A stretch of DNA of 64,000 bases. It comes from Burkholderia plantarii. Its GTDB lineage: Bacteria > Pseudomonadota > Gammaproteobacteria > Burkholderiales > Burkholderiaceae. The position numbers and the translations under genes are program-made. Every line of letters begins with the position of its first letter. The stretch's first letter is position 1. This document shows positions 1 through 64,000 of the stretch, in pieces. The stretch is taken from positions 1,798,001-1,862,000 of the forward strand of contig NZ_CP007213.1 of the NCBI RefSeq assembly GCF_001411805.1, written 5' to 3'. A model generated the notes under the pieces. The model was not told the DNA's origin, did not search any database, and saw only the letters and a list, made by a program, of their open reading frames with translations.

Positions 1-1017
1 GGCGCGGAACAGCAGCGTGTTGGCCGGGATCGACAGCGTGCCGACCGCCGCCATCGGCAGCGTGGCCTTCACGTAGGCGCCCGGCAGCAGCCGGCCGTCG
101 CCGTTGGGCAGCGTGATCTCGATCTGCAGCGTGCGGGTGGCCACGTCGATCGCCTGCGCCGTGTGCGTGATGGTGCCGTCGAAGGTGCGCCCCGGCAGCT
201 CCGACTGCGTGATGGCCACGTGCTGGCCGAGCCTGACCTGCTGCGCGTAGGTCTGCGGCACGCGCACGTACAGGCGCAGCCGGTCGGCCTGGGTCACCAC
301 GAACAGCGCGCGGCCGGCGCCGCCATTGCCGGCGTTGACGAGGTCGCCGATGTCGAGGTTGCGCTGGGTGACCACGCCGTTCACCGGCGCGACGATCTTC
401 TGGAAGCCCTTCAGCTCGGTCAGGCGGCGCACGTTCGCGTCGGCCGCCGAGAGGTTCGCCACGGCCTGGTTGTAGGCGCCCTGGCGGTCGTCGAGTTCCT
501 GCTGCGAGACGGCGTCGCGCTCGCGCAGCTGCCGGGCGCGATCGAACGAGGTCTTGGCCAGCGCCAGCGTCGACTGCACCTGCTGGCGCTGCGCCACCGC
601 CTGCGCGAGTTCCTGGTCCACCTCGGGCGTGTCGAGTTCGGCCAGCACCTGGCCGGCCTTCACGCGCGTGCCGATGTCCACGTCCCAGCGGCTCACGTAG
701 CCGCTCGCGCGCGCGTAGATCGGCGCTTCCACGTAGCCGCGCAGCGTGCCCGGCAGGGCGAGCCGCGTGTCGCCGGTGGCGGGGCCGGGCCGCACCACGC
801 TCACGTACTGGCGCGCGTTCTGCTGCGCGAGCTGTTCCAGCTGGTCGTGGTTCAGGTGGTCGGCCACCAGCGTGCGCACCGCCAGCGCGGCCAGCAGCAC
901 GCCCGCCACGATCAGCGCGAGCGTCGCGCGGCGCCTGACCTGCGCGCGGGCCGGCAGATCGAGGCCCGACGATTCGTCGACGTGGAGCCCGACGGAGCTG
1001 TGACGTTTCTCTTCCAT
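1..1017 (-). CDS. RND efflux periplasmic adaptor (MFP/HlyD family), partial
   Basis: This is the periplasmic adaptor that joins an inner-membrane RND permease to an outer-membrane channel. An N-terminal cytoplasmic tail is followed by one membrane segment at about residues 30-48 (ATLALIVAGVLLAALAV). After it come a beta-barrel/lipoyl half (YVEAPIYARASGYV), a long Gln/Ala/Arg-rich coiled-coil hairpin at about residues 120-170, and the second lipoyl half (IVAPVNGVVTQRNLDIGD). These are hallmarks of the HlyD/AcrA family. The 339 codons present run off the left edge, so the C-terminus is missing. It starts 30 bp after the permease stop and is surely co-transcribed with it. The order permease-then-adaptor is the reverse of the common mexA-mexB order. 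An outer-membrane factor gene would be expected just outside the window. Confidence 0.93.
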   Translation of the reverse strand, partial: MEEKRHSSVGLHVDESSGLDLPARAQVRRRATLALIVAGVLLAALAVRTLVADHLNHDQLEQLAQQNARQYVSVVRPGPATGDTRLALPGTLRGYVEAPIYARASGYVSRWDVDIGTRVKAGQVLAELDTPEVDQELAQAVAQRQQVQSTLALAKTSFDRARQLRERDAVSQQELDDRQGAYNQAVANLSAADANVRRLTELKGFQKIVAPVNGVVTQRNLDIGDLVNAGNGGAGRALFVVTQADRLRLYVRVPQTYAQQVRLGQHVAITQSELPGRTFDGTITHTAQAIDVATRTLQIEITLPNGDGRLLPGAYVKATLPMAAVGTLSIPANTLLFRA

Positions 1018-1047
1018 GAGTTCAACCGGTCTATACGAATCCAGGGG

Positions 1048-4000
1048 TCAGGACGCCTCGGCGCGATGCTCGCGCCGCTTCGCCAGCCGATGATGCACGC
1101 CCGCGAACACGAGCGGCACGAAAAACAGCGTCGAGACGGTGGCGAACAGCAGCCCGCCGATCACCGCGCGGCCGAGCGGGGCGTTCTGCTCGGCGCCCTC
1201 GCCGAGGCCGACCGCCATCGGGATCATGCCGATGATCATCGCCAGCGCGGTCATCATGACCGGGCGAATTCGCGTGGCGCCGGCCTCCAGCGCGGCCGAC
1301 AGCGCCGGCACGCCGGCATCGAGCCGCTGCCGCGCGAACGCCACCACCAGAATGCTGTTGGCGGTGGCCACGCCCACCGTCATGACCGCGCCGGTCAACG
1401 CCGGCACGCTCAGGTGCGTGCCGGTCACGAACAGCATCCAGGCGATGCCGGCCAGCGCGGCCGGCATCGCGCTGATGATGATCAGCGGGTCGATCCACGA
1501 CTGGAAGTTCACCACGATCAGCAGGTACACCAGCACGATCGCCATCGCCACGCCGGCGCCGAGCCCGAAGTAGGAACTGCGCATGGTTTCCACCTGGCCG
1601 CGCAGCGTGACCGAGGTGCCGCGCGGCAGCGTCGCGCGCGCCCTGGCGACGATCGCGTCGATGTCGGAGGCCACCGCGCCGAGGTCGCGGCCGTCCACGC
1701 TGACGTAGAGATCGGTGACGAGCCGGATGTTGTAGTGCGTGACCACCGCCGGATCGACGTCGCGGCGTATCTCGGCGAGGTTCGAGAGCAGCTGGTACGG
1801 CGTGCCCGGGCTGCCGGACGCGGCCACCGGCGTGGAGAGCAGGTCGCCCACCGAATGGATCTGGTATTGCGGGGTCTGGATCGTCAGCGGGTACTGCACG
1901 CCGGTACGCGGGTTGACCCAGAACGTCGGGCTGGTCTGCGAGGTGCCCGCCAGCGAGATCAGCATGTTCTGCGCGACGTTCTGCGCCGACAGGTTCAGCT
2001 CCTGCATCCGCGTGCGGTCCATGTAGGCGGTCAGCAGCGGCTCGTCGTTGCGCTGCAGGACGTGCGCGTCCACGGCGCCGGGCACGGTGCGCACCGCCTT
2101 GAGCAACTGGCTCGCGATCCGCATGTTCGAGGCCGCGTCGTTGCCCTGCACCTGCACGTCGATCGCCGCCGGCTGGCCGAAGTTCAGGATCTGCGTGACG
2201 ATGTCCGAGGGCTGGAAGAAGAACTCCACGCCTGGGAAGCGTTCCGGCAGGATTCGGCGCAGCGCCGCCACGTAGCGGTGCGCGCTCGGGTGGCCGTCCT
2301 TCAGCGCGATCATGATCTCGCCGTCGAGCGTGCCGATCGTGCCGGCGTTGCTGTAGGACAGGTTGATGCCGCTGGAGGGCAGGCCGAGGTTGTCGACGAT
2401 GGTGTCGAGCTGGTCGCGCGGCACCACCTCGCGGATCACCTTTTCCACCTCGTCGGCGAGCCGCGCGGTTTCCTCGATGCGGATGCCGGTCTGGGCGCGC
2501 ATGTGCAGCCGGATGTTGCCGGAATCGACGCTCGGGAAGAAGTCGCGGCCGAGCGCGAACACCAGGCCGGTGGACAGCAGGCAGAAGCCGAGGAACGCGA
2601 TCGCGGCCACCCGGCGGCGCACGATCAGCATGCCGAGCAGCACGATGTAGGCGGCGCGCAGCCGCTCGAAGCCGCGGTCGAAACCGTGATGGATGCGCGC
2701 GAAGCGCGACGCGCGGCGCGCCGGCACGGCGTCGTGGCCCGCGGCGTGCGCGCCGGCCGGCGACTTGACGCGAAACAGCAGCATCGCGAGCGTCGGCACC
2801 AGCGTGCGCGACAGCACGTAGGAGGCCAGCATCGCGAACACCACCGCCTCGGCGAGCGGCACGAACAGGAAGCGCGCCACGCCGGTGAGGAAGAACATCG
2901 GCACGAACACGATGCAGATGCAGAGCGTGGAGACCAGCGCCGGCACGGCGATCTCGCCCGCGCCCTCGAGGATCGACTCGCGCAGCCCGGTGCCCAGGTG
3001 CAGGTGGCGCTCGATGTTCTCGATCGTGACGGTGGCGTCGTCCACCAGGATCCCGACCGCCAGCGCGAGGCCGCCCAGCGTCATGATGTTGATGGTCTGG
3101 CCGAGCGCGGCGAGCGCCAGGATCGAGGTGAAGATCGACAGCGGGATCGACACCGCGATGATCAGCGTACTGCGCCAGTTGCCGAGGAACAGCAGGATCA
3201 TCATCGCGGTCAGCAGCGCCGCGATCAGCGCCTCGCGGATCACGCCCTGCACGGCGGCCTTCACGAACACCGACTGGTCGAACAGCGCGCTGATCTTCAG
3301 GTCGGCCGGCAGCGTCGCCTCCACCGAGGGCAGCAGCGCCTTGAGCGCGCCCACCACCTGCAGCGTGGAGGCGTCGCCGTTCTTCATGATCGACATCAGC
3401 ACGCCGCGCTGGCCGTCGCGGCGCACCACGTTGGTCTGCGGCGTGAAGCCGTCGCGCACGTGGGCCACGTCCGACAGGTAGATGGTGGCGCCGTTCTGGG
3501 TGCGCACCGGCAGGTGGTTCAGCTCGGCCACCGTGTCGGGCGAGGCGTTGGTGCCGACCCGGTATTCGGTCGGGCCGATCTTCGCGGTGCCGGTGGGCAG
3601 GATCAGGTTCTGCACGCCCACCGCGTTGACCACGTCGGACGGCGTGAGGCCCTTGGCCATCAGCGCCTGCATGTCGAGGTCGACCGAGATCACGCGCGTG
3701 CGCCCGCCATAGGGCGCCGGGATCTGCACGCCGCGCACCGTGACCAGCTGCGGGCGCAGGAAGTTCTGCGCGATGTCGGCCAGCGACTCCTCGGGCAGCG
3801 ACTGGCTCGACAGCCCGAGCTGCAGCACCGGGATGCTCGACGCCGAATAGCTGATGATCAGCGGCGGGGTGGCGCCGGGCGGCATCTGCCGCACGATCGA
3901 CTGGGCCGACGAGACCGTCTGTGCGATCGCAGTTTGCGTGTTCGCGCCCGGCTGCAGGAACACCTTGACGATCGCGATGCCGGGCAGCGTCTGCGATTCG

Positions 4001-4242
4001 AGGTGCTCGATGTTGCCGACGGTGGTGGTCAGCGTGCGTTCATGGACCGAGGTGATGCGGTCGGCCATGTCGCGCGCCGAGAACCCGCTGTACGTCCAGA
4101 TCACGCTGATCACGGGGATGTCGATCGACGGCAGCACGTCGGTCGGCGTTCTGACCAGCGCGAGCGGCGTCGCGAGCAGGATCATGATGGCCATCACGAT
4201 GAACGTGTACGGGCGGCGCAGCGCTAGATTGACGATCCACAT
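1048..4242 (-). CDS. RND multidrug efflux permease (HAE1/AcrB family)
   Basis: This is a proton-driven inner-membrane efflux transporter of 1064 residues. The family signatures are visible: an N-terminal membrane helix (YTFIVMAIMILLATPLAL), a periplasmic porter region, and the helix-4 proton-relay acidic pair in VDDATVTIENIER. A second set of helices ends in the conserved loop GMIPMAVGLGEGAEQNAPLG. An in-frame start lies 63 bp upstream, but MWIVNLALRRPYTF is the usual N-terminus of the family, so I place the start at 4242. It is the first gene of an operon with the adaptor downstream. The substrate cannot be read from the sequence; small multidrug substrates are typical. The very long open frame on the opposite strand here is a GC-bias shadow of this gene. 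Confidence 0.95.
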   Translation of the reverse strand: MWIVNLALRRPYTFIVMAIMILLATPLALVRTPTDVLPSIDIPVISVIWTYSGFSARDMADRITSVHERTLTTTVGNIEHLESQTLPGIAIVKVFLQPGANTQTAIAQTVSSAQSIVRQMPPGATPPLIISYSASSIPVLQLGLSSQSLPEESLADIAQNFLRPQLVTVRGVQIPAPYGGRTRVISVDLDMQALMAKGLTPSDVVNAVGVQNLILPTGTAKIGPTEYRVGTNASPDTVAELNHLPVRTQNGATIYLSDVAHVRDGFTPQTNVVRRDGQRGVLMSIMKNGDASTLQVVGALKALLPSVEATLPADLKISALFDQSVFVKAAVQGVIREALIAALLTAMMILLFLGNWRSTLIIAVSIPLSIFTSILALAALGQTINIMTLGGLALAVGILVDDATVTIENIERHLHLGTGLRESILEGAGEIAVPALVSTLCICIVFVPMFFLTGVARFLFVPLAEAVVFAMLASYVLSRTLVPTLAMLLFRVKSPAGAHAAGHDAVPARRASRFARIHHGFDRGFERLRAAYIVLLGMLIVRRRVAAIAFLGFCLLSTGLVFALGRDFFPSVDSGNIRLHMRAQTGIRIEETARLADEVEKVIREVVPRDQLDTIVDNLGLPSSGINLSYSNAGTIGTLDGEIMIALKDGHPSAHRYVAALRRILPERFPGVEFFFQPSDIVTQILNFGQPAAIDVQVQGNDAASNMRIASQLLKAVRTVPGAVDAHVLQRNDEPLLTAYMDRTRMQELNLSAQNVAQNMLISLAGTSQTSPTFWVNPRTGVQYPLTIQTPQYQIHSVGDLLSTPVAASGSPGTPYQLLSNLAEIRRDVDPAVVTHYNIRLVTDLYVSVDGRDLGAVASDIDAIVARARATLPRGTSVTLRGQVETMRSSYFGLGAGVAMAIVLVYLLIVVNFQSWIDPLIIISAMPAALAGIAWMLFVTGTHLSVPALTGAVMTVGVATANSILVVAFARQRLDAGVPALSAALEAGATRIRPVMMTALAMIIGMIPMAVGLGEGAEQNAPLGRAVIGGLLFATVSTLFFVPLVFAGVHHRLAKRREHRAEAS

Positions 4243-4378
4243 GGAGGCAGGGGGCGGGCGGCTCGGGAGGCGGGGCGAGGTCGGGCCTGGATGATAGTGA
4301 ATCACGCGGGACGCATTCCTGACGCCAAAATGGCTGAATTGTCAGGAAGCGGCCGGCGGGATGCGCCAGGGCACGGCT

Positions 4379-5122
4379 TCAGATCTGGTCGGTGCCGATC
4401 GTGCGCAGCCGCGCCAGATCGGTCACGGCGATCTCGTTGTAGGCGATCCGCAGCAATCCCGCGCGTTCCAGCTGCCGCAGCGACGGGTTGATCCGCTGCC
4501 GCGACACGCCCACCAGCATCGCGAGTTCTTCCTGCGAGATCGGCAGCGTGGCGCCGGTGTCGGGATAGAGATCGGGGTTCATCAGCTGCGCGAGCGCCTG
4601 CGCGACGCGCGCGTCCACGTCGAGCAGCCGCGCGTTCTGGATCGAGGCGATGAATTCGCCCATCCGGTTGTTGAGCTGGCGGATCACGAAACCCGTGAAC
4701 GGCAGGCTGGTGTCGAGCAGCGCATGGAACGTGGCCGACGGCACGAACAGCATCAGCGAGCGGCGGATCGCGATCACGTCGTACTTGCGCAGCTCGCGCT
4801 TGATCACGCTGCCCTCGCCGAACCAGCCGCCCGAGGGCACGCCCGAGAGCGTGCAGCCGCGCCCCTGCGCGTTGTGGATCGCGAGCTTGACGAGCCCGTC
4901 GTGCACGCCGATCCAGTCGCCGGACGGCGCGTGGCGGCGCGCCACCGCCTCGCCCGCCTCGCGCCACTCGGCCCGCGCGTCGGCCAGCACGCGCGCCTGG
5001 TGCTCGGGCGCGAGCGCGCGAAACCAGCCGCAGCGCCCGAACAGCACGGCGAGCGCGGGCAGCGCCGGCACGGCGGGCGGCGCGGTACCGGACGGAGGAT
5101 TCGCGAGGGCGGCGTCGGTCAT
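4379..5122 (-). CDS. Crp/Fnr family transcriptional regulator
   Basis: This 247-residue regulator has an N-terminal cyclic-nucleotide-binding-like beta barrel, roughly residues 30-150, containing GGWFGEGSVIKRE. A C-terminal winged helix-turn-helix follows (LPISQEELAMLVGVSRQRIN), the Crp/Fnr DNA-recognition pattern. The Cys cluster of oxygen-sensing Fnr is absent, so it is not an Fnr-type Fe-S sensor. The start at 5122 (MTDAALANPP) was chosen because the 60 residues available further upstream look non-coding. It is transcribed away from the acyl-CoA synthetase gene across a 191 bp gap that holds a perfect 7-bp-arm inverted repeat. Control of that neighbour, or of itself, is therefore a reasonable inference. 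The effector is unknown. Confidence 0.9.
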   Translation of the reverse strand: MTDAALANPPSGTAPPAVPALPALAVLFGRCGWFRALAPEHQARVLADARAEWREAGEAVARRHAPSGDWIGVHDGLVKLAIHNAQGRGCTLSGVPSGGWFGEGSVIKRELRKYDVIAIRRSLMLFVPSATFHALLDTSLPFTGFVIRQLNNRMGEFIASIQNARLLDVDARVAQALAQLMNPDLYPDTGATLPISQEELAMLVGVSRQRINPSLRQLERAGLLRIAYNEIAVTDLARLRTIGTDQI

Positions 5123-5170
5123 GGGGCAGGGTTTGCGAGCAGAGGGATAACGCGGGTTCGAATCGGGCGA

Positions 5171-5192
5171 GTCTGTCGTTTCGATGACAGAC
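5171..5192. promoter_or_regulatory. Inverted repeat between Crp/Fnr gene and acyl-CoA synthetase gene
   Basis: GTCTGTC, then 8 bases, then GACAGAC forms a perfect 7-bp-arm palindrome. It lies 49 bp upstream of the regulator start and 122 bp upstream of the synthetase start. The dyad length suits a dimeric Crp/Fnr-type protein, although the half-site differs from the classic TGTGA and TTGAT motifs. The spacing (CTGT-N10-ACAG) excludes a LexA box. Its role as an operator is inferred from position only. Confidence 0.4.
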
Positions 5193-5313
5193 GGCTCACA
5201 ATGCCGGCGGTAGCCTATCGCAATTCGAACGAGATCGAAATCGCGAATAACGAGCGGGCGCGGCCGGCGCGGACGGCCCCACCCGACACCAACGAGCAAC
5301 ACGGAGACACGAC

Positions 5314-6996
5314 ATGACGCAGCTGTTCGAGACCGGGCTGGGCCGGCGCGAGGCGAACCACGTAGCGCTCACGCCGATCGATTTCATCGCGCGCGCGGCG
5401 GAGGTATACGGCAGCCGGCTCGCGGTGGTGCATGGCGCGCAGCGCACTACCTGGAGCGAGGCCTACGAGCGCGCGCGGCGGCTGGCCGGCGCGCTGGCCG
5501 AGGCCGGCATCGGCCGCGGCGACACGGTGGCCGCCGTGCTGCCCAACATCCCGCCGATGATCGACGCGCACTTCGGCGTGCCGATGGCGGGCGCCGTGCT
5601 CAACGCCATCAACACGCGGCTCGACGTGGCCTCGATCCTGTTCATGCTGCGCCACGGCGAGGCCAGGCTGCTGATCGTCGATACCGAATACGCCGAACTC
5701 GCGCGGCGCGTGGCGCAGGAGCTGCCGGCGGTGCGCATCGTCTGCGTGGCCGACGCGCTGCCGGCCGACCCCGCCAGCTTCGGCGGCGCGACCGACTACG
5801 AGGCGTTCCTCGCCGGCGGCGACCCCAACTACGCCTGGACGCCGCCCGCCGACGAGTGGGACGCGATCGCGCTCAACTACACCTCCGGCACCACCGGCGA
5901 GCCGAAGGGCGTGGTGTACCACCACCGTGGCGCCTATCTCGCGGCGCTCTCGAACCTGCTCGAGTGGGACATGCCCAAGCATGCCGTCTACCTCTGGACG
6001 CTGCCGATGTTCCACTGCAACGGCTGGTGCTTCCCGTGGGCGGTGGCGGCGCGCGCGGGCGTGAACGTCTGCCTGCGCAAGTTCGATCCGCGCACCGTGT
6101 TCGAGCTGATCCGCCGCGAGCGCGTGACCCACTACAGCGGCGCGCCGATCGTCCACGGCGCGCTGGCCGACGCGCCGGCCGAATGGCGTGCCGGCATCGA
6201 GCACGTGGTCCACGCGCAGGTGGCGGGCGCCGCGCCCGCGCCGGCCGTGATCGCGAAGATGAAGGCGATCGGCTTCGAACTGCTGCACGTGTACGGGCTG
6301 ACCGAGATCTACGGGCCGGCCACCGTCTGCGCCGAGCAGCAGCACTGGGCCACGTTGCCCGACGAGGAGGTGGCGCGGATGAAGGCGCGGCAGGGCGTGC
6401 GCTACCACCTGCAGGCCGGCGCCACCGTGCTCGACCCCGACACCATGCAGAGCGTGCCCGCCGACGGCGAGACGCTCGGCGAGATCATGTTTCGCGGCAA
6501 CCTCTGCATGAAGGGCTACCTGAAGAATCCCAAGGCGACCGACGAGGCGTTCGCGGGCGGCTGGTTCCATACCGGCGATCTCGGCGTGCTGACGCCGGAC
6601 GGCTACATCCGCATCAAGGATCGTCGCAAGGACATCATCATCTCCGGTGGCGAGAACATCTCGAGCATCGAGGTGGAGGACGCGCTGTACCGGCATCCGG
6701 CGGTGGCCGTGGCCGCGGTGGTGGCGCTGCCGGACCCGAAGTGGGGCGAGGTGCCGTGCGCGTTCGTCGAACTGCGCGAGGGCATGCAGGCGAGCGAGGC
6801 CGAGATCCTCGCGCACTGCCGCACGCTGCTGGCCGGCTACAAGATGCCGAAAGCGGTCCGCTTCGGCGAGCTGCCGAAGACGTCCACCGGCAAGATCCAG
6901 AAGTTCCAGCTGCGTACGCAGGCGCGCGCGGAGCGGGAGAGCGACGAGGGCGCGCGGGCGGGGAATGCCGCGCTCGCGGCGGACCGGACCGGTTGA
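5314..6996 (+). CDS. Acyl-CoA synthetase (AMP-forming, ANL superfamily)
   Basis: This enzyme activates a carboxylic acid to acyl-AMP and then acyl-CoA. It has 560 residues, normal for medium-chain or DmdB-like ligases. Adenylation motifs are clear: the P-loop YTSGTTGEPKG from Tyr189, LPMFHCNGW, the HVYGLTEIYGP motif, GWFHTGDLG, the hinge KDRRKDIIISGGENI, and the C-terminal catalytic lysine in LPKTSTGKIQKF. A ribosome site (GGAG, 7 bases ahead) supports the ATG at 5314. The closest groups I recall are 3-methylmercaptopropionyl-CoA ligase (DmdB) and AlkK-type medium-chain ligases; the substrate is not determined by the sequence. It is divergent from a Crp/Fnr regulator and appears to be a single gene. 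Confidence 0.93.
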   Translation: MTQLFETGLGRREANHVALTPIDFIARAAEVYGSRLAVVHGAQRTTWSEAYERARRLAGALAEAGIGRGDTVAAVLPNIPPMIDAHFGVPMAGAVLNAINTRLDVASILFMLRHGEARLLIVDTEYAELARRVAQELPAVRIVCVADALPADPASFGGATDYEAFLAGGDPNYAWTPPADEWDAIALNYTSGTTGEPKGVVYHHRGAYLAALSNLLEWDMPKHAVYLWTLPMFHCNGWCFPWAVAARAGVNVCLRKFDPRTVFELIRRERVTHYSGAPIVHGALADAPAEWRAGIEHVVHAQVAGAAPAPAVIAKMKAIGFELLHVYGLTEIYGPATVCAEQQHWATLPDEEVARMKARQGVRYHLQAGATVLDPDTMQSVPADGETLGEIMFRGNLCMKGYLKNPKATDEAFAGGWFHTGDLGVLTPDGYIRIKDRRKDIIISGGENISSIEVEDALYRHPAVAVAAVVALPDPKWGEVPCAFVELREGMQASEAEILAHCRTLLAGYKMPKAVRFGELPKTSTGKIQKFQLRTQARAERESDEGARAGNAALAADRTG

Positions 6997-7277
6997 GACG
7001 GGCGGGTGCGGGGCGCCGGGATCAGGTCGCGGGCTTGCGGCGGCGCGCCGTCGGCTCGGCCGGGGCAGGCCGGCCGAGGGGCCGGTTCGGGTGGCGCGAT
7101 CCGCTTCGGGGTGGTGCGGCACGATTCGCGCTGGCCCGATCCGCATGTCAGCGCCGCCCCGGCGTCGCGCGACGCAGCGACGGGCGCGGCCACGCGGCGG
7201 CGCGCGGCGTGACCCGCGCGGATCATGCCCGTCGCGGCGCGGCGCGCGGGACGAAAGTCGTCCGCTGCCGGGCCGCT

Positions 7278-7299
7278 GCCGCCAGCCGGCGGCTTTTTT
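7278..7299 (+). terminator. Rho-independent terminator
   Basis: GCCGCC, loop AGCC, then GGCGGC is followed directly by six T residues on the + strand. It lies about 280 bp after the acyl-CoA synthetase stop, with no convincing gene between (6997-7277 is GC-rich and featureless). It therefore probably ends that transcript. It also sits just beyond the stop of the convergent cupin gene. Confidence 0.7.
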
Positions 7300-7305
7300 G
7301 CTTGC

Positions 7306-7797
7306 TCAGCGCGTGACGAACGGCGTGCCGGCAGCCGGCGCGCCGCGCGCGAACCGGCGCTGCCGCAGCAGCGCCACGCGACAGTTCTCGCGCGCGACGT
7401 CGCGGCCGTCGTCGTCGAGCAGCACGAGGTCGCCGCGCATCACGTTGAGCGTGATCACCTGGCCGCTCGGCGAGGCCAGCGTCTCGGGCGTGTGGACCGA
7501 GCCGGCCGGCTCCAGCACCGTGCTGCCGGCGCGCGCGATCCAGTCGTATTCGCGATAGCGCCACTCGCCCTCCAGCGTATAGACGAACACCGTGCCTTCG
7601 TGCCGGTGCCGCGGCAGCGCCATGCCCACCGGCATGCGCAGCAGCACGGTCAGTTCGTCGCGCGCGGCGTCGATGTGCAGGTACTGGATCGCGAGTCCCG
7701 GCAGCGCGTCCGCCATCGGCAGCCAGGGCAGATCGTCGTGTTGCAGGCAATGGATCGGCGGCAGCGCGAAATCGGCTGGAATCATGACGGGGATCAT
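7306..7797 (-). CDS. Cupin-domain protein (2,4'-dihydroxyacetophenone dioxygenase-like)
   Basis: This is a single small cupin of about 163 residues. The metal-site motif is seen as LPRHRHEGTVFVYTLEGEW followed by a second motif around AGSTVLEPAGSVHTPE. These supply the His/Glu ligands typical of the cupin fold and of the ChrR/DAD-type subgroup. DAD-type enzymes cleave a C-C bond in aromatic ketones, but many relatives are uncharacterised, so the substrate is not assigned. Two start codons, at 7797 and 7785, are equally possible and neither has a clear ribosome site. The longer open frame upstream looks non-coding. The gene converges on the acyl-CoA synthetase terminator. Confidence 0.8.
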   Translation of the reverse strand: MIPVMIPADFALPPIHCLQHDDLPWLPMADALPGLAIQYLHIDAARDELTVLLRMPVGMALPRHRHEGTVFVYTLEGEWRYREYDWIARAGSTVLEPAGSVHTPETLASPSGQVITLNVMRGDLVLLDDDGRDVARENCRVALLRQRRFARGAPAAGTPFVTR

Positions 7798-8024
7798 TGG
7801 AGAGATGGCGCGAAACGGCCATGGGGCGACTATTATGGCAGACCGTCGTCCGCCCCGAGCGAGCCGGCGCCGTGGCTCCGCCCCGGCCCGGGCCATCGCG
7901 GCGGACGGCGGCCGCGTAATCGAGGCAGCCCGCGGGCTGCGCCCGGCCGGCCCGGATCACCGCCTTGTTATTTCGGTATGCAGAACATCGGGCGGCGTGC
8001 CGGCTTTAACCAGCAAGGACAACA

Positions 8025-9923
8025 ATGACCGGAATCACCCGCTGCCGGAGAGTGGCAGCCGCGCCGCTTGCTCGGCTCGTTTCGTTCGCCCTGGCGGCAT
8101 CGTGCGTGGCCGCGCACGCGGCCGCCTACCGCCCGGACACCACCCTGCTCACGCAGGACATCGTCTACGACGTCCACGCCGACGGCACCTACACGAAGGA
8201 CGTGACCGAAAGCTGGCGGATCGACACCGAGAAGGGCGTGCGCGAGGACGGCGAAGGGCGGCTTTCCTACAGCACCTCGCTGCAGGCGCTCGACGTGACC
8301 GAGGCCTACACGCTGACGAAGGACGGCCGGCGCGTGGCCGTCGGCGCCGGGCAGATCCACGATCAGCAGACCCCCGAGAGCGCGCGGGCACCGATGTTCG
8401 ACGACAACAAGGTGAAGGTCGTGGTGTTCCCGGCCGTCGAGGTGGGCGCGACGCTGGTGCTGCATTCGCGGCTCACGCAGAAGGTGCCGATCTTCCCGGG
8501 CCAGTTCTCGGCGCTGAACTACTTCACCGACAACGTGCGCCGCGAGTCGATGCAACTGACGGTGCGTGCGCCGGCCGACATGCCGCTGCACGTCGATGCC
8601 GTCGATCTGCCGGGCGGTCGCGTCGAGTCCGACCGGCCCGACACGCAGGTGTGGCGCTGGTCGCTGACCGGGCGACCGGCGCGCACGCCGGAGCTGTCGG
8701 CGACGGCCAACCTCGATCACAGCCCGCGCGTGGCGATCACGAGCTTCGCCGACTATGCGCAGATCGGTGCCGCCTATCAGCAGCGCGCGCTCGACAAGGC
8801 GGCCGTGACGCCGCGCGTGCGTGCGCTCGCCGAGCAGCTCACGCAGGGCGTGAGCGACCGCCGCAAGCAGGCCGAGATCCTCTACGACTGGGTCAGCACG
8901 CAGATCCGCTACGTGGCGATCCATCTCGGCTTCGGCGGTGTGGTGCCGCATGACGCCGACGCGATCCTGGCCGCCGGCTACGGCGACTGCAAGGACCATG
9001 TCACGCTGCTGGAGGCGCTGCTCGCCGCCAGGTCGATCCGCAGCGAACCGGTGCTGATCAACCTCGGCGACGCTTACTGGGTGCCGAAGGTGGCGCTGCC
9101 GCTCGGCGTGTTCGACCACGCCATCAGCTGGCTGCCCGAATTCGATCTGTACGTCGATTCGACCGCCGGTTTCGCGCGCTTCGGCGTGCTGCCGCCGGGC
9201 GAACTCGGCAAGGTGGCGCTGGTGGCCGGCGGCGAGGGGAGCCCGGGCGGGCTGCGCACGCTGCCGCTCGCGAATCCCGACACCGCGCGCGTGACCGTGA
9301 CGACGCGCATGAACGTCGCGCGCGACGGCACCGTGACCGGCAGCGCCCGGGTCGAGAACGGCGGCTACTTCGATCTGGCCGCGCGGCAACTGATGGCGTC
9401 CGTGCCGCCCGGCATGGAGGAGCAGCTGGCCGAGCGCGTGCTGTTCGTGACCGGTCAGGACGGCTCGGGCACCTATCACCATGGCGACGTGCGCGACCTG
9501 AGCGTGCCGTTCGACTATGGCGCCGACTTCCGGCTGCCCGACTACGCGCTGTTCCCCGGGCCGGGCGCGTTCAAGGTGCCGCCGGGCCTCGGCAGCTTCG
9601 AGGGCATCAGCGGAACCTTCATCGCGGCGGGGCCGGACACGCGGAAGTTCGCGATCGCCGTGCCGGGCCGCCACCTGACCGAGATCTCGATCATCACGCT
9701 GCCCGCCGCGATCCGCGTGCCGCGCCTGCCGAAGCCGGTGTCGGTGTCGTCGCCGCTCGGCACGTATACGGCCACCTACCGCGCGAACGGGGCCACCGTG
9801 ACCGTCACGCGCGACCTGTGGCTCACGCCGCCCGGGCCGGTGATCACGCCGGCCGATTATCCGGCGTTCCGCAAGCTCGGGCTGGCCGTGAAGCGCGATC
9901 TGCGCACGCAGCTCGTGTATTGA
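8025..9923 (+). CDS. DUF3857/transglutaminase-like secreted protein
   Basis: This 632-residue protein has a signal peptide (LVSFALAASCVAAHAAA), so it acts in the periplasm or outside the cell. An N-terminal beta-rich DUF3857 region is followed by a transglutaminase-like fold. Its catalytic triad is visible: Cys322 in YGDCKDH, His365 in FDHAI and Asp378 in YVDST. The C-terminal third is beta-rich, as in the DUF3857/DUF3858 proteins of Bacteroidetes and Burkholderia. These proteins resemble cysteine proteases or transglutaminases, but their substrates are generally unknown. AAGGACAACAATG provides a ribosome site. It stands alone, with no operon partners. Confidence 0.88.
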   Translation: MTGITRCRRVAAAPLARLVSFALAASCVAAHAAAYRPDTTLLTQDIVYDVHADGTYTKDVTESWRIDTEKGVREDGEGRLSYSTSLQALDVTEAYTLTKDGRRVAVGAGQIHDQQTPESARAPMFDDNKVKVVVFPAVEVGATLVLHSRLTQKVPIFPGQFSALNYFTDNVRRESMQLTVRAPADMPLHVDAVDLPGGRVESDRPDTQVWRWSLTGRPARTPELSATANLDHSPRVAITSFADYAQIGAAYQQRALDKAAVTPRVRALAEQLTQGVSDRRKQAEILYDWVSTQIRYVAIHLGFGGVVPHDADAILAAGYGDCKDHVTLLEALLAARSIRSEPVLINLGDAYWVPKVALPLGVFDHAISWLPEFDLYVDSTAGFARFGVLPPGELGKVALVAGGEGSPGGLRTLPLANPDTARVTVTTRMNVARDGTVTGSARVENGGYFDLAARQLMASVPPGMEEQLAERVLFVTGQDGSGTYHHGDVRDLSVPFDYGADFRLPDYALFPGPGAFKVPPGLGSFEGISGTFIAAGPDTRKFAIAVPGRHLTEISIITLPAAIRVPRLPKPVSVSSPLGTYTATYRANGATVTVTRDLWLTPPGPVITPADYPAFRKLGLAVKRDLRTQLVY

Positions 9924-10275
9924 GCGGGTGGCGGCACTGGCGGGCCGAGGTGCGTGGCCGCGGGTGCGGGTCGGGCGGCCCGCCGGGATTTCGCGTAGGC
10001 CGTCGCGCGGTCACGGCGGCGGCCCGCCTGATCGCCGGTGCGGCGGGATGGGGGCGCCGGCGGTGCTTCGCGGCCCGATCCGACGCGCAAGCGAGTTCGG
10101 TGGCGGGTTGATGCCTCGCGCCGGCCGATCCCGGTGCCTGCTTCGCTTCGCGCGCCCGGCGTTCGGGTTTGCCGCGCCCGGCCGCCGCGTTCGGGCGTAT
10201 ACCAACGCGCAACGACAGGGCGCGCGCGGCGTCGCCGCGACGAGCGCGCCTGTCGGCTTTCCCGATCCGACGCGT
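9924..10275. other. Intergenic stretch, no gene seen
   Basis: This is 352 bp of GC-rich sequence. Frames stay open only because of composition, and none shows recognisable protein features or a ribosome site. I see no hairpin with a T tract. It may contain the promoter of the small gene that follows. Confidence 0.5.
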
Positions 10276-10830
10276 ATGACCCGAATCCCGCCCTCGAACC
10301 TGCCGTCCGCCTACGCACCGCCCACCGCCGACGATTCCGCGCGCGGCCCGGCGGCGGACGCGCCCGGCCTGGCGAGCGCGCCGGGCGGCACGATCGCGGG
10401 GCTGCGCACCATCGCGGCGGACGGCAAGCGCACGCGCGGCGCGCTTACCGCGGTGCGCAGCGAGGCCACGCGCGAGCGCCTCGGCCGGCTGCGCACCGAA
10501 CTCGCGCGGATCAGCCCGCCGCCCGCCACGGCCGACGCGGCGCGCGCGGCGATCCTTGCCGCGATGGCACGCGCCAATCTCGCCGGCTGGACGATCCCGG
10601 CGCTCGACGATGCCGACTCGCTGGCCTATCAGGACGGCTCGCGGCGCATCATGCTGATCGCGCACGCGATCATCTTCAATCCGTCCGGCGCGTTCCGGAT
10701 CGTCGATCTGCGGTCGAGCACGCCGGTCTATTTCGAGGCGGCGGGCGAGGGCGAGTGCCGCTTCGTGATGCCGCGCGATCGGGACGGCGCGGGCGTGGCG
10801 GGCGGCCGGCGGCGGATCGGGATGCGCTAG
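10276..10830 (+). CDS. Hypothetical protein
   Basis: This is an unrecognised protein of about 184 residues beginning MTRIPPSNLPSAYAP. The N-terminal third is low-complexity (Ala/Pro/Asp-rich). A central helical stretch (ATRERLGRLRTELARI) follows, then an ordered-looking C-terminal half (LMLIAHAIIFNPSGAF-like beta strands, VYFEAAGEGECRFVMP). There is no signal peptide or membrane segment. The internal ATG is preferred over the open frame that extends 348 bp upstream. The change in composition and the presence of plausible beta strands suggest a real gene. No neighbour gives a functional clue. Confidence 0.5.
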   Translation: MTRIPPSNLPSAYAPPTADDSARGPAADAPGLASAPGGTIAGLRTIAADGKRTRGALTAVRSEATRERLGRLRTELARISPPPATADAARAAILAAMARANLAGWTIPALDDADSLAYQDGSRRIMLIAHAIIFNPSGAFRIVDLRSSTPVYFEAAGEGECRFVMPRDRDGAGVAGGRRRIGMR

Positions 10831-10978
10831 GGCGGCGGCGCGGTCGGCCACGTCCGCGCCGCGCCGGTCAACTCCGCGCCACCTCCGCGCCGCCCGACGC
10901 AACCGGTAGGCCGCCGCCGCTCACCCTACAGGCATCGCGCTTGCTATCTCATCCTGTTTCAGCCACCCGGACGAGATC

Positions 10979-12664
10979 ATGCCGATGAACGATGCCAACC
11001 GCCAACCCTCCGACGAATCGCGCCAGCCGGCCAGCACGAAGGTGCCCGCGCCGTCGCGCGGCGAACCCGCGTCGCCGGCCGGCCGGCACCCCGCGCCGCC
11101 ATGCACGCTGGTGATCTTCGGCGCCGGCGGCGACCTGACGAGCCGGCTGCTGATGCCCGCGCTCTACAACCTCGCGGTGGACGGCCTGCTCGACGACGGC
11201 ACCAAGATCATCGGCGTCAATCACGGCGAACGCGAGACCGGGGCGTGGCGCGACGATTTACACAGCGCATTGCAAAAGCTCGCCGCCGACAAGGCCAGCA
11301 CCTTTCACGCCGGCAAGCTGGACGGGCACGCCTGGGACTGGGTCGCGCAGCGCCTGCAGTACATGGCCGGCGACTTCGAGGACGACGGCGCCTACCAGCG
11401 CCTCGCGCAGCAACTCGGCAAGGACGGCAAGGGCGACGCCGGCGGCAACGTGGTGTTCTACCTCGCCGTGAGCGGGCGCTTCTTCAAGCCGATCGTCGAG
11501 CGCCTCGGCAAGGCCGGCCTGCTGAAGGAGGCCGGCGACGGCGGGCCGTTCCGCCGCGTCGTGATCGAGAAGCCGTTCGGCAGCGATCTGGCCTCGGCGC
11601 GCGACCTGAACCAGCACCTGCTCGGCTTCATGAAGGAGTCGCAGATCTACCGGATCGACCACTTCCTCGGCAAGGACACGGTGCAGAGCATCCTGGCCGT
11701 GCGCTTCGCCAACGCGCTGTTCGAGCCGATCTGGCGGCGCGAGTACATCGACAGCGTGCAGATCACCGCGTCCGAGGTGATCGGCGTGGAGCGGCGCGGC
11801 AGCTTCTACGAGCAGACCGGCGCGTTCCGCGACATGGTGCCGAACCATCTGTTCCAACTGCTCGGCATGGTCGCGATGGAGCCGCCGAACTCGTTCGACG
11901 CGGAAGCCGTGCGCGACAAGAAGGCCGAGATCTTCGACGCGCTGAAGCCGCTCGCGCCGCAGGACGTGGTGTTCGGCCAGTACACGGCCGGGCCGGGCGG
12001 CGCGGCCTATCGCGACGAGCCCGACGTGGCGCGCGACAGCACGACCGAGACCTACGCGGCGGCGCGCGTGCAGATCGACAACTGGCGCTGGGCCGGCGTG
12101 CCGTTCTACCTGCGCACCGGCAAGCGGCTGGCCGAGCGGCGCACCGAGATCTCGGTGCAGCTGAAGCCGGTGCCGTTCCGGCTGTTCCGCGACACCCCCA
12201 ACGACGCGCTGACGCCGAACGTGCTGACGCTGCGCATCGATCCCTCGCACGGCACCAGCTTCGACTTCAACGTGAAGACGCCGGGGCCGGTCATGCAGAT
12301 CGGCGCGGTGCGCTCGTCGTTCGATTACGATGCGTTTTTCCCCGAGCGCGCGAACGTCGGCTACGAGACGCTGCTTTACGACTGCCTGCTCGGCGACGAG
12401 ACGCTGTTCCAGCGCGCGGACAGCATCGAATCGACCTGGGAAGCCGCCGAAGCCGTGCTGCACCCGCGCGACGGCGCCGCGATCCCCGTGCATGACTACC
12501 CGGCCGGCAGCGAGGGGCCGGCCGAGGCCGACGCGCTGATCGAGCGCGACGGGCGCGCGTGGCGCCCGCTCGAGGCGCGGGAGGCGGGCGCCGGGGCGGA
12601 TTCAAGGCCGGATTCGAAGTCGAAGTCGAAATCGGATGCGAAGCCGGACGCCGGCAAGGCGTGA
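10979..12664 (+). CDS. zwf: Glucose-6-phosphate 1-dehydrogenase
   Basis: This enzyme oxidises glucose 6-phosphate to 6-phosphogluconolactone with NADP, at the entrance to the Entner-Doudoroff and pentose phosphate routes. The cofactor fold begins with VIFGAGGDLTSRLLMPAL near residue 42. The substrate and catalytic motif is RIDHFLGKDTVQ, with the active His at residue 228, and KPFGSDL and YLRTGKRL are also present. The length of 561 exceeds the usual 485-495. The excess is an N-terminal polar tail of about 35 residues and a C-terminal Asp/Ser/Lys-rich tail. An alternative ATG lies two codons downstream of the chosen start; GGACGAG precedes both. A polyphosphate glucokinase gene follows 97 bp downstream, so the pair could make and use glucose 6-phosphate together. 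Confidence 0.97.
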   Translation: MPMNDANRQPSDESRQPASTKVPAPSRGEPASPAGRHPAPPCTLVIFGAGGDLTSRLLMPALYNLAVDGLLDDGTKIIGVNHGERETGAWRDDLHSALQKLAADKASTFHAGKLDGHAWDWVAQRLQYMAGDFEDDGAYQRLAQQLGKDGKGDAGGNVVFYLAVSGRFFKPIVERLGKAGLLKEAGDGGPFRRVVIEKPFGSDLASARDLNQHLLGFMKESQIYRIDHFLGKDTVQSILAVRFANALFEPIWRREYIDSVQITASEVIGVERRGSFYEQTGAFRDMVPNHLFQLLGMVAMEPPNSFDAEAVRDKKAEIFDALKPLAPQDVVFGQYTAGPGGAAYRDEPDVARDSTTETYAAARVQIDNWRWAGVPFYLRTGKRLAERRTEISVQLKPVPFRLFRDTPNDALTPNVLTLRIDPSHGTSFDFNVKTPGPVMQIGAVRSSFDYDAFFPERANVGYETLLYDCLLGDETLFQRADSIESTWEAAEAVLHPRDGAAIPVHDYPAGSEGPAEADALIERDGRAWRPLEAREAGAGADSRPDSKSKSKSDAKPDAGKA

Positions 12665-12761
12665 CGACGGCGCGACACCCGGCGGCCCCGGTCACGGCAT
12701 CGCCGGCCGGCCGGCGCATGGTAGCGACAGGCGGAACCAGACGAACCACGAGACGAACTTC

Positions 12762-13559
12762 ATGAAACCGAGCAAGAAACCCAGCACGAAACCCCATGAC
12801 GCGAACGACGCGGCCGATTCCAGCGGCGGCGGGCGCATCCTCTCCATCGACATCGGCGGCAGCGGGCTGAAGGCGGCCATCGTCGACACCCGGGCGAACA
12901 TGCTCGGCAAGCGCGTGCGCGTGGAGACGCCGCATCCGTGCCCGCCGGGGCTGCTGGTCGATACGCTGCACGCGCTCGTCGCGCCGCTGATCGCGAGCCA
13001 TGCGCCGTCGCGCGTGTCGATCGGCTTTCCCGGCTTCGTGCGCGACAACCGCGTGCTGACTGCGCCGCACATCGGCCCGGACGGCTGGCGCGACGTGCCG
13101 CTCGCGGCGATGCTCGGCGAGCGGCTCGGCATCGACGCGGTGCGCATGATCAACGACGCGGAGATGCAGGGCCTGGCCGCGATCGAGGGGCACGGCCTCG
13201 AATTCGTGCTGACGCTCGGCACCGGCGCCGGCACGGCGCTGTTCCGCGACGGCGAGCTGATGCCGCATCTCGAGCTCGCGCATCATCCGGTCAGCAAGAA
13301 GCACGCGTATGACGAATACATCGGCGACGCGGCGCGCCGCAAGGCCGGCAACAAGCGCTGGAGCCGGCGCGTCGGGAAGGTCATCGACATCCTCGAATCG
13401 CTCGTGCATTACGACAGGCTGTGGATCGGCGGCGGCAATGCCGCCCGGCTGAAGCTGGCGCTGCCGCCGAACGTGGCGACGGTGCCGAACGATCGCGGCA
13501 TCGAGGGCGGGGCGCTGCTGTGGCATCCGCGCTCGGTGCGGGAAGCGCGGCGGGGCTGA
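12762..13559 (+). CDS. ppgK: Polyphosphate glucokinase (ROK family)
   Basis: This enzyme phosphorylates glucose using polyphosphate (and often ATP) to give glucose 6-phosphate. The 265 residues show the ROK phosphate motif SIDIGGSGLKAAIVD near residue 30, a second phosphate motif in LTLGTGAGTALF, and the catalytic Asp in MINDAEMQGLA. The short length, without the usual zinc motif of ROK repressors/kinases, and the region SKKHAYDEYIGDAARRK fit the PpgK subgroup. The first 20 residues are Lys/Ser-rich and disordered. Its position directly after zwf on the same strand supports a role in glucose entry. The ribosome site is weak. Confidence 0.9.
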   Translation: MKPSKKPSTKPHDANDAADSSGGGRILSIDIGGSGLKAAIVDTRANMLGKRVRVETPHPCPPGLLVDTLHALVAPLIASHAPSRVSIGFPGFVRDNRVLTAPHIGPDGWRDVPLAAMLGERLGIDAVRMINDAEMQGLAAIEGHGLEFVLTLGTGAGTALFRDGELMPHLELAHHPVSKKHAYDEYIGDAARRKAGNKRWSRRVGKVIDILESLVHYDRLWIGGGNAARLKLALPPNVATVPNDRGIEGGALLWHPRSVREARRG

Positions 13560-13592
13560 CGGCCCCTGGCGCGCCGGCTTCCCGGGCGATAT

Positions 13593-14153
13593 TTACAGCG
13601 ACTTCGCGGCGTCGGCCGTGGGGATGGCCGGCGCCGGATCGGCCTCGTGGCGCAGGCCGTTGTCGAGGACGCGCACCACCACGCGCGCCTTGTCGTCGAC
13701 GAACGAGTAAGGCGCCGGGTAGCAGGCCACGGTGTATGAGTGTCCCGCCTCGAGGTCGGCCGTGGTCGCCGGCTCGGCCGAGAACGACATGTGTCCCATG
13801 TTGATCCATCCCCGCACGAAGGCGCGGCCGAGCGGCGACACCGAGGAATCGACGGCGACGTCGCCGTTGCCGCAATGCGCGGTGATGGTGTGCTTGCCCG
13901 GCAACGCGTCGACCTTCGACGGGAAGCCGAACAGCCAGCTGCTGTCGTCGACCTGCTTGATGCTGGTGACCAACTGGATCATCAGGGTGCCGGAGCGCAC
14001 CGCCTGCGCCTGGGTCGGGTCCGGCAGCAGCGTCGCCACTTCGGAGGCCGGGCGCGCCGGTCCGTCATAGGCCTGCATGCCGGGCATCATGGTGGCGCAT
14101 CCCTGCAACAGGGTGACGAGGCCCAGCCCCGCGGAAATCATTATTGTTTTCAT
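13593..14153 (-). CDS. Putative lipoprotein
   Basis: This is a 186-residue secreted lipoprotein of unknown role. The lipobox LLQGC places the lipidated Cys at residue 19, after a short hydrophobic signal (MISAGLGLVTLLQ). The mature part is beta-rich (VDALPGKHTITAHCGNGD; SYTVACYPAPYSF). It has a PEGA-like or surface-attached character, with Cys residues that may pair. The start at 14153 is fixed by the signal peptide; the longer frame upstream overlaps the divergent cobF. It converges with ppgK, leaving 33 bp between the stops. Confidence 0.82.
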   Translation of the reverse strand: MKTIMISAGLGLVTLLQGCATMMPGMQAYDGPARPASEVATLLPDPTQAQAVRSGTLMIQLVTSIKQVDDSSWLFGFPSKVDALPGKHTITAHCGNGDVAVDSSVSPLGRAFVRGWINMGHMSFSAEPATTADLEAGHSYTVACYPAPYSFVDDKARVVVRVLDNGLRHEADPAPAIPTADAAKSL

Positions 14154-14358
14154 GGTGGTCTTGATTCGGTGATGTCTGCCTCGATCCCGAGGCTCCCGTT
14201 TTCTTACATGGATTACAGCGCGGCGGATGATAGCAGAAGGATCGGCCGGCGCCGCGCGGTGGAGGAAAGCGTTGATAGCCATGCGTTTCCCGGGGTGAGC
14301 GCCGGGCGAAAGCGGGTAGACTCCGCAGTTTCGTCGTCCCGCGATATCGGAGCAGTTC

Positions 14359-15132
14359 GTGAAACGCATTCTTGTGATCGGCATCGGCGCCGGCAATCCC
14401 GACTACCTGACCGTGCAGGCCATCAAGGCGCTGAACCGCGCCGACGTGTTCTTCGTGATGGACAAGGGCGCGGCCAAGAGCAAGCTGATCGAGCTGCGCC
14501 GCGAGATCGTCGAGCGCTACGCGACCGAGCGCAACTACCGCGTGGTCGAGGCCACGAGCCCCGAGCGCGGTCCCGACGGCGCCAGCTACGTGGGCGCCGT
14601 CGAGACGCTGAACCGCGACAAGCAGGCCGTGTTCGAGCGGCTGATCGCCGACGAACTGCGCGACGGAGAATGCGGCGCGTTCCTCGTGTGGGGCGATCCC
14701 GCGCTCTACGACAGCACGCTGCGCATCCTCGACGCGATCCTCGCCGATGGCCGGCCTGGCTTCGACTACGAGGTGATCCCCGGCATCAGCAGCGTGCAGG
14801 CGCTCGCGGCGCAGCATCGCGTGCCGCTCAACGCGATCGGCCGCGCGTTCGAGGTCACCAACGGCCGCGGGCTCGCCGAGGCCGGTTTCCCCGCGCGGGC
14901 GGACAGCGTGGTCGTGATGCTGGACGCGCGGAACGCGTTCACGCGCCTGGACGGCGGCGATCTCGAGATCTTCTGGGGCGCCTACGTCGGTACGCCCGAC
15001 GAGATCCTGATATCCGGTCCGCTCGACGAGGTGCGCGACGAGATCGTGCGGGTGCGCGCCGAGGCGCGTGAGCGGCACGGCTGGATCATGGATACCTATC
15101 TGCTCAGGAAGCGCGCGCGCGGCAACGGCTGA
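14359..15132 (+). CDS. cobF: Precorrin-6A synthase (deacetylating)
   Basis: This is a SAM-dependent methyltransferase of the aerobic cobalamin pathway. It adds the C-1 methyl group to precorrin-5 and removes the acetyl unit. The length of 257 residues is right for CobF. Visible features include the N-terminal GIGAGNPDYLTVQAIKALN, FVMDKGAAKSKLI, the VWGDPALYDSTLRIL motif and VIPGISSVQALAAQH, the tetrapyrrole-methylase fold with CobF-specific wording. No other cob gene lies nearby, so this step is encoded away from the main cluster. The gene is divergent from the lipoprotein. Confidence 0.93.
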   Translation: MKRILVIGIGAGNPDYLTVQAIKALNRADVFFVMDKGAAKSKLIELRREIVERYATERNYRVVEATSPERGPDGASYVGAVETLNRDKQAVFERLIADELRDGECGAFLVWGDPALYDSTLRILDAILADGRPGFDYEVIPGISSVQALAAQHRVPLNAIGRAFEVTNGRGLAEAGFPARADSVVVMLDARNAFTRLDGGDLEIFWGAYVGTPDEILISGPLDEVRDEIVRVRAEARERHGWIMDTYLLRKRARGNG

Positions 15133-15147
15133 GCCGGCATCGCGCCC

Positions 15148-16128
15148 TCAACCGAACCAGCGGTTGGTGCGCGCCCAGCGCGCGAACAGCTTCGGCCAGG
15201 AGGCCGGCTCGCTGTCCGGCACCCCGAGCGACCAGCCGTGCCCGCCCGACTGGTAGACGTGCAGCGCGGCCGGCACGCGCGCGTTGCGCAGCGCGGTATG
15301 CGCGAGCAGCACGTTGTCCACCGGCACGATCGGATCGTCGAGCGCCTGCGCGAGGAACGTGCGCGGCGCGTTGGCGTCGATCCGCAGCACCGGCGAGAGC
15401 GCCTCGGCGGCGCCCGTCGACGGCGCGTCGCCGAGCAGGTGGCGGTGCGAGCGCGTGTGGTCGAACGGCGGCAGCAGCGTCAGCACCGGATACATCAGCG
15501 CGGCGAGATTCGGGCGCGCCGAGAGCCGGTCCGCGCCGTCCGTCTCGGGATAGCGCCGCGCGTTCGGATCGAACGCGGTCATGCCGGCCAGGTGGCCGCC
15601 CGCCGAGAAGCCCAGGATCGCGATGCGCGCCGGATCGATGCCGTCGCGCTGCGCGCGCGAGCGGATCACGCGCATCGCGCGCTGGCCGTCCTGCAGCGGC
15701 GCGCCGCGCTGCCAGCCCTGCTCCGGCAGCCGGTAGACGAGTTCGTAGGCGGTCACGCCGAGCGAGGCGAGCCAGCGGCAGACCGGGCCGCTTTCATGGG
15801 CCAGCTCCACGCATTCGTAGCCGCCGCCCGCGATCACCAGCGCGGCCGCGCCGTTCGGCGTGGCGGGCCGGTACACGTGCAGGCGCGGCGCGACCACGCC
15901 GATCACGGCGCCGCGCCGGATCACGCGCTCGCCGTCGAGGTTCATGTCGGGCAGCGGGTCGGGCGGCAGGTCGCGCCACAGCCGGATTGCCTCGTCGGGC
16001 AGCAGGCGCGGCGGCGCGGCCGTGGCCGGTTCCTTCGCGGGTTCCTGGGCGCGCGCGGCGGCCGGCAGCAGCGCGCCGAGCGTGCCGCCCACGGCGGCGC
16101 CGAGCAGATTGCGGCGGGTGTCGTCCAT
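15148..16128 (-). CDS. Alpha/beta-hydrolase, esterase/acetylxylan-esterase-like, Tat-exported
   Basis: This is a predicted exported esterase of 326 residues. The N-terminus MDDTRRNLLGAAVGG has a twin-arginine-like motif, and the hydrophobic run ends at AARA. The fold signatures are the oxyanion region LVIAGGGYECV, the nucleophile elbow GFSAGGHLAG, the acid region ALDDPIVPVDN and the catalytic His in GGHGWSLG. These match the BD-FAE/acetylxylan-esterase-like group that acts on acylated sugars or small esters. An upstream ATG at 16182 is possible but would bury the Tat motif. It stands alone between cobF (convergent, 15 bp apart) and the arsenic operon. Confidence 0.87.
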   Translation of the reverse strand: MDDTRRNLLGAAVGGTLGALLPAAARAQEPAKEPATAAPPRLLPDEAIRLWRDLPPDPLPDMNLDGERVIRRGAVIGVVAPRLHVYRPATPNGAAALVIAGGGYECVELAHESGPVCRWLASLGVTAYELVYRLPEQGWQRGAPLQDGQRAMRVIRSRAQRDGIDPARIAILGFSAGGHLAGMTAFDPNARRYPETDGADRLSARPNLAALMYPVLTLLPPFDHTRSHRHLLGDAPSTGAAEALSPVLRIDANAPRTFLAQALDDPIVPVDNVLLAHTALRNARVPAALHVYQSGGHGWSLGVPDSEPASWPKLFARWARTNRWFG

Positions 16129-16368
16129 ATCTGGGGAAGGGGCGCGATGAAGCGATGGCGTCAGGCTTGCATTTAACCGCATCGAGGCGGTCGGGGTTGT
16201 GACGTAATGTATAAATGATCGCCAGCAAGTGATTCGCCTGGTTCTCCCGGGCCGTGTCAATCGGGGAGAACGGCCATGCCGGCCACCCGGCACGTCGATC
16301 ACGCATTCCGTGCGAGCGGGCTCTCGCCGTGGCGCGAACGGCGGCACGACCGGCCCTGGCATCCGGCT

Positions 16369-17091
16369 TCAGATCCCACGCTGGTTCACGCGTTTCGACA
16401 GTGCCTCCGCGCTTTCCTTGCGCTCGCTGTAGCGGTCGAGCAAGTACGCGCCGGTATCTCGCGTCAGGAACGTGAACTTCACGAGCTCCTCCATCACGTC
16501 GACGACCCGGTCGAAATACGCCGACGGCCTCATCCGGTCGCGCTCGTCGAATTCCATGAACGCCTTGGCCACCGACGACTGGTTCGGGATGGTCAGCATC
16601 CGCATCCAGCGGCCCAGGATACGCATCTGGTTGACCGCGTTGAACGACTGGGAGCCGCCGCTGACCTGCATCACGGCCAGCGTTTTGCCCTGGGTCGGAC
16701 GCACGGCGCCGATCGACAGCGGAATCCAGTCGATCTGCGCCTTCATGATGCCCGTCATCGCGCCGTGGCGCTCCGGGGAACACCACACCATGCCCTCCGA
16801 CCACTGCACCAGTTCGCGGAGCTCGGCCACCTTCGGATGGGTCTCGGGCGCGTCGTCGGGCAGGGGCAGGCCGCCCGGATCGAAGATGCGCGGCTCGGCG
16901 CCCATTGCCGCCAGCAGGCGCGCCGCTTCCCGCGTCAGCAGGCGGCTGAACGAGCGCTCGCGGACCGAGCCGTAGAGCAACAGGATGCGTGGCGCATGCG
17001 AGGACGGGGAACGGTTCGACAGGCGGGCCGGGTCGGGAACCTGGAAACAGGCGCTGTCCACCTGCGGCAGGTCGTGGGTGGGCTCAGGCAT
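16369..17091 (-). CDS. arsH: Arsenical resistance protein ArsH (NADPH-dependent FMN reductase family)
   Basis: ArsH is an FMN-binding NADPH oxidoreductase that oxidises trivalent organoarsenicals and confers arsenic/organoarsenic resistance. The 240 residues show the flavodoxin-like entry [17 protein letters not shown], the [17 protein letters not shown] flavin-loop region and the family-typical ALSKRVNQR tail. The ATG at 17091 overlaps the arsC stop by 8 bp and has GGGG just upstream; a longer start lies 15 bp further up. It is the last gene of the arsR-acr3-arsC-arsH operon. Confidence 0.95.
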
Positions 17092-17506
17092 GCTTGCCCC
17101 GCGCATCGATCACGACTTCGCCGTCTTCCTTGGTGAACGGGGCCGCCTGCGGGGTCGGCAGGAGCGCGAGGACCGCTTCCGAGGGACGGCAAAGCCGCGT
17201 ACCGATCGGCGTCTGCACGATCGGCCGGTTGATGAGAATCGGGTGGGTGATCATGAAGTCGATCAGTTCCGCATCGGTCCACTTCACGTTGTCGAGATCC
17301 AGCGCGTCATACGGCGTGCCCTTGCGCCGGAGCACGTCGCGCACCGGCACGTTCATGGCGGCGACCAGCGCAAGCAGTTCGTCGCGACTCGGCGGTGTCT
17401 CGAGATAGCGCACCACGTGCGGTTCGACGCCGGCGTTGCGGATCATGGCCAGGGCATTGCGCGAGGTGCCGCAATCCGGGTTGTGGTAGATCGTGATATC
17501 GGTCAT
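17084..17506 (-). CDS. arsC: Arsenate reductase (glutaredoxin-dependent)
   Basis: This enzyme reduces arsenate to arsenite with glutathione/glutaredoxin. The 140 residues are close to the classical plasmid/E. coli ArsC. The catalytic Cys12 lies in [11 protein letters not shown], and the arginines that bind the oxyanion are in [10 protein letters not shown] and GTRLCRPSE. It is the third gene of the ars operon. Its end overlaps the arsH start, and it begins 21 bp after the acr3 stop. Confidence 0.97.
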
Positions 17507-17527
17507 GTCGTGAGATTCCCGGCGTGG

Positions 17528-18562
17528 TCAGGCGCGTTCATACCAGGCCTTCGATTGATTGACGATGCGCACCACCAGCAGCATGACGGGCACCTCGATC
17601 AGCACGCCCACCACGGTTGCCAGGGCCGCGCCCGAGTGGAAGCCGAACAGGCCGATGGCGGCGGCCACGGCGAGTTCGAAGAAGTTTGATGCGCCGATCA
17701 GGGCGGACGGGCACGCCACGCTGTGCTTTTCTCCCACGGCCCGGTTGAGCCAGTAGGCAAGCGCGGCATTGAAGAACACCTGGATCAGGATCGGCACCGC
17801 CAGCAGGGCGATGACCAGCGGCTGGCGGAGAATCGCCTCGCCCTGGAATGCGAACAGCAGGACCAGGGTAGCCAGCAGCGCCACGATCGACCAGGGGCCG
17901 ATTCTCGTCATGGCGGCATCGAAGGCGGCTGGTCCGTTGGCCAGCAGCATTCGCCGCCAGCACTGCGCGAGGATCACCGGGATCACGATGTAGAGCGCCA
18001 CCGAGGTCAGTAGCGTCGCCCACGGCACCGTGATCGCCGACATCCCCAGCAGCAGGCCGACCAGCGGCGCGAACGCGAACACCATGATGCCGTCGTTCAA
18101 CGCGACCTGCGAGAGCGTGAACAGCGGGTCGCCGCCCGTCAGCCGGCTCCAGACGAACACCATCGCGGTACAGGGCGCCGCGGCCAGCAGTATCAAGCCG
18201 GCGACGTAGCTGTCGAGCTGATCGGCCGGCAGCATCGGCGCGAAGAGATGCCGGATGAACAGCCATCCGAGCAGCGCCATCGAGAACGGCTTGACCAGCC
18301 AGTTGACGATCAGGGTCACGCCGATGCCCTTGACGTGCCGGCGTACCTCGTGCAAGGCGCCGAAATCGACCTTGACCAGCATCGGAATGATCATCACCCA
18401 GATCAGCAGCCCGACCGGCACGTTCACCCGCGCGTATTCGAGGCGGCCGATCGACTGGAACACGCCGGGCATCATCTGGCCGAGTCCGATGCCGGCGAGG
18501 ATGCACAAGGCGACCCACACCGTGAGATAGCGTTCGAAACGGTTGATCGCGGGCTTGCCCAT
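17528..18562 (-). CDS. Arsenite efflux transporter (ACR3 family)
   Basis: This inner-membrane arsenite/H+ antiporter of 344 residues has ten predicted helices. The conserved Cys of ACR3 helix 4 is present in LLAAAPCTAMVFVWS, and ALIGASNFFELAVA matches the helix-9 signature. It is ACR3 rather than the larger ArsB. The ATG at 18562 shares one base with the arsR stop (TGATG), so the two are translationally coupled; the preceding GTG is less likely. It exports the arsenite made by ArsC. Confidence 0.96.
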   Translation of the reverse strand: MGKPAINRFERYLTVWVALCILAGIGLGQMMPGVFQSIGRLEYARVNVPVGLLIWVMIIPMLVKVDFGALHEVRRHVKGIGVTLIVNWLVKPFSMALLGWLFIRHLFAPMLPADQLDSYVAGLILLAAAPCTAMVFVWSRLTGGDPLFTLSQVALNDGIMVFAFAPLVGLLLGMSAITVPWATLLTSVALYIVIPVILAQCWRRMLLANGPAAFDAAMTRIGPWSIVALLATLVLLFAFQGEAILRQPLVIALLAVPILIQVFFNAALAYWLNRAVGEKHSVACPSALIGASNFFELAVAAAIGLFGFHSGAALATVVGVLIEVPVMLLVVRIVNQSKAWYERA

Positions 18563-18900
18563 CACGCGGCTCCCTCGTCAGGCGTCGCGCAGCCGCCCGC
18601 TGCCGGCAGGCAAGGATTGCCCGCGCAGCAGTTCTCGGTCAGGAAGCCGAGCAAGTCGTTCATGACGCTGAAGTTCGCGGAATAGATCATGAACCGGCCC
18701 TGCTGCCGGACGCTCGCCAGCCCGGCGTGGCTGAGTTCCTTCATGTGAAAGGACAGCGACGATGGCGCGATCTCGAGGCGCTCGCCGATCTGCCCGGCGG
18801 CCAGGCCAGCGGGGCCGGCTTCCACGAGCAGACGAAAGATGCCCAGCCGTGAAACCTGAGCGAGGGCGCCAAGCGCGCGGACGGCGGAGTTCATTTCCAT
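18562..18900 (-). CDS. arsR: ArsR family arsenic-responsive repressor
   Basis: This is a small winged-helix metalloregulator of 112 residues that represses the ars operon until As(III) binds. The helix-turn-helix is visible in GQIGERLEIAPSSLSFHMKE, and the wing in GLASVRQQGRFMIYS. The classic ELCVCDL As-binding motif of E. coli ArsR is absent. Instead a C-terminal group of cysteines (NCCAGNPC and a further Cys near residue 104) suggests the C-terminal As(III) site known from other ArsR subgroups. The start is fixed by the palindrome immediately upstream. Confidence 0.94.
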   Translation of the reverse strand: MEMNSAVRALGALAQVSRLGIFRLLVEAGPAGLAAGQIGERLEIAPSSLSFHMKELSHAGLASVRQQGRFMIYSANFSVMNDLLGFLTENCCAGNPCLPAAGGCATPDEGAA

Positions 18901-18901
18901 G

Positions 18902-18919
18902 TTTCGATGATAATCGAAA
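18902..18919. promoter_or_regulatory. ArsR operator candidate
   Basis: TTTCGAT, then 4 bases, then ATCGAAA is a perfect 7-bp-arm dyad directly before the arsR ATG. Its position and AT-rich dyad fit autoregulation by ArsR. Assignment rests on location and symmetry, not on a proven motif. Confidence 0.6.
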
Positions 18920-19021
18920 TGTTGAAACGAGCGAAAGGCCGGCTTGAAAAATCCCACGTTCGCGGCAGAGCGGACGGTTTTCGCATCGAGGCAGGCGAAC
19001 GCGGCTTCACGGCCGCGGCGC

Positions 19022-19052
19022 TTGCCGACACCCGCGGCACATGCGCTATCAT
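19022..19052 (+). promoter_or_regulatory. Candidate sigma-70 promoter of the nuclease/helicase operon
   Basis: TTGCCG (19022-19027) and TATCAT (19047-19052) are separated by 19 bases, slightly long. They would place the transcript start near 19059, exactly at the LexA box. This agrees with a translation start downstream at the GTG at 19090. Confidence 0.45.
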
Positions 19053-19058
19053 TCATCC

Positions 19059-19074
19059 CTGTACAAACGTACAG
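19059..19074. promoter_or_regulatory. LexA (SOS) box
   Basis: CTGTACAAACGTACAG matches the proteobacterial SOS box CTGT-N8-ACAG perfectly and is nearly a full palindrome. It lies 15 bp before the GTG start of the VRR-NUC nuclease and just after the candidate -10. A bound repressor would therefore block transcription of this two-gene DNA repair operon. Confidence 0.8.
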
Positions 19075-19089
19075 CTTCCGACCATTTCC

Positions 19090-20823
19090 GTGCCGCCCGC
19101 CGTTCCCGCTCCCTACGCCTTCTATTACCTCGACAACTTCGAGCGCGCGCTCGCCTGGATCGCCGGGCGTTACGACGACCTGCTCGACCTGGCCGAGCAG
19201 GCATTCCTGCGCGAGTTCGCCGGCTTGCCGCGCGCCTCGCGCGCGCTGCTGGTGCGGATGCTGATGCGCAGCGGGCCGTGGTTCCGGCGCAGCAAGCTCG
19301 CCTATGACGAGATCGGCGACACGGCCGCGGCCGCCGCGCCGCTGGTGGCGCTGGGCTGGATCGACGCGGCGCCGGCGCTGGCGCTCGACGCCGTGTTCGC
19401 GCTGGCCACGCGCCCGGAACTGGCGCAGCGCTTCGCGGCGCCGAAGGGCGCGCGCAAGGCCGACTGGCTCGACGCGCTGCGCGCCGAGGCCGGCCACGCG
19501 CTCGAGCAGCCGTTCGAGGCCTGGCTGCCGGCCACCGGCGACAACGTGTTCGAGGTCCGCATCGGCGCGCTGTGCGAGCGGCTGCGGCTGATGTTCTTCG
19601 GCAACCTGCATCAGGACTGGTCCGAGTTCGTGCTCGCCGATCTCGGCGTGTTCCAGTACGAGCGGGTGGACATCGCGCCGTCCTCGCGCGCGTTCCAGCA
19701 GCGCGCCGACGTGGATGCGTATCTCGCGCTGTTCGTCTGCCGCGAGGCGCTGGCCGCCTGGCCCGACGACGCGCCGCTCGACGCGCTGACGGCCGAGGTG
19801 GGCGCCGTGGCGTGCGGGCAGGGCTGGCTCGAGATGCGCCGCGCCAAGCTGCTGCACGGCATCGGCAACGCCTGCGAGCGGCGCGCCGACTGGCCCGGCG
19901 CGCTGGCCGCCTATGCGGCGAGCGGCTGGCCCGGCAGCCGGCACCGCCGCATCCGCGTGCTGGAGCGCTGCGGGTGCGACGCCGACGCGCTCGCGCTGGC
20001 CGAGGCGGCCTCGGCGCAGCCGGAGAGCGAGGAGGAGCGCCAGCGCGTGGCGCGCATGCTGCCGCGCCTGCTCCGGCGCGCGGGCCGGCCCGTCGCGCGA
20101 GCCGCGGGCGCCGTGCTGGTGGCGCGCGAGACGCTGGTGCTCGCGGTGCCGCGCGTGCCGCATTCGGTCGAGACGGCGGTGGGCATGCATCTGTCGGGCG
20201 ATGGCGCGATCGTCTATTACGTCGAGAACACGCTGATCAATTCGCTGTTCGGCCTGCTGTGCTGGGACGCCGTGTTCGCGGCCGTGCCCGGCGCGTTCTT
20301 CCACCCGTTCCAGCGCGGCCCGGCCGACCTGCACGCGCCCGACTTCCGCGCGCGTCGCGCGGCGCGTTTCGACGCCTGCCTCGCGCAGCTCGAGTCGGAC
20401 GCCTGGCGCGAGACGGTGCTGCGCCGCCATGCGGAGAAGGCGGGCCTCCAGTCGCCGTTCGTGTTCTGGGGCGCGCTCGACGACGCGCTGCTCACGCTGG
20501 CGCTCGACTGCATCGATCCCGTGCATCTGCGGCGCTGCTTCGAGCGCCTGCTCGACGATCCGCGCGGCAACCGCTCGGGGCTGCCGGACCTGATCCGCTT
20601 CTGGCCGGCCGAGCGCCGCTACGAACTGATCGAGGTGAAGGGGCCGGGCGACCGCCTGCAGGACAACCAGATCCGCTGGCTCGACTACTGCGTCGGGCAC
20701 GGCATGCCGGTGCGCGTGATCGACGTCGAATGGGCGGCGCAGATCGTGCCGGCCTCGCATGCGGGGGCGCGGATGGACGCTGCCGCTGCCGCTGCAGCAG
20801 GGCTGGCGGAGCCGGGCGCATGA
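19090..20823 (+). CDS. VRR-NUC domain nuclease (bacterial FAN1-like)
   Basis: This is a structure-specific DNA nuclease related to human FAN1, which trims flaps and processes interstrand crosslinks. The 577 residues have an N-terminal SAP-like/DNA-binding region (LLVRMLMRSGPWFRRSKLAY), a TPR-like helical middle (WPGALAAYAAS and following) and a C-terminal VRR-NUC fold. The PD-(D/E)XK catalytic set is seen in GLPDLIRFW and YELIEVKGPGDRLQDNQ. The GTG at 19090 is preferred because the LexA box and promoter lie just upstream, so an earlier ATG in the same frame would precede the transcript. Its stop overlaps the helicase start (ATGA), so the two proteins are coupled and probably cooperate. Confidence 0.9.
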   Translation: MPPAVPAPYAFYYLDNFERALAWIAGRYDDLLDLAEQAFLREFAGLPRASRALLVRMLMRSGPWFRRSKLAYDEIGDTAAAAAPLVALGWIDAAPALALDAVFALATRPELAQRFAAPKGARKADWLDALRAEAGHALEQPFEAWLPATGDNVFEVRIGALCERLRLMFFGNLHQDWSEFVLADLGVFQYERVDIAPSSRAFQQRADVDAYLALFVCREALAAWPDDAPLDALTAEVGAVACGQGWLEMRRAKLLHGIGNACERRADWPGALAAYAASGWPGSRHRRIRVLERCGCDADALALAEAASAQPESEEERQRVARMLPRLLRRAGRPVARAAGAVLVARETLVLAVPRVPHSVETAVGMHLSGDGAIVYYVENTLINSLFGLLCWDAVFAAVPGAFFHPFQRGPADLHAPDFRARRAARFDACLAQLESDAWRETVLRRHAEKAGLQSPFVFWGALDDALLTLALDCIDPVHLRRCFERLLDDPRGNRSGLPDLIRFWPAERRYELIEVKGPGDRLQDNQIRWLDYCVGHGMPVRVIDVEWAAQIVPASHAGARMDAAAAAAAGLAEPGA

Positions 20824-23498
20824 ACTACACCGTGGCCGTGCGCGCGATGTGCGAGTTCACCGCGAAGCACGGCGATCTCGACCTGCGCTTCACGCCGGCG
20901 CCGTCGGCGCAGGAGGGGATCATCGGCCACGGCATCGTCACCTCGCGGCGCGACGACGGCTACGAGCGCGAGATCGTGCTGACGGGCGAGCACGGCAACG
21001 TGACGGTGCGCGGCCGTGCCGACGGCTACGATCCGGCGCTGAACCGCATCGAGGAAATCAAGACCTATCGCGGCGACCTGAACCGCATGCCCGCCAACCA
21101 TCGCGCGCTGCACTGGGCGCAGGCGCGCGTGTACGGGCACCTGCTCTGCAAGCTGCGCGACCTCGCGAACCTGACCGTGGCGATCGTCTATTTCGACGTC
21201 GATTCGCACCAGGAATCGGTGTTGACCGAGACGCACAGCGCCGAATCGCTGCGCGACTGGTTCGAGTCGCAATGCGAGCGCTTCGCCGCGTTCGCGGCAC
21301 GCGAGACGGCGCACCGCGCGGCACGCGACGCCGCGCTGCGGGTGCTGCCGTTTCCGCACGGCGCGTTTCGCAGCGGGCAGCGCGCGCTGGCCGCCGACGT
21401 CTATCGCGCCGCGCGTGACGGCCGCGCGCTGCTCGCGCAGGCGCCGACCGGGATCGGCAAGACGGTCGGCACGCTGTTTCCGATGCTGCGCGCCTGCGGG
21501 GACGGCTATCTCGACCGCGTGCTGTTCCTGACCGCGAAGACGCCGGGCCGCGCGCTCGCGCTCGATGCGCTCGACTTGCTGCGCGGCGCGCATGCGGAAA
21601 CGGCGGGGGGCGACGGGCAGGCTGTCGCCGGCTCGTCCGATGACGCGACCGCGATTCGCGCCGCCGCCGAGAAGGCCACGGAAGAGGCGGCGCCGGGCGT
21701 GGTCTTGGCGGCCTGCGTGGGCGATGCGCGGGGGACGCCTTCGCAGGCGGTCCCGGCTGTCGTCACCGATGCCGTTTCCGGCGTCGCGCCGGACGATGAC
21801 GGCGGTGTGGCCGCAGTCGCCGTCACCGACGATGCTTCGATTGCAGCCGGCGGCGCCGGCGGCTCGAACGCCGCGATCGCCGATCGAGCCGCCTCCACCC
21901 CGGTCGCTCGCGACCGGCCGGTTCCTCCCGCCGCAAGTTCCGCGGCTGCCGGCACCCGTGCTCCAGCGATCGATTCCGCCACCACCGCCACCGCGCTGCC
22001 CCTGCGCACGCTCGAACTCGTCGCGCGCGACAAGGCCTGCGAGCATCCGGACCGCGCCTGTCACGGCGAATCGTGTCCGCTCGCGCGCGGCTTCTACGAT
22101 CGGCTCGACGCCGCTCGCGCCGTGGCGCTCGCGCGTCTCAGGCTCGACCGCGCCACGGTGCGCGAGGTGGCGCTCGCGCACGAGATCTGCCCGTACTATC
22201 TCGCGCAGGAGCTGGCGCGCTGGGCCGACGTGATCGTCGGCGACTACAACTACTACTACGACGGCAGCGCGCTGCTGCATTCGCTCGCGGTGCAGAACCA
22301 GTGGCGGATCGGCGTGCTCGTCGACGAGGCCCACAACCTGCTCGACCGCGCGCGGGGCATGTACAGCGCGACGCTCGACCAGTTCGTGCTGGCCGACGCG
22401 AAGCGGCGCGCGACGCCCGCGCTCGCCGCGCCGCTGGAGCGGCTCAATCGCGAATGGAACGCGCTGAACCGCGAGCTGGAACAGGACTACGTGGTGCAGG
22501 CCACGGTGCCGTCGGCGCTGCTGCTGGCCGCGCAGCGCTTCATCGGCCGCGTCAGCGAACTGCTGGCCGACGTGCCGCTGTCGATCGAGCCGCAGGTGCT
22601 GCAGTTCGCGTTCGACGCGATGCATTTCGTGAACCTGGCCGAGCAGTTCGACACGCATTCGATCTTCGACATCACGCGCGTGGCGGGCGAAGCGGCGCGC
22701 GTGCGCGGCTCGCGCGGCGGGCGCGCGAAGTCGGTGCTGTGCGTGCGCAACGTGATTCCCGCCGATTTCCTCGCGCCGCGCCATGCGTTCGCGCGCGCCA
22801 CCGTGCTGTTCTCCGGCACGCTGAGCCCGTTCCATTTCTATCGCGACACGCTCGGGCTGCCGGACGGCACGCCCGCGCTCGACGTCGACGGGCCGTTTCG
22901 CGCCTCGCAGTTGCAGGTCCACGTGGCCAGCCACGTCTCGACGCGCTGGCGCGACCGCGAGGGGTCGCTGGCGCCGATCGTCGAACTGATCGCGACGCAG
23001 TACGCGCGGCGGCCCGGCAACTACCTCGGCTTCCTGAGCAGCTTCGATTACCTGCGGCGCATCGTGGAACTGATGCGCGAGCGGCACCCCGAGGTGCCCG
23101 TCTGGGCGCAGGAACGCGGCATGGACGAGGCCGCGCGCGACGCGTTCCTCGCACGCTTTCGCGACGGCGGCCGCGGCGTGGGCTTTGCCGTGCTCGGCGG
23201 CGCGTTCGCCGAGGGCATCGATCTGGCCGGCGACCGGCTGATCGGCGCGTTCATCGCCACGCTCGGGCTGCCGCAGGTCAACGACGTCAACGAACAGATG
23301 CGTCGCGCGCTCGACGCGCGTTTCGGCAGCGGCTACGACTACATGTACCTGTTCCCGGGCATGCAGAAGGTGGTGCAGGCCGCCGGGCGCGTGATCCGCA
23401 CCGAACACGACGAGGGCGTCGTGCATCTGATCGACGACCGGTACCGGCGCCGTGAGGTGCAGCGGCTGCTGCCGAGGTGGTGGCGGATCGAGGGGTAG
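20820..23498 (+). CDS. DinG/XPD-family ATP-dependent DNA helicase with N-terminal nuclease-like region
   Basis: This 892-residue superfamily-2 helicase is likely 5'-to-3' with an Fe-S cluster. The first 170 residues contain a PD-(D/E)XK-like segment (RIEEIKTYRGDLNRMP). Walker A APTGIGKT starts at residue 208 and the DEAH box (VDEAHN) is near residue 502. Four Cys at 407, 414, 419 and 457 fit the XPD/DinG Fe-S domain. C-terminal motifs include FSGTLSPFHFY, GAFAEGIDLAGD and QAAGRVIRTEHDEG. An Ala/Asp/Val-rich low-complexity insert occupies about residues 260-395, between the first motif and the Cys cluster. It overlaps the upstream nuclease stop by 4 bp and shares its SOS-type control. Confidence 0.92.
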   Translation: MNYTVAVRAMCEFTAKHGDLDLRFTPAPSAQEGIIGHGIVTSRRDDGYEREIVLTGEHGNVTVRGRADGYDPALNRIEEIKTYRGDLNRMPANHRALHWAQARVYGHLLCKLRDLANLTVAIVYFDVDSHQESVLTETHSAESLRDWFESQCERFAAFAARETAHRAARDAALRVLPFPHGAFRSGQRALAADVYRAARDGRALLAQAPTGIGKTVGTLFPMLRACGDGYLDRVLFLTAKTPGRALALDALDLLRGAHAETAGGDGQAVAGSSDDATAIRAAAEKATEEAAPGVVLAACVGDARGTPSQAVPAVVTDAVSGVAPDDDGGVAAVAVTDDASIAAGGAGGSNAAIADRAASTPVARDRPVPPAASSAAAGTRAPAIDSATTATALPLRTLELVARDKACEHPDRACHGESCPLARGFYDRLDAARAVALARLRLDRATVREVALAHEICPYYLAQELARWADVIVGDYNYYYDGSALLHSLAVQNQWRIGVLVDEAHNLLDRARGMYSATLDQFVLADAKRRATPALAAPLERLNREWNALNRELEQDYVVQATVPSALLLAAQRFIGRVSELLADVPLSIEPQVLQFAFDAMHFVNLAEQFDTHSIFDITRVAGEAARVRGSRGGRAKSVLCVRNVIPADFLAPRHAFARATVLFSGTLSPFHFYRDTLGLPDGTPALDVDGPFRASQLQVHVASHVSTRWRDREGSLAPIVELIATQYARRPGNYLGFLSSFDYLRRIVELMRERHPEVPVWAQERGMDEAARDAFLARFRDGGRGVGFAVLGGAFAEGIDLAGDRLIGAFIATLGLPQVNDVNEQMRRALDARFGSGYDYMYLFPGMQKVVQAAGRVIRTEHDEGVVHLIDDRYRRREVQRLLPRWWRIEG

Positions 23499-23503
23499 TC
23501 TTA

Positions 23504-24068
23504 CTGTGTCAATAAATTCCTACCATGACAGAAACTTCTGCATCCATGGCGCGAGCAATGATGAACTGGGAGACGTCGTTCGAGCGGTATCTGGCATTTG
23601 TGCGAAGCGCTTGGGCATCACGATCGCGCATCAGGCTTGAAGGGCTATTGCCAAGGGCTGATGCTGCCATTTCGGCGCAAGAGCATCGAGCCATTGGCGG
23701 CACATCTGGAACCGGAGCAGGTAAGCGCACGGCACCAGTCGCAGCATCATTTCGTGGCGAAGTCGGAATGGTCTGATACGGCGCTGCTCGAGCAGGTGCG
23801 GCGCTGGGTACTGCCGCACATGGACCCCGCTGGCGGGTTGTACCGGATCCTTGACGACACTGGATTTCCCAAGAAGGGCAAGCATTCGGTCGGCGTGGCG
23901 CGTCAATTCTGCGGTCAGTTGGGCCAGCAGGACAACTGCCAGATTGCGGTGAGCCTGCCAGTGGCGACGGAAGACGCAAGCCTACCGGTGTCGTATCGAC
24001 TGTATCTGCCGCGTGAATGGAGCGATGCTCCCGCGCGACGACGGAAAGCAGGCGTGCCCGAAGAAATC
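23504..24068 (+). pseudogene. IS701-family transposase remnant (5' part, frameshifted)
   Basis: The remnant begins with a terminal-repeat-like CTGTGTCAATAAATT. Coding starts at the ATG at 23546 (MARAMMNWETSFERYLAF). A one-base loss near 23612 shifts the frame, and the reading continues as LKGYCQGLMLPFRRKSIEPL, ILDDTGFPKKGKHSVGVARQ and FCGQLGQQDNCQIAVSLPVA, then RLYLPREWSDAPARRRK. These are typical N-terminal and first-catalytic-Asp regions of IS701/IS4-like DDE transposases. The C-terminal half, with the remaining Asp and Glu, is missing. The sequence switches to an IS3-type fragment near 24058-24068. The element is inactive. Confidence 0.85.
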
Positions 24069-24159
24069 GCTGGGCGGTCTGACGCCTGCGACCTACGCTC
24101 GCCGACTGGCGGCAAAAGCCAAGACATCAACCCAGGATTCTAAAGCCGGGCGCTACTGA
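24058..24159 (+). pseudogene. IS3-family (IS407-like) transposase orfB 3' fragment
   Basis: In a different frame from the IS701 remnant, the DNA encodes PKKSLGGLTPATYARRLAAK and a short tail ending in SKAGRY and a stop. This is the standard C-terminus of the integrase (orfB) of IS3-family elements. Only about 33 codons survive. The joint with the IS701 fragment falls in the shared bases around CCCGAAGAAATCGC, so one insertion or deletion event fused the two. Confidence 0.75.
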
Positions 24160-24429
24160 AAACGAGGGGACGTCGGACGTGTGGGCGGTCGGCAAGGTGA
24201 CCACGATGCAGGCTGGCGAAGACCATATTGGAAACCACAGGGTGCCTGGACGGTTGGTGGGACCGATCGTCGTGCGCCTCGCGGATGGGCTGCGGACAAA
24301 TACGACGACGGACCGCACGGTTAGGCGATACCGGTGCTTACAGGCAATAGCTCGTCTGCAAACGTGCTCGGCCCTCGACTGCTCGTCGGGGAGCGGCCCG
24401 CCGCTGGCTGCGCTAGGCTGGACCTGTGT

Positions 24430-24993
24430 CTAATGCGGAGCCAATCGTGCGATTAGCGCCGGTAGATCGGTCCACGTAACGCGTCGTATCGGCAGGATGA
24501 CGTTCGCGCCGGGAAAGGTGTCGGTGAATGGGGCCGACTCGTTGCCGCTGATACGCCGGTAGAACTCTCGCGCCTGCGTGTTGCCATCGAGCACGTAAAG
24601 GTAAAGCGGCCGCCCTGGCCAGCCTTCGATCGCGCGGGCGGCGCACTGTGCAAGCAGTCGCTTGCCAAGGCCGCAGCCCTGGAACGCGGGAAGGACGTGT
24701 AGGTTGTCGAGGTAGACGCCGTATTCCGGTTCCGACGCGGGCCTGAGACAGCTGAAGCCCGCAGGCGTGCCATCGACGCGGCCGAGCGAGATCTCCAGCG
24801 GTCCGTCGGCACCTTCGAGCAGGCGGGCCCGCCACGTGACGCGACGCTCGGTCGGAGCCCGATGCATCAAGTAGTCGGCCGGTAGCAGCCCGGCATACGC
24901 GTGCTGCCAGCTGACGGTTTGGATGGCAGCTATCGTGTCAACGAAGCCTTCGTCGTAGGGGCTGGTAATAAGAGGAAGGTCGATGCGAGGCAT
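24430..24993 (-). CDS. GNAT family N-acetyltransferase
   Basis: This is a single-domain acetyl-CoA-dependent acetyltransferase of about 187 residues. The acetyl-CoA site is seen in LDNLHVLPAFQGCGLGKRLL (beta-4 plus the Q/RxxGxG/A pyrophosphate loop), followed by LYLYVLDGNTQAREFYRR, the usual beta-5/alpha-4 wording. The substrate is unknown. Starts are possible at 25044 (GTG), 25032 and 24993; the last gives the compact N-terminus usual for the fold, and none has a clear ribosome site. It is the first intact gene inside the island, after about 270 bp (24160-24429) in which I see no gene. Confidence 0.82.
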   Translation of the reverse strand: MPRIDLPLITSPYDEGFVDTIAAIQTVSWQHAYAGLLPADYLMHRAPTERRVTWRARLLEGADGPLEISLGRVDGTPAGFSCLRPASEPEYGVYLDNLHVLPAFQGCGLGKRLLAQCAARAIEGWPGRPLYLYVLDGNTQAREFYRRISGNESAPFTDTFPGANVILPIRRVTWTDLPALIARLAPH

Positions 24994-25398
24994 AGGGAGG
25001 CTCTGGAAGGCGACTTCTGCATTCTGCCGCATTGCAGGGCTCACCGGCAGCGATTGATCGTGACCAGCGTGTTGCTGGACGCCCGTCTCCTAGGCCGCTC
25101 TGTTGACGGGCTGCCGCTCGGGCGCGGGTCGCGGTGCGCGAGTGCGGAGGCTGGTGCCATGCACAGCCTGGGTCCGGTGCTGGGCGGCACCGCCACACGA
25201 GGTCGACGTGCCGACGAACCGCACGGCAGCGGTCGTCCGGGTTCGATCGGTTGCGGCTGTTCCATGCGCTCAATCCCGCCCTTGATCCTTCGTCATGTCG
25301 CGTTGATATCTGGAATGACGTGTTAGGATTTTGCAAAAATCGAATGCCATTTTTTTCGGCATCAAATATTTCGATCTTTACCTGAAGAGAATAAAAAA
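24994..25398. other. Intergenic stretch, no gene seen
   Basis: About 400 bp separates the acetyltransferase from the next gene. Short open frames exist on both strands but none resembles a known protein. The last 90 bp turn AT-rich (TTTTTTCGGCATCAAATATT and following) and probably hold the promoter of the retropepsin-like gene. Confidence 0.5.
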
Positions 25399-26484
25399 AT
25401 GCGGCGAATTCCAGCGGGGATGGCTGAACTCTTGCTCTGTGCGATCTTGCTCTCGCAAACCGCTTGCGACGAGGTCAAGGTAAGCGTTCCCGATGACATC
25501 AAACCTGCTGTGGACGCGTACCGGCTGTCGAGTATCGGTGTTTCCGATTTGACCAGGCCGGAGATTCGGCGCTCGCTGGTTCAACTGAGCCGCGAGGCCT
25601 GCAATCGCGATGCAATGGGCCGCATGGCCGCGCAGATCGACCGGCTCGGTTACCGGCGCGAGAGTGCGGACGCGCTGGTCGGCTTCGTGGATCGATGCGG
25701 CAGGGCGGACGGATTCCTGAGCGCGGCTCTCGAGGATCTGATTGCCGCCAGCGACTCCAAAGGTGCGGTGGCGGTCGCCAATCGCCTGCTCGCGAACGAT
25801 GCCACCGAACCGCAATACTATTTCGATCGCGGCCGTGCCTACGAAGTCGGCCAGCTGGACGACGCGGCGCTGGCCGACTACATGCAAGTGCTGGCCTTGT
25901 CGCCGAACCGCGCGTCGATCACCAGCAACCTGTTCATCCGCATCGCCGATCTGCATGCCAAGGCCGGCCAGTATTGCGATGCGGTGAGCGCGATCCGGAT
26001 GTGGGTATCGGCCGATCCCGAGCGTGCCGACAACGCAGCAGCCAAGAATAGGATTGCCCGTTACGCCTCGCAGGCAAACTGTCCATCGAACTACGCCTCG
26101 GGGCAGGAGCGCTTCGCGCGCTCGAGCGGCAACACCATCCGAGTCAATGCACGCATCAATGGCGTGGAGGGCACCTTCATCGTCGATACCGGCGCGAGTT
26201 ATGTCATGACGAGCCGAGACTTCGCGCGGCGAGCCCGGATCGACACCGCGCAGGCCCGGCATATTCACCTGCAGACCGCCAATGGATCGCGTGAAGGCCT
26301 GCTCGCTCAAGCGAATTCCGTCACGCTCGGCAAGGTGGAGGCTTCCGCCGTGCCTGTGTCGGTCGACCCCGCGGCCAAGACACCGTTCGGGCAGGGTATC
26401 GACGGCCTGCTGGGCCAATCGTTTCTTTCGCGATTCGAAGTCTCATTCACACCAACGCAGTGGTCGATCCGGCAGCATTCCTGA
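25399..26484 (+). CDS. Retropepsin-like aspartic protease, putative lipoprotein
   Basis: This 361-residue secreted protein has a signal sequence (MAELLLCAILLSQTAC) with a Cys at its end, but the lipobox is atypical. Residues about 110-210 are helical and tetratricopeptide-like (EPQYYFDRGRAYEVGQLDDA, ADLHAKAGQYCDAVSAIRMW). The C-terminal third is a retropepsin-like aspartyl protease unit with the catalytic Asp263 in FIVDTGASYVM and the second strand motif DGLLGQSFLSRFEV. Such single-lobed proteins work as dimers. The substrate is unknown. The gene stands alone. Confidence 0.85.
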   Translation: MRRIPAGMAELLLCAILLSQTACDEVKVSVPDDIKPAVDAYRLSSIGVSDLTRPEIRRSLVQLSREACNRDAMGRMAAQIDRLGYRRESADALVGFVDRCGRADGFLSAALEDLIAASDSKGAVAVANRLLANDATEPQYYFDRGRAYEVGQLDDAALADYMQVLALSPNRASITSNLFIRIADLHAKAGQYCDAVSAIRMWVSADPERADNAAAKNRIARYASQANCPSNYASGQERFARSSGNTIRVNARINGVEGTFIVDTGASYVMTSRDFARRARIDTAQARHIHLQTANGSREGLLAQANSVTLGKVEASAVPVSVDPAAKTPFGQGIDGLLGQSFLSRFEVSFTPTQWSIRQHS

Positions 26485-26691
26485 GTATCGACATCGTAGG
26501 CTTGTACGACCTCCCACCACGCTTGCGGGGCGCAAGACGTTCGCCCCGCGGTTTGCTTCATGGTAGGCTGCATTCGGCCATCAAACGACGCTCGACTGAG
26601 GCGTCAGAACAGGCGACAATTTCTCGTCTCGTAAGCGTTCCGCGTATCCGGTAGAAAAATCTAACCTGTTCGAAATGAATTTGAGAGTCGC

Positions 26692-27354
26692 ATGTCCGCT
26701 TATCGAAAACTAGCGTTATATAGCGATCAGGACTTTCCCGCTAACGAAGAAATGGATGCGCGTCTTCTACGACTGATCGGACGACCGCAGCCGAAGATTG
26801 GATATATCCCCGCGACAGGGGACCCAGAGCGCATTTACTTCCGGCGCAAAGCGGACTACTACGCCGCGATTGGCGCCAATTTGGTAGTGTACGTGGACCC
26901 AAGCCAAGGCACATCGGAAGCAGAATGGTCCACTCTGCTCTCGTGCGATGCGATTCACCTCTCTGGCGGAAATACATTCTCATTCTTGTCGTGGCTGCAG
27001 CGACGTAACGTCCTGCCGCTCCTGACTCGGTACGTATCCGAAGGAGGGGTGCTGATCGGCGTAAGTGCGGGTGCTATCTTGATGACACCAAGCGTGAATT
27101 CAGCATTACTGTGCGGCGATGTGTGGGACGAACAATTGATGAATGACGTAGGACTCGGCCTAGTTGATTTCCACTTTTGGCCGCACTTCATCTCTGAAAG
27201 CGTTACCCGAGATCAGGCAAAGTTGTCTTCTACTATCCCAGACCTCTATGCGTGTCCCGACGGTTCGGGGATTGTCATTGACGGCAATGAAGTCGAGTTG
27301 TTCGGACAGGTTCATCGATACGACTCGGAAGCGATTCGTTCTACCTCTCTTTAA
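26692..27354 (+). CDS. Peptidase E-like (S51 family, class I glutamine amidotransferase fold)
   Basis: This 220-residue protein resembles cyanophycinase/aspartyl dipeptidase (peptidase E). The nucleophile elbow GVSAGA carries Ser125, preceded by HLSGGNTFSFL and followed by the FWPHFIS region that supplies the His. The family cleaves N-terminal Asp dipeptides or related amides. The distinctly lower GC and less biased codons show acquired DNA. A 245 bp spacer follows that holds only a weak version of the island element. Confidence 0.85.
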   Translation: MSAYRKLALYSDQDFPANEEMDARLLRLIGRPQPKIGYIPATGDPERIYFRRKADYYAAIGANLVVYVDPSQGTSEAEWSTLLSCDAIHLSGGNTFSFLSWLQRRNVLPLLTRYVSEGGVLIGVSAGAILMTPSVNSALLCGDVWDEQLMNDVGLGLVDFHFWPHFISESVTRDQAKLSSTIPDLYACPDGSGIVIDGNEVELFGQVHRYDSEAIRSTSL

Positions 27355-27599
27355 GAATTGAGGTCGTCTATTCTGCGTTGATGGCCTATGCTCGGTTACT
27401 GAAGGTCCGCTTCGTAGAAAATCGAACGTCATATATGGGTCAGTAGCCGTCTGCCGCATCCGTCTGTAGGCGGCCAGGAGAAGTCGGTCGGGTGCCGGAT
27501 TGAGCGCCGAATAGCGGCCACTCGCCCGCTGCTGAAGCGAGAGGGAATCGGTCCGACTCCTGGAGCTAGCCTTGTTGCAACGCCCACGGCCGCACCTGA

Positions 27600-28259
27600 T
27601 CAGTAGAGGTCGTTGTGCATCCCATGTTGGTAATGAGCATTGACTTGCTCAATCTGTTCGTCGGTCATTCCGGCCTGCGCGTCGTCGAGCATGGTCAGTT
27701 CTGCGAGCATCTGCCCGACCGTCGGGAGAGCATGGGGGGAGATGCGGGAGTCGTCCTGCCAGAGCTTTGCTCGGTTAATGGCCTTGCCGCAATGCATCAG
27801 TACCTCGTCGATGGTCACCACGGTGGCCGTCTTAGGGATGCGCTCGCCTTCCGTGAGCGCCGCCAGCAGCGAGGGCTCGGTCGAGATCCGGCCGCGCCCG
27901 TTGATACGCATGAAGATATCCAGGCCCGGAAACAAAAACATCAGCCCCAGGCGGCCGTCGCTTTCGAGATTACGCAGTGACTCGATCCGGTTGTTGCCAG
28001 GCCAGTCGGCGTACGCCACGGTTCGGCTATCGAGCACGCGGACGAAACCTGGCGGACCGCCGCGCGGCGATGCGTCGAGTCCGTGCTCGCTGCCGGTGGC
28101 CAGGCAGAAGAAGGTTGCCGCCTTCAGGTATTCGATGTGACACCCGATGAGGCGGTCAAGCACGGCTTTTTGGATCCTTTGGACGGGCGGATCGTAAAGC
28201 GTGTCCAAGTCTGGTCGCCGGTCACCTTGGCTCTCATTGCGGGTCTCATTCGAGGTCAT
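27600..28259 (-). CDS. Pyridoxamine 5'-phosphate oxidase family flavoprotein
   Basis: This 219-residue member of the split-barrel FMN-binding fold has the MSMEG_1061-type wording: FFCLATGSEHGLDASPRGGP, YADWPGNNRIESLRNLESD and GLMFLFPGLDIFMRINGRG. Family members reduce or oxidise small molecules using FMN or F420, and the real substrate is unknown. GGAGATTGACCGATG gives a good ribosome site. It is divergent from an AraC-type regulator across 102 bp, so that regulator is its likely controller. Confidence 0.87.
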   Translation of the reverse strand: MTSNETRNESQGDRRPDLDTLYDPPVQRIQKAVLDRLIGCHIEYLKAATFFCLATGSEHGLDASPRGGPPGFVRVLDSRTVAYADWPGNNRIESLRNLESDGRLGLMFLFPGLDIFMRINGRGRISTEPSLLAALTEGERIPKTATVVTIDEVLMHCGKAINRAKLWQDDSRISPHALPTVGQMLAELTMLDDAQAGMTDEQIEQVNAHYQHGMHNDLY

Positions 28260-28361
28260 CGGTCAATCTCCAGGGGTAGTCTCTGGGGTAGCTAGCGAAG
28301 GATAGACGTCAATTCGTGGCGGCTGTAAAGCGATCAAGCCATTCAGTATTAAAATGCCGCC

Positions 28362-29144
28362 ATGAGCCACTTGAATTTCGATGCGAACGCGCGCGACAGT
28401 TCGGCCGGGCCGGTCGTGTTCGTCGTCGCTGGACGTGGCGAGGATGAGCACGCCACTGAGCCGCATCAACATGCGCGTGGACAACTCTTCGGCTCCCTTC
28501 GCGGCCTCCTGACCGTGGAGCTCGACGAGGGCGTATGGGTTGTTCCCGCGATCCATGCCGTGTGGATACCTCCCCACTACAAACACGGCGGCAAGACACA
28601 CGGCCCATTCCATGGCTGGAGCGCATACATCGCCGAGGCTGCGTGCGGGAGCCTGCCCAAGCAGCCCTGCGCGCTGCGGACCTCGGGGCTGCTTCGAGAG
28701 GCGGTGCTGCGCGCGAGCCAATGGCCGATCGCTGCGCTCGACGAGCAGAAGACGCACGTGGCCGAAGTCATCCTCGACGAAATCCGGACGCTCCCGATCG
28801 AACCCCTGGGCCTGCCGTTTCCGCGCGATCCGCGTCTACATCGGATAGCCAGGGCGTTGATCGCCAACCCAGCTGATGACCGTGATCTGAAGCGCTGGGC
28901 AACGTGGGCGTCAGTAAGTTCACGCACGCTGAGCCGCCGATTCGTCGCGGAAACTGGGTTCAATTTCACGGCGTGGCGCCAGCGGGCGAGATTGATGCGG
29001 TCGCTCGAAATGCTCGCGGCCGGGATGCCGGTCACTGCGATAGCGCTCGACCTGGGCTATTCGACGGCCAGTGCCTACATCACTTTGTTCAGACGCACAT
29101 TCGCTGAAACCCCCGCTGCTTACCGGCTTCGACTTCAGTCCTGA
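28362..29144 (+). CDS. AraC family transcriptional regulator
   Basis: This 260-residue regulator has an N-terminal cupin-like sensing half (HQHARGQLFGSLRGLLTVEL; AVWIPPHYKHGG). The C-terminal AraC double helix-turn-helix spans residues 165-258 (LKRWATWASVSSRTLSRRF; ALDLGYSTASAYITLFRRTF). The HxHxRxQ and WIPP motifs are typical of the NimR/YdeC-like subgroup, which usually governs an adjacent divergent gene. That gene here is the flavin-oxidase-like protein. The effector is unknown. Confidence 0.9.
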   Translation: MSHLNFDANARDSSAGPVVFVVAGRGEDEHATEPHQHARGQLFGSLRGLLTVELDEGVWVVPAIHAVWIPPHYKHGGKTHGPFHGWSAYIAEAACGSLPKQPCALRTSGLLREAVLRASQWPIAALDEQKTHVAEVILDEIRTLPIEPLGLPFPRDPRLHRIARALIANPADDRDLKRWATWASVSSRTLSRRFVAETGFNFTAWRQRARLMRSLEMLAAGMPVTAIALDLGYSTASAYITLFRRTFAETPAAYRLRLQS

Positions 29145-29240
29145 CCGCGCCTGCAAAAAACGGGCTGTAGCCGCGAATTTCATTGCTGGCATCTACTTCG
29201 GCGTATGCACCAGCGGCAGGTATCCGGCTAGGACTGGTCT

Positions 29241-29304
29241 GGGTCGCCGGCGGGCTGCACCGGACGCCGCCCGGCGAATTCTGGCCAGTTTACGACGTTC
29301 GACA
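29241..29304 (+). repeat. Island intergenic element, copy G
   Basis: It begins GGGTCGCCGGCGGGCTGCAC, contains a CCGGACG/CGCCCGG-type GC core, then TTCTGGCCAG and an ACGTTCGAC end. It lies to the right of the AraC gene. With copy H it shares GCTGCACCG and CCGGCGA-TTC-GGC. Confidence 0.5.
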
Positions 29305-29367
29305 ACGTAGCCAGGATCGCTGACAATCGGAAGCGGGTCATTTCGTATTAACGCGCTGAATTCGAAG

Positions 29368-29916
29368 ATGAAAAAGAAGAACTGGAAATTCGCTGCCTGC
29401 GTCGTGTTTTCTCAGCTAACGGGGTGCGCAAACGATATTGCACAGACGACAAGCAATGTGCCAACGATACCCCTCGAGCAAGTAATCAACCATTGCTTGG
29501 CGCGCGTTGCCCCGCAAGGAGGGCCGACGCCTACGCAAAACAACCTCACTGCATCGCAATGGATCGGCTATGTCACTTGCGCCATGAGTAGCAATTTGCG
29601 AGTCGACGTCGATCAGGTTCACGAGAACCCGGCGGCAACTGTCGAGATCCTCATAGGCAATGATGGGGCTATCAACTCCGTGAAGCGCTTGCGGACGAGT
29701 GGCAATGAAGCTTGGGATCGTGCTGTCGACATATCGATCAGAGCTGCACCTCCTCTGGCGCCAGCGCCTACTGCACGCTATTTTTCGAAGTTGGATCTGA
29801 TTTTCACGCCATTTTCACAAGGTGGCGGGATGAGTCGTGGCGCAACTCTGACAGGGCAAAGTCATTGGTCGATGCACCAATGCACGACGGCCGGCGGTGC
29901 CGTAGCATGCAATTAG
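29368..29916 (+). CDS. Putative lipoprotein with TonB/TolA C-terminal-like domain
   Basis: This 182-residue protein has a lipoprotein-type signal (FAACVVFSQLTGC, Cys about residue 20). Its C-terminal half resembles the TonB/TolA C-terminal fold: VEILIGNDGAINSVKRLRTS, then AWDRAVDISIRAAPPLAP and a final strand KLDLIFTPF. Classical TonB or TolA would have an inner-membrane anchor and a Pro-rich spacer, which are missing. It is therefore an unusual lipoprotein relative. No transporter or ExbB/D gene is near. Codon use is less GC-biased than the backbone. Confidence 0.65.
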   Translation: MKKKNWKFAACVVFSQLTGCANDIAQTTSNVPTIPLEQVINHCLARVAPQGGPTPTQNNLTASQWIGYVTCAMSSNLRVDVDQVHENPAATVEILIGNDGAINSVKRLRTSGNEAWDRAVDISIRAAPPLAPAPTARYFSKLDLIFTPFSQGGGMSRGATLTGQSHWSMHQCTTAGGAVACN

Positions 29917-29973
29917 CTTCTGAGTTAGATCGAGTATGAGTGGCTGCTTTCTGGAATTACGGATGACTGTTCG

Positions 29974-30042
29974 GGGTCGCCTACCGCCGGTCGAGCTGCA
30001 CCGAGCGCCAACCGGCGACTTCCGGCTGTTATGAGCCATTCG
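29974..30042 (+). repeat. Island intergenic element, copy H
   Basis: It begins GGGTCGCCTACCGCCGGTCG, contains GCTGCACCGAGCGCC and CCGGCGACTTCCGGC, and ends GAGCCATTCGAG. It lies to the right of the TonB-like lipoprotein gene. Its plan matches copy G. Confidence 0.5.
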
Positions 30043-30048
30043 AGATTG

Positions 30049-30543
30049 CTACCGGATTGGGCGTTGCAAGACGATGAGTTCGCCGGTAAACCGCGGACTG
30101 CTTTCGCGTCGAATCTCCGCGAAGCCCTCGCGCTGCCAGAATGAATAGGCGCGAGGATTGGTTGAAACAACTGCAAGTTGCGCCGTGCGGTAGCCCCATT
30201 CGCCCGCCATCTCAATCAACAACCCTAATGCGGCCTTCCCGTAGCCTCGCCCCTGATGTGCCTCGGAGAAAAGCATCAGGCCGATCCATACGCAGTCGCC
30301 ATTTGGATACGAACGGATTACATCCGCGCAGCCGATCATGTCCCATTCAACATAGAATCCAAACACTGATTTGTGTGCCGCATCTGTGCCCACTGGCTTG
30401 CCGAAGAAGAAGTCGTCGACATCTTCCGTGGAGGGCGGACGACCTTCGACAAGTTCAGTGTAGGCAGGTGCTTCGGTGAAGATGCGTAAGACGCTTGCGC
30501 GGTCGCTGGCCGATTCGTTGGTAAGTGGGAGCGATGTAAGCAT
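30049..30543 (-). CDS. GNAT family N-acetyltransferase
   Basis: This 164-residue acetyltransferase has the acetyl-CoA motif VWIGLMLFSEAHQGRGYGKA and the following AQLAVVSTNPRAYSFWQREG, a standard GNAT core. The N-terminal half (VLRIFTEAPAYTELVEGRPP) is typical of a subgroup found widely as accessory genes. The substrate is unknown. It is encoded on the minus strand, yet the island element (copy C) still lies on its right, upstream of its start. Confidence 0.87.
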   Translation of the reverse strand: MLTSLPLTNESASDRASVLRIFTEAPAYTELVEGRPPSTEDVDDFFFGKPVGTDAAHKSVFGFYVEWDMIGCADVIRSYPNGDCVWIGLMLFSEAHQGRGYGKAALGLLIEMAGEWGYRTAQLAVVSTNPRAYSFWQREGFAEIRRESSPRFTGELIVLQRPIR

Positions 30544-30646
30544 TGTGTAATCGCGGGAGACGAGGAATTTGATTCTAAGCTGGTTGATTCCGCAATGACC
30601 TCATGCATCGTCGCTGCGAACGTCCGCTACATAGAAATGTCGCTTC

Positions 30647-30735
30647 AGGGTCGGCAAGAGAAGCTCGCGCCGAGATCGGGCAGGCCGCTAACGGGTGCCG
30701 GCCGAACTTCCGGGTTCGGCCAGGACGTGACGCTC
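30647..30735 (+). repeat. Island intergenic element, copy C
   Basis: ATGTCGCTTCAGGGTCGG opens the element. It contains the hairpin GCCGAAC-TTCCGG-GTTCGGC and ends TTCGGCCAGGACGTGACGCT. A GAACGTCCGC segment just before it mirrors the CGGACATTC-type ends of other copies. It lies between the GNAT and DHFR genes. Confidence 0.55.
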
Positions 30736-30790
30736 GGCGCCCGCTCCTACATCGTCAGCGATCAACCGGCAGCAAGGGCTGGCTCAACCG

Positions 30791-31300
30791 TCACGACAAC
30801 GTGTCGGTGTGAACGGCGGCACGGCGATAAGTAAAGACGGTGTAGCTGGTCGGACCGCTTACGTCGACCCTTTCTGCGCAATGGAAGTCCGCCGGCAAAT
30901 CTGGAAACGTTGCATCGCCCGTCGGCTCCAAGTCGAGTTCTGTGAGATACACAGTATCTGCATACGGCAAAAACAGGCGATAAATCTGCTCACCGCCTGC
31001 GATAAAAACCTCTTCCCGCGAATCGTTTGCGATGACTTCAAGCGCATCCTGCAGCGTGGTGCATGTCGACACCCGTTCGGCGGCGATAGACTGTCTTCCA
31101 ATCACCAGGACGTCCCGGTTTGGTAGCGGTCGACCTATCGACTCGTATGTCCGTCGTCCCATTAGCACCAGGTGACCTTCGGTCAGTTGGCGAAACCGCT
31201 GCTGCTCTCCCGGCACCCGCCACGGAATGTCGTTGGCCGCGCCGATCACCCGATTTTTCGCCATCGCAGCTATCATTGAAATCGTCTTGCCGTTCAACAT
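30791..31300 (-). CDS. Dihydrofolate reductase, DfrA12-group-like
   Basis: This enzyme reduces dihydrofolate to tetrahydrofolate using NADPH. The 169 residues carry NRVIGAANDIPWRVPGEQ, then FRQLTEGHLVLMGRRTYES and IGRPLPNRDVLVIGRQ, and later VFIAGGEQIYRLFLPYADTV. The IPW-x-PGEQ-x-FR-x-LTEG wording matches, from memory, the trimethoprim-resistance enzymes of the DfrA12/DfrA21 group. It does not match chromosomal FolA, which has a PED/ADL-type segment there. A resistance role is therefore plausible but unproven. It stands alone in the island, flanked by intergenic elements on both sides. Confidence 0.9.
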   Translation of the reverse strand: MLNGKTISMIAAMAKNRVIGAANDIPWRVPGEQQRFRQLTEGHLVLMGRRTYESIGRPLPNRDVLVIGRQSIAAERVSTCTTLQDALEVIANDSREEVFIAGGEQIYRLFLPYADTVYLTELDLEPTGDATFPDLPADFHCAERVDVSGPTSYTVFTYRRAAVHTDTLS

Positions 31301-31401
31301 TCGCTCATCTCGCTGTGGGTTTTTCAGCCTATTCTAATGGCGACCAAAGTAGGCGGTGACGAGTGGCGGCCGTCGAGGAAACCGAAGGGTTGGCGTATAT
31401 C

Positions 31402-31468
31402 GGGTTGCGACTGCCGCGCGTTGAAGGGCGGCAGTCGGCCGAGATCGGCAAGAAAGGGACATTCGACA
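31402..31468 (+). repeat. Island intergenic element, copy I
   Basis: It begins GGGTTGCGACTGCCGC, has the inverted pair CTGCCGC/GCGGCAG, then TCGGCCGAGATCGGCAAG and the end GGGACATTCGACAT. It lies to the right of the minus-strand DHFR gene. Confidence 0.5.
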
Positions 31469-31526
31469 TGGATGCTTGGATCGCCGACAATCTGGTTCCT
31501 TGACGGGAACCCGCGACGCCGCACCG

Positions 31527-32042
31527 ATGGCAACAAGATTCGACATTGTGAAGTTTCGTCCCTTGACGATACTTATCGCTTCCATTGGCTTATGGAGCAT
31601 TGTCATACCGATGCTGCAGCCAGCGCCCCCGTCCAAGCTTTCGGACCTATGCCACTTGAATGCGTCTGGCGATCCGGCAATAGACAAAGTGGCTGCCGGG
31701 CGCGTATCGCACATTACAAATGCCTACTTCATCCAGGAGGCAGGGGACAACGCCACGCTTCTGTCGCGTTGTGCCAAGGGTGGTTGTGGTCCACTCGATC
31801 CGAGACTTTTCGAGGCGCGGGTCGGTTCCCCAGTACGTGCAGAGTTCTGCGGCGGCCATCCGGTAGAAGTGACGATTTCCGGTACCGAAGTATTTCGATT
31901 GACTCAGCAGTATCTCGATGGTCAAGTTGCCGCGACTCGACGAAGTAGTAAGTGGATGATCCAATTCGGAGCTTTCTGGTGTGGCTTATGGTTGCTTCTG
32001 CAAATGATCGCAGAGATTCGATTCAAGCGATTAAATACATAG
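31527..32042 (+). CDS. Hypothetical membrane protein
   Basis: This is an unrecognised protein of about 171 residues. One membrane segment lies near the N-terminus (LTILIASIGLWSIVIPML) and another at the C-terminus (FGAFWCGLWLLLQMIAEI). A polar loop of about 110 residues between them holds several Cys (DLCHLNAS; SRCAKGGCGPLD; EFCGGHP). The loop is probably periplasmic with disulfides. ATG 31527 is chosen over an upstream start that would overlap the intergenic element. Confidence 0.65.
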   Translation: MATRFDIVKFRPLTILIASIGLWSIVIPMLQPAPPSKLSDLCHLNASGDPAIDKVAAGRVSHITNAYFIQEAGDNATLLSRCAKGGCGPLDPRLFEARVGSPVRAEFCGGHPVEVTISGTEVFRLTQQYLDGQVAATRRSSKWMIQFGAFWCGLWLLLQMIAEIRFKRLNT

Positions 32043-32118
32043 CTACGCACCCGGGCAGCTAGTCGTCCACTCGTGGCTAACTTGATCGGTTCGAATGATT
32101 GCCTTCGAGATCGTCCTC

Positions 32119-32175
32119 AGGGTCCGCTACCGCGGACCGCATCAGGCAGCGGTCGGCTGCGGACACTCGGCCGCC
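32119..32175 (+). repeat. Island intergenic element, copy E
   Basis: TCAGGGTCCGCTACCGCGGACC gives a hairpin directly at the 5' end. It is followed by GCAGCGGTCGGCTGCGGACACTCGGCCGCC. It lies to the right of the preceding membrane protein gene. Confidence 0.5.
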
Positions 32176-32236
32176 ATAGATTACGTTATAGAAATCAGAT
32201 GCTCTTGTTGAGCGACCTTTTGAGAAACAATCACAT

Positions 32237-32890
32237 ATGCAGCGATTTCGAAAGTATATATTTACATTGCTTTCCCTGAGCCTTGTCGGCAGCTTCGTGA
32301 TAGCGATTGCTTTGCAACCGCTCGTATCTGCCACCTTTGCAACGAGAGAGTTCTCTCAGTGTATCAATCCGCTCGTGGTTGCCGTAATCAGCGTAATTGG
32401 CCTGATCGTCTTGGCAACACTTTTATGGCTCGCGCTCTGGCGTTCGCCATCGTCTTCGTCTGCGAAGCCGCCATTAGCTATGCTAGAAGCGGCCGGACTG
32501 CCAGCGCTGCCGTCGCAAGTCATTGTCTTCGTTTTGGTTTTTGGCGCCCTTAACTGCCTGACTTTCTGTTTTCTTATTGGCGATATTGAAGCGCTTGTAG
32601 TCAGATTATCGGCCAAAAGAGATGTGTTTTACGAAGAAACTGTTAAAGAAACATATCAGAAAGGATGTGGCAATGCGGTTGAATGGATCGACTCGTTCGT
32701 TGGCGGCAGCGTGACCGTTTGCTTGACCTCCCCATTATTTACAAAGCACGGCGGTCCGATCAGCAGATTGTCGATTGTGCATTCGCTGCGTGGCCCATTC
32801 GGCATACGTGTTCTGACGGTTCATGCGGTCGATTCCGAGCCGGGCCGTGTCGATTTTTCTCAAATGCAGACAAATCCGGCCACGCACTGA
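32237..32890 (+). CDS. Hypothetical membrane protein
   Basis: This is an unrecognised 217-residue protein with three predicted membrane helices: residues about 7-27 (FTLLSLSLVGSFVIAIAL), 45-68 (VVAVISVIGLIVLATLLW) and 94-115 (VIVFVLVFGALNCLTFCF). A soluble C-terminal portion follows. The GC content is clearly low for this genome. No neighbour suggests a role. Confidence 0.65.
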   Translation: MQRFRKYIFTLLSLSLVGSFVIAIALQPLVSATFATREFSQCINPLVVAVISVIGLIVLATLLWLALWRSPSSSSAKPPLAMLEAAGLPALPSQVIVFVLVFGALNCLTFCFLIGDIEALVVRLSAKRDVFYEETVKETYQKGCGNAVEWIDSFVGGSVTVCLTSPLFTKHGGPISRLSIVHSLRGPFGIRVLTVHAVDSEPGRVDFSQMQTNPATH

Positions 32891-32919
32891 ACCGGCTCGA
32901 TTGCCGATTGCCTGATTTC

Positions 32920-32976
32920 AGGGTTAAATCTACCGTGGCATGAGACGCCTGTCGGCCAGAAGGCGGCATTCGATGC
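32920..32976 (+). repeat. Island intergenic element, copy J
   Basis: TTTCAGGGTTAAATCTACCG opens it. TGTCGGCCAGAAGGCGGCATTCGATGC closes it, matching the common TCGGCCA and GCATTCGA ends. It lies between the membrane protein and VOC genes. Confidence 0.5.
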
Positions 32977-33041
32977 AGGGAGTAGAATCGCCGACGATCG
33001 GACGGCGACGCCGCGCCGAGCTTTCTTCTAGGAGTGACGCA

Positions 33042-33425
33042 ATGGACGAAGCGCTTACCGACCTCAGTTCTTTCTCTTTCGTTCTCGCAGTACCAGATAT
33101 CGATGCCAGTGCCGCGTACTTTCGCGACGCGCTTGGTTTCCGATTGGATTGGCCTGATGGCATCGGGTGGAAGTTGGCAACGAGAGGAGGCGTGCGCGTC
33201 ATGCTTGGCCATTGTCCCGACGCGATGCGGCCATCGGCAACAGGCGACCACAACTATTTCGGTTACGCCCATGTGACGAATGCCGACGCGCTTCATGAAG
33301 AACTTGTCGCTCGGGGTGCCATCATCCTGCAACCTCCGACCGACAAACCGCATGGCATGCGCGAATTTCTCGTGGGCACCCCAGACGGTCATCGACTGAT
33401 GATCGGCCAAGACCTGTCCAAATGA
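33042..33425 (+). CDS. VOC family protein (glyoxalase/bleomycin-resistance fold)
   Basis: This 127-residue single vicinal-oxygen-chelate unit carries SFVLAVPDIDASAAYFRDAL, GFRLDWPDG, the DHNYFGYAHVTNADALHEEL strand-helix, and the closing REFLVGTPDGHRLMIGQ with a metal-site Glu. Family members include glyoxalases, dioxygenases and drug-binding resistance proteins; the function is not determined. AGGAG 7 bases before the ATG at 33042 decides the start over the longer frame. Confidence 0.9.
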   Translation: MDEALTDLSSFSFVLAVPDIDASAAYFRDALGFRLDWPDGIGWKLATRGGVRVMLGHCPDAMRPSATGDHNYFGYAHVTNADALHEELVARGAIILQPPTDKPHGMREFLVGTPDGHRLMIGQDLSK

Positions 33426-33463
33426 AGGGCCGTTGTGGTGTGAGACCGCTCACTGGCTGAAAC

Positions 33464-33545
33464 GGGTCGCATGCATCTATTTGCCCGCAGGCCGGCTGCA
33501 TATGCGGTACGCATGAGGCGCTGATCGGCCAAGAGCGGTCAGTCG
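33464..33545 (+). repeat. Island intergenic element, copy L (divergent)
   Basis: ACGGGTCGCATGCATC opens it. An inverted pair ATGCATCTATTTGCC/GGCTGCATATGC and the end GATCGGCCAAGAGCGGTCAGTCG follow. It is less similar than other copies, but has the same position to the right of a gene and the same TCGGCCAAGAGCGG-type end. Confidence 0.35.
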
Positions 33546-33599
33546 ATAGCAGGCTCCAGATCGTCAACAATTCAACGCCGCATATCGTTCAAGAATCTC

Positions 33600-33989
33600 A
33601 TGTATCGGATACGGAACTCGCGTTTCTTTATCTCAGAATGTCTCTCAGAGCCAGTCTTCGTATTGGAAGGAGCCGCGTCGGAATGGCTCTTTGCCTCGGG
33701 GTTCTGGACTCGGGTTAACCGCTTGATGGGGACGATGTACGATCAGTACGAAGAGGACGAGGCGTCTCCCGCGACTCTCGAGCAGATTGCATCACGAATG
33801 CGTTGCCAGATTCGTGAGCTTGAAATGGGCGACGAAGAAATGATTCGTTTCACGTGTGGGTGGTTCAGTACAGGCGCAGCTTGTGTCCTCGAAACCCCGA
33901 GGGCCGTCCTCGTATCGCAACTAATTTTGCTCCAAAGTTTTCTGGAGCGGATGGCTGAAAGCGGCACTACTCTTGAGTTAAGCCTTTGA
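33600..33989 (+). CDS. Hypothetical protein
   Basis: This is an unrecognised acidic protein of 129 residues beginning MYRIRNSRFFISECL. It is rich in Glu, Met and hydrophobics, with a probable helical C-terminus (LILLQSFLERMAES). It has no signal or membrane segment. It is followed after 13 bp by another small gene on the same strand, so the two are probably an operon. Size, acidity and setting resemble immunity or accessory proteins, but nothing specific is recognisable. Confidence 0.55.
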   Translation: MYRIRNSRFFISECLSEPVFVLEGAASEWLFASGFWTRVNRLMGTMYDQYEEDEASPATLEQIASRMRCQIRELEMGDEEMIRFTCGWFSTGAACVLETPRAVLVSQLILLQSFLERMAESGTTLELSL

Positions 33990-34002
33990 AGGCAACACTG
34001 CC

Positions 34003-34350
34003 ATGAACATTGAAACAATGGCCGCTCGATGTGAAGATCAAAAGTTGAGTTTGCCTGACGTTGATACCGCATGCCAAGCCGCGAAAATGTCAAGGCTGGA
34101 ATTTTTTGACGAGCTGGCCCGCTGGCTTGCCATCGAGTTCCTCGAAGGCCGGCGCGATTTCACGTTTTGCGATGGCGTCGTCAACAACATGATGCCGCTC
34201 GCAGATTGGAACCTCAGTGATTTTGCGTGGTCGATTTTCCATGCGTTCGACAATGGCGAGTTCTACCATAGGGAGGATTCGCGAGATGTCAATCCCGTGG
34301 AGAAATACACAAAACCGATGCTGGCGCGAGCGTTAGCGGAACTGAAATGA
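34003..34350 (+). CDS. Hypothetical protein
   Basis: This is an unrecognised acidic protein of 115 residues with WNLSDFAWSIFHAFDNGEFY near its C-terminus. That pattern is common in small single-domain accessory proteins found beside polymorphic-toxin or contact-dependent genes. This is a resemblance only. It lies between the 129-residue gene (13 bp upstream) and a 548-residue gene (51 bp downstream), all on one strand with no island element between them. Confidence 0.55.
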   Translation: MNIETMAARCEDQKLSLPDVDTACQAAKMSRLEFFDELARWLAIEFLEGRRDFTFCDGVVNNMMPLADWNLSDFAWSIFHAFDNGEFYHREDSRDVNPVEKYTKPMLARALAELK

Positions 34351-34401
34351 TCGCTTACATGGAATGGGTACGAACGGCCGAAGATCGGAGAAGGCAACTA
34401 A

Positions 34402-36048
34402 ATGGCTAAGAAGAAAATGAATCGGCTGAGACTGCTGTTCCGACAGCCGGTCCCGTCGCCTGCGCCGTCCATATCGGACGGATTCCCGTTGCCTTGGTCA
34501 GAGGGGCGGCCTAGTATCTACCGCTTTCTGTCGGATTTTGCGGTTGCGGATGACCAATGTCTTTCCGACGTGGCTGCGACGTTGCCTGATGAGGAGTTAC
34601 TGTCGATCCGAAGTGGCACACAACTGCGATGGGCACCCGGCGCAATGGACGGCGCATTCGGTCATCACGCGGCGAGCGATGGCAGCACACAGGTCGAGCG
34701 GGTAGTTGCCATGCTTGTGTCGGCGGCTGACGCTCGATCGGCTGAAGCGGTCAAGAATCTCTACGACCTGATTGCCGGGGATGAAGCACTGCGCCTTGTC
34801 GATCCTTTGCTGACGTCGTTGCGGCAATTGCGGCCAACGGACCCCGAGCGTTTGCATGCCTTGGCTCACTGGCTCGCCAGCGAAAGTCCGGATAGAGGCG
34901 CGGTCAAGATTGGTATTGCACTGCTCGGGATGTTTCAACCGCCTCGGGACACGGCGTTGCTTATCACTCTTGGTTTGCATGAGGAGTTCACGCTCTATGT
35001 AGCAGTGGCCCTCGGAAACACGTTGCCAGCCCCGGACAGGGAGGATGCCTGGTGGTCGCTGGCCAGACGAGTGAACGGATGGGGACGCATCCATTTAGTT
35101 GAGCGTCTGGCAAAGACTGAACGAAGCGATATAAAGGCCTGGATGCTGCGTGAGGGCTACAAGAATTCGGTGATGATCGAATACTTGGCCTATCCATGCG
35201 CAGTCGGCGGCGATTTGCTGCGCGCGCTGCGGGAGAATGACGTCGACGATGCATTGCTCAACGGCGCCGGTGATATGCTGCAGGCGCTGATCGCAGGCGG
35301 CCCGGCGCAGGACATGCGCGATTACACTGAGGGTGCCGAGGCCACTAGCCTGTATTTGGGTCACCTGGCGCGACGCGTGTCGGCCCGACTCGATGACTAT
35401 CTGGTCGTCTCGGACATCGCAGGGTTTGCTACGGATGAGGAAAGACCTTGGGAGGTATTGGGAGCGCGCGGTTGGACCGCAGAGCGTAGGGCGCACGTCG
35501 CTGCATTGGCCAGCGCCATCGTCGCGGACTCGAGATGGCCAGCGCTGGCCGCTGAAAGCCTTGGCGCACCCGACGAGGCAGCTTTCTGGACGGCAGCAAC
35601 AGTGGCGGAGCGCTTGGGGTTAGATCCGTGGGAGGTGCGCTTCGATCGTCAGCGCGCCGGCCAAGGGAGCCAGTGGTTTTATCTGATGCGGGATGCTGAT
35701 ACGCAGCGCGCCGATCGCGTGGTCACCTTGGCGATGGAGCAACTGTCCTTGAATGATCTGGCGACTGGAGCGGCGGATGAGTCCGGTCTTGGGCCTGGGT
35801 TTGCACAACAGACCGTGCTCGGTGCGATCCTCCAGGAACTGGGGCGCTTTCCTTGCAAAGGCTGGCCTCTCGTTGAGGCAGGTCTTCGGAGCCCGGTGGT
35901 CAGGAACCGGAACATGGCGTTGAAGACCTTGGATACTTGGGGCAAGGAGAAATGGCCGACGGCTGCCGAGGCTGCACTCAATAACGCCCTCTGCGCAGAG
36001 CCTAACGACCGGGTGCGAGAGTACATCACTCAGGTGCTTTCTCGTTAA
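34402..36048 (+). CDS. HEAT-repeat-like alpha-helical protein of unknown function
   Basis: This 548-residue soluble protein is made largely of helix pairs. Repeating units such as ALLITLGLHEEFTLYVAVAL, HLVERLAKTERSDIKAWML and SPVVRNRNMALKTLDTW suggest HEAT/ARM repeats. The Lys/Arg-rich N-terminus (MAKKKMNRLRLLFRQP) is followed by a Pro/Ser linker. No catalytic motif is seen. It is the last of three same-strand genes not separated by the island element, so they may act together. The function is unknown. Confidence 0.7.
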   Translation: MAKKKMNRLRLLFRQPVPSPAPSISDGFPLPWSEGRPSIYRFLSDFAVADDQCLSDVAATLPDEELLSIRSGTQLRWAPGAMDGAFGHHAASDGSTQVERVVAMLVSAADARSAEAVKNLYDLIAGDEALRLVDPLLTSLRQLRPTDPERLHALAHWLASESPDRGAVKIGIALLGMFQPPRDTALLITLGLHEEFTLYVAVALGNTLPAPDREDAWWSLARRVNGWGRIHLVERLAKTERSDIKAWMLREGYKNSVMIEYLAYPCAVGGDLLRALRENDVDDALLNGAGDMLQALIAGGPAQDMRDYTEGAEATSLYLGHLARRVSARLDDYLVVSDIAGFATDEERPWEVLGARGWTAERRAHVAALASAIVADSRWPALAAESLGAPDEAAFWTAATVAERLGLDPWEVRFDRQRAGQGSQWFYLMRDADTQRADRVVTLAMEQLSLNDLATGAADESGLGPGFAQQTVLGAILQELGRFPCKGWPLVEAGLRSPVVRNRNMALKTLDTWGKEKWPTAAEAALNNALCAEPNDRVREYITQVLSR

Positions 36049-36645
36049 ACTCCGACTTGTGCTCGCGAGGACAGGCAACGCTGATGGCGCTCGTCGAGAG
36101 TTGGATCGCTTTCTCGAAGGGCGTTCAGCGGAAGACCCAGTCTCCATACGGCTCGGCGAGATGCTGGCTAAAGCTACCGGCATGGCATGATCGCGAACAA
36201 AGAATCCTTCGTGTGGATGGCGGGCGACTGCGCCAATGAACATGCGCCGAGTGTCCGCTTGCAGGAGATCTGACTGTCTCTTCAGGGTCGATCTGCGCCG
36301 GTCGCGCATGACAGGGCGGCGGCCGGCCGTGTCCGGCCAGGAACAGACGATCGTAGCTCGCAGACGATCTCTGTCCGAACGTCGGCGCCCCTGTCTGCAA
36401 CGGTCATTCGAATCCGACGACACATCTCCGCCAAACGTTTCCACAGTTGATCATGTCAATTGAAGCATTCGATATGGATAAGATAGCGTTGCAGGCATAA
36501 TCGCGGGTACAAGCACTTGTCTGAAGCGCACGGCCATGGCCGGGGTGGGCGCTGGCAACGCCCATTTATCCGTGGTAGCCGATATGAAGGCGGAGCAACA
36601 TCATTCGGCATAAACTCTCGTTTGCTCGTTCGAATCAACGGAATC
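36049..36645. other. Long spacer containing intergenic element D
   Basis: Nearly 600 bp contains no recognisable protein. It holds island element copy D (36284-36352). The final 170 bp form an open frame continuous with the MurG-like gene, but this stretch does not resemble any MurG N-terminus. Confidence 0.5.
36284..36352 (+). repeat. Island intergenic element, copy D
   Basis: TGTCTCTTCAGGGTCG opens it, a GC core with GGCCGGCC follows, and GTCCGGCCAGGAACAGACGATC closes it. A GTGTCCGCTT segment lies about 30 bp before. The close match of TTCAGGGTCG and GGCCAGGAAC to copy A is the clearest cross-copy similarity outside the A/B pair. Confidence 0.55.
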
Positions 36646-37722
36646 GTGACGCAACTCCAAGGAAAAACGTTTGCGGGCAAGAGGCTCGCATTCACCGGTG
36701 GCGGCTCGGCTGGGCACGTTGTCCCTTTGCTCCCATTGATGGAAGATGCTTCGGCACGCGGGGCAGAGGTCCGATACATGGGCTCCGTGGCAGGCATCGA
36801 GAAATCGATCATCGCCGCGACGGGCATACCCTACGTCGCTTTGCACACGACAAAGCTGAGACGGTCATTCACCGTCAGCAACCTCGCAATCCCTTGGCGC
36901 CTCGTACTCGGCATACGCGATGCGATCGGATTCTTCAAACGATACGAGCCGGATGTACTGATTTCAAAAGGCGGGTTTGTATCCGTGCCGGCAGTTATCG
37001 CAGCGTGGCTAACCAGGGTACCTATCGTGTCCCATGAGTCAGATTTGACTACGGGCCTCGCAAATCGGATAGCGTTGCCGTTCTGTACCTCAATGTGTAC
37101 CGCGTTGCCGCTTTCCCTTGTCAAAGGACGAATTACGAGCAAGCACGTATTTACCGGGATTCCGATCCGGCGCGAATTCGTTAGCGCGAAGAAATCAGTT
37201 GTTTCTATACCCTGTAAGCCCACGTTACTTGTGTTCGGTGGCAGCCTGGGCGCAAGTGCGATAAATACCGCGATCCGGGCCGCCCTTCCTTCGTTAGCGG
37301 GCTATCGCGTTGTGCATATATGCGGACGGGGAAACGTTGACACGAATTACGACGCCCCCGATTACATTCAGCACGAGTTTGTGACTGAAGGAATGGCCGC
37401 GCTGATTCAAGAGGCGGAGGTCGTTCTCTGCCGTGCCGGCATGACTTCTATCCTTGAGCTTCTTTATCTGGAAAAGCCGGCAGTGCTGGTGCCGCTTGGG
37501 AAAGCCGCGAGCCGCGGCGACCAGCTTGACAACGCGAAGCTATTCGAGGACTTGGGCATCTTTCAAACGTTGCACGAAGATGCGATCGCAACAGACCTCC
37601 TACACAAACTCAAGGTTGCGCGGGAACGACGCATCGAATCGCAGCACGCGATTCGAGCGCTCGGCCTCCAATTCAGTACCGCTCCAATATTACGTGTTCT
37701 GGCCGACGTAATGCACGTGTAA
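36646..37722 (+). CDS. MurG-like glycosyltransferase (UDP-GlcNAc transferase paralogue)
   Basis: MurG adds GlcNAc to lipid I to form lipid II at the inner face of the membrane. This copy has the N-terminal glycine loop LAFTGGGSAGHVVPLLPL, DVLISKGGFVSVPAVIAAW, the second glycine loop LLVFGGSLGASAINTAI and the UDP-binding segment VVLCRAGMTSILELLYL. An AVLVPLGKAASRGDQLDNAK motif follows (canonical forms have P-x-A...DHQ-x-NA). The GTG at 36646 gives 358 residues, the usual MurG length; a TTG at 36517 would add 43 unmatched residues. No division/cell-wall cluster surrounds it and the composition is foreign. It is therefore an acquired paralogue whose true acceptor may differ. Confidence 0.85.
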   Translation: MTQLQGKTFAGKRLAFTGGGSAGHVVPLLPLMEDASARGAEVRYMGSVAGIEKSIIAATGIPYVALHTTKLRRSFTVSNLAIPWRLVLGIRDAIGFFKRYEPDVLISKGGFVSVPAVIAAWLTRVPIVSHESDLTTGLANRIALPFCTSMCTALPLSLVKGRITSKHVFTGIPIRREFVSAKKSVVSIPCKPTLLVFGGSLGASAINTAIRAALPSLAGYRVVHICGRGNVDTNYDAPDYIQHEFVTEGMAALIQEAEVVLCRAGMTSILELLYLEKPAVLVPLGKAASRGDQLDNAKLFEDLGIFQTLHEDAIATDLLHKLKVARERRIESQHAIRALGLQFSTAPILRVLADVMHV

Positions 37723-38129
37723 AGGGGCGCCCTAATGCGGTTGAACTGTAAGCGCCTCACGCCGACCGTTCGCGATCGCTCGCTCGCGGATGGCAAGCTA
37801 TTGATAGCGCGTTGATGAGTACTCGGTAGACGTTGCGGAGATCAGGTTATCGCTGAGAGCGGAGCGGATCGCGTGGCCAACTTGGCGGCCACATCCCAAG
37901 GCAGCGGTTCATCGATGCAGTTGACCGATGCTCATTGATCACGTCGCGCATCGCTGATGCCTGTCTGGCGATGGGGCTGACCATCGATCTAGCGAGGGCC
38001 GAACAACGGAACCGGCGCGTCGACGAAGATCGCGATCTGTGCGGCGTCTGTTCGCGACTTGCTAGCGTAAGCAAACTCCCGCTCCACCAACACGTCCTAT
38101 ACTGCGAGTTTTTTGGGGAGGAGAGATCA
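37723..38129. other. Intergenic stretch, no gene seen
   Basis: About 400 bp contains only short frames with no recognisable product. One of them opens into the Nudix gene but lacks similarity to it. The last 20 bp contain the strong GGGGAGGAG ribosome site of that gene. Confidence 0.5.
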
Positions 38130-38570
38130 ATGCGCGCCCCGTTTCAGATCCTTGCCATTCCTTATCGTGTCGGCTGTAAAGGATCGACGTTCGCCGCCCT
38201 CAAACGTTCTGACGATGGACATTGGCAGGGTGTCGCTGGCGGCGGAGAAGTTGGTGAAACTCCGTTCCAGGCGGCAGTCAGGGAATGCCAGGAAGAAGTC
38301 GGCGTTGGCTCACGCAGCAGGGTTCGATCGCTAAAAAGTCGGGCGTCGATCCCTGTTGAGCACTTCACCGACCGCGGACATTGGCCGACTGACATGTTTG
38401 TCATCCCCGAATATTGCTTCGGGCTGGACTGCACAGACAAGGAGCTTGTTCTATCAAGCGAACACGTGGACGTGCGTTGGGGAACATATCGAGAGATTAA
38501 TGCGCTACTGCGCTGGGATTCAAACAAGACAGCTCTCTGGGAACTCAACTGTCGTGTCACCAAGGAGTAG
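38130..38570 (+). CDS. Nudix hydrolase
   Basis: This 146-residue protein carries the Nudix box GGGEVGETPFQAAVRECQEE followed by VGV. The box gives the Mg-binding Glu residues for cleaving nucleoside diphosphates linked to another group. The surroundings (FAALKRSDDGHWQGVAGGGE; DVRWGTYREINALLRWDSNK) fit dihydroneopterin-triphosphate or dATP pyrophosphohydrolase-like members. GGGGAGGAGAG 7 bases before the ATG fixes the start. The substrate is not determined; a link with the DHFR gene of the same island through folate is only speculative. Confidence 0.9.
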   Translation: MRAPFQILAIPYRVGCKGSTFAALKRSDDGHWQGVAGGGEVGETPFQAAVRECQEEVGVGSRSRVRSLKSRASIPVEHFTDRGHWPTDMFVIPEYCFGLDCTDKELVLSSEHVDVRWGTYREINALLRWDSNKTALWELNCRVTKE

Positions 38571-38996
38571 TCTGCCCTTGCTTCGGACGGTGAACGTAGA
38601 TACAAACCTATCGGCCGTCGTGTTGCTCGCTGTAGACGACCCAGAACCGGTTGAACTCGACTTGGTCCAAAGACGTTTGGTGCTAGTTTGGGATCGCTCA
38701 TTCGCAAAGGCGAGCGGCCGTTGTCAGTTTTGGAACGGGCATCACAGGAATGAAGCTGTGATCGTCGCTTCAGGGTCGCCATCTGCCGTCGGCGTCCGCA
38801 GCCTCCAACGAGGCGCCGCGACGGTCGTCGTCGGGCCGAGTTCGGCCAGGAACGGGCATTGGTCACCGGCGGGTAGATGTCCCCTCATGAACGAGGAAAG
38901 GCCCCTTGACGCGGATCAAGTGCCCGGGAGGCTACTGACCTGAATGCGCCGCCACCCTTTGTAGTTGGTCTCACCCTACAACTATTTTCAGTTCAG
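38571..38996. other. Spacer containing intergenic element A
   Basis: About 425 bp between the convergent Nudix and APH-like genes contains no recognisable gene. It holds copy A of the island element at 38773-38848. Confidence 0.55.
38773..38848 (+). repeat. Island intergenic element, copy A (76-bp near-identical pair with copy B)
   Basis: GGGTCGCCATCTGCCGTCGG begins a segment whose first 42 bases are identical to those at 40175. The remainder differs by one indel and two substitutions to the shared TTCGGCCA. Immediately upstream is GTCGCTTCA and downstream GGAACGGGCATTGG. This is the best-preserved element. Confidence 0.75.
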
Positions 38997-39974
38997 TCAG
39001 CGAGTATCCACTACGGATGGCGTGGCTCGGAAGCGTTCGAATGTCAGCCTGGTGCGTTGCGCTGTTGTCTCCCAAAGAGCCTCGGTGAGCGTATTAAATC
39101 GCGCGAGGGCCAATAAGATGCGCAACTGGTGGAAAACTACACACAGGGGCAGCGACGCGCTCTCTAGCGCATTGAGCGGTCGCTTGACCTGGTAGGCAGA
39201 GAGGAACGATTCCCAGAGCGCTGCAGCGTCAGACAGGTCTCGGAGATGAAGCGGCAGAGCGCCAAGATCGAAAATGAGCGCACCCTGGCCGCACTCGTCG
39301 AAGTCAAAGAACGTCACCGTCTCGCTCTCGATTCGAGCGTTACCTGTCCAGACGTCGCCATGACATGCCCCGAGCGGTAGCCGGCGATTTGCCAGCTCGG
39401 TCATCAGGTCGATGCCTTCGCGCAAGACCTGTTCGGCGATTCTCTCGCCAATCGGCCCAACCCGCCGCAACGCTTCGATTGCTTCATAGCCAATGCAGAC
39501 AGGATCGAGCGTCCTCAAAAATGTGGGCTTGAAGTTCGCCGATGCATTGTGAAGCTTTGCCAAGGCGCTACCGAGTCGCTGCATGTCTTCAGAGTCGAGA
39601 CAAGGTTCGCGACCTTCGGCAGCGGTAAATAGGCAACCCACTCGGGCCTCACCTTCGAGGATGAAGCGGGTAAGCGCGTTGCCTTCGACGTTTCGCACGG
39701 CCTTCGATACGGCAACGTCCTGTTTTTGTGCTAGTACATCAACTAGCGCAAGCTCATATCCGATCTCTTCCAGTGAGCGGCCCAGCGGCCTGTAGAGCCG
39801 GAGGTAGAAGCTTCCATCATCTGTCGTGAGGCGGTAGGTCCGGTTAATTCCGTCGACGATAAGTTTCATCTCCAGAAAATGACGGCCGTAGCAATTGGCG
39901 AGCGCGGCTAGCGCGACGTCATGTAGTTGAATCGCATCTGCTGGCGGATCTTTCCGGCCACCTGAAGTAATCAT
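38997..39974 (-). CDS. Aminoglycoside-phosphotransferase-fold kinase
   Basis: This 325-residue protein has the APH/choline-kinase/homoserine-kinase-II fold. The ATP-site strand is YRLTTDDGSFYLRLYRP, with the Lys position replaced by Arg. The catalytic loop is LPLGACHGDVWTGNARIES and the Mg-binding Asp is in VTFFDFDECGQGALIFDLG. Substrates in this fold include aminoglycosides, choline, homoserine and protein. The sequence does not single one out, and its SrkA-like wording is equally compatible with a stress kinase. It is flanked on both sides by the near-identical elements A and B. Confidence 0.85.
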   Translation of the reverse strand: MITSGGRKDPPADAIQLHDVALAALANCYGRHFLEMKLIVDGINRTYRLTTDDGSFYLRLYRPLGRSLEEIGYELALVDVLAQKQDVAVSKAVRNVEGNALTRFILEGEARVGCLFTAAEGREPCLDSEDMQRLGSALAKLHNASANFKPTFLRTLDPVCIGYEAIEALRRVGPIGERIAEQVLREGIDLMTELANRRLPLGACHGDVWTGNARIESETVTFFDFDECGQGALIFDLGALPLHLRDLSDAAALWESFLSAYQVKRPLNALESASLPLCVVFHQLRILLALARFNTLTEALWETTAQRTRLTFERFRATPSVVDTR

Positions 39975-40427
39975 CAGGGATACCTTGTCGTTTCAATGCT
40001 CAATGATCTCTTGGCAGCCGAGAAGATTGCAAGGGCTCCGAATTTGCCTGGCCCGACATACCTTTCATTGGTGATCGGATGCACCCAAGGAGTTTTTTCT
40101 GGTTCAACGAAAACGAACGACCGGTTTCGGAGAGTGACACGGACATTCCCCGGACATTGACGGCGGGCCGTTGTGGGTCGCCATCTGCCGTCGGCGTCCG
40201 CAGCCTCCAACGAGGCTGCCGCGACGGTCATCGTCGGGCCGCGTTCGGCCAACCGCAGGCGTTCATCAATTTCTGAACTCCGACGTACGAATGTCTGCGT
40301 CGCGACCGGTTGCAGACATTCTCCCGAATCAGAGGACCGTACAAGCGTTGCATCCGAGTCGGCCTGACGGTGCCCATGCGCGGCTCGCAAGCTTTCATAT
40401 CTCGTGCATCAGTTCATTCGCCTGGTA
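39975..40427. other. Spacer containing intergenic element B
   Basis: Between the APH-like gene start and the LysR gene stop lies about 450 bp without a recognisable gene. It contains element copy B (40175-40251). Two short CGGACATT segments also occur just ahead of it, at about 40140-40160. Confidence 0.55.
40175..40251 (+). repeat. Island intergenic element, copy B
   Basis: This is a near-identical 77-bp direct repeat of copy A, 1.4 kb apart and on the same strand, flanking the APH-like gene. It ends TTCGGCCAACCGCAGGCGTTCATC, so similarity fades exactly after the TTCGGCCA shared by the family. Confidence 0.75.
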
Positions 40428-41315
40428 CTAAGCCGCTCTGCTCAGGGCATTGATCGCGACCCGTAGCCGCGCGGGGATAACCGCCGCCGTTGCCCAGAGC
40501 AGGTGGACATCATGGTGGCGTGCAGGGAGGTGGGGTAGGAGCTGAACAAGCGTACCCGACGCGAGCGCATCCTCGACCAGCCAGTCGGGCAACCACGCGA
40601 CCCCTCGGCCCGAGACCGCCGCGTCAAGGATGACCCCGAGATCGGCAACGCGGAAGCGCGAACGTGGCTCGACCAGTTCCAGTCGTCCGTCCCCGGTCGG
40701 GAAAATCCAAGGCTCGCTCCATCCGTCGCGATGGTAGACGAGCGAGTCGTATCGGCCAAGGTCGTCGAGCGAATTGGGCATGCCCAGCCGCGCAACCAGC
40801 GACGGTGCCGCGCACAGGACTGTCGCGTGCCGGCCGACAGTGTCCGACGACAGGCCAGCCGCCGTACCGATCGATCCGCTCCTGACGGCCAGATCATATC
40901 CCTCCTCGACAAGAGACACGCAGCGATCCCGCAGATCAATTTCGATTGTCAGCTCCGGATTCTCATCTGCGACACGCAGCAGCAGTGGTGCGACTTTCAG
41001 TCGGCCGTAGAGCACGGGCATCGTGATTCTTAGCACGCCGCTGGCGCGTTCGCGCCCGGCATCCAGCCACGCGGCGCCCTCGCGCAGTTCCTCCGTGGCT
41101 CTCACGCATCGAGAGAGAAAGGCGCGGCCCTCATCGGTGAGCAACTGTGCGCGTGTCGTTCGGTTGAACAGGCGAACACCGAGGCGATCCTCGATGCGCG
41201 CGATCGCCTTGCCGACCGCCGAGCGCGAAAGGTGCAATTGCCGGCCGGCGGCCGCAAAGCTCCCCGCCTCTGCTGCGGCGACAAAAGCAGGGACGTCTTT
41301 GAAAAGATCAATCAC
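40428..41315 (-). CDS. LysR family transcriptional regulator
   Basis: This 295-residue regulator has the winged helix at residues 1-60 (FVAAAEAGSFAAAGRQLHLS; AVGKAIARIEDRLGVRLFNR) and a periplasmic-binding-like effector half (SGVLRITMPVLYGRLKVAPL). It belongs to the large CrgA/DsdC-like group. It is divergent from the DUF1579-like gene across 123 bp, so it may control that gene. The GC is higher than in neighbouring island genes, closer to the backbone. Confidence 0.92.
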   Translation of the reverse strand: MIDLFKDVPAFVAAAEAGSFAAAGRQLHLSRSAVGKAIARIEDRLGVRLFNRTTRAQLLTDEGRAFLSRCVRATEELREGAAWLDAGRERASGVLRITMPVLYGRLKVAPLLLRVADENPELTIEIDLRDRCVSLVEEGYDLAVRSGSIGTAAGLSSDTVGRHATVLCAAPSLVARLGMPNSLDDLGRYDSLVYHRDGWSEPWIFPTGDGRLELVEPRSRFRVADLGVILDAAVSGRGVAWLPDWLVEDALASGTLVQLLPHLPARHHDVHLLWATAAVIPARLRVAINALSRAA

Positions 41316-41438
41316 GTTGTATCCCCAGAGGCTACATCAGGGCGAAATATTATCGTTACCGTCGCCAGACAGGCGCGGTCTACCATCGGATGCATGGATA
41401 TTTCTTTTCGTTCCCTTAACAGCCGCAAGGAGATTCGC

Positions 41439-42029
41439 GTGTACTCACCTCGTTTCCTTCTTCCTCTCGTGATGTCGCTGGCCACCCTCGGCATCTTCTT
41501 GACCGTCCCGGTTTCGGCTCAACAGAGTGAGCAAGCGAACGTAGCGCGGGAGACGACAGCCCTGTCCAGTCAGCAAGGAAAGTGGATCGTTGTCGAGACA
41601 TTCTGGGTTCGCCCGGATGCGCCGCCAGTAGTCACCAAAGGGCTGGTCGCCGAAAGGCGCATGGTGGGCCGCTTGCTGGAAGAGCGTCTGTATGCTGTGA
41701 ACAGCAGAGAGCCCGTGCGTATCGATTATCTTGGTTATGATGCGATCGCGGGGCAGTGGTGCTATGTCTCCATCGACACTCGCGTGCCCGTTCCACCGAT
41801 GTCGGCATCGAGCTTCGAACGCGACACTCCTGACCGCATCACGCTGCGTTTCGAGCCGTTTGCCGCGCCACCGATCGTGCCTGAATGGTCAGGACGATTG
41901 CTTCGAATGGAACAGGTGATCGCGCGCAAAGGCCTCGACCACGAGACGAAGGACCAATACTTCATTCTGGCGGATGGAAGCGGTACCCGATGGCTCGCGC
42001 ATCGGTACGACTACCAGCGCGAGCGTTGA
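41439..42029 (+). CDS. Secreted DUF1579-like protein
   Basis: This 196-residue protein has a signal peptide (FLLPLVMSLATLGIFLTVPVSA). The mature part matches the DUF1579 layout: GKWIVVETFWV, VTKGLVAERRMVGRLLEER, then DYLGYDAIAGQWCYVSIDTR and ITLRFEPF. The family binds or processes unknown small molecules. AAGGAG with 6-base spacing before GTG 41439 strongly decides the start over the ATG at 41394. It is divergent from LysR. A frameshifted membrane-protein gene overlaps its end. Confidence 0.75.
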   Translation: MYSPRFLLPLVMSLATLGIFLTVPVSAQQSEQANVARETTALSSQQGKWIVVETFWVRPDAPPVVTKGLVAERRMVGRLLEERLYAVNSREPVRIDYLGYDAIAGQWCYVSIDTRVPVPPMSASSFERDTPDRITLRFEPFAAPPIVPEWSGRLLRMEQVIARKGLDHETKDQYFILADGSGTRWLAHRYDYQRER

Positions 42030-42339
42030 ACGAACAGATCTACCAATCCCTCGTGCCCGCGATGCGTGCCGGCCAGTGGGTGGCCATCGTTATCGCCAAC
42101 CTGCTGCTAAACGCGAGTGGGCACGGTGAATGGTTTGGCGCGGCGGTGATTCTGATCGTCGCCTGCATTTTCTTTCGTTGGCCTATTATGGTTCCGCCCC
42201 AATGTGCTTCATGCTTACCGGTTTGGCCTTGGCGTTAGTTGCACTCTCGTATCCCTGGTTCGGCACGCGTCAACCTGGCTTCCCTACGGGCGCCTTCGCC
42301 ACCGGCGTGATTTTGTGGGTTGCCGCCCTGGCCAGTTGA
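41990..42339 (+). pseudogene. Frameshifted small membrane protein gene
   Basis: One frame encodes two hydrophobic segments (WVAIVIANLLLNA; WFGAAVILIVACIFFRW) and stops at 42238. A second frame, entered near 42180, continues with two more (CFMLTGLALALVALSYPWF; AFATGVILWVAALAS) to the stop at 42339. Together they would give a coherent four-helix protein of about 115 residues. The reading therefore suggests a single indel around 42170-42200, or a sequencing error there. The product is not recognised. Confidence 0.5.
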
Positions 42340-42469
42340 GCGGCGCAAAGTCCATAGAGACTTTTCATGGCCCGTTGCGCAAAGCATCGCCGCTCGGCCA
42401 CAATCGGCCATTCGACATCTGGGTTCAAATTGCCGACAATTGAGCACGTCCGACCTAAAGAGAACTCGT

Positions 42470-42796
42470 ATGCCGGCTGATCGCGATTTCCACTCGAGTT
42501 GCAGCAAGACCTCGGAGTATCTTCGCGAGGTGCGAGCTTGCCTCTCCGAAACTGCCGAGGGAGTGTGTGCGGATGAGATCGCCGAATTTGCGGAATTCTT
42601 GAACCACAACGAGTTCGAACTGGCGCTGGACGCCATCGAAGCCTCATTTAGGAAGGGAGACGATGCGAACTGGCGTGTGCTGGAGTATATGGCCATGGCA
42701 GCACTGAGCATGGAGTTGGTAGATCGCCAAAGGACGTACGATCAATGGCTAACAAAAGCGCGAGGCTGGAATTACAGGACGGTTCTACCACGATAG
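42470..42796 (+). CDS. Hypothetical protein, MafI-immunity-like
   Basis: This is an acidic helical protein of 108 residues. VCADEIAEFAEFLNHNEFEL, then ALDAIEASFRKGDDANWRV and YMAMAALSMEL, resemble the layout of MafI-type immunity proteins (the hNEFelAL motif). I am unsure of this. No toxin gene is next to it, so it would be an orphan immunity gene. The ATG at 42470 is preceded by CTAAAGAGAACTC. Confidence 0.55.
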   Translation: MPADRDFHSSCSKTSEYLREVRACLSETAEGVCADEIAEFAEFLNHNEFELALDAIEASFRKGDDANWRVLEYMAMAALSMELVDRQRTYDQWLTKARGWNYRTVLPR

Positions 42797-42841
42797 GTTA
42801 CAAGCCGAATGGCCGGCTTACGTCGAATTGATGGATCGCTC

Positions 42842-42912
42842 AGGGTCGGCTGCCACCGACCGAGCCCAGGCGAGGAGACGTGGGGCGACTTCCGGCCACA
42901 AACAGCCGATCA
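42842..42912 (+). repeat. Island intergenic element, copy F
   Basis: TCGCTCAGGGTCGGCTGCCACCGACC has an inverted GGTCGG/CCGACC pair. GACTTCCGGCCACAAACAGCCGATC closes it. It is the last copy before the right IS fragment and lies to the right of the preceding gene, like the others. Confidence 0.5.
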
Positions 42913-42929
42913 TCAAAGGCGATTACCCC

Positions 42930-43010
42930 TCGAACGACGTTTCCCAGTTCATCATTGCTCGCGCCATGGATACAGAAGTTTCGATAATGGCAAAAAATTT
43001 ATCGACACGG
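42930..43010 (-). mobile_element. IS701-family terminal fragment (inverted copy)
   Basis: Read on the minus strand this is CCGTGTCGATAAATTTTT and then the transposase start ATGGCGCGAGCAATGATGAA. It is almost identical to 23504-23586 but points the other way. Only about 80 bp remain; after TCGTTCGAGG the similarity stops. It marks the right end of the island. The 284 bp up to the next gene show no recognisable coding sequence. Confidence 0.8.
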
Positions 43011-43294
43011 TAATAACATGGGCGGCTCTCGTGCGTCGGCAAACCGAGCCGGGTATTCGGCCCGGCCGGCTCTGGATGATCGATCGTCGGGGCGGCGGGA
43101 GGGGAGCCACGGCGGCCATGCGAGCCTCGCGATCCGTGGGACGGAGATCGGGGCGCATGCCGTTGGAATCCGGCTCGCGCCGGGCGGCAGCGTCACTTTT
43201 CGTTTTCGTCGACGCTGGCCGGGACAACCGTTCGACTGGTGCCTTGGGGCGGATTCGTCGCGCGACCGCCGCATCAATCGAGGTCCCGGCGCCG

Positions 43295-44551
43295 TCAGGC
43301 CGCTTCGCGCTTCGTGGCCGCTGCCTCCGGCGCCACGCCGACCTTCCAGACCGTCGACGGTTCGGTGCCGTTGACCGAGTGGTTGCCGACGATCCTCGCC
43401 TTGTAGATCACCGGGTTGTGCGAGGCCACCGTGCGCGCGTTGCGCCAGTGGCGGTCGAGCGCCGCCGCGCCGCGCGTGGCCGACGCGCCGAGCGCGTTGA
43501 ACAGGTGCGTGGCCGCGCGCAGCACGAGCTCGGTCACCACCACCTGGGCCTGCGCCGATTCGAGTTCGGCGGCGACGTTCGCCTCGTGTTCGGCCGGCGT
43601 GTCGGCGCCATCGTGCAGTTGGTAGGCGCGTTGCGCGGGCTCGGCCGCGCGCAGCGCGATCGCCTCGGCCGCGTAGGCCCACGACGCCACTTCGCCCACC
43701 ACCTGCAGGATCTGCGGATCGTCGCCGGCGCGCGCGGCGTTGCCGTGGCTGTAGATCCGCTTGCGCTCGCGCACCAGGCGGCCGGCGTCGCGTTCGGCCG
43801 CGCGCGCGATGCCGGCCAGCGTCGCCAGATGGAACAGCTGGTAGAACGCGGTCTGGTAGCGAAAGCGCCGCGAGAAGTCGATCAATCCGTGCGGATCGAC
43901 GCGCGCGTCGGTGAAGCGCGTCGTGCCGCTGCCGGTGGTGCGCTGGCCGAAGCCGTCCCAGTCGTCGACCAGCGTGACGCCCGGCTGGGCCGTGGCGACG
44001 GCCGCGATCACCGGCGCGCCGTCGTCGGCGCGCTGCGCATAGACGTCGATCCAGTCCGCGAACAGGCTGCCCGTGGTGTAGAACTTCTCGCCGTTGACGA
44101 CCCAGCCGTCGTCACGACGCGAAACCCGGGTGCGCGCCTCGCCGAGCGCCGCGTCGCCGGTCTCGCTCCAGGCGTTTCCGACCAGCTGCCCGGCCGCGAA
44201 GCGGGCGAGCCAGGTGTCGCGCGCGGCACCGGGCGGCGCGTTGAGCCAGTCCTCGACGAACGCGAAATGGCCGCGCAACGCCTGCGGCAGGTTCGAATCG
44301 GCGGCGGCGAGCTCGATCAGCAGGCGGAACAGCTGCGGGATCGAGGCGCCGAGGCCGCCCGAGGCCGCCGGCACGCGCAGCGCGCCGAAGCCGGCCTGCT
44401 TGAGCCAGCCGATCGCCTCGACGGGCAGCGTGCGGTGTTGATCGCGCGCCACGGCACCGCTGGCGATGCGCGCGAAGATCGGCCGGAAACGCTCGGCGAG
44501 GGTGTCGTAATCGGCGCCGGTCGAGCGGGCGGGGGCGGATGGCTGAGGCAT
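43295..44551 (-). CDS. Acyl-CoA dehydrogenase-fold flavoprotein (DszC/SfnB-like)
   Basis: This 418-residue protein has the acyl-CoA dehydrogenase fold: an N-terminal helical domain (FGALRVPAASGGLGASIPQL), middle barrel motifs (GNAWSETGDAA, WVVNGEKFYTTGSLFADWID) and a C-terminal helical bundle with HLFNALGASATRGAAALDRH. The wording is close to the DszC/SfnC-type monooxygenases that use reduced flavin to oxidise sulfur compounds, not to classic beta-oxidation enzymes. The start at 44551 is preferred to a longer frame. No sulfonate transporters are adjacent, so the substrate stays open. Confidence 0.85.
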   Translation of the reverse strand: MPQPSAPARSTGADYDTLAERFRPIFARIASGAVARDQHRTLPVEAIGWLKQAGFGALRVPAASGGLGASIPQLFRLLIELAAADSNLPQALRGHFAFVEDWLNAPPGAARDTWLARFAAGQLVGNAWSETGDAALGEARTRVSRRDDGWVVNGEKFYTTGSLFADWIDVYAQRADDGAPVIAAVATAQPGVTLVDDWDGFGQRTTGSGTTRFTDARVDPHGLIDFSRRFRYQTAFYQLFHLATLAGIARAAERDAGRLVRERKRIYSHGNAARAGDDPQILQVVGEVASWAYAAEAIALRAAEPAQRAYQLHDGADTPAEHEANVAAELESAQAQVVVTELVLRAATHLFNALGASATRGAAALDRHWRNARTVASHNPVIYKARIVGNHSVNGTEPSTVWKVGVAPEAAATKREAA

Positions 44552-44829
44552 GGCGGCGGCTCCTGACGGATCGGACAAGCCCGATTTATACGGAGCGGCG
44601 CGCGGGGCTGACAACGAAGCAGTTCGGGGATCGATATTCTGGCGGGCGGAAAGCGGCCGGGAGCAGGCGTGGGCGAGCCGGGGCGTGGGCGAGCCCGCGG
44701 CGCGAGGCCGGGCTTTCACGCCACGCTCGGCCCGCGGTCATCGCGCGGCCCGCACCGATCGCCGTCGATCCACCGAATCGGACGCCCGCCGAACACATCA
44801 CCGCCGGCCGCCAGCGGCGTCGCGCGGCT

Positions 44830-45447
44830 TCAATTCAGCGGCGACCACGGCTCCGGCAGACAGATCGTCGAGGTGGCGTGCTCGATCTGCTCGGGGCCGC
44901 CGCGCGGCGGCCACAGGCCCTCGGCATAGTGCTGCCGGCGCAGCGCCATGCGCTGCTCGAGGCTCGAGAATCCCCAGAGATGCGTGATGCGCGGCGGCCC
45001 GTCGAGCGCATACAGATTGCCCACCAGATGCGACGTATAGGCCGCGGCCGGTCCCACCGTCCGCTCCCAGGCGGCGATGGTGGGCGCGATCCCGCCCGGC
45101 TTGAGCCAGTAGCGCCGCAGTTCGTAGAACGCGCCGAACGCAGCCGGCTCGATGTCGGGCAGGAACGGGAACAGCGCGTGGCTTTCCATGCTCAGCTCGA
45201 TTTCGGCGCCGTCGATCGCGAACGGTCGGCCGGCGAGCAGCGCGCGCCGGCGCTCCTGCATCAGTTCGTCCGTGCTGGCGAAGCCGCGCAGCACGACGAT
45301 GCGCGACAGCTCGCCGATTTCGGTGCGCCATGCGCCGAGCAGCCGCCCGGCGGCATCGGCGTCCGACACCCAGCGTCGAGCGCCGGCGGACACCGCGTCC
45401 TGTTGCAGCAAGGGGCATTTCAGCGTTGCGAATTCGTAGATCGTCAT
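44830..45447 (-). CDS. NIPSNAP family protein
   Basis: This 205-residue protein has two ferredoxin-like alpha-beta halves of the NIPSNAP/ABM type. It opens MTIYEFATLKCPLLQQDAV and later has FYELRRYWLKPGGIAPTIAAW and GNLYALDGPPRITHLWGFSS. The family's role is unclear; it often lies beside flavin-dependent oxidoreductases. Here the DszC-like gene lies 278 bp downstream on the same strand, with no gene seen in the gap. The start at 45447 is chosen because the family begins at this Met. Confidence 0.85.
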   Translation of the reverse strand: MTIYEFATLKCPLLQQDAVSAGARRWVSDADAAGRLLGAWRTEIGELSRIVVLRGFASTDELMQERRRALLAGRPFAIDGAEIELSMESHALFPFLPDIEPAAFGAFYELRRYWLKPGGIAPTIAAWERTVGPAAAYTSHLVGNLYALDGPPRITHLWGFSSLEQRMALRRQHYAEGLWPPRGGPEQIEHATSTICLPEPWSPLN

Positions 45448-45702
45448 GGGATGCGCTCCGTTCGAGGTGAGCGTGGGCGGGGCGGCTGGGCGCATCCTCG
45501 GGCACGCGCGATGGTGCCGCCTGCCGCTCACTGCCTGGCAGTCAGAATTGGCAATTGTCGCTGAATTGTTCCGGCAGGACATTGCACGCGCCATCGGACG
45601 CGACGGCTGCCTTTGCTGCTCCGCTGGCGCGGCCCGGGCTATTGCGGGCGCGTCGACGAAGGCGCCCGACGGGATGCGCGACGGTGCCGGTGCGAAGATC
45701 GG

Positions 45703-45900
45703 TCAAGGCTCCGGAAAGTCAAAGTCGTATTTCCCGTTGGAATTGGAAATGAATCCCTTGAGCGCGATGATCAAGCCGTGGTACGTGCCGAGCGCTGCTT
45801 GAATTTCGCTACGGGTCTCCCCGTCGTATCCACTCACCTGCAACACCGCTGACGGGTCGCGACTCGACAGCCAAGGCACCAGACTGCGGCCGGCCGGCAT
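45703..45900 (-). CDS. Small hypothetical protein
   Basis: This is a 65-residue candidate. CCGGGAGCAGGATG gives a ribosome site, and the second half (ETRSEIQAALGTYHGLIIAL, then KGFISNSNGKYDFDF) reads like a real folded segment. It could also be the 3' end of a decayed longer gene. In the adjacent stretch 45901-46241 another minus-strand frame contains FVNGDFDQICTITGNRQGD without a good start. Confidence 0.4.
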   Translation of the reverse strand: MPAGRSLVPWLSSRDPSAVLQVSGYDGETRSEIQAALGTYHGLIIALKGFISNSNGKYDFDFPEP

Positions 45901-46241
45901 CCTGCTCCCGGTTGTGAATAAAATCCGATGGTCCCGACTTCATTCGCATCCGCCAGCCCTCCATGTTTTGGGGAATGTAGCAATGCATTTTCCGGTTCCG
46001 ACGGCCGGGGTCGGGCTGGCCGCGCCGATCGGATCTCCCTGCCGGTTGCCGGTGATCGTGCAGATCTGGTCGAAATCCCCGTTGACGAACAGCACCGGTT
46101 GCAACAGGCGGCCACCGTCCGGCGCCGCGCGCGCATCGGTGATGCCGGCATGGGCGTTGCTTCCCCCGCGGGGGCCGCACGACATTGCCATGCGCAGCGG
46201 CGCGCACCGACAAACAAATGTGAAAACAGGGGAGTGAGCCC

Positions 46242-46784
46242 ATGAGCCGGAGGAAAAAAAGCACATCTGGCGCCACCGACAGGCTGCAAACCGTTCCGGA
46301 TACGTCGAGCCCCGCCTTTGCGACCGGCAACCCGGCCGCAAGGGCGTTCGACGGCTTCGCGGCGACAGTTACGCGCTGGGCCGGGTCGCCCATGGCATTT
46401 TGCGTTGCCATCCTTGCCGTTGTCGCGTGGGTGGTGACGGGGCCGATCTTTCATTATTCGGATGCGTGGCAACTGGTGATCAATACGGGGACCACCATCG
46501 TCACCTTCCTGATGGTGTTCCTGATTCAGCAAAGCCAGAACAAGGATAGCGTCGCCGTTCATCTGAAGTTGAACGAGTTGCTCGCGTCGCAGAAGGACGC
46601 GAGCAACCGGTTGATCGGAATCGAAGACGCTTCCGAAAACGATTTGCGCCGCATTGCGGCCGCCTATCTCGAGCTGGCCGAGCAAGCCGGGAGCGCATCC
46701 CGGAAAGGCCGCGATGTCGACGACTGTATCGAAGACTCCAGAGAGCCGAAAGAGGCGCCCCCGCCGGCGGGAAACCGAACGTGA
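46242..46784 (+). CDS. Low-affinity iron permease family protein
   Basis: This 180-residue membrane protein has two helices (PMAFCVAILAVVAWVVTGPI; VINTGTTIVTFLMVFLIQQS) and then the highly typical QNKDSVAVHLKLNELLASQ segment. That combination identifies the PF04120-type family, named for yeast Fet4 but of uncertain role in bacteria. AGGGGAGTGAGCCCATG is a good ribosome site. It lies 144 bp upstream of the large hybrid kinase on the same strand. Confidence 0.9.
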   Translation: MSRRKKSTSGATDRLQTVPDTSSPAFATGNPAARAFDGFAATVTRWAGSPMAFCVAILAVVAWVVTGPIFHYSDAWQLVINTGTTIVTFLMVFLIQQSQNKDSVAVHLKLNELLASQKDASNRLIGIEDASENDLRRIAAAYLELAEQAGSASRKGRDVDDCIEDSREPKEAPPPAGNRT

Positions 46785-46928
46785 ATGCGTGGCCCGGCCG
46801 CTCCCGGCTACCCGCCGCGAAGCATGCTTCGGGCGACCCGAAGCGCGTGCGCGAGGGGCTTTCGGAAACTGCGAAAAGAACCGTAGTGAGCGGATAGAAT
46901 CAGCTTTTTGGGCCGGAACGGAGCCTCC

Positions 46929-49900
46929 GTGAGCAAGCAAGACACGCATGATCTCGACGCCGAGGGAACTGGCGCCCCCGATTTCCTCCGCGGCGGCGGT
47001 GCATTGGGACGGTCAATGCGGGTACACGCTTGGGAGGCGACGTCGCTTGGCGTGCCGGATACCTGGCCGCAGAGCCTGCGGTCGGCGGTCGGCATTTGCC
47101 TGGGCGCCAATTTTCCCATCGCGATCTACTGGGGCCCGGAGCTGGTCCTGCTCTACAACGACGCCTGGAGCCCTATCCCGGGCGCGAAACACCCTTGGGC
47201 GCTGGGACGCCCCGGCGTGGAAGTCTGGCCAGAGATATGGACCGAGATCGGGCCGCTGTTCAGACAGGTCCTGGACACCGGCGTCGGCGTCTGGCAGCAC
47301 GACCAGCTGCTGCCGATGCGCCGGCACGGCTACACGGAAGAGTGCTACTTCAATTTCACGTTCAGCCCGATCCATGGCGACACGGGAGCGGTGGAGGGCA
47401 TTTTCAACGCGGTCCTGGAAACCACCTCGGCGGTCATCTCGAAGCGACGCGAACGCGTCCTGCGCGAGCTTGCGGAGGCCCTGGCCGAAGCGCGAGACGA
47501 GCGGGACGTTTTTTCCGCCGCCGCCGAGCTTCTGGCCGCGGAGCGTGCCGATCTGCCGTTTTTCCTGCTCTACCAGTCCGGCGGCATGCCGGCGGTGGCG
47601 CAACTGCGCGCGGCCGCCGGCGTCGAGCCCGGCGGGCCGGCCGCGCCCGACTCGATCGCGCTGGACGCGGATGCCGGCGCCGTCTGGCCGCTCGCCGCCG
47701 TATCGCTGACCGGGCGGGCCGTGCTCGTCGATGATCTCCAGCCGCGTTTTGCCTCGGCATTGACAGGCGGCCCATGGCCGGAGCCGTGTACCCAGGCGCT
47801 GATCCTGCCGGTGGTGACCACGGCGCATCCCGCCACGGTCGACACGTTCCTGGTGGCCGGGGCGAGCCCGCGCCGCCCCCTCGACGACGAGTACCACAGC
47901 TTCCTGCAACGCATTTCGGCTCACATCGCCGCGGCGCTCGCCAGCGCGCGCGCCTATGCCGAGGAGCGCCGTCGAGCCGATGCACTGGCGGAGATCGACC
48001 GCGCCAAGACGACGTTCTTTACCAACGTGAGCCATGAATTCCGCACCCCGCTGACGCTCATGCTCGGGCCGCTCGAGGAACTGCTGGCGGTCCCGGACCA
48101 GTTTCCGCCGGCCGCCATCCCGGCCCTGCAGGTGGCGCATCGAAACGGATTGCGGCTGCTCAGGCTGGTCAACTCGCTGCTCGATTTCTCGCGGCTCGAG
48201 GCGGGCCGGCTGCAGGCCAGATTCGTGCGAACCGATCTGGCGAAACTGACGATGGATCTGGCCAGCAACTTTCGCTCGCTGATGGAGCGTGCGAATCTGG
48301 CCTTCGCGGTCGACTGCGAGGCGCTCGCCGCGCCGATCGCGGTCGACCGGGAGATGTGGGAAAAAATTGTCCTCAACCTGCTCTCGAACGCGTTCAAGTT
48401 CACCTTCGCGGGCGGCGTCTCGGTCACGCTTCGCCAGCGCGAGCACGTCGAGCTGATCGTCAGCGACACCGGAATCGGGATCGCGGCGGAGCAACTGCCC
48501 CGCGTCTTCGAACGCTTCCACCGGATCGAGGGCGCACGCGGCCGATCGTTCGAAGGCAGCGGAATCGGTCTCGCGCTTGTCGAGGAACTCGTGCGCATGC
48601 ATGGAGGCAGGATCGATGTCGTCAGCGCGGTGGGCAAGGGCACGACCTTCACGGTGTCGATCCCGCCCGGCCCGCCGAGCCTCTCCGGCGCCGAGCCCGA
48701 TGCCGGCTCCCGTCCGCCCGACCGCGATGCGGCGCAGGCTTTCCTGGAGGAAGCCGCGCGCTGGCTGCCCGATGCGGGGGAGGGCGCCTGCGGCGCCGCC
48801 GCCGCGCGACTCGACGCGCAAGCGCTGCCGCCGCGCAAGGAGAACACGCTGATTCTCGTCGCCGACGACAATGCGGACATGCGCGCCTACGTGCAGCGCC
48901 TGCTTGGTGACCAGTACGACGTCGCCAGTGCCGTCGACGGGCACGACGCATTGCGGGCCGCGAGACGCAGCCGCCCCGATCTGATCCTGGCGGACATCAT
49001 GATGCCGGGGCTCGACGGGATTGGCCTGCTGGAAACGGTGCGCCGCGACGAGGCGCTGCGCGACGTGCCGGTCATCCTGCTGTCCGCGCGCGCCGGCGAG
49101 GAAGCGCGCGTCCACGGCATGCGGGCCGGCGCCGACGACTATCTGGTCAAGCCTTTCTCGGCGCGCGAACTCGTCGTGCGGGTGGGCGCGCTGCTGAAGA
49201 TAACGGCACAGCGGCGGAAAAGCGAGGACCGCTTTCGCGCGCTGGTCGGCGCATCCTCGAACGCGGTCTATTCGATGAACGCCGACTGGACCGAGATGCG
49301 CTTCCTCGAAGGCCGTGACTTCATCGCCGATACGCAAACCCCAAGCTCGACCTGGCTGGAGCGATATGTCGATCCGGAGGACCGGCCGACGGTCCTGGCC
49401 CACGTCAGGGAGGCGATCCGCACCAAAGGCCGGTTCGAACTCGAGCATCGCGTCCGGCGTGCCGACGGCTCGCTGGGCTGGACGCTGTCGCGTGCCATTC
49501 CGGTGCTGGACAAGGCCGGCGAGCTGGTCGAATGGTTTGGCATGGCCATCGATACCTCGGAGCGCAAGCGCGTTGAAATCGTGCTGCGCGACAACGCTGC
49601 CTGGCTGGAAGCGCAGAAGGAGGCATTTCAGGCCGCGGTGGACAATGCGCCGCTGCCGGTGTCGCTCGACATCCTGGCGCGCGCCGCCGTCGCCCAGATC
49701 GGCGGCGAGGCGCGCTGCGCCTTCTATCTGGCCGATGCCGGACAGACCGAGCTGACCCGTGTCCCGGGAATGTCCGAAGACATCGCCGACAACGTGGAAC
49801 GCTTCCCCATTTCAGGCGACTCCTTCGCATGCGGGCTGGCCGGATACACACGGCAGCCCGTCATCACGCCCGACGTCGACGACGATCCCCGCTGGCAGGA

Positions 49901-51224
49901 CTGGCGGTGGCTGGCCCGGCAGCACGCCTATCGCGCCTGCTGGGTGTTTCCGGTCGAGACGTCGGTGGGAAAGGTGGTGGGCGCGTTCGCCATGTACCAT
50001 CCGGTGCCCCGAACGCCCACGGATCGCGACCACGAACTGGCGCTGCGGCTGACTTTTTGCGCCGCCATCATCATCTCGCGGCATAAGGAAGCCGAGGAGC
50101 GAGCTCGCGGCGTCGAGGCACTGCGTCTCGCCGATCGTCAGAAGGACGAATTCCTGGCGATGCTGGCGCACGAGCTGCGAAACCCGCTCGCCCCCATTGC
50201 CAACGCGAGCGAGCTGCTGTCGCGGATACCGCTCGGGGATCCGCAGGTCGGATTCGCAACCGACATCATCCGGCGCCAGATCACCCAACTCAGCCGGCTG
50301 GTCGACGACCTCCTCGATGTGTCTCGAATCACGCAGGGCCGCATCGTCCTGCAGCGTCAGCCGGTGGAGCTGGCCAGCGTGATTTCGCAGGCGATCGAAA
50401 CGATCGCGCCGCGGCTTCGGGAGCGACGGCATCATCTTTCCGTCGAGACGGCGGGAGACCACGAGCGCCTGTGGGTGGAAGGCGACATGGCGCGACTCGT
50501 GCAATGTGTCGGCAACATTCTGGCGAACGCCGTGAAATATACGGACCCGGGGGGCACCATCCGGGTCTGGTCAGGTTCGGAGGGCTCGGTCGCCGTCATC
50601 GGGGTGTCCGACAACGGCGTCGGTATCAGCGCCGAACTGCTGCCTCACGTCTTCGATCTTTTCGTCCAGAGCGAGAGGACGCTCGATCGCGCGCTGGGAG
50701 GGCTGGGCGTCGGGCTGGCGATCGTGAAGCGGCTGGTCGCCATGCACGGCGGCACGATCAGCGCGCGTAGCCAGGGGCTCGGAAACGGCTCCACCTTTGA
50801 AGTTCGACTGCCGCGCATCGCGCAACCGGCGGCTTTGCAAGCGCATGACGCGCAGACGCGGACGAGCGCGAGGCGCGTGCTGATCGTGGACGACAACGCC
50901 GACGCGGCGGATTCGCTGTCGATATTGCTCGGGCTCCAGGGCCACACGGTGGAGGTCGCCTACAGCGCCGAGGACGCGATTCGTTGCGCCGAGACGTTTC
51001 GCCCTCAGGTCGCACTGCTCGACATCGGGCTGCCCGGCATGAGCGGCTACGAACTGGCCCGGACGCTTCGGGCAATGCCGCAGCTCGTCGGCACACGCCT
51101 CGTGGCCGTCACCGGTTACGGACAGACCGACGACGTGCGGACGGCATACGAGGCCGGGTTTGACGAACACCTCGTGAAGCCGGTCGAACCGGCGGCGCTG
51201 GAACGCAGCCTGGCGCAGCCGTGA
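46929..51224 (+). CDS. Double-hybrid sensor histidine kinase
   Basis: This very large cytoplasmic sensor of 1431 residues contains two complete kinase-receiver modules. The order is a PAS-like region (residues 30-150, AIYWGPELVLLYNDAWSPI), GAF (180-340), HisKA with His369 (FTNVSHEFRTPLTLMLGP), HATPase (430-570) and receiver 1 with Asp689 (LILADIMMPGLDG). A second PAS (770-880), a second GAF (910-1050), HisKA with His1081 (FLAMLAHELRNPLAPIANAS), HATPase (1120-1280) and receiver 2 with Asp1365 (VALLDIGLPGMSGYEL) follow. No membrane helix is seen. The GTG at 46929 with GGAG upstream is preferred to a TTG 21 bp earlier. It has no DNA-binding output domain and no adjacent response regulator. Confidence 0.95.
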   Translation: MSKQDTHDLDAEGTGAPDFLRGGGALGRSMRVHAWEATSLGVPDTWPQSLRSAVGICLGANFPIAIYWGPELVLLYNDAWSPIPGAKHPWALGRPGVEVWPEIWTEIGPLFRQVLDTGVGVWQHDQLLPMRRHGYTEECYFNFTFSPIHGDTGAVEGIFNAVLETTSAVISKRRERVLRELAEALAEARDERDVFSAAAELLAAERADLPFFLLYQSGGMPAVAQLRAAAGVEPGGPAAPDSIALDADAGAVWPLAAVSLTGRAVLVDDLQPRFASALTGGPWPEPCTQALILPVVTTAHPATVDTFLVAGASPRRPLDDEYHSFLQRISAHIAAALASARAYAEERRRADALAEIDRAKTTFFTNVSHEFRTPLTLMLGPLEELLAVPDQFPPAAIPALQVAHRNGLRLLRLVNSLLDFSRLEAGRLQARFVRTDLAKLTMDLASNFRSLMERANLAFAVDCEALAAPIAVDREMWEKIVLNLLSNAFKFTFAGGVSVTLRQREHVELIVSDTGIGIAAEQLPRVFERFHRIEGARGRSFEGSGIGLALVEELVRMHGGRIDVVSAVGKGTTFTVSIPPGPPSLSGAEPDAGSRPPDRDAAQAFLEEAARWLPDAGEGACGAAAARLDAQALPPRKENTLILVADDNADMRAYVQRLLGDQYDVASAVDGHDALRAARRSRPDLILADIMMPGLDGIGLLETVRRDEALRDVPVILLSARAGEEARVHGMRAGADDYLVKPFSARELVVRVGALLKITAQRRKSEDRFRALVGASSNAVYSMNADWTEMRFLEGRDFIADTQTPSSTWLERYVDPEDRPTVLAHVREAIRTKGRFELEHRVRRADGSLGWTLSRAIPVLDKAGELVEWFGMAIDTSERKRVEIVLRDNAAWLEAQKEAFQAAVDNAPLPVSLDILARAAVAQIGGEARCAFYLADAGQTELTRVPGMSEDIADNVERFPISGDSFACGLAGYTRQPVITPDVDDDPRWQDWRWLARQHAYRACWVFPVETSVGKVVGAFAMYHPVPRTPTDRDHELALRLTFCAAIIISRHKEAEERARGVEALRLADRQKDEFLAMLAHELRNPLAPIANASELLSRIPLGDPQVGFATDIIRRQITQLSRLVDDLLDVSRITQGRIVLQRQPVELASVISQAIETIAPRLRERRHHLSVETAGDHERLWVEGDMARLVQCVGNILANAVKYTDPGGTIRVWSGSEGSVAVIGVSDNGVGISAELLPHVFDLFVQSERTLDRALGGLGVGLAIVKRLVAMHGGTISARSQGLGNGSTFEVRLPRIAQPAALQAHDAQTRTSARRVLIVDDNADAADSLSILLGLQGHTVEVAYSAEDAIRCAETFRPQVALLDIGLPGMSGYELARTLRAMPQLVGTRLVAVTGYGQTDDVRTAYEAGFDEHLVKPVEPAALERSLAQP

Positions 51225-51408
51225 CAGGGCGATTCCCGCCGTGCCTGTTCGCGAACGCGCTTGCCGCGCGCGCGGCCCGGTGGGGCAGGCGCGGCGGGCA
51301 CTGACGCGACGCTGCACCGGACGCGGCAGGCGCCCGCATCAAACGGATCGTCGCGCGTGCCCGCCGCGCCGCCCACGAGCCGGTCCGCGCTCCGGCCGGC
51401 CAGCCGCG

Positions 51409-51939
51409 TCACGGGCCACGCCGCAGCAGCGGCGTGGGCTCCGGCTGCCCCTCGTAGTAATCGGCCTCGCGCAGGAACCCATGGCGCCCGAACGCATCGA
51501 CGACGAGTGCGCCGCTGTCGGGATAGGTGCAGATCTCCGCGGGCGGCGCGGCGCCGATCGCGAGATAGACCAGATCCGTGCCGCCCGGCGTCGCCGGATT
51601 GGCGATCTGGTGCGCGATTCCCGTGTCGGCCGGACAGGAAATGCAGTCTCCCGCGCGGATCTCGTCGACACGATCGCCGTAGCGGAACAGCCCTTGTCCC
51701 TCCAGTACGACGAAGATCTCGTCGGCCATCAGGTGCGTGTGGGCCGGGCACGCGCTGTGGCCCGGCGGCACCCGTATGGCGTTCATGCCCAGACGCCCCA
51801 TCCCGAAGCGCCCCGGCCCCGCCTCCCTCATCGCGGGCGTCAGGTCGCGGTGGAAGTGCGTCCAGGCGGCGGGGGCGTCGGCCGCGATTTCCGGCGCCGT
51901 ATGCAGGTTGATGATCGTGGGCGCCTGCTTGTCGGTCAT
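51409..51939 (-). CDS. Cupin-domain protein
   Basis: This 176-residue single cupin has motif 1 PAHTHLMADEIFVVLEGQG and motif 2 GDCISCPADTGIAHQIAN, giving the usual His/Glu metal ligands. AAGGATACGACATG provides a good ribosome site and fixes the start at 51939. The family spans isomerases, dioxygenases and sugar-binding proteins, and no substrate is indicated. It converges on the hybrid kinase with about 185 bp between. Confidence 0.85.
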   Translation of the reverse strand: MTDKQAPTIINLHTAPEIAADAPAAWTHFHRDLTPAMREAGPGRFGMGRLGMNAIRVPPGHSACPAHTHLMADEIFVVLEGQGLFRYGDRVDEIRAGDCISCPADTGIAHQIANPATPGGTDLVYLAIGAAPPAEICTYPDSGALVVDAFGRHGFLREADYYEGQPEPTPLLRRGP

Positions 51940-52131
51940 GTCGTATCCTTGTCCTCTGGGTTCCGCGCCGGTCAGGCACAAAGCCGGATCTTCCGGCCCG
52001 CGCGGCGCGATCGTGAACAGCGTGGCGAAGGCAGCCCGGCCGGTCAAGGCCGCGAGGCATGACGATCGCCGCGAAGGGTACGCCGTTGTCGTCACGCTCC
52101 AAGGTCCCGCGCCGCGCGCGACATCGCCCGC

Positions 52132-52260
52132 TCAATCGCGCGCCGCGAGTGCCACCCCCGCATCAGCGGCAACGCATCCGGCCCGGCCACCTTCTGGCGC
52201 GGCAGCAGGATGCCTTCCATGGCCTGCTTCTCGTGCGTGCGCGCCGCCTTCCCGCTTTCG
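52132..52260 (-). pseudogene. Fragment of an Ldh-type oxidoreductase gene (3' end duplicate)
   Basis: The last 40 or so codons, and some 3' flank, of the Ldh-family gene at 55918-56988 recur here. THEKQAMEGILLPR corresponds to AHEKQAAEGILLPL, and VAADAGVALAARD-stop corresponds to VAADAGVAPVVRD-stop, now in different frames because of small indels. Similarity continues into the flank (GCGCGCGACATCGCCCGCTCA in both). This is a decayed partial duplication in the same orientation, about 3.8 kb from the intact copy. Beyond it, 52261-52495 shows no clear gene. Confidence 0.65.
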
Positions 52261-52495
52261 CGGACTGCCTGTTCGAGCGTCCAGGATAGCTAGCCGAGTG
52301 CGAGTCCAAGGCCGCATTCGACGCGACGGCCTCGAAGGCCGCGGGAATGCGGTCGATGAGGTAATGCGCCCGAGGCGCCAAACGGGAAGACCGTGAGCGA
52401 GGCACTGCCATCCATGGAGCAGATCTGCGTCGGCGGCCAGCATCCGCAACGCGTCGAATCTCCGGAGCTTCATCCCGCGCGCGTCCGGCGGACTC

Positions 52496-52753
52496 TCACG
52501 TCGATTCCGGAAGTGCCGAGACGCTATGGCGGGCCGCGACGGTCCGGACAGTGGTCGATGCCAGATGCATGGCATGCTGCAGGATCATCTCCACCGACAC
52601 GCCGGCGTCCAGATACTCCTGGACCTTCACAACGGCAGGCTGTCGACGCTGAGGCTGGCCAACCGGGTATACGGTGATTTCGACTTCGGCCGTCTTGCCG
52701 GTCATCGCCACGATGACGTGCATGCCCGCTACAGTCGCTGCCAGTTTCGCCAT
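52496..52753 (-). CDS. Hypothetical protein
   Basis: This is an 85-residue protein starting MAKLAATVAGMHVIVAMTGK, with a beta-strand-rich first half and a helical end (AGVSVEMILQHAMHLASTTV). GGAAAAGGCGAGAGCATG gives a good ribosome site that decides the start over one 27 bp upstream. It is not recognised. Confidence 0.55.
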   Translation of the reverse strand: MAKLAATVAGMHVIVAMTGKTAEVEITVYPVGQPQRRQPAVVKVQEYLDAGVSVEMILQHAMHLASTTVRTVAARHSVSALPEST

Positions 52754-52947
52754 GCTCTCGCCTTTTCCTAAACGCTGCAAACCGCCTCGCGGCCCTCGTG
52801 ACGATCCATTCTAAGCGAAAGTCGCGCAAGGAGGACCGGCGCGGAGCGCATCGAAGGCAAGGCGCGCGGGCCGCTGCCCGCGTCGTTCTCCCTCGGGAGG
52901 GTCTAATGCTGCATCATGACGGGGTCTAGTAACAGAAGGAGACTTTC

Positions 52948-53187
52948 ATGCACCGAGTAATCGCATACCGCGGCTTCGAGATTCGAGTCGAGTTGCTCCC
53001 GGCGGCCGACAAGGACATGTTTGACGTGACGTTTCAGATAAAGGGCGCGTCAAACCTCGAAGTGCTCGGCGCGCGGGGAGACCGTATTCCGTTGCGCAAC
53101 GGTCCCTTCACGGAGCGATGGGCCTATCTCGTGGGCGAAATAGCGGGGCAAGCCGCAATCGACTTGTTGCTGGGTCCTGTCGATTGA
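52948..53187 (+). CDS. Small hypothetical protein (YRGFEI type)
   Basis: This 79-residue protein begins MHRVIAYRGFEIRVELLPAA. A perfect AGAAGGAGA ribosome site precedes the ATG. The YRGFEI opening is shared with the 89-residue protein encoded at 54690-54959, so the two probably belong to one small family. It seems to be a single compact alpha/beta domain. The function is unknown. Confidence 0.7.
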   Translation: MHRVIAYRGFEIRVELLPAADKDMFDVTFQIKGASNLEVLGARGDRIPLRNGPFTERWAYLVGEIAGQAAIDLLLGPVD

Positions 53188-53331
53188 CTGCATGCTTGTC
53201 TGCCACCGTGCTCGGCGAGCGTGCCGGCGGACGGCTTGATGGCTGGCGGCCGTCCCCGCAAGGCGGGAGGTTAGGCTGCCGAACTGTTTGTGCGCGGTAT
53301 GGCAACCTGCCCGGGGAACCGCCCAGGTGCG

Positions 53332-53694
53332 CTAGAGTTTGCGGATCAGATAACGGTAGCAGGCGTTCCTGAGGATGCACCGCTTTTCACGCGCATCGTC
53401 TGTCGTCTTTTTCGATTCGACCAACGGGGCCAGGAACGGAACGATGAACGCCGGGCCATAAGCGGCATGCACGGACCGGGCTACCTCGAGCGAGGCCTTG
53501 CCGAGCCAGATCCGGTCTCGCCAGTCGCACTTCATCCGATGTTCGCCGATCCAGCCATGAAGCAGGGCCACCAGTTGCGCGACAGGAAGCCACGAGTCCA
53601 GCTGACGCCTCGCGGCCAGCTGGGCAACGACGAGAAAGTAGAGGAGGGTGATGTACTTCACGATCGCCTGCTTGCCGGCCGGGCTGTAGTCCAT
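53332..53694 (-). CDS. Hypothetical protein
   Basis: This 120-residue protein is Arg/Leu/Trp-rich and probably helical (YITLLYFLVVAQLAARRQLD; VALLHGWIGEHRMKCDWRDR). A short hydrophobic stretch at residues 13-27 might touch the membrane. It begins 8 bp after the preceding gene's stop, so it is the last member of the rpsU-containing operon. It is not recognised. Confidence 0.55.
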   Translation of the reverse strand: MDYSPAGKQAIVKYITLLYFLVVAQLAARRQLDSWLPVAQLVALLHGWIGEHRMKCDWRDRIWLGKASLEVARSVHAAYGPAFIVPFLAPLVESKKTTDDAREKRCILRNACYRYLIRKL

Positions 53695-53701
53695 ATCGAG
53701 A

Positions 53702-54193
53702 TCATCGGCCTGCTTGCTGCCGTGCTCCCGCCCGCGAAGGCTGCATTCCCAGCCATTCGACCGTTGCCGACTTCTGGGACAGAATGCCCTCGCACACGAA
53801 CCTGGTTTCGAAGAACCCGGCGGATTCCGCTGTCTCGATCAGCCTGGCGTAAAGCTCGGCCTCGCGCAGCATATCCTCGCGCAGATGGAACAGAGCGTGA
53901 GCGCGCTCGGCCCCGTGGGCTCCGGAATCGATGGGTATCGGCGCCGTAGCGGTATCCGGCGAATCATGCACCGGGGTCGGGGTGTCCTCGATCCGGTTCA
54001 CGGCTGCCCGCAGCAGGCCCTGTTGCTCGATCGTCTGGGCAAGCAGGTCTTCCAGTTTCCGGCTTCGCGCGGCGGGCGGCTCATGCGTCAGAAGGCGCCG
54101 CAAACGGCGCTCCATTTCCTCTCCCGAAGCGCATGCTGCGTGAAGCAGATGCAGGAGATCGTCGCGATTCGGTGAAGTGGTGGAAGCGTTCAT
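53702..54193 (-). CDS. Hypothetical helical protein
   Basis: This 163-residue all-helical protein has HLLHAACASGEEMERRLRRL, LEDLLAQTIEQQGLLRAAVN, a Pro/Thr linker, and LREDMLREAELYARLIETAE. The two helical hairpins with Glu/His positions recall DUF892/ferritin-like stress proteins, but I cannot confirm that. It is the fourth gene of the operon led by the YRGFEI protein, 24 bp after the previous stop. Confidence 0.6.
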   Translation of the reverse strand: MNASTTSPNRDDLLHLLHAACASGEEMERRLRRLLTHEPPAARSRKLEDLLAQTIEQQGLLRAAVNRIEDTPTPVHDSPDTATAPIPIDSGAHGAERAHALFHLREDMLREAELYARLIETAESAGFFETRFVCEGILSQKSATVEWLGMQPSRAGARQQAGR

Positions 54194-54217
54194 GTCGACG
54201 GGCCTTGCTCCGGAGGA

Positions 54218-54451
54218 TCATGAGCGTGACGGGGGGGCTGCGGGACCGCCGTCGACACTCAGGGCTTTCTCGATGGCGGCAATCAACGCGAACGCGTCGT
54301 TGCGGTCGAGCATGAATCCCCGGCTGGCATACTCGCAGCCGAACGCGTAGTAGGTTGGCAGCAAGGTGATCCGGTCGAGGGCGGGATTAAAGTCGACCTC
54401 GCAGCGCGTCAAGGCGAAGTAGGTTAGGCCGGCAACTTGCCTGACTTCCAT
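54218..54451 (-). CDS. Small hypothetical protein
   Basis: This is a 77-residue protein with VAGLTYFALTRCEVDFNPAL and CEYASRGFMLDRNDAFALI. GAGGAACACGACATG is a clear ribosome site fixing the start at 54451. It begins 10 bp after the rpsU stop. It is not recognised beyond weak similarity of its beta-rich layout to small stress proteins. Confidence 0.6.
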   Translation of the reverse strand: MEVRQVAGLTYFALTRCEVDFNPALDRITLLPTYYAFGCEYASRGFMLDRNDAFALIAAIEKALSVDGGPAAPPSRS

Positions 54452-54461
54452 GTCGTGTTCC

Positions 54462-54674
54462 TCAATACAGCTTCGGTGGCGGCATCGCGCGTCTGAGCCG
54501 GGCACGCTGCCTCGATACCGCGCTGGCGAGCTTGCGCTTGCGTTGCGTGGTCGGCTTCTCGTAGGAGCTGCGGTCGCGCACCTCCTGGATCAGGCCACTT
54601 CTCTGGATTTCACGGCGAAATCGACGCAGCGCGACCTCGACAGGTTCATCGATCTTCAGGACGATTTTGGTCAT
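54462..54674 (-). CDS. rpsU: 30S ribosomal protein S21 (paralogue)
   Basis: S21 binds the 30S subunit near the 16S 3' end and affects initiation at particular mRNAs. The 70 residues show [20 protein letters not shown], then [20 protein letters not shown] and a short basic tail. This is a complete S21. The tail differs from the housekeeping copy usual in betaproteobacteria, and the gene is embedded among small unknown genes rather than with dnaG/rpoD. It is therefore likely a second, condition-specific copy. Near it lies a divergent cold-shock gene. Confidence 0.93.
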
Positions 54675-54689
54675 AGCTACCCGGTTGAG

Positions 54690-54959
54690 TTATGAGGGCA
54701 TCCAGTTCTCGCCGTCGTGCCGGTCGATCATGCCTTGCGCGAATTCGAGCGAGGCGCGACGGGCGGCGCCGGAGGTCAGGAACGGAGTTGCCTCGTTCAG
54801 TTTGAAGGTGTCGCTGCAGGTCAGCTCGGGGCCGCGCAGGCAGATCCTGACGGCGGCGTCGAAGCCGTCGTCATAGTTGCGGCCCGAGCCTGCCACCGGT
54901 TTTGCGTGTTGGTAAATCAACGGATAGATCTCGAAGCCGCGATACAGATGCATGCTCAT
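54690..54959 (-). CDS. Small hypothetical protein (YRGFEI type), first gene of the rpsU operon
   Basis: This 89-residue protein begins MSMHLYRGFEIYPLIYQHAK. CAGGAGGCGAACATG is a textbook ribosome site, so 54959 is the start; a Met two codons later is unlikely. It shares its opening with the 79-residue protein at 52948 and is followed 15 bp later by rpsU. The function is unknown. Confidence 0.7.
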   Translation of the reverse strand: MSMHLYRGFEIYPLIYQHAKPVAGSGRNYDDGFDAAVRICLRGPELTCSDTFKLNEATPFLTSGAARRASLEFAQGMIDRHDGENWMPS

Positions 54960-55504
54960 GTTCGCCTCCTGGCGAGCCGCGCGGGCGGGAGTGGTGAAGC
55001 GTGACGGACTGCCCGCGCCTGGCACGGCTGGCAGCAAGATGAGAGGACGACGAAAGATCGACTGGGGGCGGGGGATGAAGGGCGTCGAAGCGCAGACGCA
55101 CCACGAACGACATGATCCCGAGGCGTGGTCCATCATACTCCGCTTGTTCGGCGAGAAACCGTGCCGCGCGCAATTTATATTCGAATCGGCCAGGCTCTTT
55201 GCCGCGCTGGTACTTCCTTGCCGCGCTGGTACTCGCGCGAGCAGGCACGCGCGTCAATCAAGTTTCCTGCCCCCGGGCTTCGAAGGTCGATTCCCCGGCG
55301 TGACGAATCGATGCCGCGAGCGAAATCGTTTGACCGACGCGGCCACAACGCGTAAGGTCCGCCGTTGAATCGACAAGAAGCGCGATTGCTGCTCATCACT
55401 GACCGCTACACTGCGGTATTCGTTGTCCTCTCCCTCCTTGATTCTTTTCCGTGCTCGAACAGGGCGCGCGGCTCTGTACGTCTACTCTTCATCAAAGGAT
55501 TCTC
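54960..55504. other. Divergent intergenic region between the rpsU operon and the cold-shock gene
   Basis: About 545 bp shows no convincing gene. It contains a tandem repeat with a 19-bp period (GCCGCGCTGGTAC at 55201-55213 and again at 55220-55232). It probably also holds the promoters of both divergent units and the cold-shock leader. Scattered frames here have no recognisable product. Confidence 0.55.
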
Positions 55505-55708
55505 ATGGACACCGGTATCGTCACGTGGTTCGACGACAGCAAAGGGTTCGGCTTCATCGCGCCGGACAACAGCAAGAACGATCTCTTCGCTCATTTTTCC
55601 GAAATTCGCGGCGACGGCTTTCGCACCCTGATCGAAGGCCAGCGCGTGAGCTTCGAGACGAAGATGGGTCCCAAAGGGCTCCATGCGAGCGACATCACGG
55701 CACTCTGA
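55505..55708 (+). CDS. Cold-shock domain protein (CspA family)
   Basis: This is a 67-residue OB-fold nucleic-acid chaperone. The RNP1-like KGFGFIAPDN and RNP2-like DLFAHFSEI motifs and the opening MDTGIVTWFDDSKGF are complete. One canonical position is changed (KWFN to TWFD), hinting at a divergent paralogue. AAGGATTCTCATG gives a ribosome site. It is divergent from the rpsU-containing operon, a pairing that fits growth or temperature adaptation. Confidence 0.95.
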   Translation: MDTGIVTWFDDSKGFGFIAPDNSKNDLFAHFSEIRGDGFRTLIEGQRVSFETKMGPKGLHASDITAL

Positions 55709-55917
55709 TTCGCCCGCTCCGTGCCTGGAGAAATGAATCCGGCAACGGCAGCACTGCTGAACTCGCCCCGTCGAAGCACGCGTGTTTCCGAATCATCGAA
55801 GTCCTGACGACCCGTCGGTTGCATGAAGCCGCGTCGTCACGGGCCGTGCCCGACCGGCGTCCCGCAGCGGCCGGCTCCCTTCGGTGATCGGGCCCGGCCG
55901 CGCGCGACATCGCCCGC

Positions 55918-56988
55918 TCAATCGCGCACCACGGGCGCCACCCCCGCATCGGCCGCAACCCGGTCCAGCCCGGCCACCGTCTCGAGCGGCAGCAGGATCC
56001 CCTCGGCAGCCTGCTTCTCGTGCGCGCGCGCTTCCTTCTCGCCCGGATAGAACACTTCTTCGACGCCCTCGGCGAGCGGCACCGCCTTCAGCGTCTCGAT
56101 GTAGCGCTCCATGCGTGCATGAAACGCTTCAAGCGGCTGAAACGCCGCCACGTTTAGCGCGATCATCAGGTGCCCGGCCCGGCTGCGATTGACGGGATCG
56201 TAGGGGCCATGGACCTCGTCCAGGAAGCCGCTGCCGGACAGCACGCCCGACAGCACGTCGACGATCGTGCCGATCGCGTAGCCCTTGTGGCCCGCCATCG
56301 GCAGGATGAAGCCCTCGAGCGCTTCCTTCGGATCGGTGGTCGGGCGGCCCTTCGCGTCGACGGCCCAGCCGGTCGGGATCGGCTCGTGGCGCGTCTGCGC
56401 GAGGAAGATCTTGCCGCGCGCCACGCCCGAGTTCGCCACGTCCATGACGAGCGGCGCGTAGCGTCCGGCCGGCACCGCCACCGACCACGGGTTGGTGCCG
56501 ATCAGCTTTTTCAGGCCGCCCCACGGCGCCATGTTCGGGCCGCCGTTGGTGGTGCAGAGCATGATGCAGTCCTGTTCGGCGGCCATCCGCGTGAAGTACA
56601 TGCAGGTGCCGAAGTGGTTCGAGTTGCGCACCGACACGGCGCCGATGCCGTGCGCCTTCGCGCGCCGGATCACGTCGAGCGCGGCGTGCCTCGCCACCGC
56701 CGGGCCGATGCCGTCGGCGCCGTCCATCACGGCGATCGCGCCGGCGTCGACGGGAAAGCCCGGGCTGGCCTGCGCGCGCATCGCGCCCGAGCACAGCCGC
56801 GCGTAGTACCAGCCGAGCCGCAGCACGCCGTGCGACTGGTGTCCCCACAGGTCGGCCTGCACCATCGCGTCGGCGGCGACGAAGGCGTCGTCGGGCGTCG
56901 CGCCCTTCGATCGGTAGACGGCGGCCACGAACTCGCGCAGCGCATCGGGGGCCAGGCGTCGGAAGGTGTCGGGGGTGTCGTCGCTCAC
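55918..56988 (-). CDS. Ldh-family (malate/L-lactate dehydrogenase-like) oxidoreductase
   Basis: This NAD(P)-dependent 2-hydroxy-acid or imino-acid oxidoreductase of the LDH2/MDH2 fold has 356 residues. Typical wording includes DLWGHQSHGVLRLGWYYARL, the catalytic NSNHFGTCMYF, and nucleotide-binding PLVMDVANSGVARGKI and DPKEALEGFILPMAGHKGY. Members act on malate, lactate, ureidoglycolate or delta1-piperideine-2-carboxylate; the exact substrate is not fixed. The GTG at 56988 with GAGGAG upstream decides the start. Part of its 3' end is duplicated at 52132-52260. It lies downstream of a MocR regulator on the same strand, 132 bp apart. Confidence 0.9.
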   Translation of the reverse strand: MSDDTPDTFRRLAPDALREFVAAVYRSKGATPDDAFVAADAMVQADLWGHQSHGVLRLGWYYARLCSGAMRAQASPGFPVDAGAIAVMDGADGIGPAVARHAALDVIRRAKAHGIGAVSVRNSNHFGTCMYFTRMAAEQDCIMLCTTNGGPNMAPWGGLKKLIGTNPWSVAVPAGRYAPLVMDVANSGVARGKIFLAQTRHEPIPTGWAVDAKGRPTTDPKEALEGFILPMAGHKGYAIGTIVDVLSGVLSGSGFLDEVHGPYDPVNRSRAGHLMIALNVAAFQPLEAFHARMERYIETLKAVPLAEGVEEVFYPGEKEARAHEKQAAEGILLPLETVAGLDRVAADAGVAPVVRD

Positions 56989-57120
56989 GGTGCGAACTCC
57001 TCGGAAGAACCGGCGGGATGGTCGGGGCCTCATGATGCCGGAGGCCCGCGCGCGGCGGCGCCAGGCAATCAGGCGGCCGGGCGTCGCGGCAATCGACACC
57101 CGGCCCGGTCGCGGTCCGGC

Positions 57121-58611
57121 TCAGGCCGGCAGTCCGCTCCCGCGCCGCCGCACCGCCGGGTCCGCGAGCAGTTCACCCAGCGTGCGGATCGCCTGCTCGA
57201 TGGCGTCCGACCACGGGTGCCCGAAATTGAGCCGCACGCAGTTCGCGAACGCGTGCGAGGCCGAGAAGATCGGCCCCGGCGCGATCCCCACGCCGCGGGC
57301 GAGCGCGCGCGCATGCAGCGCCATCGCGTCGATCTCGTCGGGCAGCGCGATCCAGACGAAGTAGCCGCCACGCGGCCGCGTCCAGCGCACGTCGCGCGGC
57401 AGCCAGCGCGCGATCGCGCGCGCCAGCGCGTCGAGCTGCGCCGCCAACGCGCCGCGCAGCTTGCGCAGGTGGCGGTCGTAGCCGCCGTGTTCGAGGTAGT
57501 CGGCCAGCCCGGCCTGCACGGGAATGCTGGCCGCGATCGTCGTCATCAGCTTCAGGCGCTGCACGCGCGGCGCGAACCGGCCGGCGGCGGCCCAGCCGAT
57601 CCGGTAGCCGGGCGCGAGCGTCTTCGAGAACGAACTGCAGTGCAGCACGAGCCCGTGGCGGTCGAACGCGCGCGCGGGCAGCGGCGCGCGCGCGCCGAAG
57701 TGCAGCTCGCCGTAGACGTCGTCCTCGATCAGCGGCACCTGATGCCGTGCGAGCAGTTCCACCAGCGCGCGCTTCTTCTCGTCGGCGAGCAGCGCGCCGG
57801 TGGGATTCTGGAAGTTCGTCATGAACCAGCAGGCGCGCACGGGGTGCCGCTCAAGCGCTCGGCCGAGCGCATCGAGATCGAGGCCATCCACGGGATCGAC
57901 GGGAATCTCCACGGCGCGCAGGTCGAGCCGCTCGATCGCCTGCAGCGCGCCGTAGAAGCCGGGCGCTTCCACGGCCACCACGTCGCCGGGGCGCGTCACA
58001 GCCATCAGGCAGAGGTTCAGCGCCTCGAGCGCGCCGTTGGTGACCACGATCTCGTCGTGCGGCTGCGCGATCCCGAGCCCGAGGTAACGCAGCGCGATCT
58101 GGCGGCGCAGCGCCTCGTTGCCGGGCGGCAGGTCCACCACGGTGCTCCAGGGGTCGAGTTCGCGCGCGGCGGTGGCCAGCGACTTCGCCAGGCGCGGCAG
58201 CGGAAACAGCTCGGGCGACGGGAACGCGGAGCCGAGCGGGGCGACGTCGGGGCGCCTGGCGGCATCGAGCACCGAGAACACGAGTTCGCTGATGTCCACC
58301 TTGGTCGAGGCGGCGTGCGGCGGCGCCGGTGCGTGGTCGGCCCGCGCGGCGGCCACCACGCGCGCGCCGGGCGCGACGTAGTAGCCCGAGCGCTCCTGCG
58401 CGCGGATCAAGCCCCATTCCTCCAGCAGGTAGTAGGCGCGGAACACGGTGGATTGGCTCACGCCGTGCTGCGCGATGATCTGGCGCAGCGACGGCAGCCG
58501 TGCGCCGACGGCGACGTTGCCGGATCGGATCTCGTCGGCCAGCGCCCGCGCCAGCGCCTCGTAGCGCGTGACGGGAGCGGCCGGCGAGGGCGGCCCGGCG
58601 CGGCGCGTCAT
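57121..58611 (-). CDS. MocR-type (GntR/aminotransferase fusion) regulator
   Basis: This 496-residue regulator has an N-terminal GntR winged helix (LARALADEIRSGNVAVGARL; IIAQHGVSQSTVFRAYYLLE). It is followed by a fold-type-I aminotransferase domain, in which the PLP lysine sits in LHCSSFSKTLAPGYRIGW and the Asp/Tyr in PLIEDDVYGELHFG. Such proteins bind PLP-amine adducts and regulate nearby amine or amino-acid genes. The start is ATG 58611. The Ldh-type oxidoreductase downstream may be a target. Confidence 0.93.
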   Translation of the reverse strand: MTRRAGPPSPAAPVTRYEALARALADEIRSGNVAVGARLPSLRQIIAQHGVSQSTVFRAYYLLEEWGLIRAQERSGYYVAPGARVVAAARADHAPAPPHAASTKVDISELVFSVLDAARRPDVAPLGSAFPSPELFPLPRLAKSLATAARELDPWSTVVDLPPGNEALRRQIALRYLGLGIAQPHDEIVVTNGALEALNLCLMAVTRPGDVVAVEAPGFYGALQAIERLDLRAVEIPVDPVDGLDLDALGRALERHPVRACWFMTNFQNPTGALLADEKKRALVELLARHQVPLIEDDVYGELHFGARAPLPARAFDRHGLVLHCSSFSKTLAPGYRIGWAAAGRFAPRVQRLKLMTTIAASIPVQAGLADYLEHGGYDRHLRKLRGALAAQLDALARAIARWLPRDVRWTRPRGGYFVWIALPDEIDAMALHARALARGVGIAPGPIFSASHAFANCVRLNFGHPWSDAIEQAIRTLGELLADPAVRRRGSGLPA

Positions 58612-58992
58612 CGGGCGGCGGCGCGCGAGCGCGGCACGGCGGCCGGGGCGCGGCAGGTCGCGAACGTGGCGGGCGCGACGCAAGCCACGGATGCCAAGGC
58701 GCAGCGGGCAGCGGGGGACTCGGGAGAGCGGGGCATCGGGAGGCAGTCGGGGCGGCGGGACGTCGGTCGGCGCATTGTAGGGGATCGATCGGGGATCGAA
58801 CAGAACCGGCTGGTGCGCGGCCGCTCACCGCCGCGCGAGGCGGCTGGCCGCGAGCTTGCCGGGTGGAGGCGGCGGGCGCTATGCTCGGCGCTGGTTCTCC
58901 GGCCGGCTTGCCGGCCGCCCCGGCCGCCGTCCCTTCGATCGTGGCGCCGGTGGATGCCCGACAAACCGCCTCGCCTTCCAGGAGACATCCCC
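58612..58992. other. Divergent intergenic region
   Basis: About 380 bp between the MocR gene and the methyltransferase is strongly GC-rich, with no recognisable gene. It presumably holds both promoters. Confidence 0.5.
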
Positions 58993-59664
58993 ATGCCGTT
59001 TTCCGCCGGATCCTTCGACGAGGTGACGGCCGCGCTGCTCGCCGCCGTCGCGCCCGCGCGCGTGCTCGACATCGGCTGCGGCGCGGGCAAGTACGGCCAC
59101 ATGGTGCGCGCGGCGCTGCCCGGGGCGCGGCTCGAAGGCGTGGAGATCGAGCCGTCCTACGTCGGCAAGTACGGGCTCGACACGCTCTACGCGCCGCTGC
59201 ATCTGATGAGCGCGGCCGACATCCCGGCCACCATGACCGACGAGATGTTCGACCTGACCATCATCGGCGACTGCATCGAGCATCTGCCGAAGTCGGCCGG
59301 TCTCGATCTGCTCAATTTCCTCACCTACCGTTCGGCTTACACGGTGCTCGTGCTGCCGGAGGCGGCGATCCAGAACTCGGTGGACAACGTGCTGTCGGAG
59401 GCGCACGTCTCGGTGTGGTCCGAGCGCGATTTCGGCTGGCACGACAACTGGGCCTGGGCACAGGTCTGGCAGATGCAGTACTTCATCCTGCGCGGCTACG
59501 CGCCGGCGCGCATCAGCCTCGCCGATCTGGTCGCGACGCTGCACGCACGGCAGTTCGTCCTGCAATACGACTGGGTGCGCGCGCCGCTGGCGTTCACGCA
59601 CGTCAACCACACCAAGCTCGTACCGGCCGCGGACGGCGGCAGCGTGTACTGGCGCCAGCAATGA
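58993..59664 (+). CDS. Class I SAM-dependent methyltransferase
   Basis: This 223-residue enzyme has motif I VLDIGCGAGKYGHMVRAALP, motif II around LEGVEIEPSYVGKYGL and the post-motif FDLTIIGDCIEHLPKSAG. The acceptor-proximal part (FGWHDNWAWAQVWQMQYF) is not assignable to a substrate group. CAGGAGACATCCCCATG supports the start. It is a single gene divergent from the MocR regulator. Confidence 0.88.
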   Translation: MPFSAGSFDEVTAALLAAVAPARVLDIGCGAGKYGHMVRAALPGARLEGVEIEPSYVGKYGLDTLYAPLHLMSAADIPATMTDEMFDLTIIGDCIEHLPKSAGLDLLNFLTYRSAYTVLVLPEAAIQNSVDNVLSEAHVSVWSERDFGWHDNWAWAQVWQMQYFILRGYAPARISLADLVATLHARQFVLQYDWVRAPLAFTHVNHTKLVPAADGGSVYWRQQ

Positions 59665-59917
59665 CGCGGTCGGGCCGGGCGGCGCATGCGTTCCATGCCG
59701 GAACGATGCGAAAGCATCTCGTAAAATTTCGATTGTTTCGAGATATCGCGCGCGTAAATTTTCGTGTGATCGTGTTTGAATGAAAAGCCGATCGCGTATC
59801 CGCGCATACGGCACGTGCTTGATTTTTATCAAGGCAATCAGGATTCACGGGACAGTCGTCGATTGAAAGCTTGCGCCGCGGCAGGCATGTCGCGACATTA
59901 TCCCTCGGAGCGGCTTA

Positions 59918-60976
59918 ATGTGGTTATTGATCCATTATTTTATCCGGACGAGCTTGTCGTCTTTTCGATCCAATAAAAGAAAAATACTGGCAGGCATGGT
60001 GGGATGGGGAGCGATTTCAATGCCGCTCTTTTTTTGCGAGCCAGCTTGGGCTCAGGTGGTACCCAGGCGGCCGGTGGTCGACAGCTACGGAAATTGTACG
60101 TGGCGCGACAATGGTGATGGTTCGGTGACGGCATCGTTGATCGCTAATTTCCGGATATACACGGATTCGAGTTTTACGGGGAGGCTGTATTCCAGGACGA
60201 TAATGCCATTGGTTTATGACAAGGACGGAAAGGTAGTCCCGGGCACTGAGGCATTTTCACCGATCGTGGTAATGGACGGAGTACCCTCCAACTATAGCGT
60301 TAGCGTCACCCGGCCAGATTGGCCCGGCAGGATATTTTATAGGCTATGGGACCCCAATGAAAATAATTCCTGGTCCAATACCTTTAATTTTGCCGCCTAT
60401 ATCGAGGTCACTGTCCGGGGGCAATGGTCGGCAATCAGCATTACCGCCGGGAATTATAATGTGGGTGGAATGGCCTTCACCGAGGAGGTAACCGGAGCCG
60501 CCTACCTGTACCCGGACTCCAACGGGAGCGGGTGTCAAGTCGTCGATCCGTTTCACCCGCCGAAGCCTCCCGTCACGATCCGCATGTCCGCACCCGACTG
60601 GGATCTCGGTGAGTTGCCGATGGACCATGGAGAAAAACGATTCACGGCGGCGGACGATCAACTTTGTTTTTCCTATTCGGGATTGAGCGCCGGTGGTGCC
60701 GCCGTGGTGGTCGACGCCGAAAGCCAGAACGGAGTCGTCAATGACCAGTACCAGTTGAAAGCACTGGACGATCCCAACCAGGTGATACCGTACACCGTGG
60801 TGCTGAACGGTGGCCTTTATGATATCGATCTGCCAAACCGGAGAAGACTCCCCGTCGTTCTGAACGCCTCCGGCAGAACGTGCTTCACGTCGGTCTTCCA
60901 CACTTACGTGGCGCCCGGCCTGAAGCAGGGCGACTACAGCGACGTGCTCACCTTCACCGTGGTCAGCATGACGTGA
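59918..60976 (+). CDS. Putative fimbrial tip-adhesin-like secreted protein
   Basis: This 352-residue protein has a signal peptide (GMVGWGAISMPLFFCEPAWA). The first half is beta-rich (VDSYGNCTWRDNGDGSVTAS; IFYRLWDPNENNSWSNTFNF). The second half begins WDLGELPMDHGEKRF and reads like a pilin domain with a Cys pair, ending in the beta strand YSDVLTFTVVSM. The two-part plan recalls CblD/CfaE-type tip adhesins. The family call is from layout only. No chaperone, usher or major pilin lies nearby, and the sequence is more AT-rich than its surroundings. It is an orphan, perhaps acquired. Confidence 0.6.
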   Translation: MWLLIHYFIRTSLSSFRSNKRKILAGMVGWGAISMPLFFCEPAWAQVVPRRPVVDSYGNCTWRDNGDGSVTASLIANFRIYTDSSFTGRLYSRTIMPLVYDKDGKVVPGTEAFSPIVVMDGVPSNYSVSVTRPDWPGRIFYRLWDPNENNSWSNTFNFAAYIEVTVRGQWSAISITAGNYNVGGMAFTEEVTGAAYLYPDSNGSGCQVVDPFHPPKPPVTIRMSAPDWDLGELPMDHGEKRFTAADDQLCFSYSGLSAGGAAVVVDAESQNGVVNDQYQLKALDDPNQVIPYTVVLNGGLYDIDLPNRRRLPVVLNASGRTCFTSVFHTYVAPGLKQGDYSDVLTFTVVSMT

Positions 60977-61082
60977 GAGGGCGCCTCGCTGCCGTGATCC
61001 GTTTTCTGCGGTAGATTCTCCGGACCCGCCGCGCGCACCCGCGCCGCGGCCTCATCGCGTCGTCTTCATGGAGGTTTCCCGG

Positions 61083-62030
61083 ATGGCAGATCGTTCGTTG
61101 GGCAATTCGGATATCCGGGTCTCGCCGCTCGTGTTCGGCGGCAACGTGTTCGGCTGGACGGCCGACGAGGCCACCTCGTTCTCGTTGCTCGACGCGCTGG
61201 AAGACACCGGCATCAACTTCATCGACACGGCCGACGTCTACTCGGCCTGGGTGCCGGGCAACCGGGGCGGCGAGTCGGAGACGATCCTCGGCAAGTGGCT
61301 CAAGCGCTCGGGCAAGCGCGAGCGCGTGGTGATCGCCACCAAGGTGGGCATGCTCGAGGCGCGCCCGGGCCTGTCGCGCGAGAACATCCTGAAGGCGGTG
61401 GACGATTCGCTGCGCCGCCTGCAGACCGATTACATCGATCTGTATTTCTCGCATCGCGACTTCGCCGATTCGGCGCCGCTGGAGGAAACGCTCGCCGCGT
61501 ACCAGACGCTGATCGAGGCGGGCAAGGTGCGCATCGTCGGCGCGTCGAACTACAGCGGTGCGCGGCTGCGCGAGGCGGCCGGGATCAGCCGGCGCGACGG
61601 GCTGCCCGCCTATCAGGTGATCCAGCCGGAATACAACCTGTACGACCGCGCCGACTACGAGCAGGACCTGGAGCCCGTGGTGCGCGACCTGAAGCTCGGC
61701 GTGATCACCTATTTCGCGCTCGCGAGCGGCTTCCTGAGCGGCAAGTATCGTTCGAGCGACGATCTCGCCAAAAGCAAGCGCGGCTCGCGCGTGGAGAAAT
61801 ACCTGAACGCGCGCGGCTGGCGCATCGTCGACGCGCTCGACAAGGTGGCCGACAAGCACGGCTCCACGCCGGCCTCGGTCGCGCTGGCCTGGCAGATCGC
61901 GCGGCCGAGCGTGACGGCGCCGATCGCGAGCGCCACCTCGCTCGACCAGTTGAAAACGCTCGGCGCCGCGTTGCAACTGACGCTCGACGCCGACGACGTG
62001 CGCGCGCTCGACACCGCCAGCGCGCCCTGA
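61083..62030 (+). CDS. Aldo/keto reductase
   Basis: This 315-residue NADPH-dependent TIM-barrel reductase has the catalytic set visible as FIDTADVYSAW (Asp, Tyr), VVIATKVGM (Lys) and IDLYFSHRD (His), and the nucleotide site in the C-terminal SVTAPIASATSLDQLKTL. The YhdN/Tas-like subgroup is likely. GGAGG 8 bases before the ATG at 61083 decides it over one 15 bp upstream. It is a single gene. Confidence 0.93.
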   Translation: MADRSLGNSDIRVSPLVFGGNVFGWTADEATSFSLLDALEDTGINFIDTADVYSAWVPGNRGGESETILGKWLKRSGKRERVVIATKVGMLEARPGLSRENILKAVDDSLRRLQTDYIDLYFSHRDFADSAPLEETLAAYQTLIEAGKVRIVGASNYSGARLREAAGISRRDGLPAYQVIQPEYNLYDRADYEQDLEPVVRDLKLGVITYFALASGFLSGKYRSSDDLAKSKRGSRVEKYLNARGWRIVDALDKVADKHGSTPASVALAWQIARPSVTAPIASATSLDQLKTLGAALQLTLDADDVRALDTASAP

Positions 62031-62671
62031 TCCTGCCCGCCGCGTGCCTGTCGCGCTCGCGGCTGCATGCGGTGCGGGCGGCGCAGCCAGATTGCGGCAC
62101 GTCAGCCGCCCGGGCCGCCGCACCCGGTGCGGCGGCCTGATGATGCCGCTGCCGGCCGCGGTGCCACGTCCGGACCGCCCGCCGCCCGCCGTTCCCCATC
62201 CCGGCATTGATGCGCGCGCAACGATCGAGGCGGGCACGCGGCCTGCTAGACGCGCCCGCTCCCCGGTCTCGCATCCGGTTCCTTCAAATACACGCAAGGC
62301 CAGTCAAATCTGCTGCGTCGCCGCATGATCGTTCGATATTTTTTACCGTTCGATTCATCAGCCTCTTGATCATTCATTGAAACGATTCGATATGGGCCAT
62401 TGAAACGACAAAGCAAATTCCATTGCGCCAGCATGATGCCGGCAATCACATGCCAGGCCGCGACCATCGAGTCAATGACGGCGCCAGGCGTGCCTTTGCA
62501 CGTTTCGCCCCGGTTGGCAATCGCGCCACGCGATTGTGTCCCGACTGTAACGTTTGCCGGCCGATGGATATCCGCGCCGGGATTCTTTGGCTAGAATCTC
62601 CGATGCTAAAAAAGACGGTCGGATCGTGCGATCCATGACTTCGTCGTTTCCCATCGCCGCCATGAAAATCG
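62031..62671. other. Intergenic region with hairpin and AT-rich leader before pelA-like gene
   Basis: A perfect 10-bp-stem hairpin, GGCCGCCGCA-CCCGG-TGCGGCGGCC, lies at 62113-62137. It has no T tract, so it is a weak terminator candidate for the aldo/keto reductase. From about 62330 the DNA turns AT-rich (CGATATTTTTTACCG and following), which suggests the promoter/leader of the pelA-like gene. A TAGAAT -10-like hexamer is at 62592. No gene is seen. Confidence 0.5.
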
Positions 62672-64000
62672 ATGACACCACGCCGACGCCTTGCCGATTT
62701 CCGCGAATCGTTACGAGCAGCCTCGGCACCTGATGCCGCCTCACGGGCATCGGCCGCGATCCGGCGCCGCGCCGGCGCGGCGGCGAAGGCCATCGGCATG
62801 CTGATGGCGGCGGCGGTGGTGGTCCTGGCGAGCGCGCCGGCCGCGCTCGCCGACGGCGACACCGCACCGGCCGCGCCGGCGGCCCCGGCGCAGCAGCCCG
62901 CCCCGCCCACATCGCAAACGACCCCGCGGGCGCCGGACGGCAATGCCGCCCAGCCTTCGTTCGCGCTCTACTACGGCGCCCATCCCCCCGTCGAGCTGCT
63001 GTCCGCCTACGATGCGGCCGTGGTCGAGCCCGACAGCGGCTTCGATCCGCTCGCGCATCCGCTGCCGCACACCACCTGGTTCGCCTATGCGAGCGTCGGC
63101 GAGGTGCTGCCGTCGCGCGCCTATTACAAGGCGATCCCGAAGGCCTGGTTCGCCGGCAGCAACGCGGCGTGGGCCTCGCGCGTGATCGACCAGAGCCAGC
63201 CCGAGTGGCCGGCGTTCTTCGTCGACCACGTGATCCGGCCGCTATGGGAGAAGGGCTACCGCGGCTTCTTTCTCGACACGCTCGATTCCTACCAGCTCGC
63301 CGCCACCACCGACGAGGCGCGTGCGCGCCAGCAGGCCGGCCTCGTGGCCGTGATCCGCGCGATCCGCGCGCGCTACCCGCAGGCGAGGCTGATCCTGAAC
63401 CGCGGCTTCGAGATCCTGCCGCAGGTCCACGACCAGGTCTATGCGGTGGCGTTCGAATCGCTCTACCACGGCTGGAACCAGGCGCAGCAGCGCTACGTGG
63501 CGGTGCCGCAGGCCGATCGCGACTGGCTGCTGGGGCAGGCGCGCACGATTCGCTCGCAGTACGCGCTGCCGGTGATCTCGATCGACTATTGCGCGCCGGG
63601 CGATGCCGCCTGCTCGCACGATTCGATCGACCGGATTCGCGCCGACGGACTGGTGCCGTTCGTGACCGACGGCGCGCTCGCGACGATGGGCGTGGGCGCC
63701 GTCGAGCCGATGCGCCGCCGCATCCTGGTGCTGCAGGATCCGCCGCCGCGCACCGACCTGAACGTTTCGCCGGGCGTGCGTTACCTGGCGATGCCGCTCA
63801 ACTATCTCGGCTACCAGGTCGATTACGTGGACGCGCGCGGCGACCTGCCGGCCGGCCCGCTCGCGGACCGCTACGCGGGCATCGTGCTGTGGCTCAACAA
63901 CGACGTGCCGCGCGGCGCCGCCTATCGCGCGTGGCTCGAGGCGCAGGTGGAGGCGCACGTGCCGATCGCGGTGTTCACCTCGTTCGGCACGCCGCTCGAC
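62672..64000 (+). CDS. pelA: PelA-like protein (GH114-type hydrolase region), partial
   Basis: PelA is the periplasmic hydrolase/deacetylase of Pel exopolysaccharide systems. An Arg-rich N-terminus is followed by a signal segment (IGMLMAAAVVVLASAPAALA) and a Pro/Ala linker. The TIM barrel typical of the endo-alpha-1,4-polygalactosaminidase family comes next: FALYYGAHPPVELLSAYDAA, VVEPDSGFDPL, YRGFFLDTLDSYQL, RLILNRGFEILPQVHDQVY and ISIDYCAPGDAACSHDSIDR. A following region (RRRILVLQDPPPRTDLNVSP) matches the central part of PelA. It runs off the right edge, so the deacetylase domain is not seen. The ATG at 62672 is chosen because it keeps basic residues ahead of the signal; 62798 is an alternative. 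The other pel genes would be expected beyond the edge. Confidence 0.82.
   Translation, partial: MTPRRRLADFRESLRAASAPDAASRASAAIRRRAGAAAKAIGMLMAAAVVVLASAPAALADGDTAPAAPAAPAQQPAPPTSQTTPRAPDGNAAQPSFALYYGAHPPVELLSAYDAAVVEPDSGFDPLAHPLPHTTWFAYASVGEVLPSRAYYKAIPKAWFAGSNAAWASRVIDQSQPEWPAFFVDHVIRPLWEKGYRGFFLDTLDSYQLAATTDEARARQQAGLVAVIRAIRARYPQARLILNRGFEILPQVHDQVYAVAFESLYHGWNQAQQRYVAVPQADRDWLLGQARTIRSQYALPVISIDYCAPGDAACSHDSIDRIRADGLVPFVTDGALATMGVGAVEPMRRRILVLQDPPPRTDLNVSPGVRYLAMPLNYLGYQVDYVDARGDLPAGPLADRYAGIVLWLNNDVPRGAAYRAWLEAQVEAHVPIAVFTSFGTPLD

Follow-up and report, generated by a model that had tools for sequence, protein, structure and literature searches.

Same-strand intergenic elements of a Burkholderia plantarii island as probable recombination sites of an integron-like gene-cassette system

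A genomic island of Burkholderia plantarii carries a family of related intergenic elements that, judging from sequence comparison, probably (at a rough probability of 0.7) serve a gene-cassette system as its recombination sites; the system would be self-contained and integron-like. The elements were studied in a window of 64,000 nucleotides, the whole stretch of DNA that was analysed, and positions below refer to it. Each site would be built of two short inverted arms around a variable core, with GNCNGNTNNGGGTCG as the 5′ arm and CGGCCANNANCNGNC followed by RTTCG as the 3′ arm; the core would usually be a hairpin of about 28-66 nt and, in some sites, a tyrosine recombinase gene unit of roughly 725 bp.

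The 19.8-kb island is missing from two relatives (84-95% identity), in which its flanks are adjacent. In G015 (L296), ~150 bp separate the left flank, which runs up to 23498, from the right one, which begins at 43317; in G014 (L297), the corresponding limits are 23492 and 43338 and the gap is ~80 bp. In G014, a distance of 125 kb from the island's left gene to the right-hand flank was rejected as backbone spacing, the true backbone flanks being adjacent. The genes of the island are indeed found on both strands, as had been read from the letters alone, and its contents are as follows.

23499..43316, no strand: island, absent with adjoining flanks in G014 and G015
26692..27354, + strand: peptidase S51 gene, probably a cassette (PF03575, 1.9e-23); a 76% segment in G061 stops within the 27425 element
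27504..29252, no strand: cassette common to B. glumae plasmids (94.5% over 1749 bp), starting 11 nt past one element and stopping inside the next
27600-28259, - strand: PPOX-type flavoprotein gene (Pfam), in the B. glumae-shared cassette
28362-29144, + strand: AraC regulator gene (Pfam), in the same cassette
29368..29916, + strand: TonB C-terminal domain protein gene (PF13103, 3.8e-12)
30049..30543, - strand: GNAT acetyltransferase gene (PF00583, 1.1e-12); 80% homology with G047 begins directly past the CGGC motif of the left element
30791..31300, - strand: dihydrofolate reductase gene (PF00186, 1.4e-45)
32940..33425, + strand: VOC/glyoxalase family gene (PF00903, 5.1e-12), of uncertain start, the ORF opening within a weak element
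36517..37722, + strand: MurG-like glycosyltransferase (family 28) gene (PF03033, 4.7e-32; PF04101, 2e-23)
37935..38570, + strand: Nudix hydrolase gene, start uncertain (PF00293, 4.5e-12)
38997..39974, - strand: APH-family phosphotransferase-like gene (PF01636, 1.5e-19)
40428..41315, - strand: LysR regulator gene (PF03466, 2.1e-29; PF00126, 3.1e-19)
42412..42849, no strand: cassette common to G006 (88%) and G019 (85%), limited by the 42356 and 42831 elements; no Pfam match was found for ORF 42320-42796

For detection, a covariance model, R3, was trained on 103 elements, an opposite-strand duplicate among them, from same-genus relatives and Paraburkholderia sediminicola, excluding the window and the genome it comes from; the alignment was made with model R2, which had seen the window. 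R3 took the place of R1 and R2, whose training sets contained window copies, so that their E-values for the window are circular. Held out in this way, R3 found 10 elements between 27.4 and 42.9 kb (E 5.5e-21 to 1.6e-5), its best match outside 27-43 kb of the window having an E of 0.016. The family proposed by the sequence-only reading is thus confirmed by a model from other genomes. Nine of the eleven copies it had listed are significant, the exceptions being those at 32119 (E 0.32) and 32920 (E 0.41); three elements were absent from its list, a clear one at 27425 and weak ones at 26516 and 42356. That all copies lie on the + strand also held, since + was the better-scoring strand in 10/10 significant elements; weaker - strand matches over several of them are due to their near-palindromic shape. 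All the elements listed here are on the + strand.

26516..26597, +: weak element, possible left array end (R2 E 0.021; R3 E 0.068)
27425..27493, +: element not listed earlier (R3 E 1.4e-6); L090 (G061) homology stops inside it, at 27441, and B. glumae plasmid homology starts at 27504
29229..29304, +: element, GGGTCG at 29241 (R3 E 1.4e-6); B. glumae plasmid homology (94.5%) ends at 29252, 6 nt past GGGTCG
29962..30045, +: element, GGGTCG at 29974 (R3 E 7.6e-12); 53 bp are 98% identical to a G002 copy
30636..30739, +: element, GGGTCG at 30648 and CGGCC at 30717 (R3 E 4.9e-12); 93% to one G012 copy and 89-90% to two G027 copies
31385..31468, +: element with degenerate 5′ arm (R3 E 7.3e-10; folding z -4.1 on +)
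32110..32172, +: possible weak element, 32119 of the earlier list (R3 E 0.32, not significant)
32882..32975, +: possible weak element, 32920 of the earlier list (R2 E 0.37; R3 E 0.41 for 32907-32975), common in full to a homologous G015 segment
33452..33548, +: element, GGGTCG at 33464 and CGGCC at 33526 (R3 E 1.6e-5); Paraburkholderia plasmid homology (L018, 87%) begins at 33526
36273..36356, +: best element, GGGTCG at 36285 and CGGCC at 36334 (R3 E 5.5e-21); G063 homology (96-97%) ends at 36290, the last base of GGGTCG
38761..38865, +: element (R3 E 2.2e-10); 83 bp are 94% identical in B. glumae plasmids, and 38773-38849 is 100% identical at C1:2409253 of the same genome
40163..40268, +: element with a core resembling that of 38761 (R3 E 6.4e-7); 42 nt identical to the 38773 copy
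42356..42417, +: weak element (R3 E 0.13); G019 homology (85%) starts at its TCGGCCA, 42394
42831..42915, +: element, GGGTCG at 42843 (R3 E 8.9e-8); G006 and G019 homology ends at 42849, 1 nt past GGGTCG

The same pattern of homology ends is found beyond the window, and here the proposed check of boundaries against breakpoints was informative: 54 of 383 shared gene-segment ends fall inside elements where 4.7 are expected (three duplicate-record pairs and segments outside 150-3000 bp left out, weak elements hand-added to the list). Typically, GGGTCG marks the right end of a segment and CGGCCA its left end, with a sidedness of 23/23 and an orientation relative to the array of 20/20. One cassette, which we call X, occurs in six contexts at 93-98% identity; its right end lies exactly past GGGTCG in 5/6, the sixth diverging earlier, and its left end lies at CGGCCA in 3/6, with three different cores. 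The breakpoints are mostly within the element, at the inner edges of the inverted arms, so that a cassette bears one arm at each end and the core is often swapped. Core exchange is not universal, since four cassette pairs have the right core in common in full, and one cassette (L093/L102) the left core too. In sequence comparison, the cassette DNA between two sites holds one or two genes on either strand and recurs as a unit in unrelated contexts, while cores, including recombinase cores, recur with complementary ends and keep their orientation. The modular cassette of gene plus element that had been suggested thus stands in that segment ends coincide with elements, but the unit is not simply a gene with its right-hand element.

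Ordinary homologous recombination between dispersed repeats, with the elements as passive substrates, could also shuffle such arrays. Direct repeats can recombine by the RecA-type route, and near-identity is seen between some cores (38773 and 40175). Yet elements that have been joined often differ throughout the core, sharing only short motifs at the joints, and at L109 and L102 the DNA that follows GGGTCG across the joint is not matched by the model; we hold this explanation to be improbable.

Same-strand arrangement is also seen beyond the window. Genus-wide, 58/60 neighbouring element pairs are on the same strand, both exceptions flanking one element (counted among the best 150 of 169 matches, 24 overlapping and the 19 weakest being dropped), and in P. 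sediminicola 39/44 pairs are, after opposite-strand overlaps, one equal-score place and matches under 21.5 bits were dropped by hand. The covariance-model search of Burkholderia and other genomes that had been proposed thus revealed same-strand arrays across the genus and in P. sediminicola.

GC-rich hairpins, and the U-G pair kept in the GGTCG:CGGCC stem (95/107), could suggest RNA features of transcripts such as terminators, with the breakpoints as a side effect. This we find very improbable, as the strand in the window tracks the array and not the adjoining gene, the consensus is without a T-rich tail, and Rfam gave for positions 24000-46000 a single match (E 4.6, under the gathering score) and none above chance. 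RNAalifold returned almost no consensus structure for the first alignment. The + strand folds better in 83/108 elements; however, folding is modest versus shuffles (mean z -1.56, several copies not surpassing them) and the outer stem is paired in only 64% of cells. A folded-hairpin step is therefore weakly supported, the strand asymmetry being no more than suggestive.

Integrons follow the same logic, with hairpin sites on one strand next to single variable genes, and the elements might be attC sites of a degenerate cassette array without integrase. The usual attC core had been reported as missing from the elements, and in fact GTTRRRY and RYYYAAC occur once each, and both together in 0, of the ends of 108 elements, no more commonly than in controls (29, 29 and both in 1, of 1079 placements). 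Moreover, the enzyme associated with the elements scores far under the integron-integrase cut-off (array recombinases versus TIGR02249: E 1.2e-4 to 6.2e-6, 22-26 bits, cut-off 265), XerA/XerC scoring better, and its gene lies inside a site. A degenerate integron can thus hardly be credited. The suggestion that a different recombination system may be involved is supported by the segment ends at elements and by the recombinase associated with them.

This enzyme is a ~208-residue tyrosine recombinase, catalytic domain only, found within element arrays, where its gene takes the place of a core and is flanked by the inverted arms that the sites have. It was reached through weak matches only, with the proteins of eight integrase loci of the B. 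plantarii genome as queries; clustering of ORFs for a protein family at array ends yielded large, uninformative clusters. With at most one mismatch, the upstream arm is present at 19/42 recombinase genes versus 6/122 controls and the downstream arm at 27/42 versus 6/120, both arms at 15/42 and neither at 11/42; the 42 ORFs come from 75 named loci, broken or flank-less ORFs being dropped, and their start codons are approximate. Homology of recombinase units stops at GGGTCG and CGGCCA in L248/L293 and L212/L248. PF00589 is matched at 67.6-73.5 bits in three proteins (cut-off 27.1), and a 98-residue piece, L180, has no match to it. The catalytic R-K-H-R-H-Y set is present, with R59, K87, H182 and Y191 invariant and H156 and R159 at least 90% conserved among 31 sequences. 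Foldseek ranks Cre and XerA at the top, Pfam detects the catalytic domain alone, and the first 20 residues of the structure model are mostly disordered.

The recombinase occurs in 43/299 genomes of the phylum, and genomes with it hold on average 4.25 elements versus 2.34 without it (p 0.0036). Among 18 same-genus recombinase stretches, ten have an element on the strand of the gene and six are without one; L244 has a weak one 10 kb off, and L242 a clear one on the other strand only. The recombinase is absent from 44/56 element-bearing same-genus genomes. The B. plantarii genome gave 0 matches to it at E <= 1e-20, and 0/12 of its PF00589 matches lie near element clusters.

Since the coding and the short forms have the same inverted ends, the elements could instead be non-autonomous miniatures of a small tyrosine-recombinase transposon, inserted side by side, the genes between them being flanking DNA. 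That related recombinase units are found in differing surroundings, sharply delimited in some pairs, and that the cores of one subfamily recur at unrelated places would agree with this. On the other hand, the flanking genes recur as units with both neighbours changed, gene-specific DNA extends to GGGTCG on one side, and simple insertion would not put nearly all array copies on one strand. We consider miniature transposons conceivable but unlikely, and retain the elements as putative cassette recombination sites.

In the 8.08-Mb B. plantarii genome, R1, which had seen the window, gave at least 22 matches at E <= 0.1, located at 21 places that form four clusters and one single copy; the search scored 150 of 23,567 candidates and may have missed weak copies. 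The exact pattern GGGTCG-gap-CGGCC-gap-CATTCG gave two matches only in this genome, both outside the clusters, which it misses because copies vary. Independently of any model, blastn located copies with 77-94% identity in spacers of Burkholderia and Paraburkholderia plasmids, where the surrounding genes are different. An order-wide R2 search (11 candidates scored per genome) detected elements in at least 14/399 genomes, and Pseudomonas, Lysobacter and Nitrospira are among the genera with sites related to them. A narrower pattern ending in AGCGGACATTCG matched in 1/398 phylum genomes, and a pattern related to it had no match in viral contigs, nine of which were matched by a looser one. In eight recombinase-bearing plasmid records of other hosts (L288-L295), R3 found no element at E <= 0.05.

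The recombinase may bind the arms of a site, perhaps as a single-stranded folded hairpin as in attC, and strand exchange would take place at the GGTCGA:TCGGCC hairpin base on either arm, by which cassettes would be joined in fixed orientation and cores reassorted. The B. plantarii arrays would then be arrays without enzyme, akin to an integron array without integrase, the recombinase being supplied in trans or since lost from this genome. Somewhat less firmly, we favour reading this as a gene-cassette system of a second, independent kind that is widespread in Pseudomonadota and extends to Nitrospirota and Nitrospinota. Its 208-residue recombinase would be encoded within the loop of the hairpin site itself and would be able to cut either arm, gene cassettes and site cores thereby forming two interleaved sets of mobile units. 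No description of the system was found in the open-access literature searched. Integron-like logic would thereby be shown by another family of sites and by a small recombinase that is very common and for which no assigned function was found. If it works as proposed, the system could explain single-gene islands without attC sites, provide an added between-species route for DHFR, APH-like and acetyltransferase genes, and give a role to a recombinase family of at least 7999 sequence clusters.

Integrons, the standard example of systems that collect single genes as cassettes, combine IntI and attC sites and have same-strand arrays of hairpin sites, mobile cassettes and arrays without a resident enzyme. 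The present system resembles them in its same-strand hairpin-like sites beside single variable genes, its putatively mobile cassettes, its tyrosine recombinase and its enzyme-less arrays. It differs in having no attC motifs, a recombinase with the catalytic domain alone that is closer to Xer than to IntI, a recombinase gene inside a site, and cassette limits on both arms with a core not tied to one gene; an integron cassette keeps its own complete right-end site, whereas here cassette X and other pairs have differing right cores. MITEs and REP elements are short palindromic intergenic elements with an autonomous coding partner, and a coding partner with the terminal inverted repeats of the short form is present here too, although this partner is a tyrosine recombinase and the elements form oriented arrays with mobile intervening genes. 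The plasmid dif (pdif) modules of Acinetobacter, as described in PMC6449649 and PMC13141974, likewise hold single genes between tyrosine-recombinase sites; by that description they depend on Xer sites, unlike the two arms around a hairpin, the mostly single orientation and the own mini recombinase found here. Finally, simple tyrosine recombinases (Xer, RitA-C, TnpA, integron-like) usually consist, in the account of PMC8138268, of a core-binding and a catalytic domain; the mini recombinase shares with them the PF00589 catalytic domain and the full catalytic set, but in Pfam it shows the catalytic domain only.

With the covariance model R3, ten elements were detected in the window (E ≤ 1.6e-5), all within 27.4–42.9 kb, the best match beyond 27–43 kb having an E-value of 0.016. 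R3 was trained on 103 elements from other genomes only, although their alignment was made with its predecessor R2, whose copies included those of the window. The sequence-only reading had listed 11 related GC-rich intergenic segments at 29.2–42.9 kb, all on the + strand; most were recovered by R3, yet those at 32119 and 32920 are individually non-significant, and an additional copy absent from that list was found at 27425. The claimed common orientation was borne out, the + strand being always the better-scoring one for the ten elements. Moreover, blastn, which requires no model, found the same element in intergenic DNA of plasmids from B. glumae (94% over 83 bp), B. cepacia (86.5% over 74 bp) and Paraburkholderia (77.5% over 80 bp). 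In the organism's own genome (8.08 Mb) the first model, R1, gave 22 matches in 21 places, namely four clusters and one lone copy. One same-genus contig (G008:C4) has 12 kb identical with a B. cepacia plasmid.

The array occupies about 26.5–42.9 kb of an island. In the related genome G015, ~150 bp separate the flank up to 23498 from the flank that starts at 43317, and in G014 slightly shorter flanks lie ~80 bp apart, the backbone being continuous in both; 23499–43316 is therefore 19.8 kb of extra DNA. By eye, its left end (23499–24000) resembles a partial transposase gene. Three genes of the array were assigned, by Pfam only, to common antibiotic-target or resistance enzyme types:

30791–31300, DHFR gene
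36517–37722, MurG-like gene
38997–39974, APH-like gene

In the consensus of 108 elements, a core separates the 5′ arm GNCNGNTNNGGGTCG from the 3′ arm TTCGGCCANNANCNGNC, after which comes RTTCG. The two arms form an inverted repeat with equal spacing, and their outer part is conserved mainly at alternate bases. Where both motifs are exact (86 elements), cores measure 22–73 nt with a median of 43, and lengths in the element alignment cluster near 28, 43, 53 and 64 nt. GGTCG:CGGCC pairing is present in 93–97% of cells, the inner stem is paired in ~80%, with both-sided changes in 6 of 7 pairs, and for the outer stem the figure is 64%. Every slid register falls below the true one in both percentage paired and covariation. 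As single-stranded DNA, the + strand folds better in 83 of the 108 elements (p 9e-12), yet folding shows only a modest gain over shuffles, so that the hairpin probably, though not certainly, has a role. Integron attC sites were rejected, as their end motifs are no commoner in the elements than in controls, in line with the earlier remark that the usual attC core was not seen. An Rfam search of 24–46 kb gave no family match above chance.

Two further motifs were observed near the arms. A second arm-motif copy, similar to GAATGnCCGCTTT.GG.AAATCTGA, lies by eye ~29 bp upstream of several 5′ arms (window 36249–36272 and the fetched stretches L210, L214 and L248), as if it were an accessory binding site at the right end of the cassette. 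Several copies, L211 and L214 included, also have a short box, conserved as about ATCGYCGACAATC, 20–30 bp past the 3′ arm; it is possibly a promoter or a second protein site of the cassette, and in the window it occurs at:

31470–31492, box
32980–32998, box
33555–33571, box
42425–42440, box

Genes between elements behave as modular units, as had been proposed. When 74 stretches were compared all against all with blastn, 147 shared segments of 150–3000 bp were obtained, and 54 of 383 distinct segment ends fall inside an element, where 4.7 were expected from element coverage. In the window, a two-gene unit at 27504–29252, coding for a PPOX-type flavoprotein and an AraC regulator, matches B. glumae plasmids at 94.5% identity, homology to G006 spans 42412–42849 and to G019 42394–42849, and that to G063 stops at 36290. 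The right-hand limit of homology typically coincides with GGGTCG or lies no more than a few bases from it; the left-hand limit typically falls at TCGGCCA or shortly after. On the B. glumae plasmid (L086:8749–8788), an IS5-family transposase gene starts ~40 bp past the shared cassette, near the site. A unit of ~500 bp occurs at 93–98% identity in six contexts (L093, L109, L127, L144, L091, L102). Its right end is exactly GGGTCG in five, followed by five differing sequences, with no model match past this point in L109 and L102; in the sixth, divergence starts before GGGTCG. In three contexts its left end is CGGCCA, two variable bases and AACGGCCGTTCGA, preceded by three different cores, and the other three have different left DNA, common to L127 and L144. 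The left core is common to L093 and L102, and in four other cassette pairs the right core is common to its end. Where both partners' ends lie in elements, side agrees in 23/23 cases and orientation relative to the array in 20/20. By these comparisons, exchange is directional and occurs at either arm, the core being firmly bound to neither neighbour. Ordinary homologous recombination would not easily shuffle arrays in this way, since joints share only short motifs or, in some cases, pass at GGGTCG into element-free DNA.

The arrays are not confined to this strain. Model matches at E ≤ 0.001 occur in 56 of 65 genus genomes. Sequence surrounding matches was retrieved as 65 stretches, 5 of the own genome and 60 of other genus members; with the window they hold 126 elements, and 58 of 60 neighbouring pairs lie on one strand, both exceptions adjoining one element that matches either strand. 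Scanning one genome per species with a sequence pattern yielded 21 stretches; their sources are Pseudomonas, Comamonas, Lysobacter, Paraburkholderia, Caballeronia, Oxalicibacterium, Thiohalomonas, Nitrospira, Nitrospina and others, and 13 of the 15 genomes searched among them had model matches at E ≤ 0.01. Paraburkholderia sediminicola LMG 24238 had 49 matches, some doubled on both strands; its fetched stretches hold 50 elements at a median spacing of 1.66 kb, and 39 of the 44 neighbouring pairs separated by under 12 kb share a strand. Single reverse-oriented elements within arrays were seen at L044:12520–12603 and at C1:82503 and C4:448166 of P. sediminicola. All three match the other strand too, more weakly, so an inverted core is conceivable.

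Starting from a weak match, we identified a protein of exactly 208 residues. It is encoded in element-bearing stretches of one same-genus genome, an Oxalicibacterium MAG and Lysobacter gilvus; P. sediminicola and a further genome of the genus hold damaged copies. Pfam detects only a tyrosine recombinase catalytic domain (residues 41–192), and by NCBIfam XerA/XerC are nearest, integron integrase being far weaker. Four residues (R59, K87, H182 and Y191) are identical in all of 31 sequences, and H156 and R159 in almost all. AlphaFold predicts a mostly confident catalytic fold (mean pLDDT 82) with a disordered N-terminus (residues 1–20 mostly <50), for which Foldseek ranked Cre and XerA first. The family comprises at least 7999 sequence clusters and was found in 43/299 phylum genomes from 36/154 genera (E ≤ 1e-30), 12/65 genus genomes (E ≤ 1e-20) and 345 of 72,556 plasmid records (E ≤ 1e-40), some of them from Escherichia, Klebsiella, Pantoea and Vibrio. 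On the E. coli plasmid pPGRT46 (L288), an example of the family on enterobacterial plasmids at ~61% identity, the covariance model found no element. The own genome has no recombinase at E ≤ 1e-20, and thus its arrays are orphan. Searches of open-access papers brought up no description of either the sites or the protein family; an earlier one is possible in preprints or subscription journals.

A same-strand element lies near the recombinase gene in 10 of 18 same-genus stretches; one has a clear element on the other strand only, one a weak match ~10 kb off, and six none. Genus genomes with recombinase carry more elements (mean 4.25 versus 2.34; p 0.0036). Around 42 recombinase genes with approximate start codons, allowing at most one mismatch, the arm motif was found upstream of 19 (controls 6/122), mostly 73–90 bp before the start, and inverted downstream of 27 (controls 6/120), mostly 28–42 bp past the stop; 15 have both arms and 11 neither. 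By eye, several same-genus copies have a short-core-like hairpin before the downstream arm. When related copies of the recombinase unit in different contexts are compared, two pairs (L248/L293 and L212/L248) have the limits of homology exactly at GGGTCG and CGGCCA. In L210/L211 (95.6%) the 5′ limit is GGGTCG, in L210/L212 the 3′ limit is CGGCCA, and in L217/L223 (97.7%) the limits are GGGTC and a point ten bases past CGGCCA; for other pairs, homology continues for tens of bases more. We read the recombinase gene as a coding core of ~725 bp standing in place of the short hairpin core of ~28–66 nt. The main rival, that the elements are miniatures of a recombinase-bearing transposon, accounts for the recombinase and the cores, yet leaves the mobile genes between elements unaccounted for; perhaps a cassette system and such a transposon are combined.

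Given the sites, their arrays, the unit boundaries, the directionality and the linkage to the recombinase, all evident from the genome comparisons, a cassette mechanism can be proposed. The recombinase would bind the inverted arms, either of which could undergo strand exchange at the GGTCGA:TCGGCC junction. The core would stay with the right neighbour after a 5′-arm exchange and with the left neighbour after a 3′-arm exchange; over many rounds, cores and cassettes would be reassorted, which matches what is observed. If the site acts as a folded hairpin, the junction would form a six-base step between the outer and inner stems. This layout would closely resemble the way binding boxes are arranged in attC sites.
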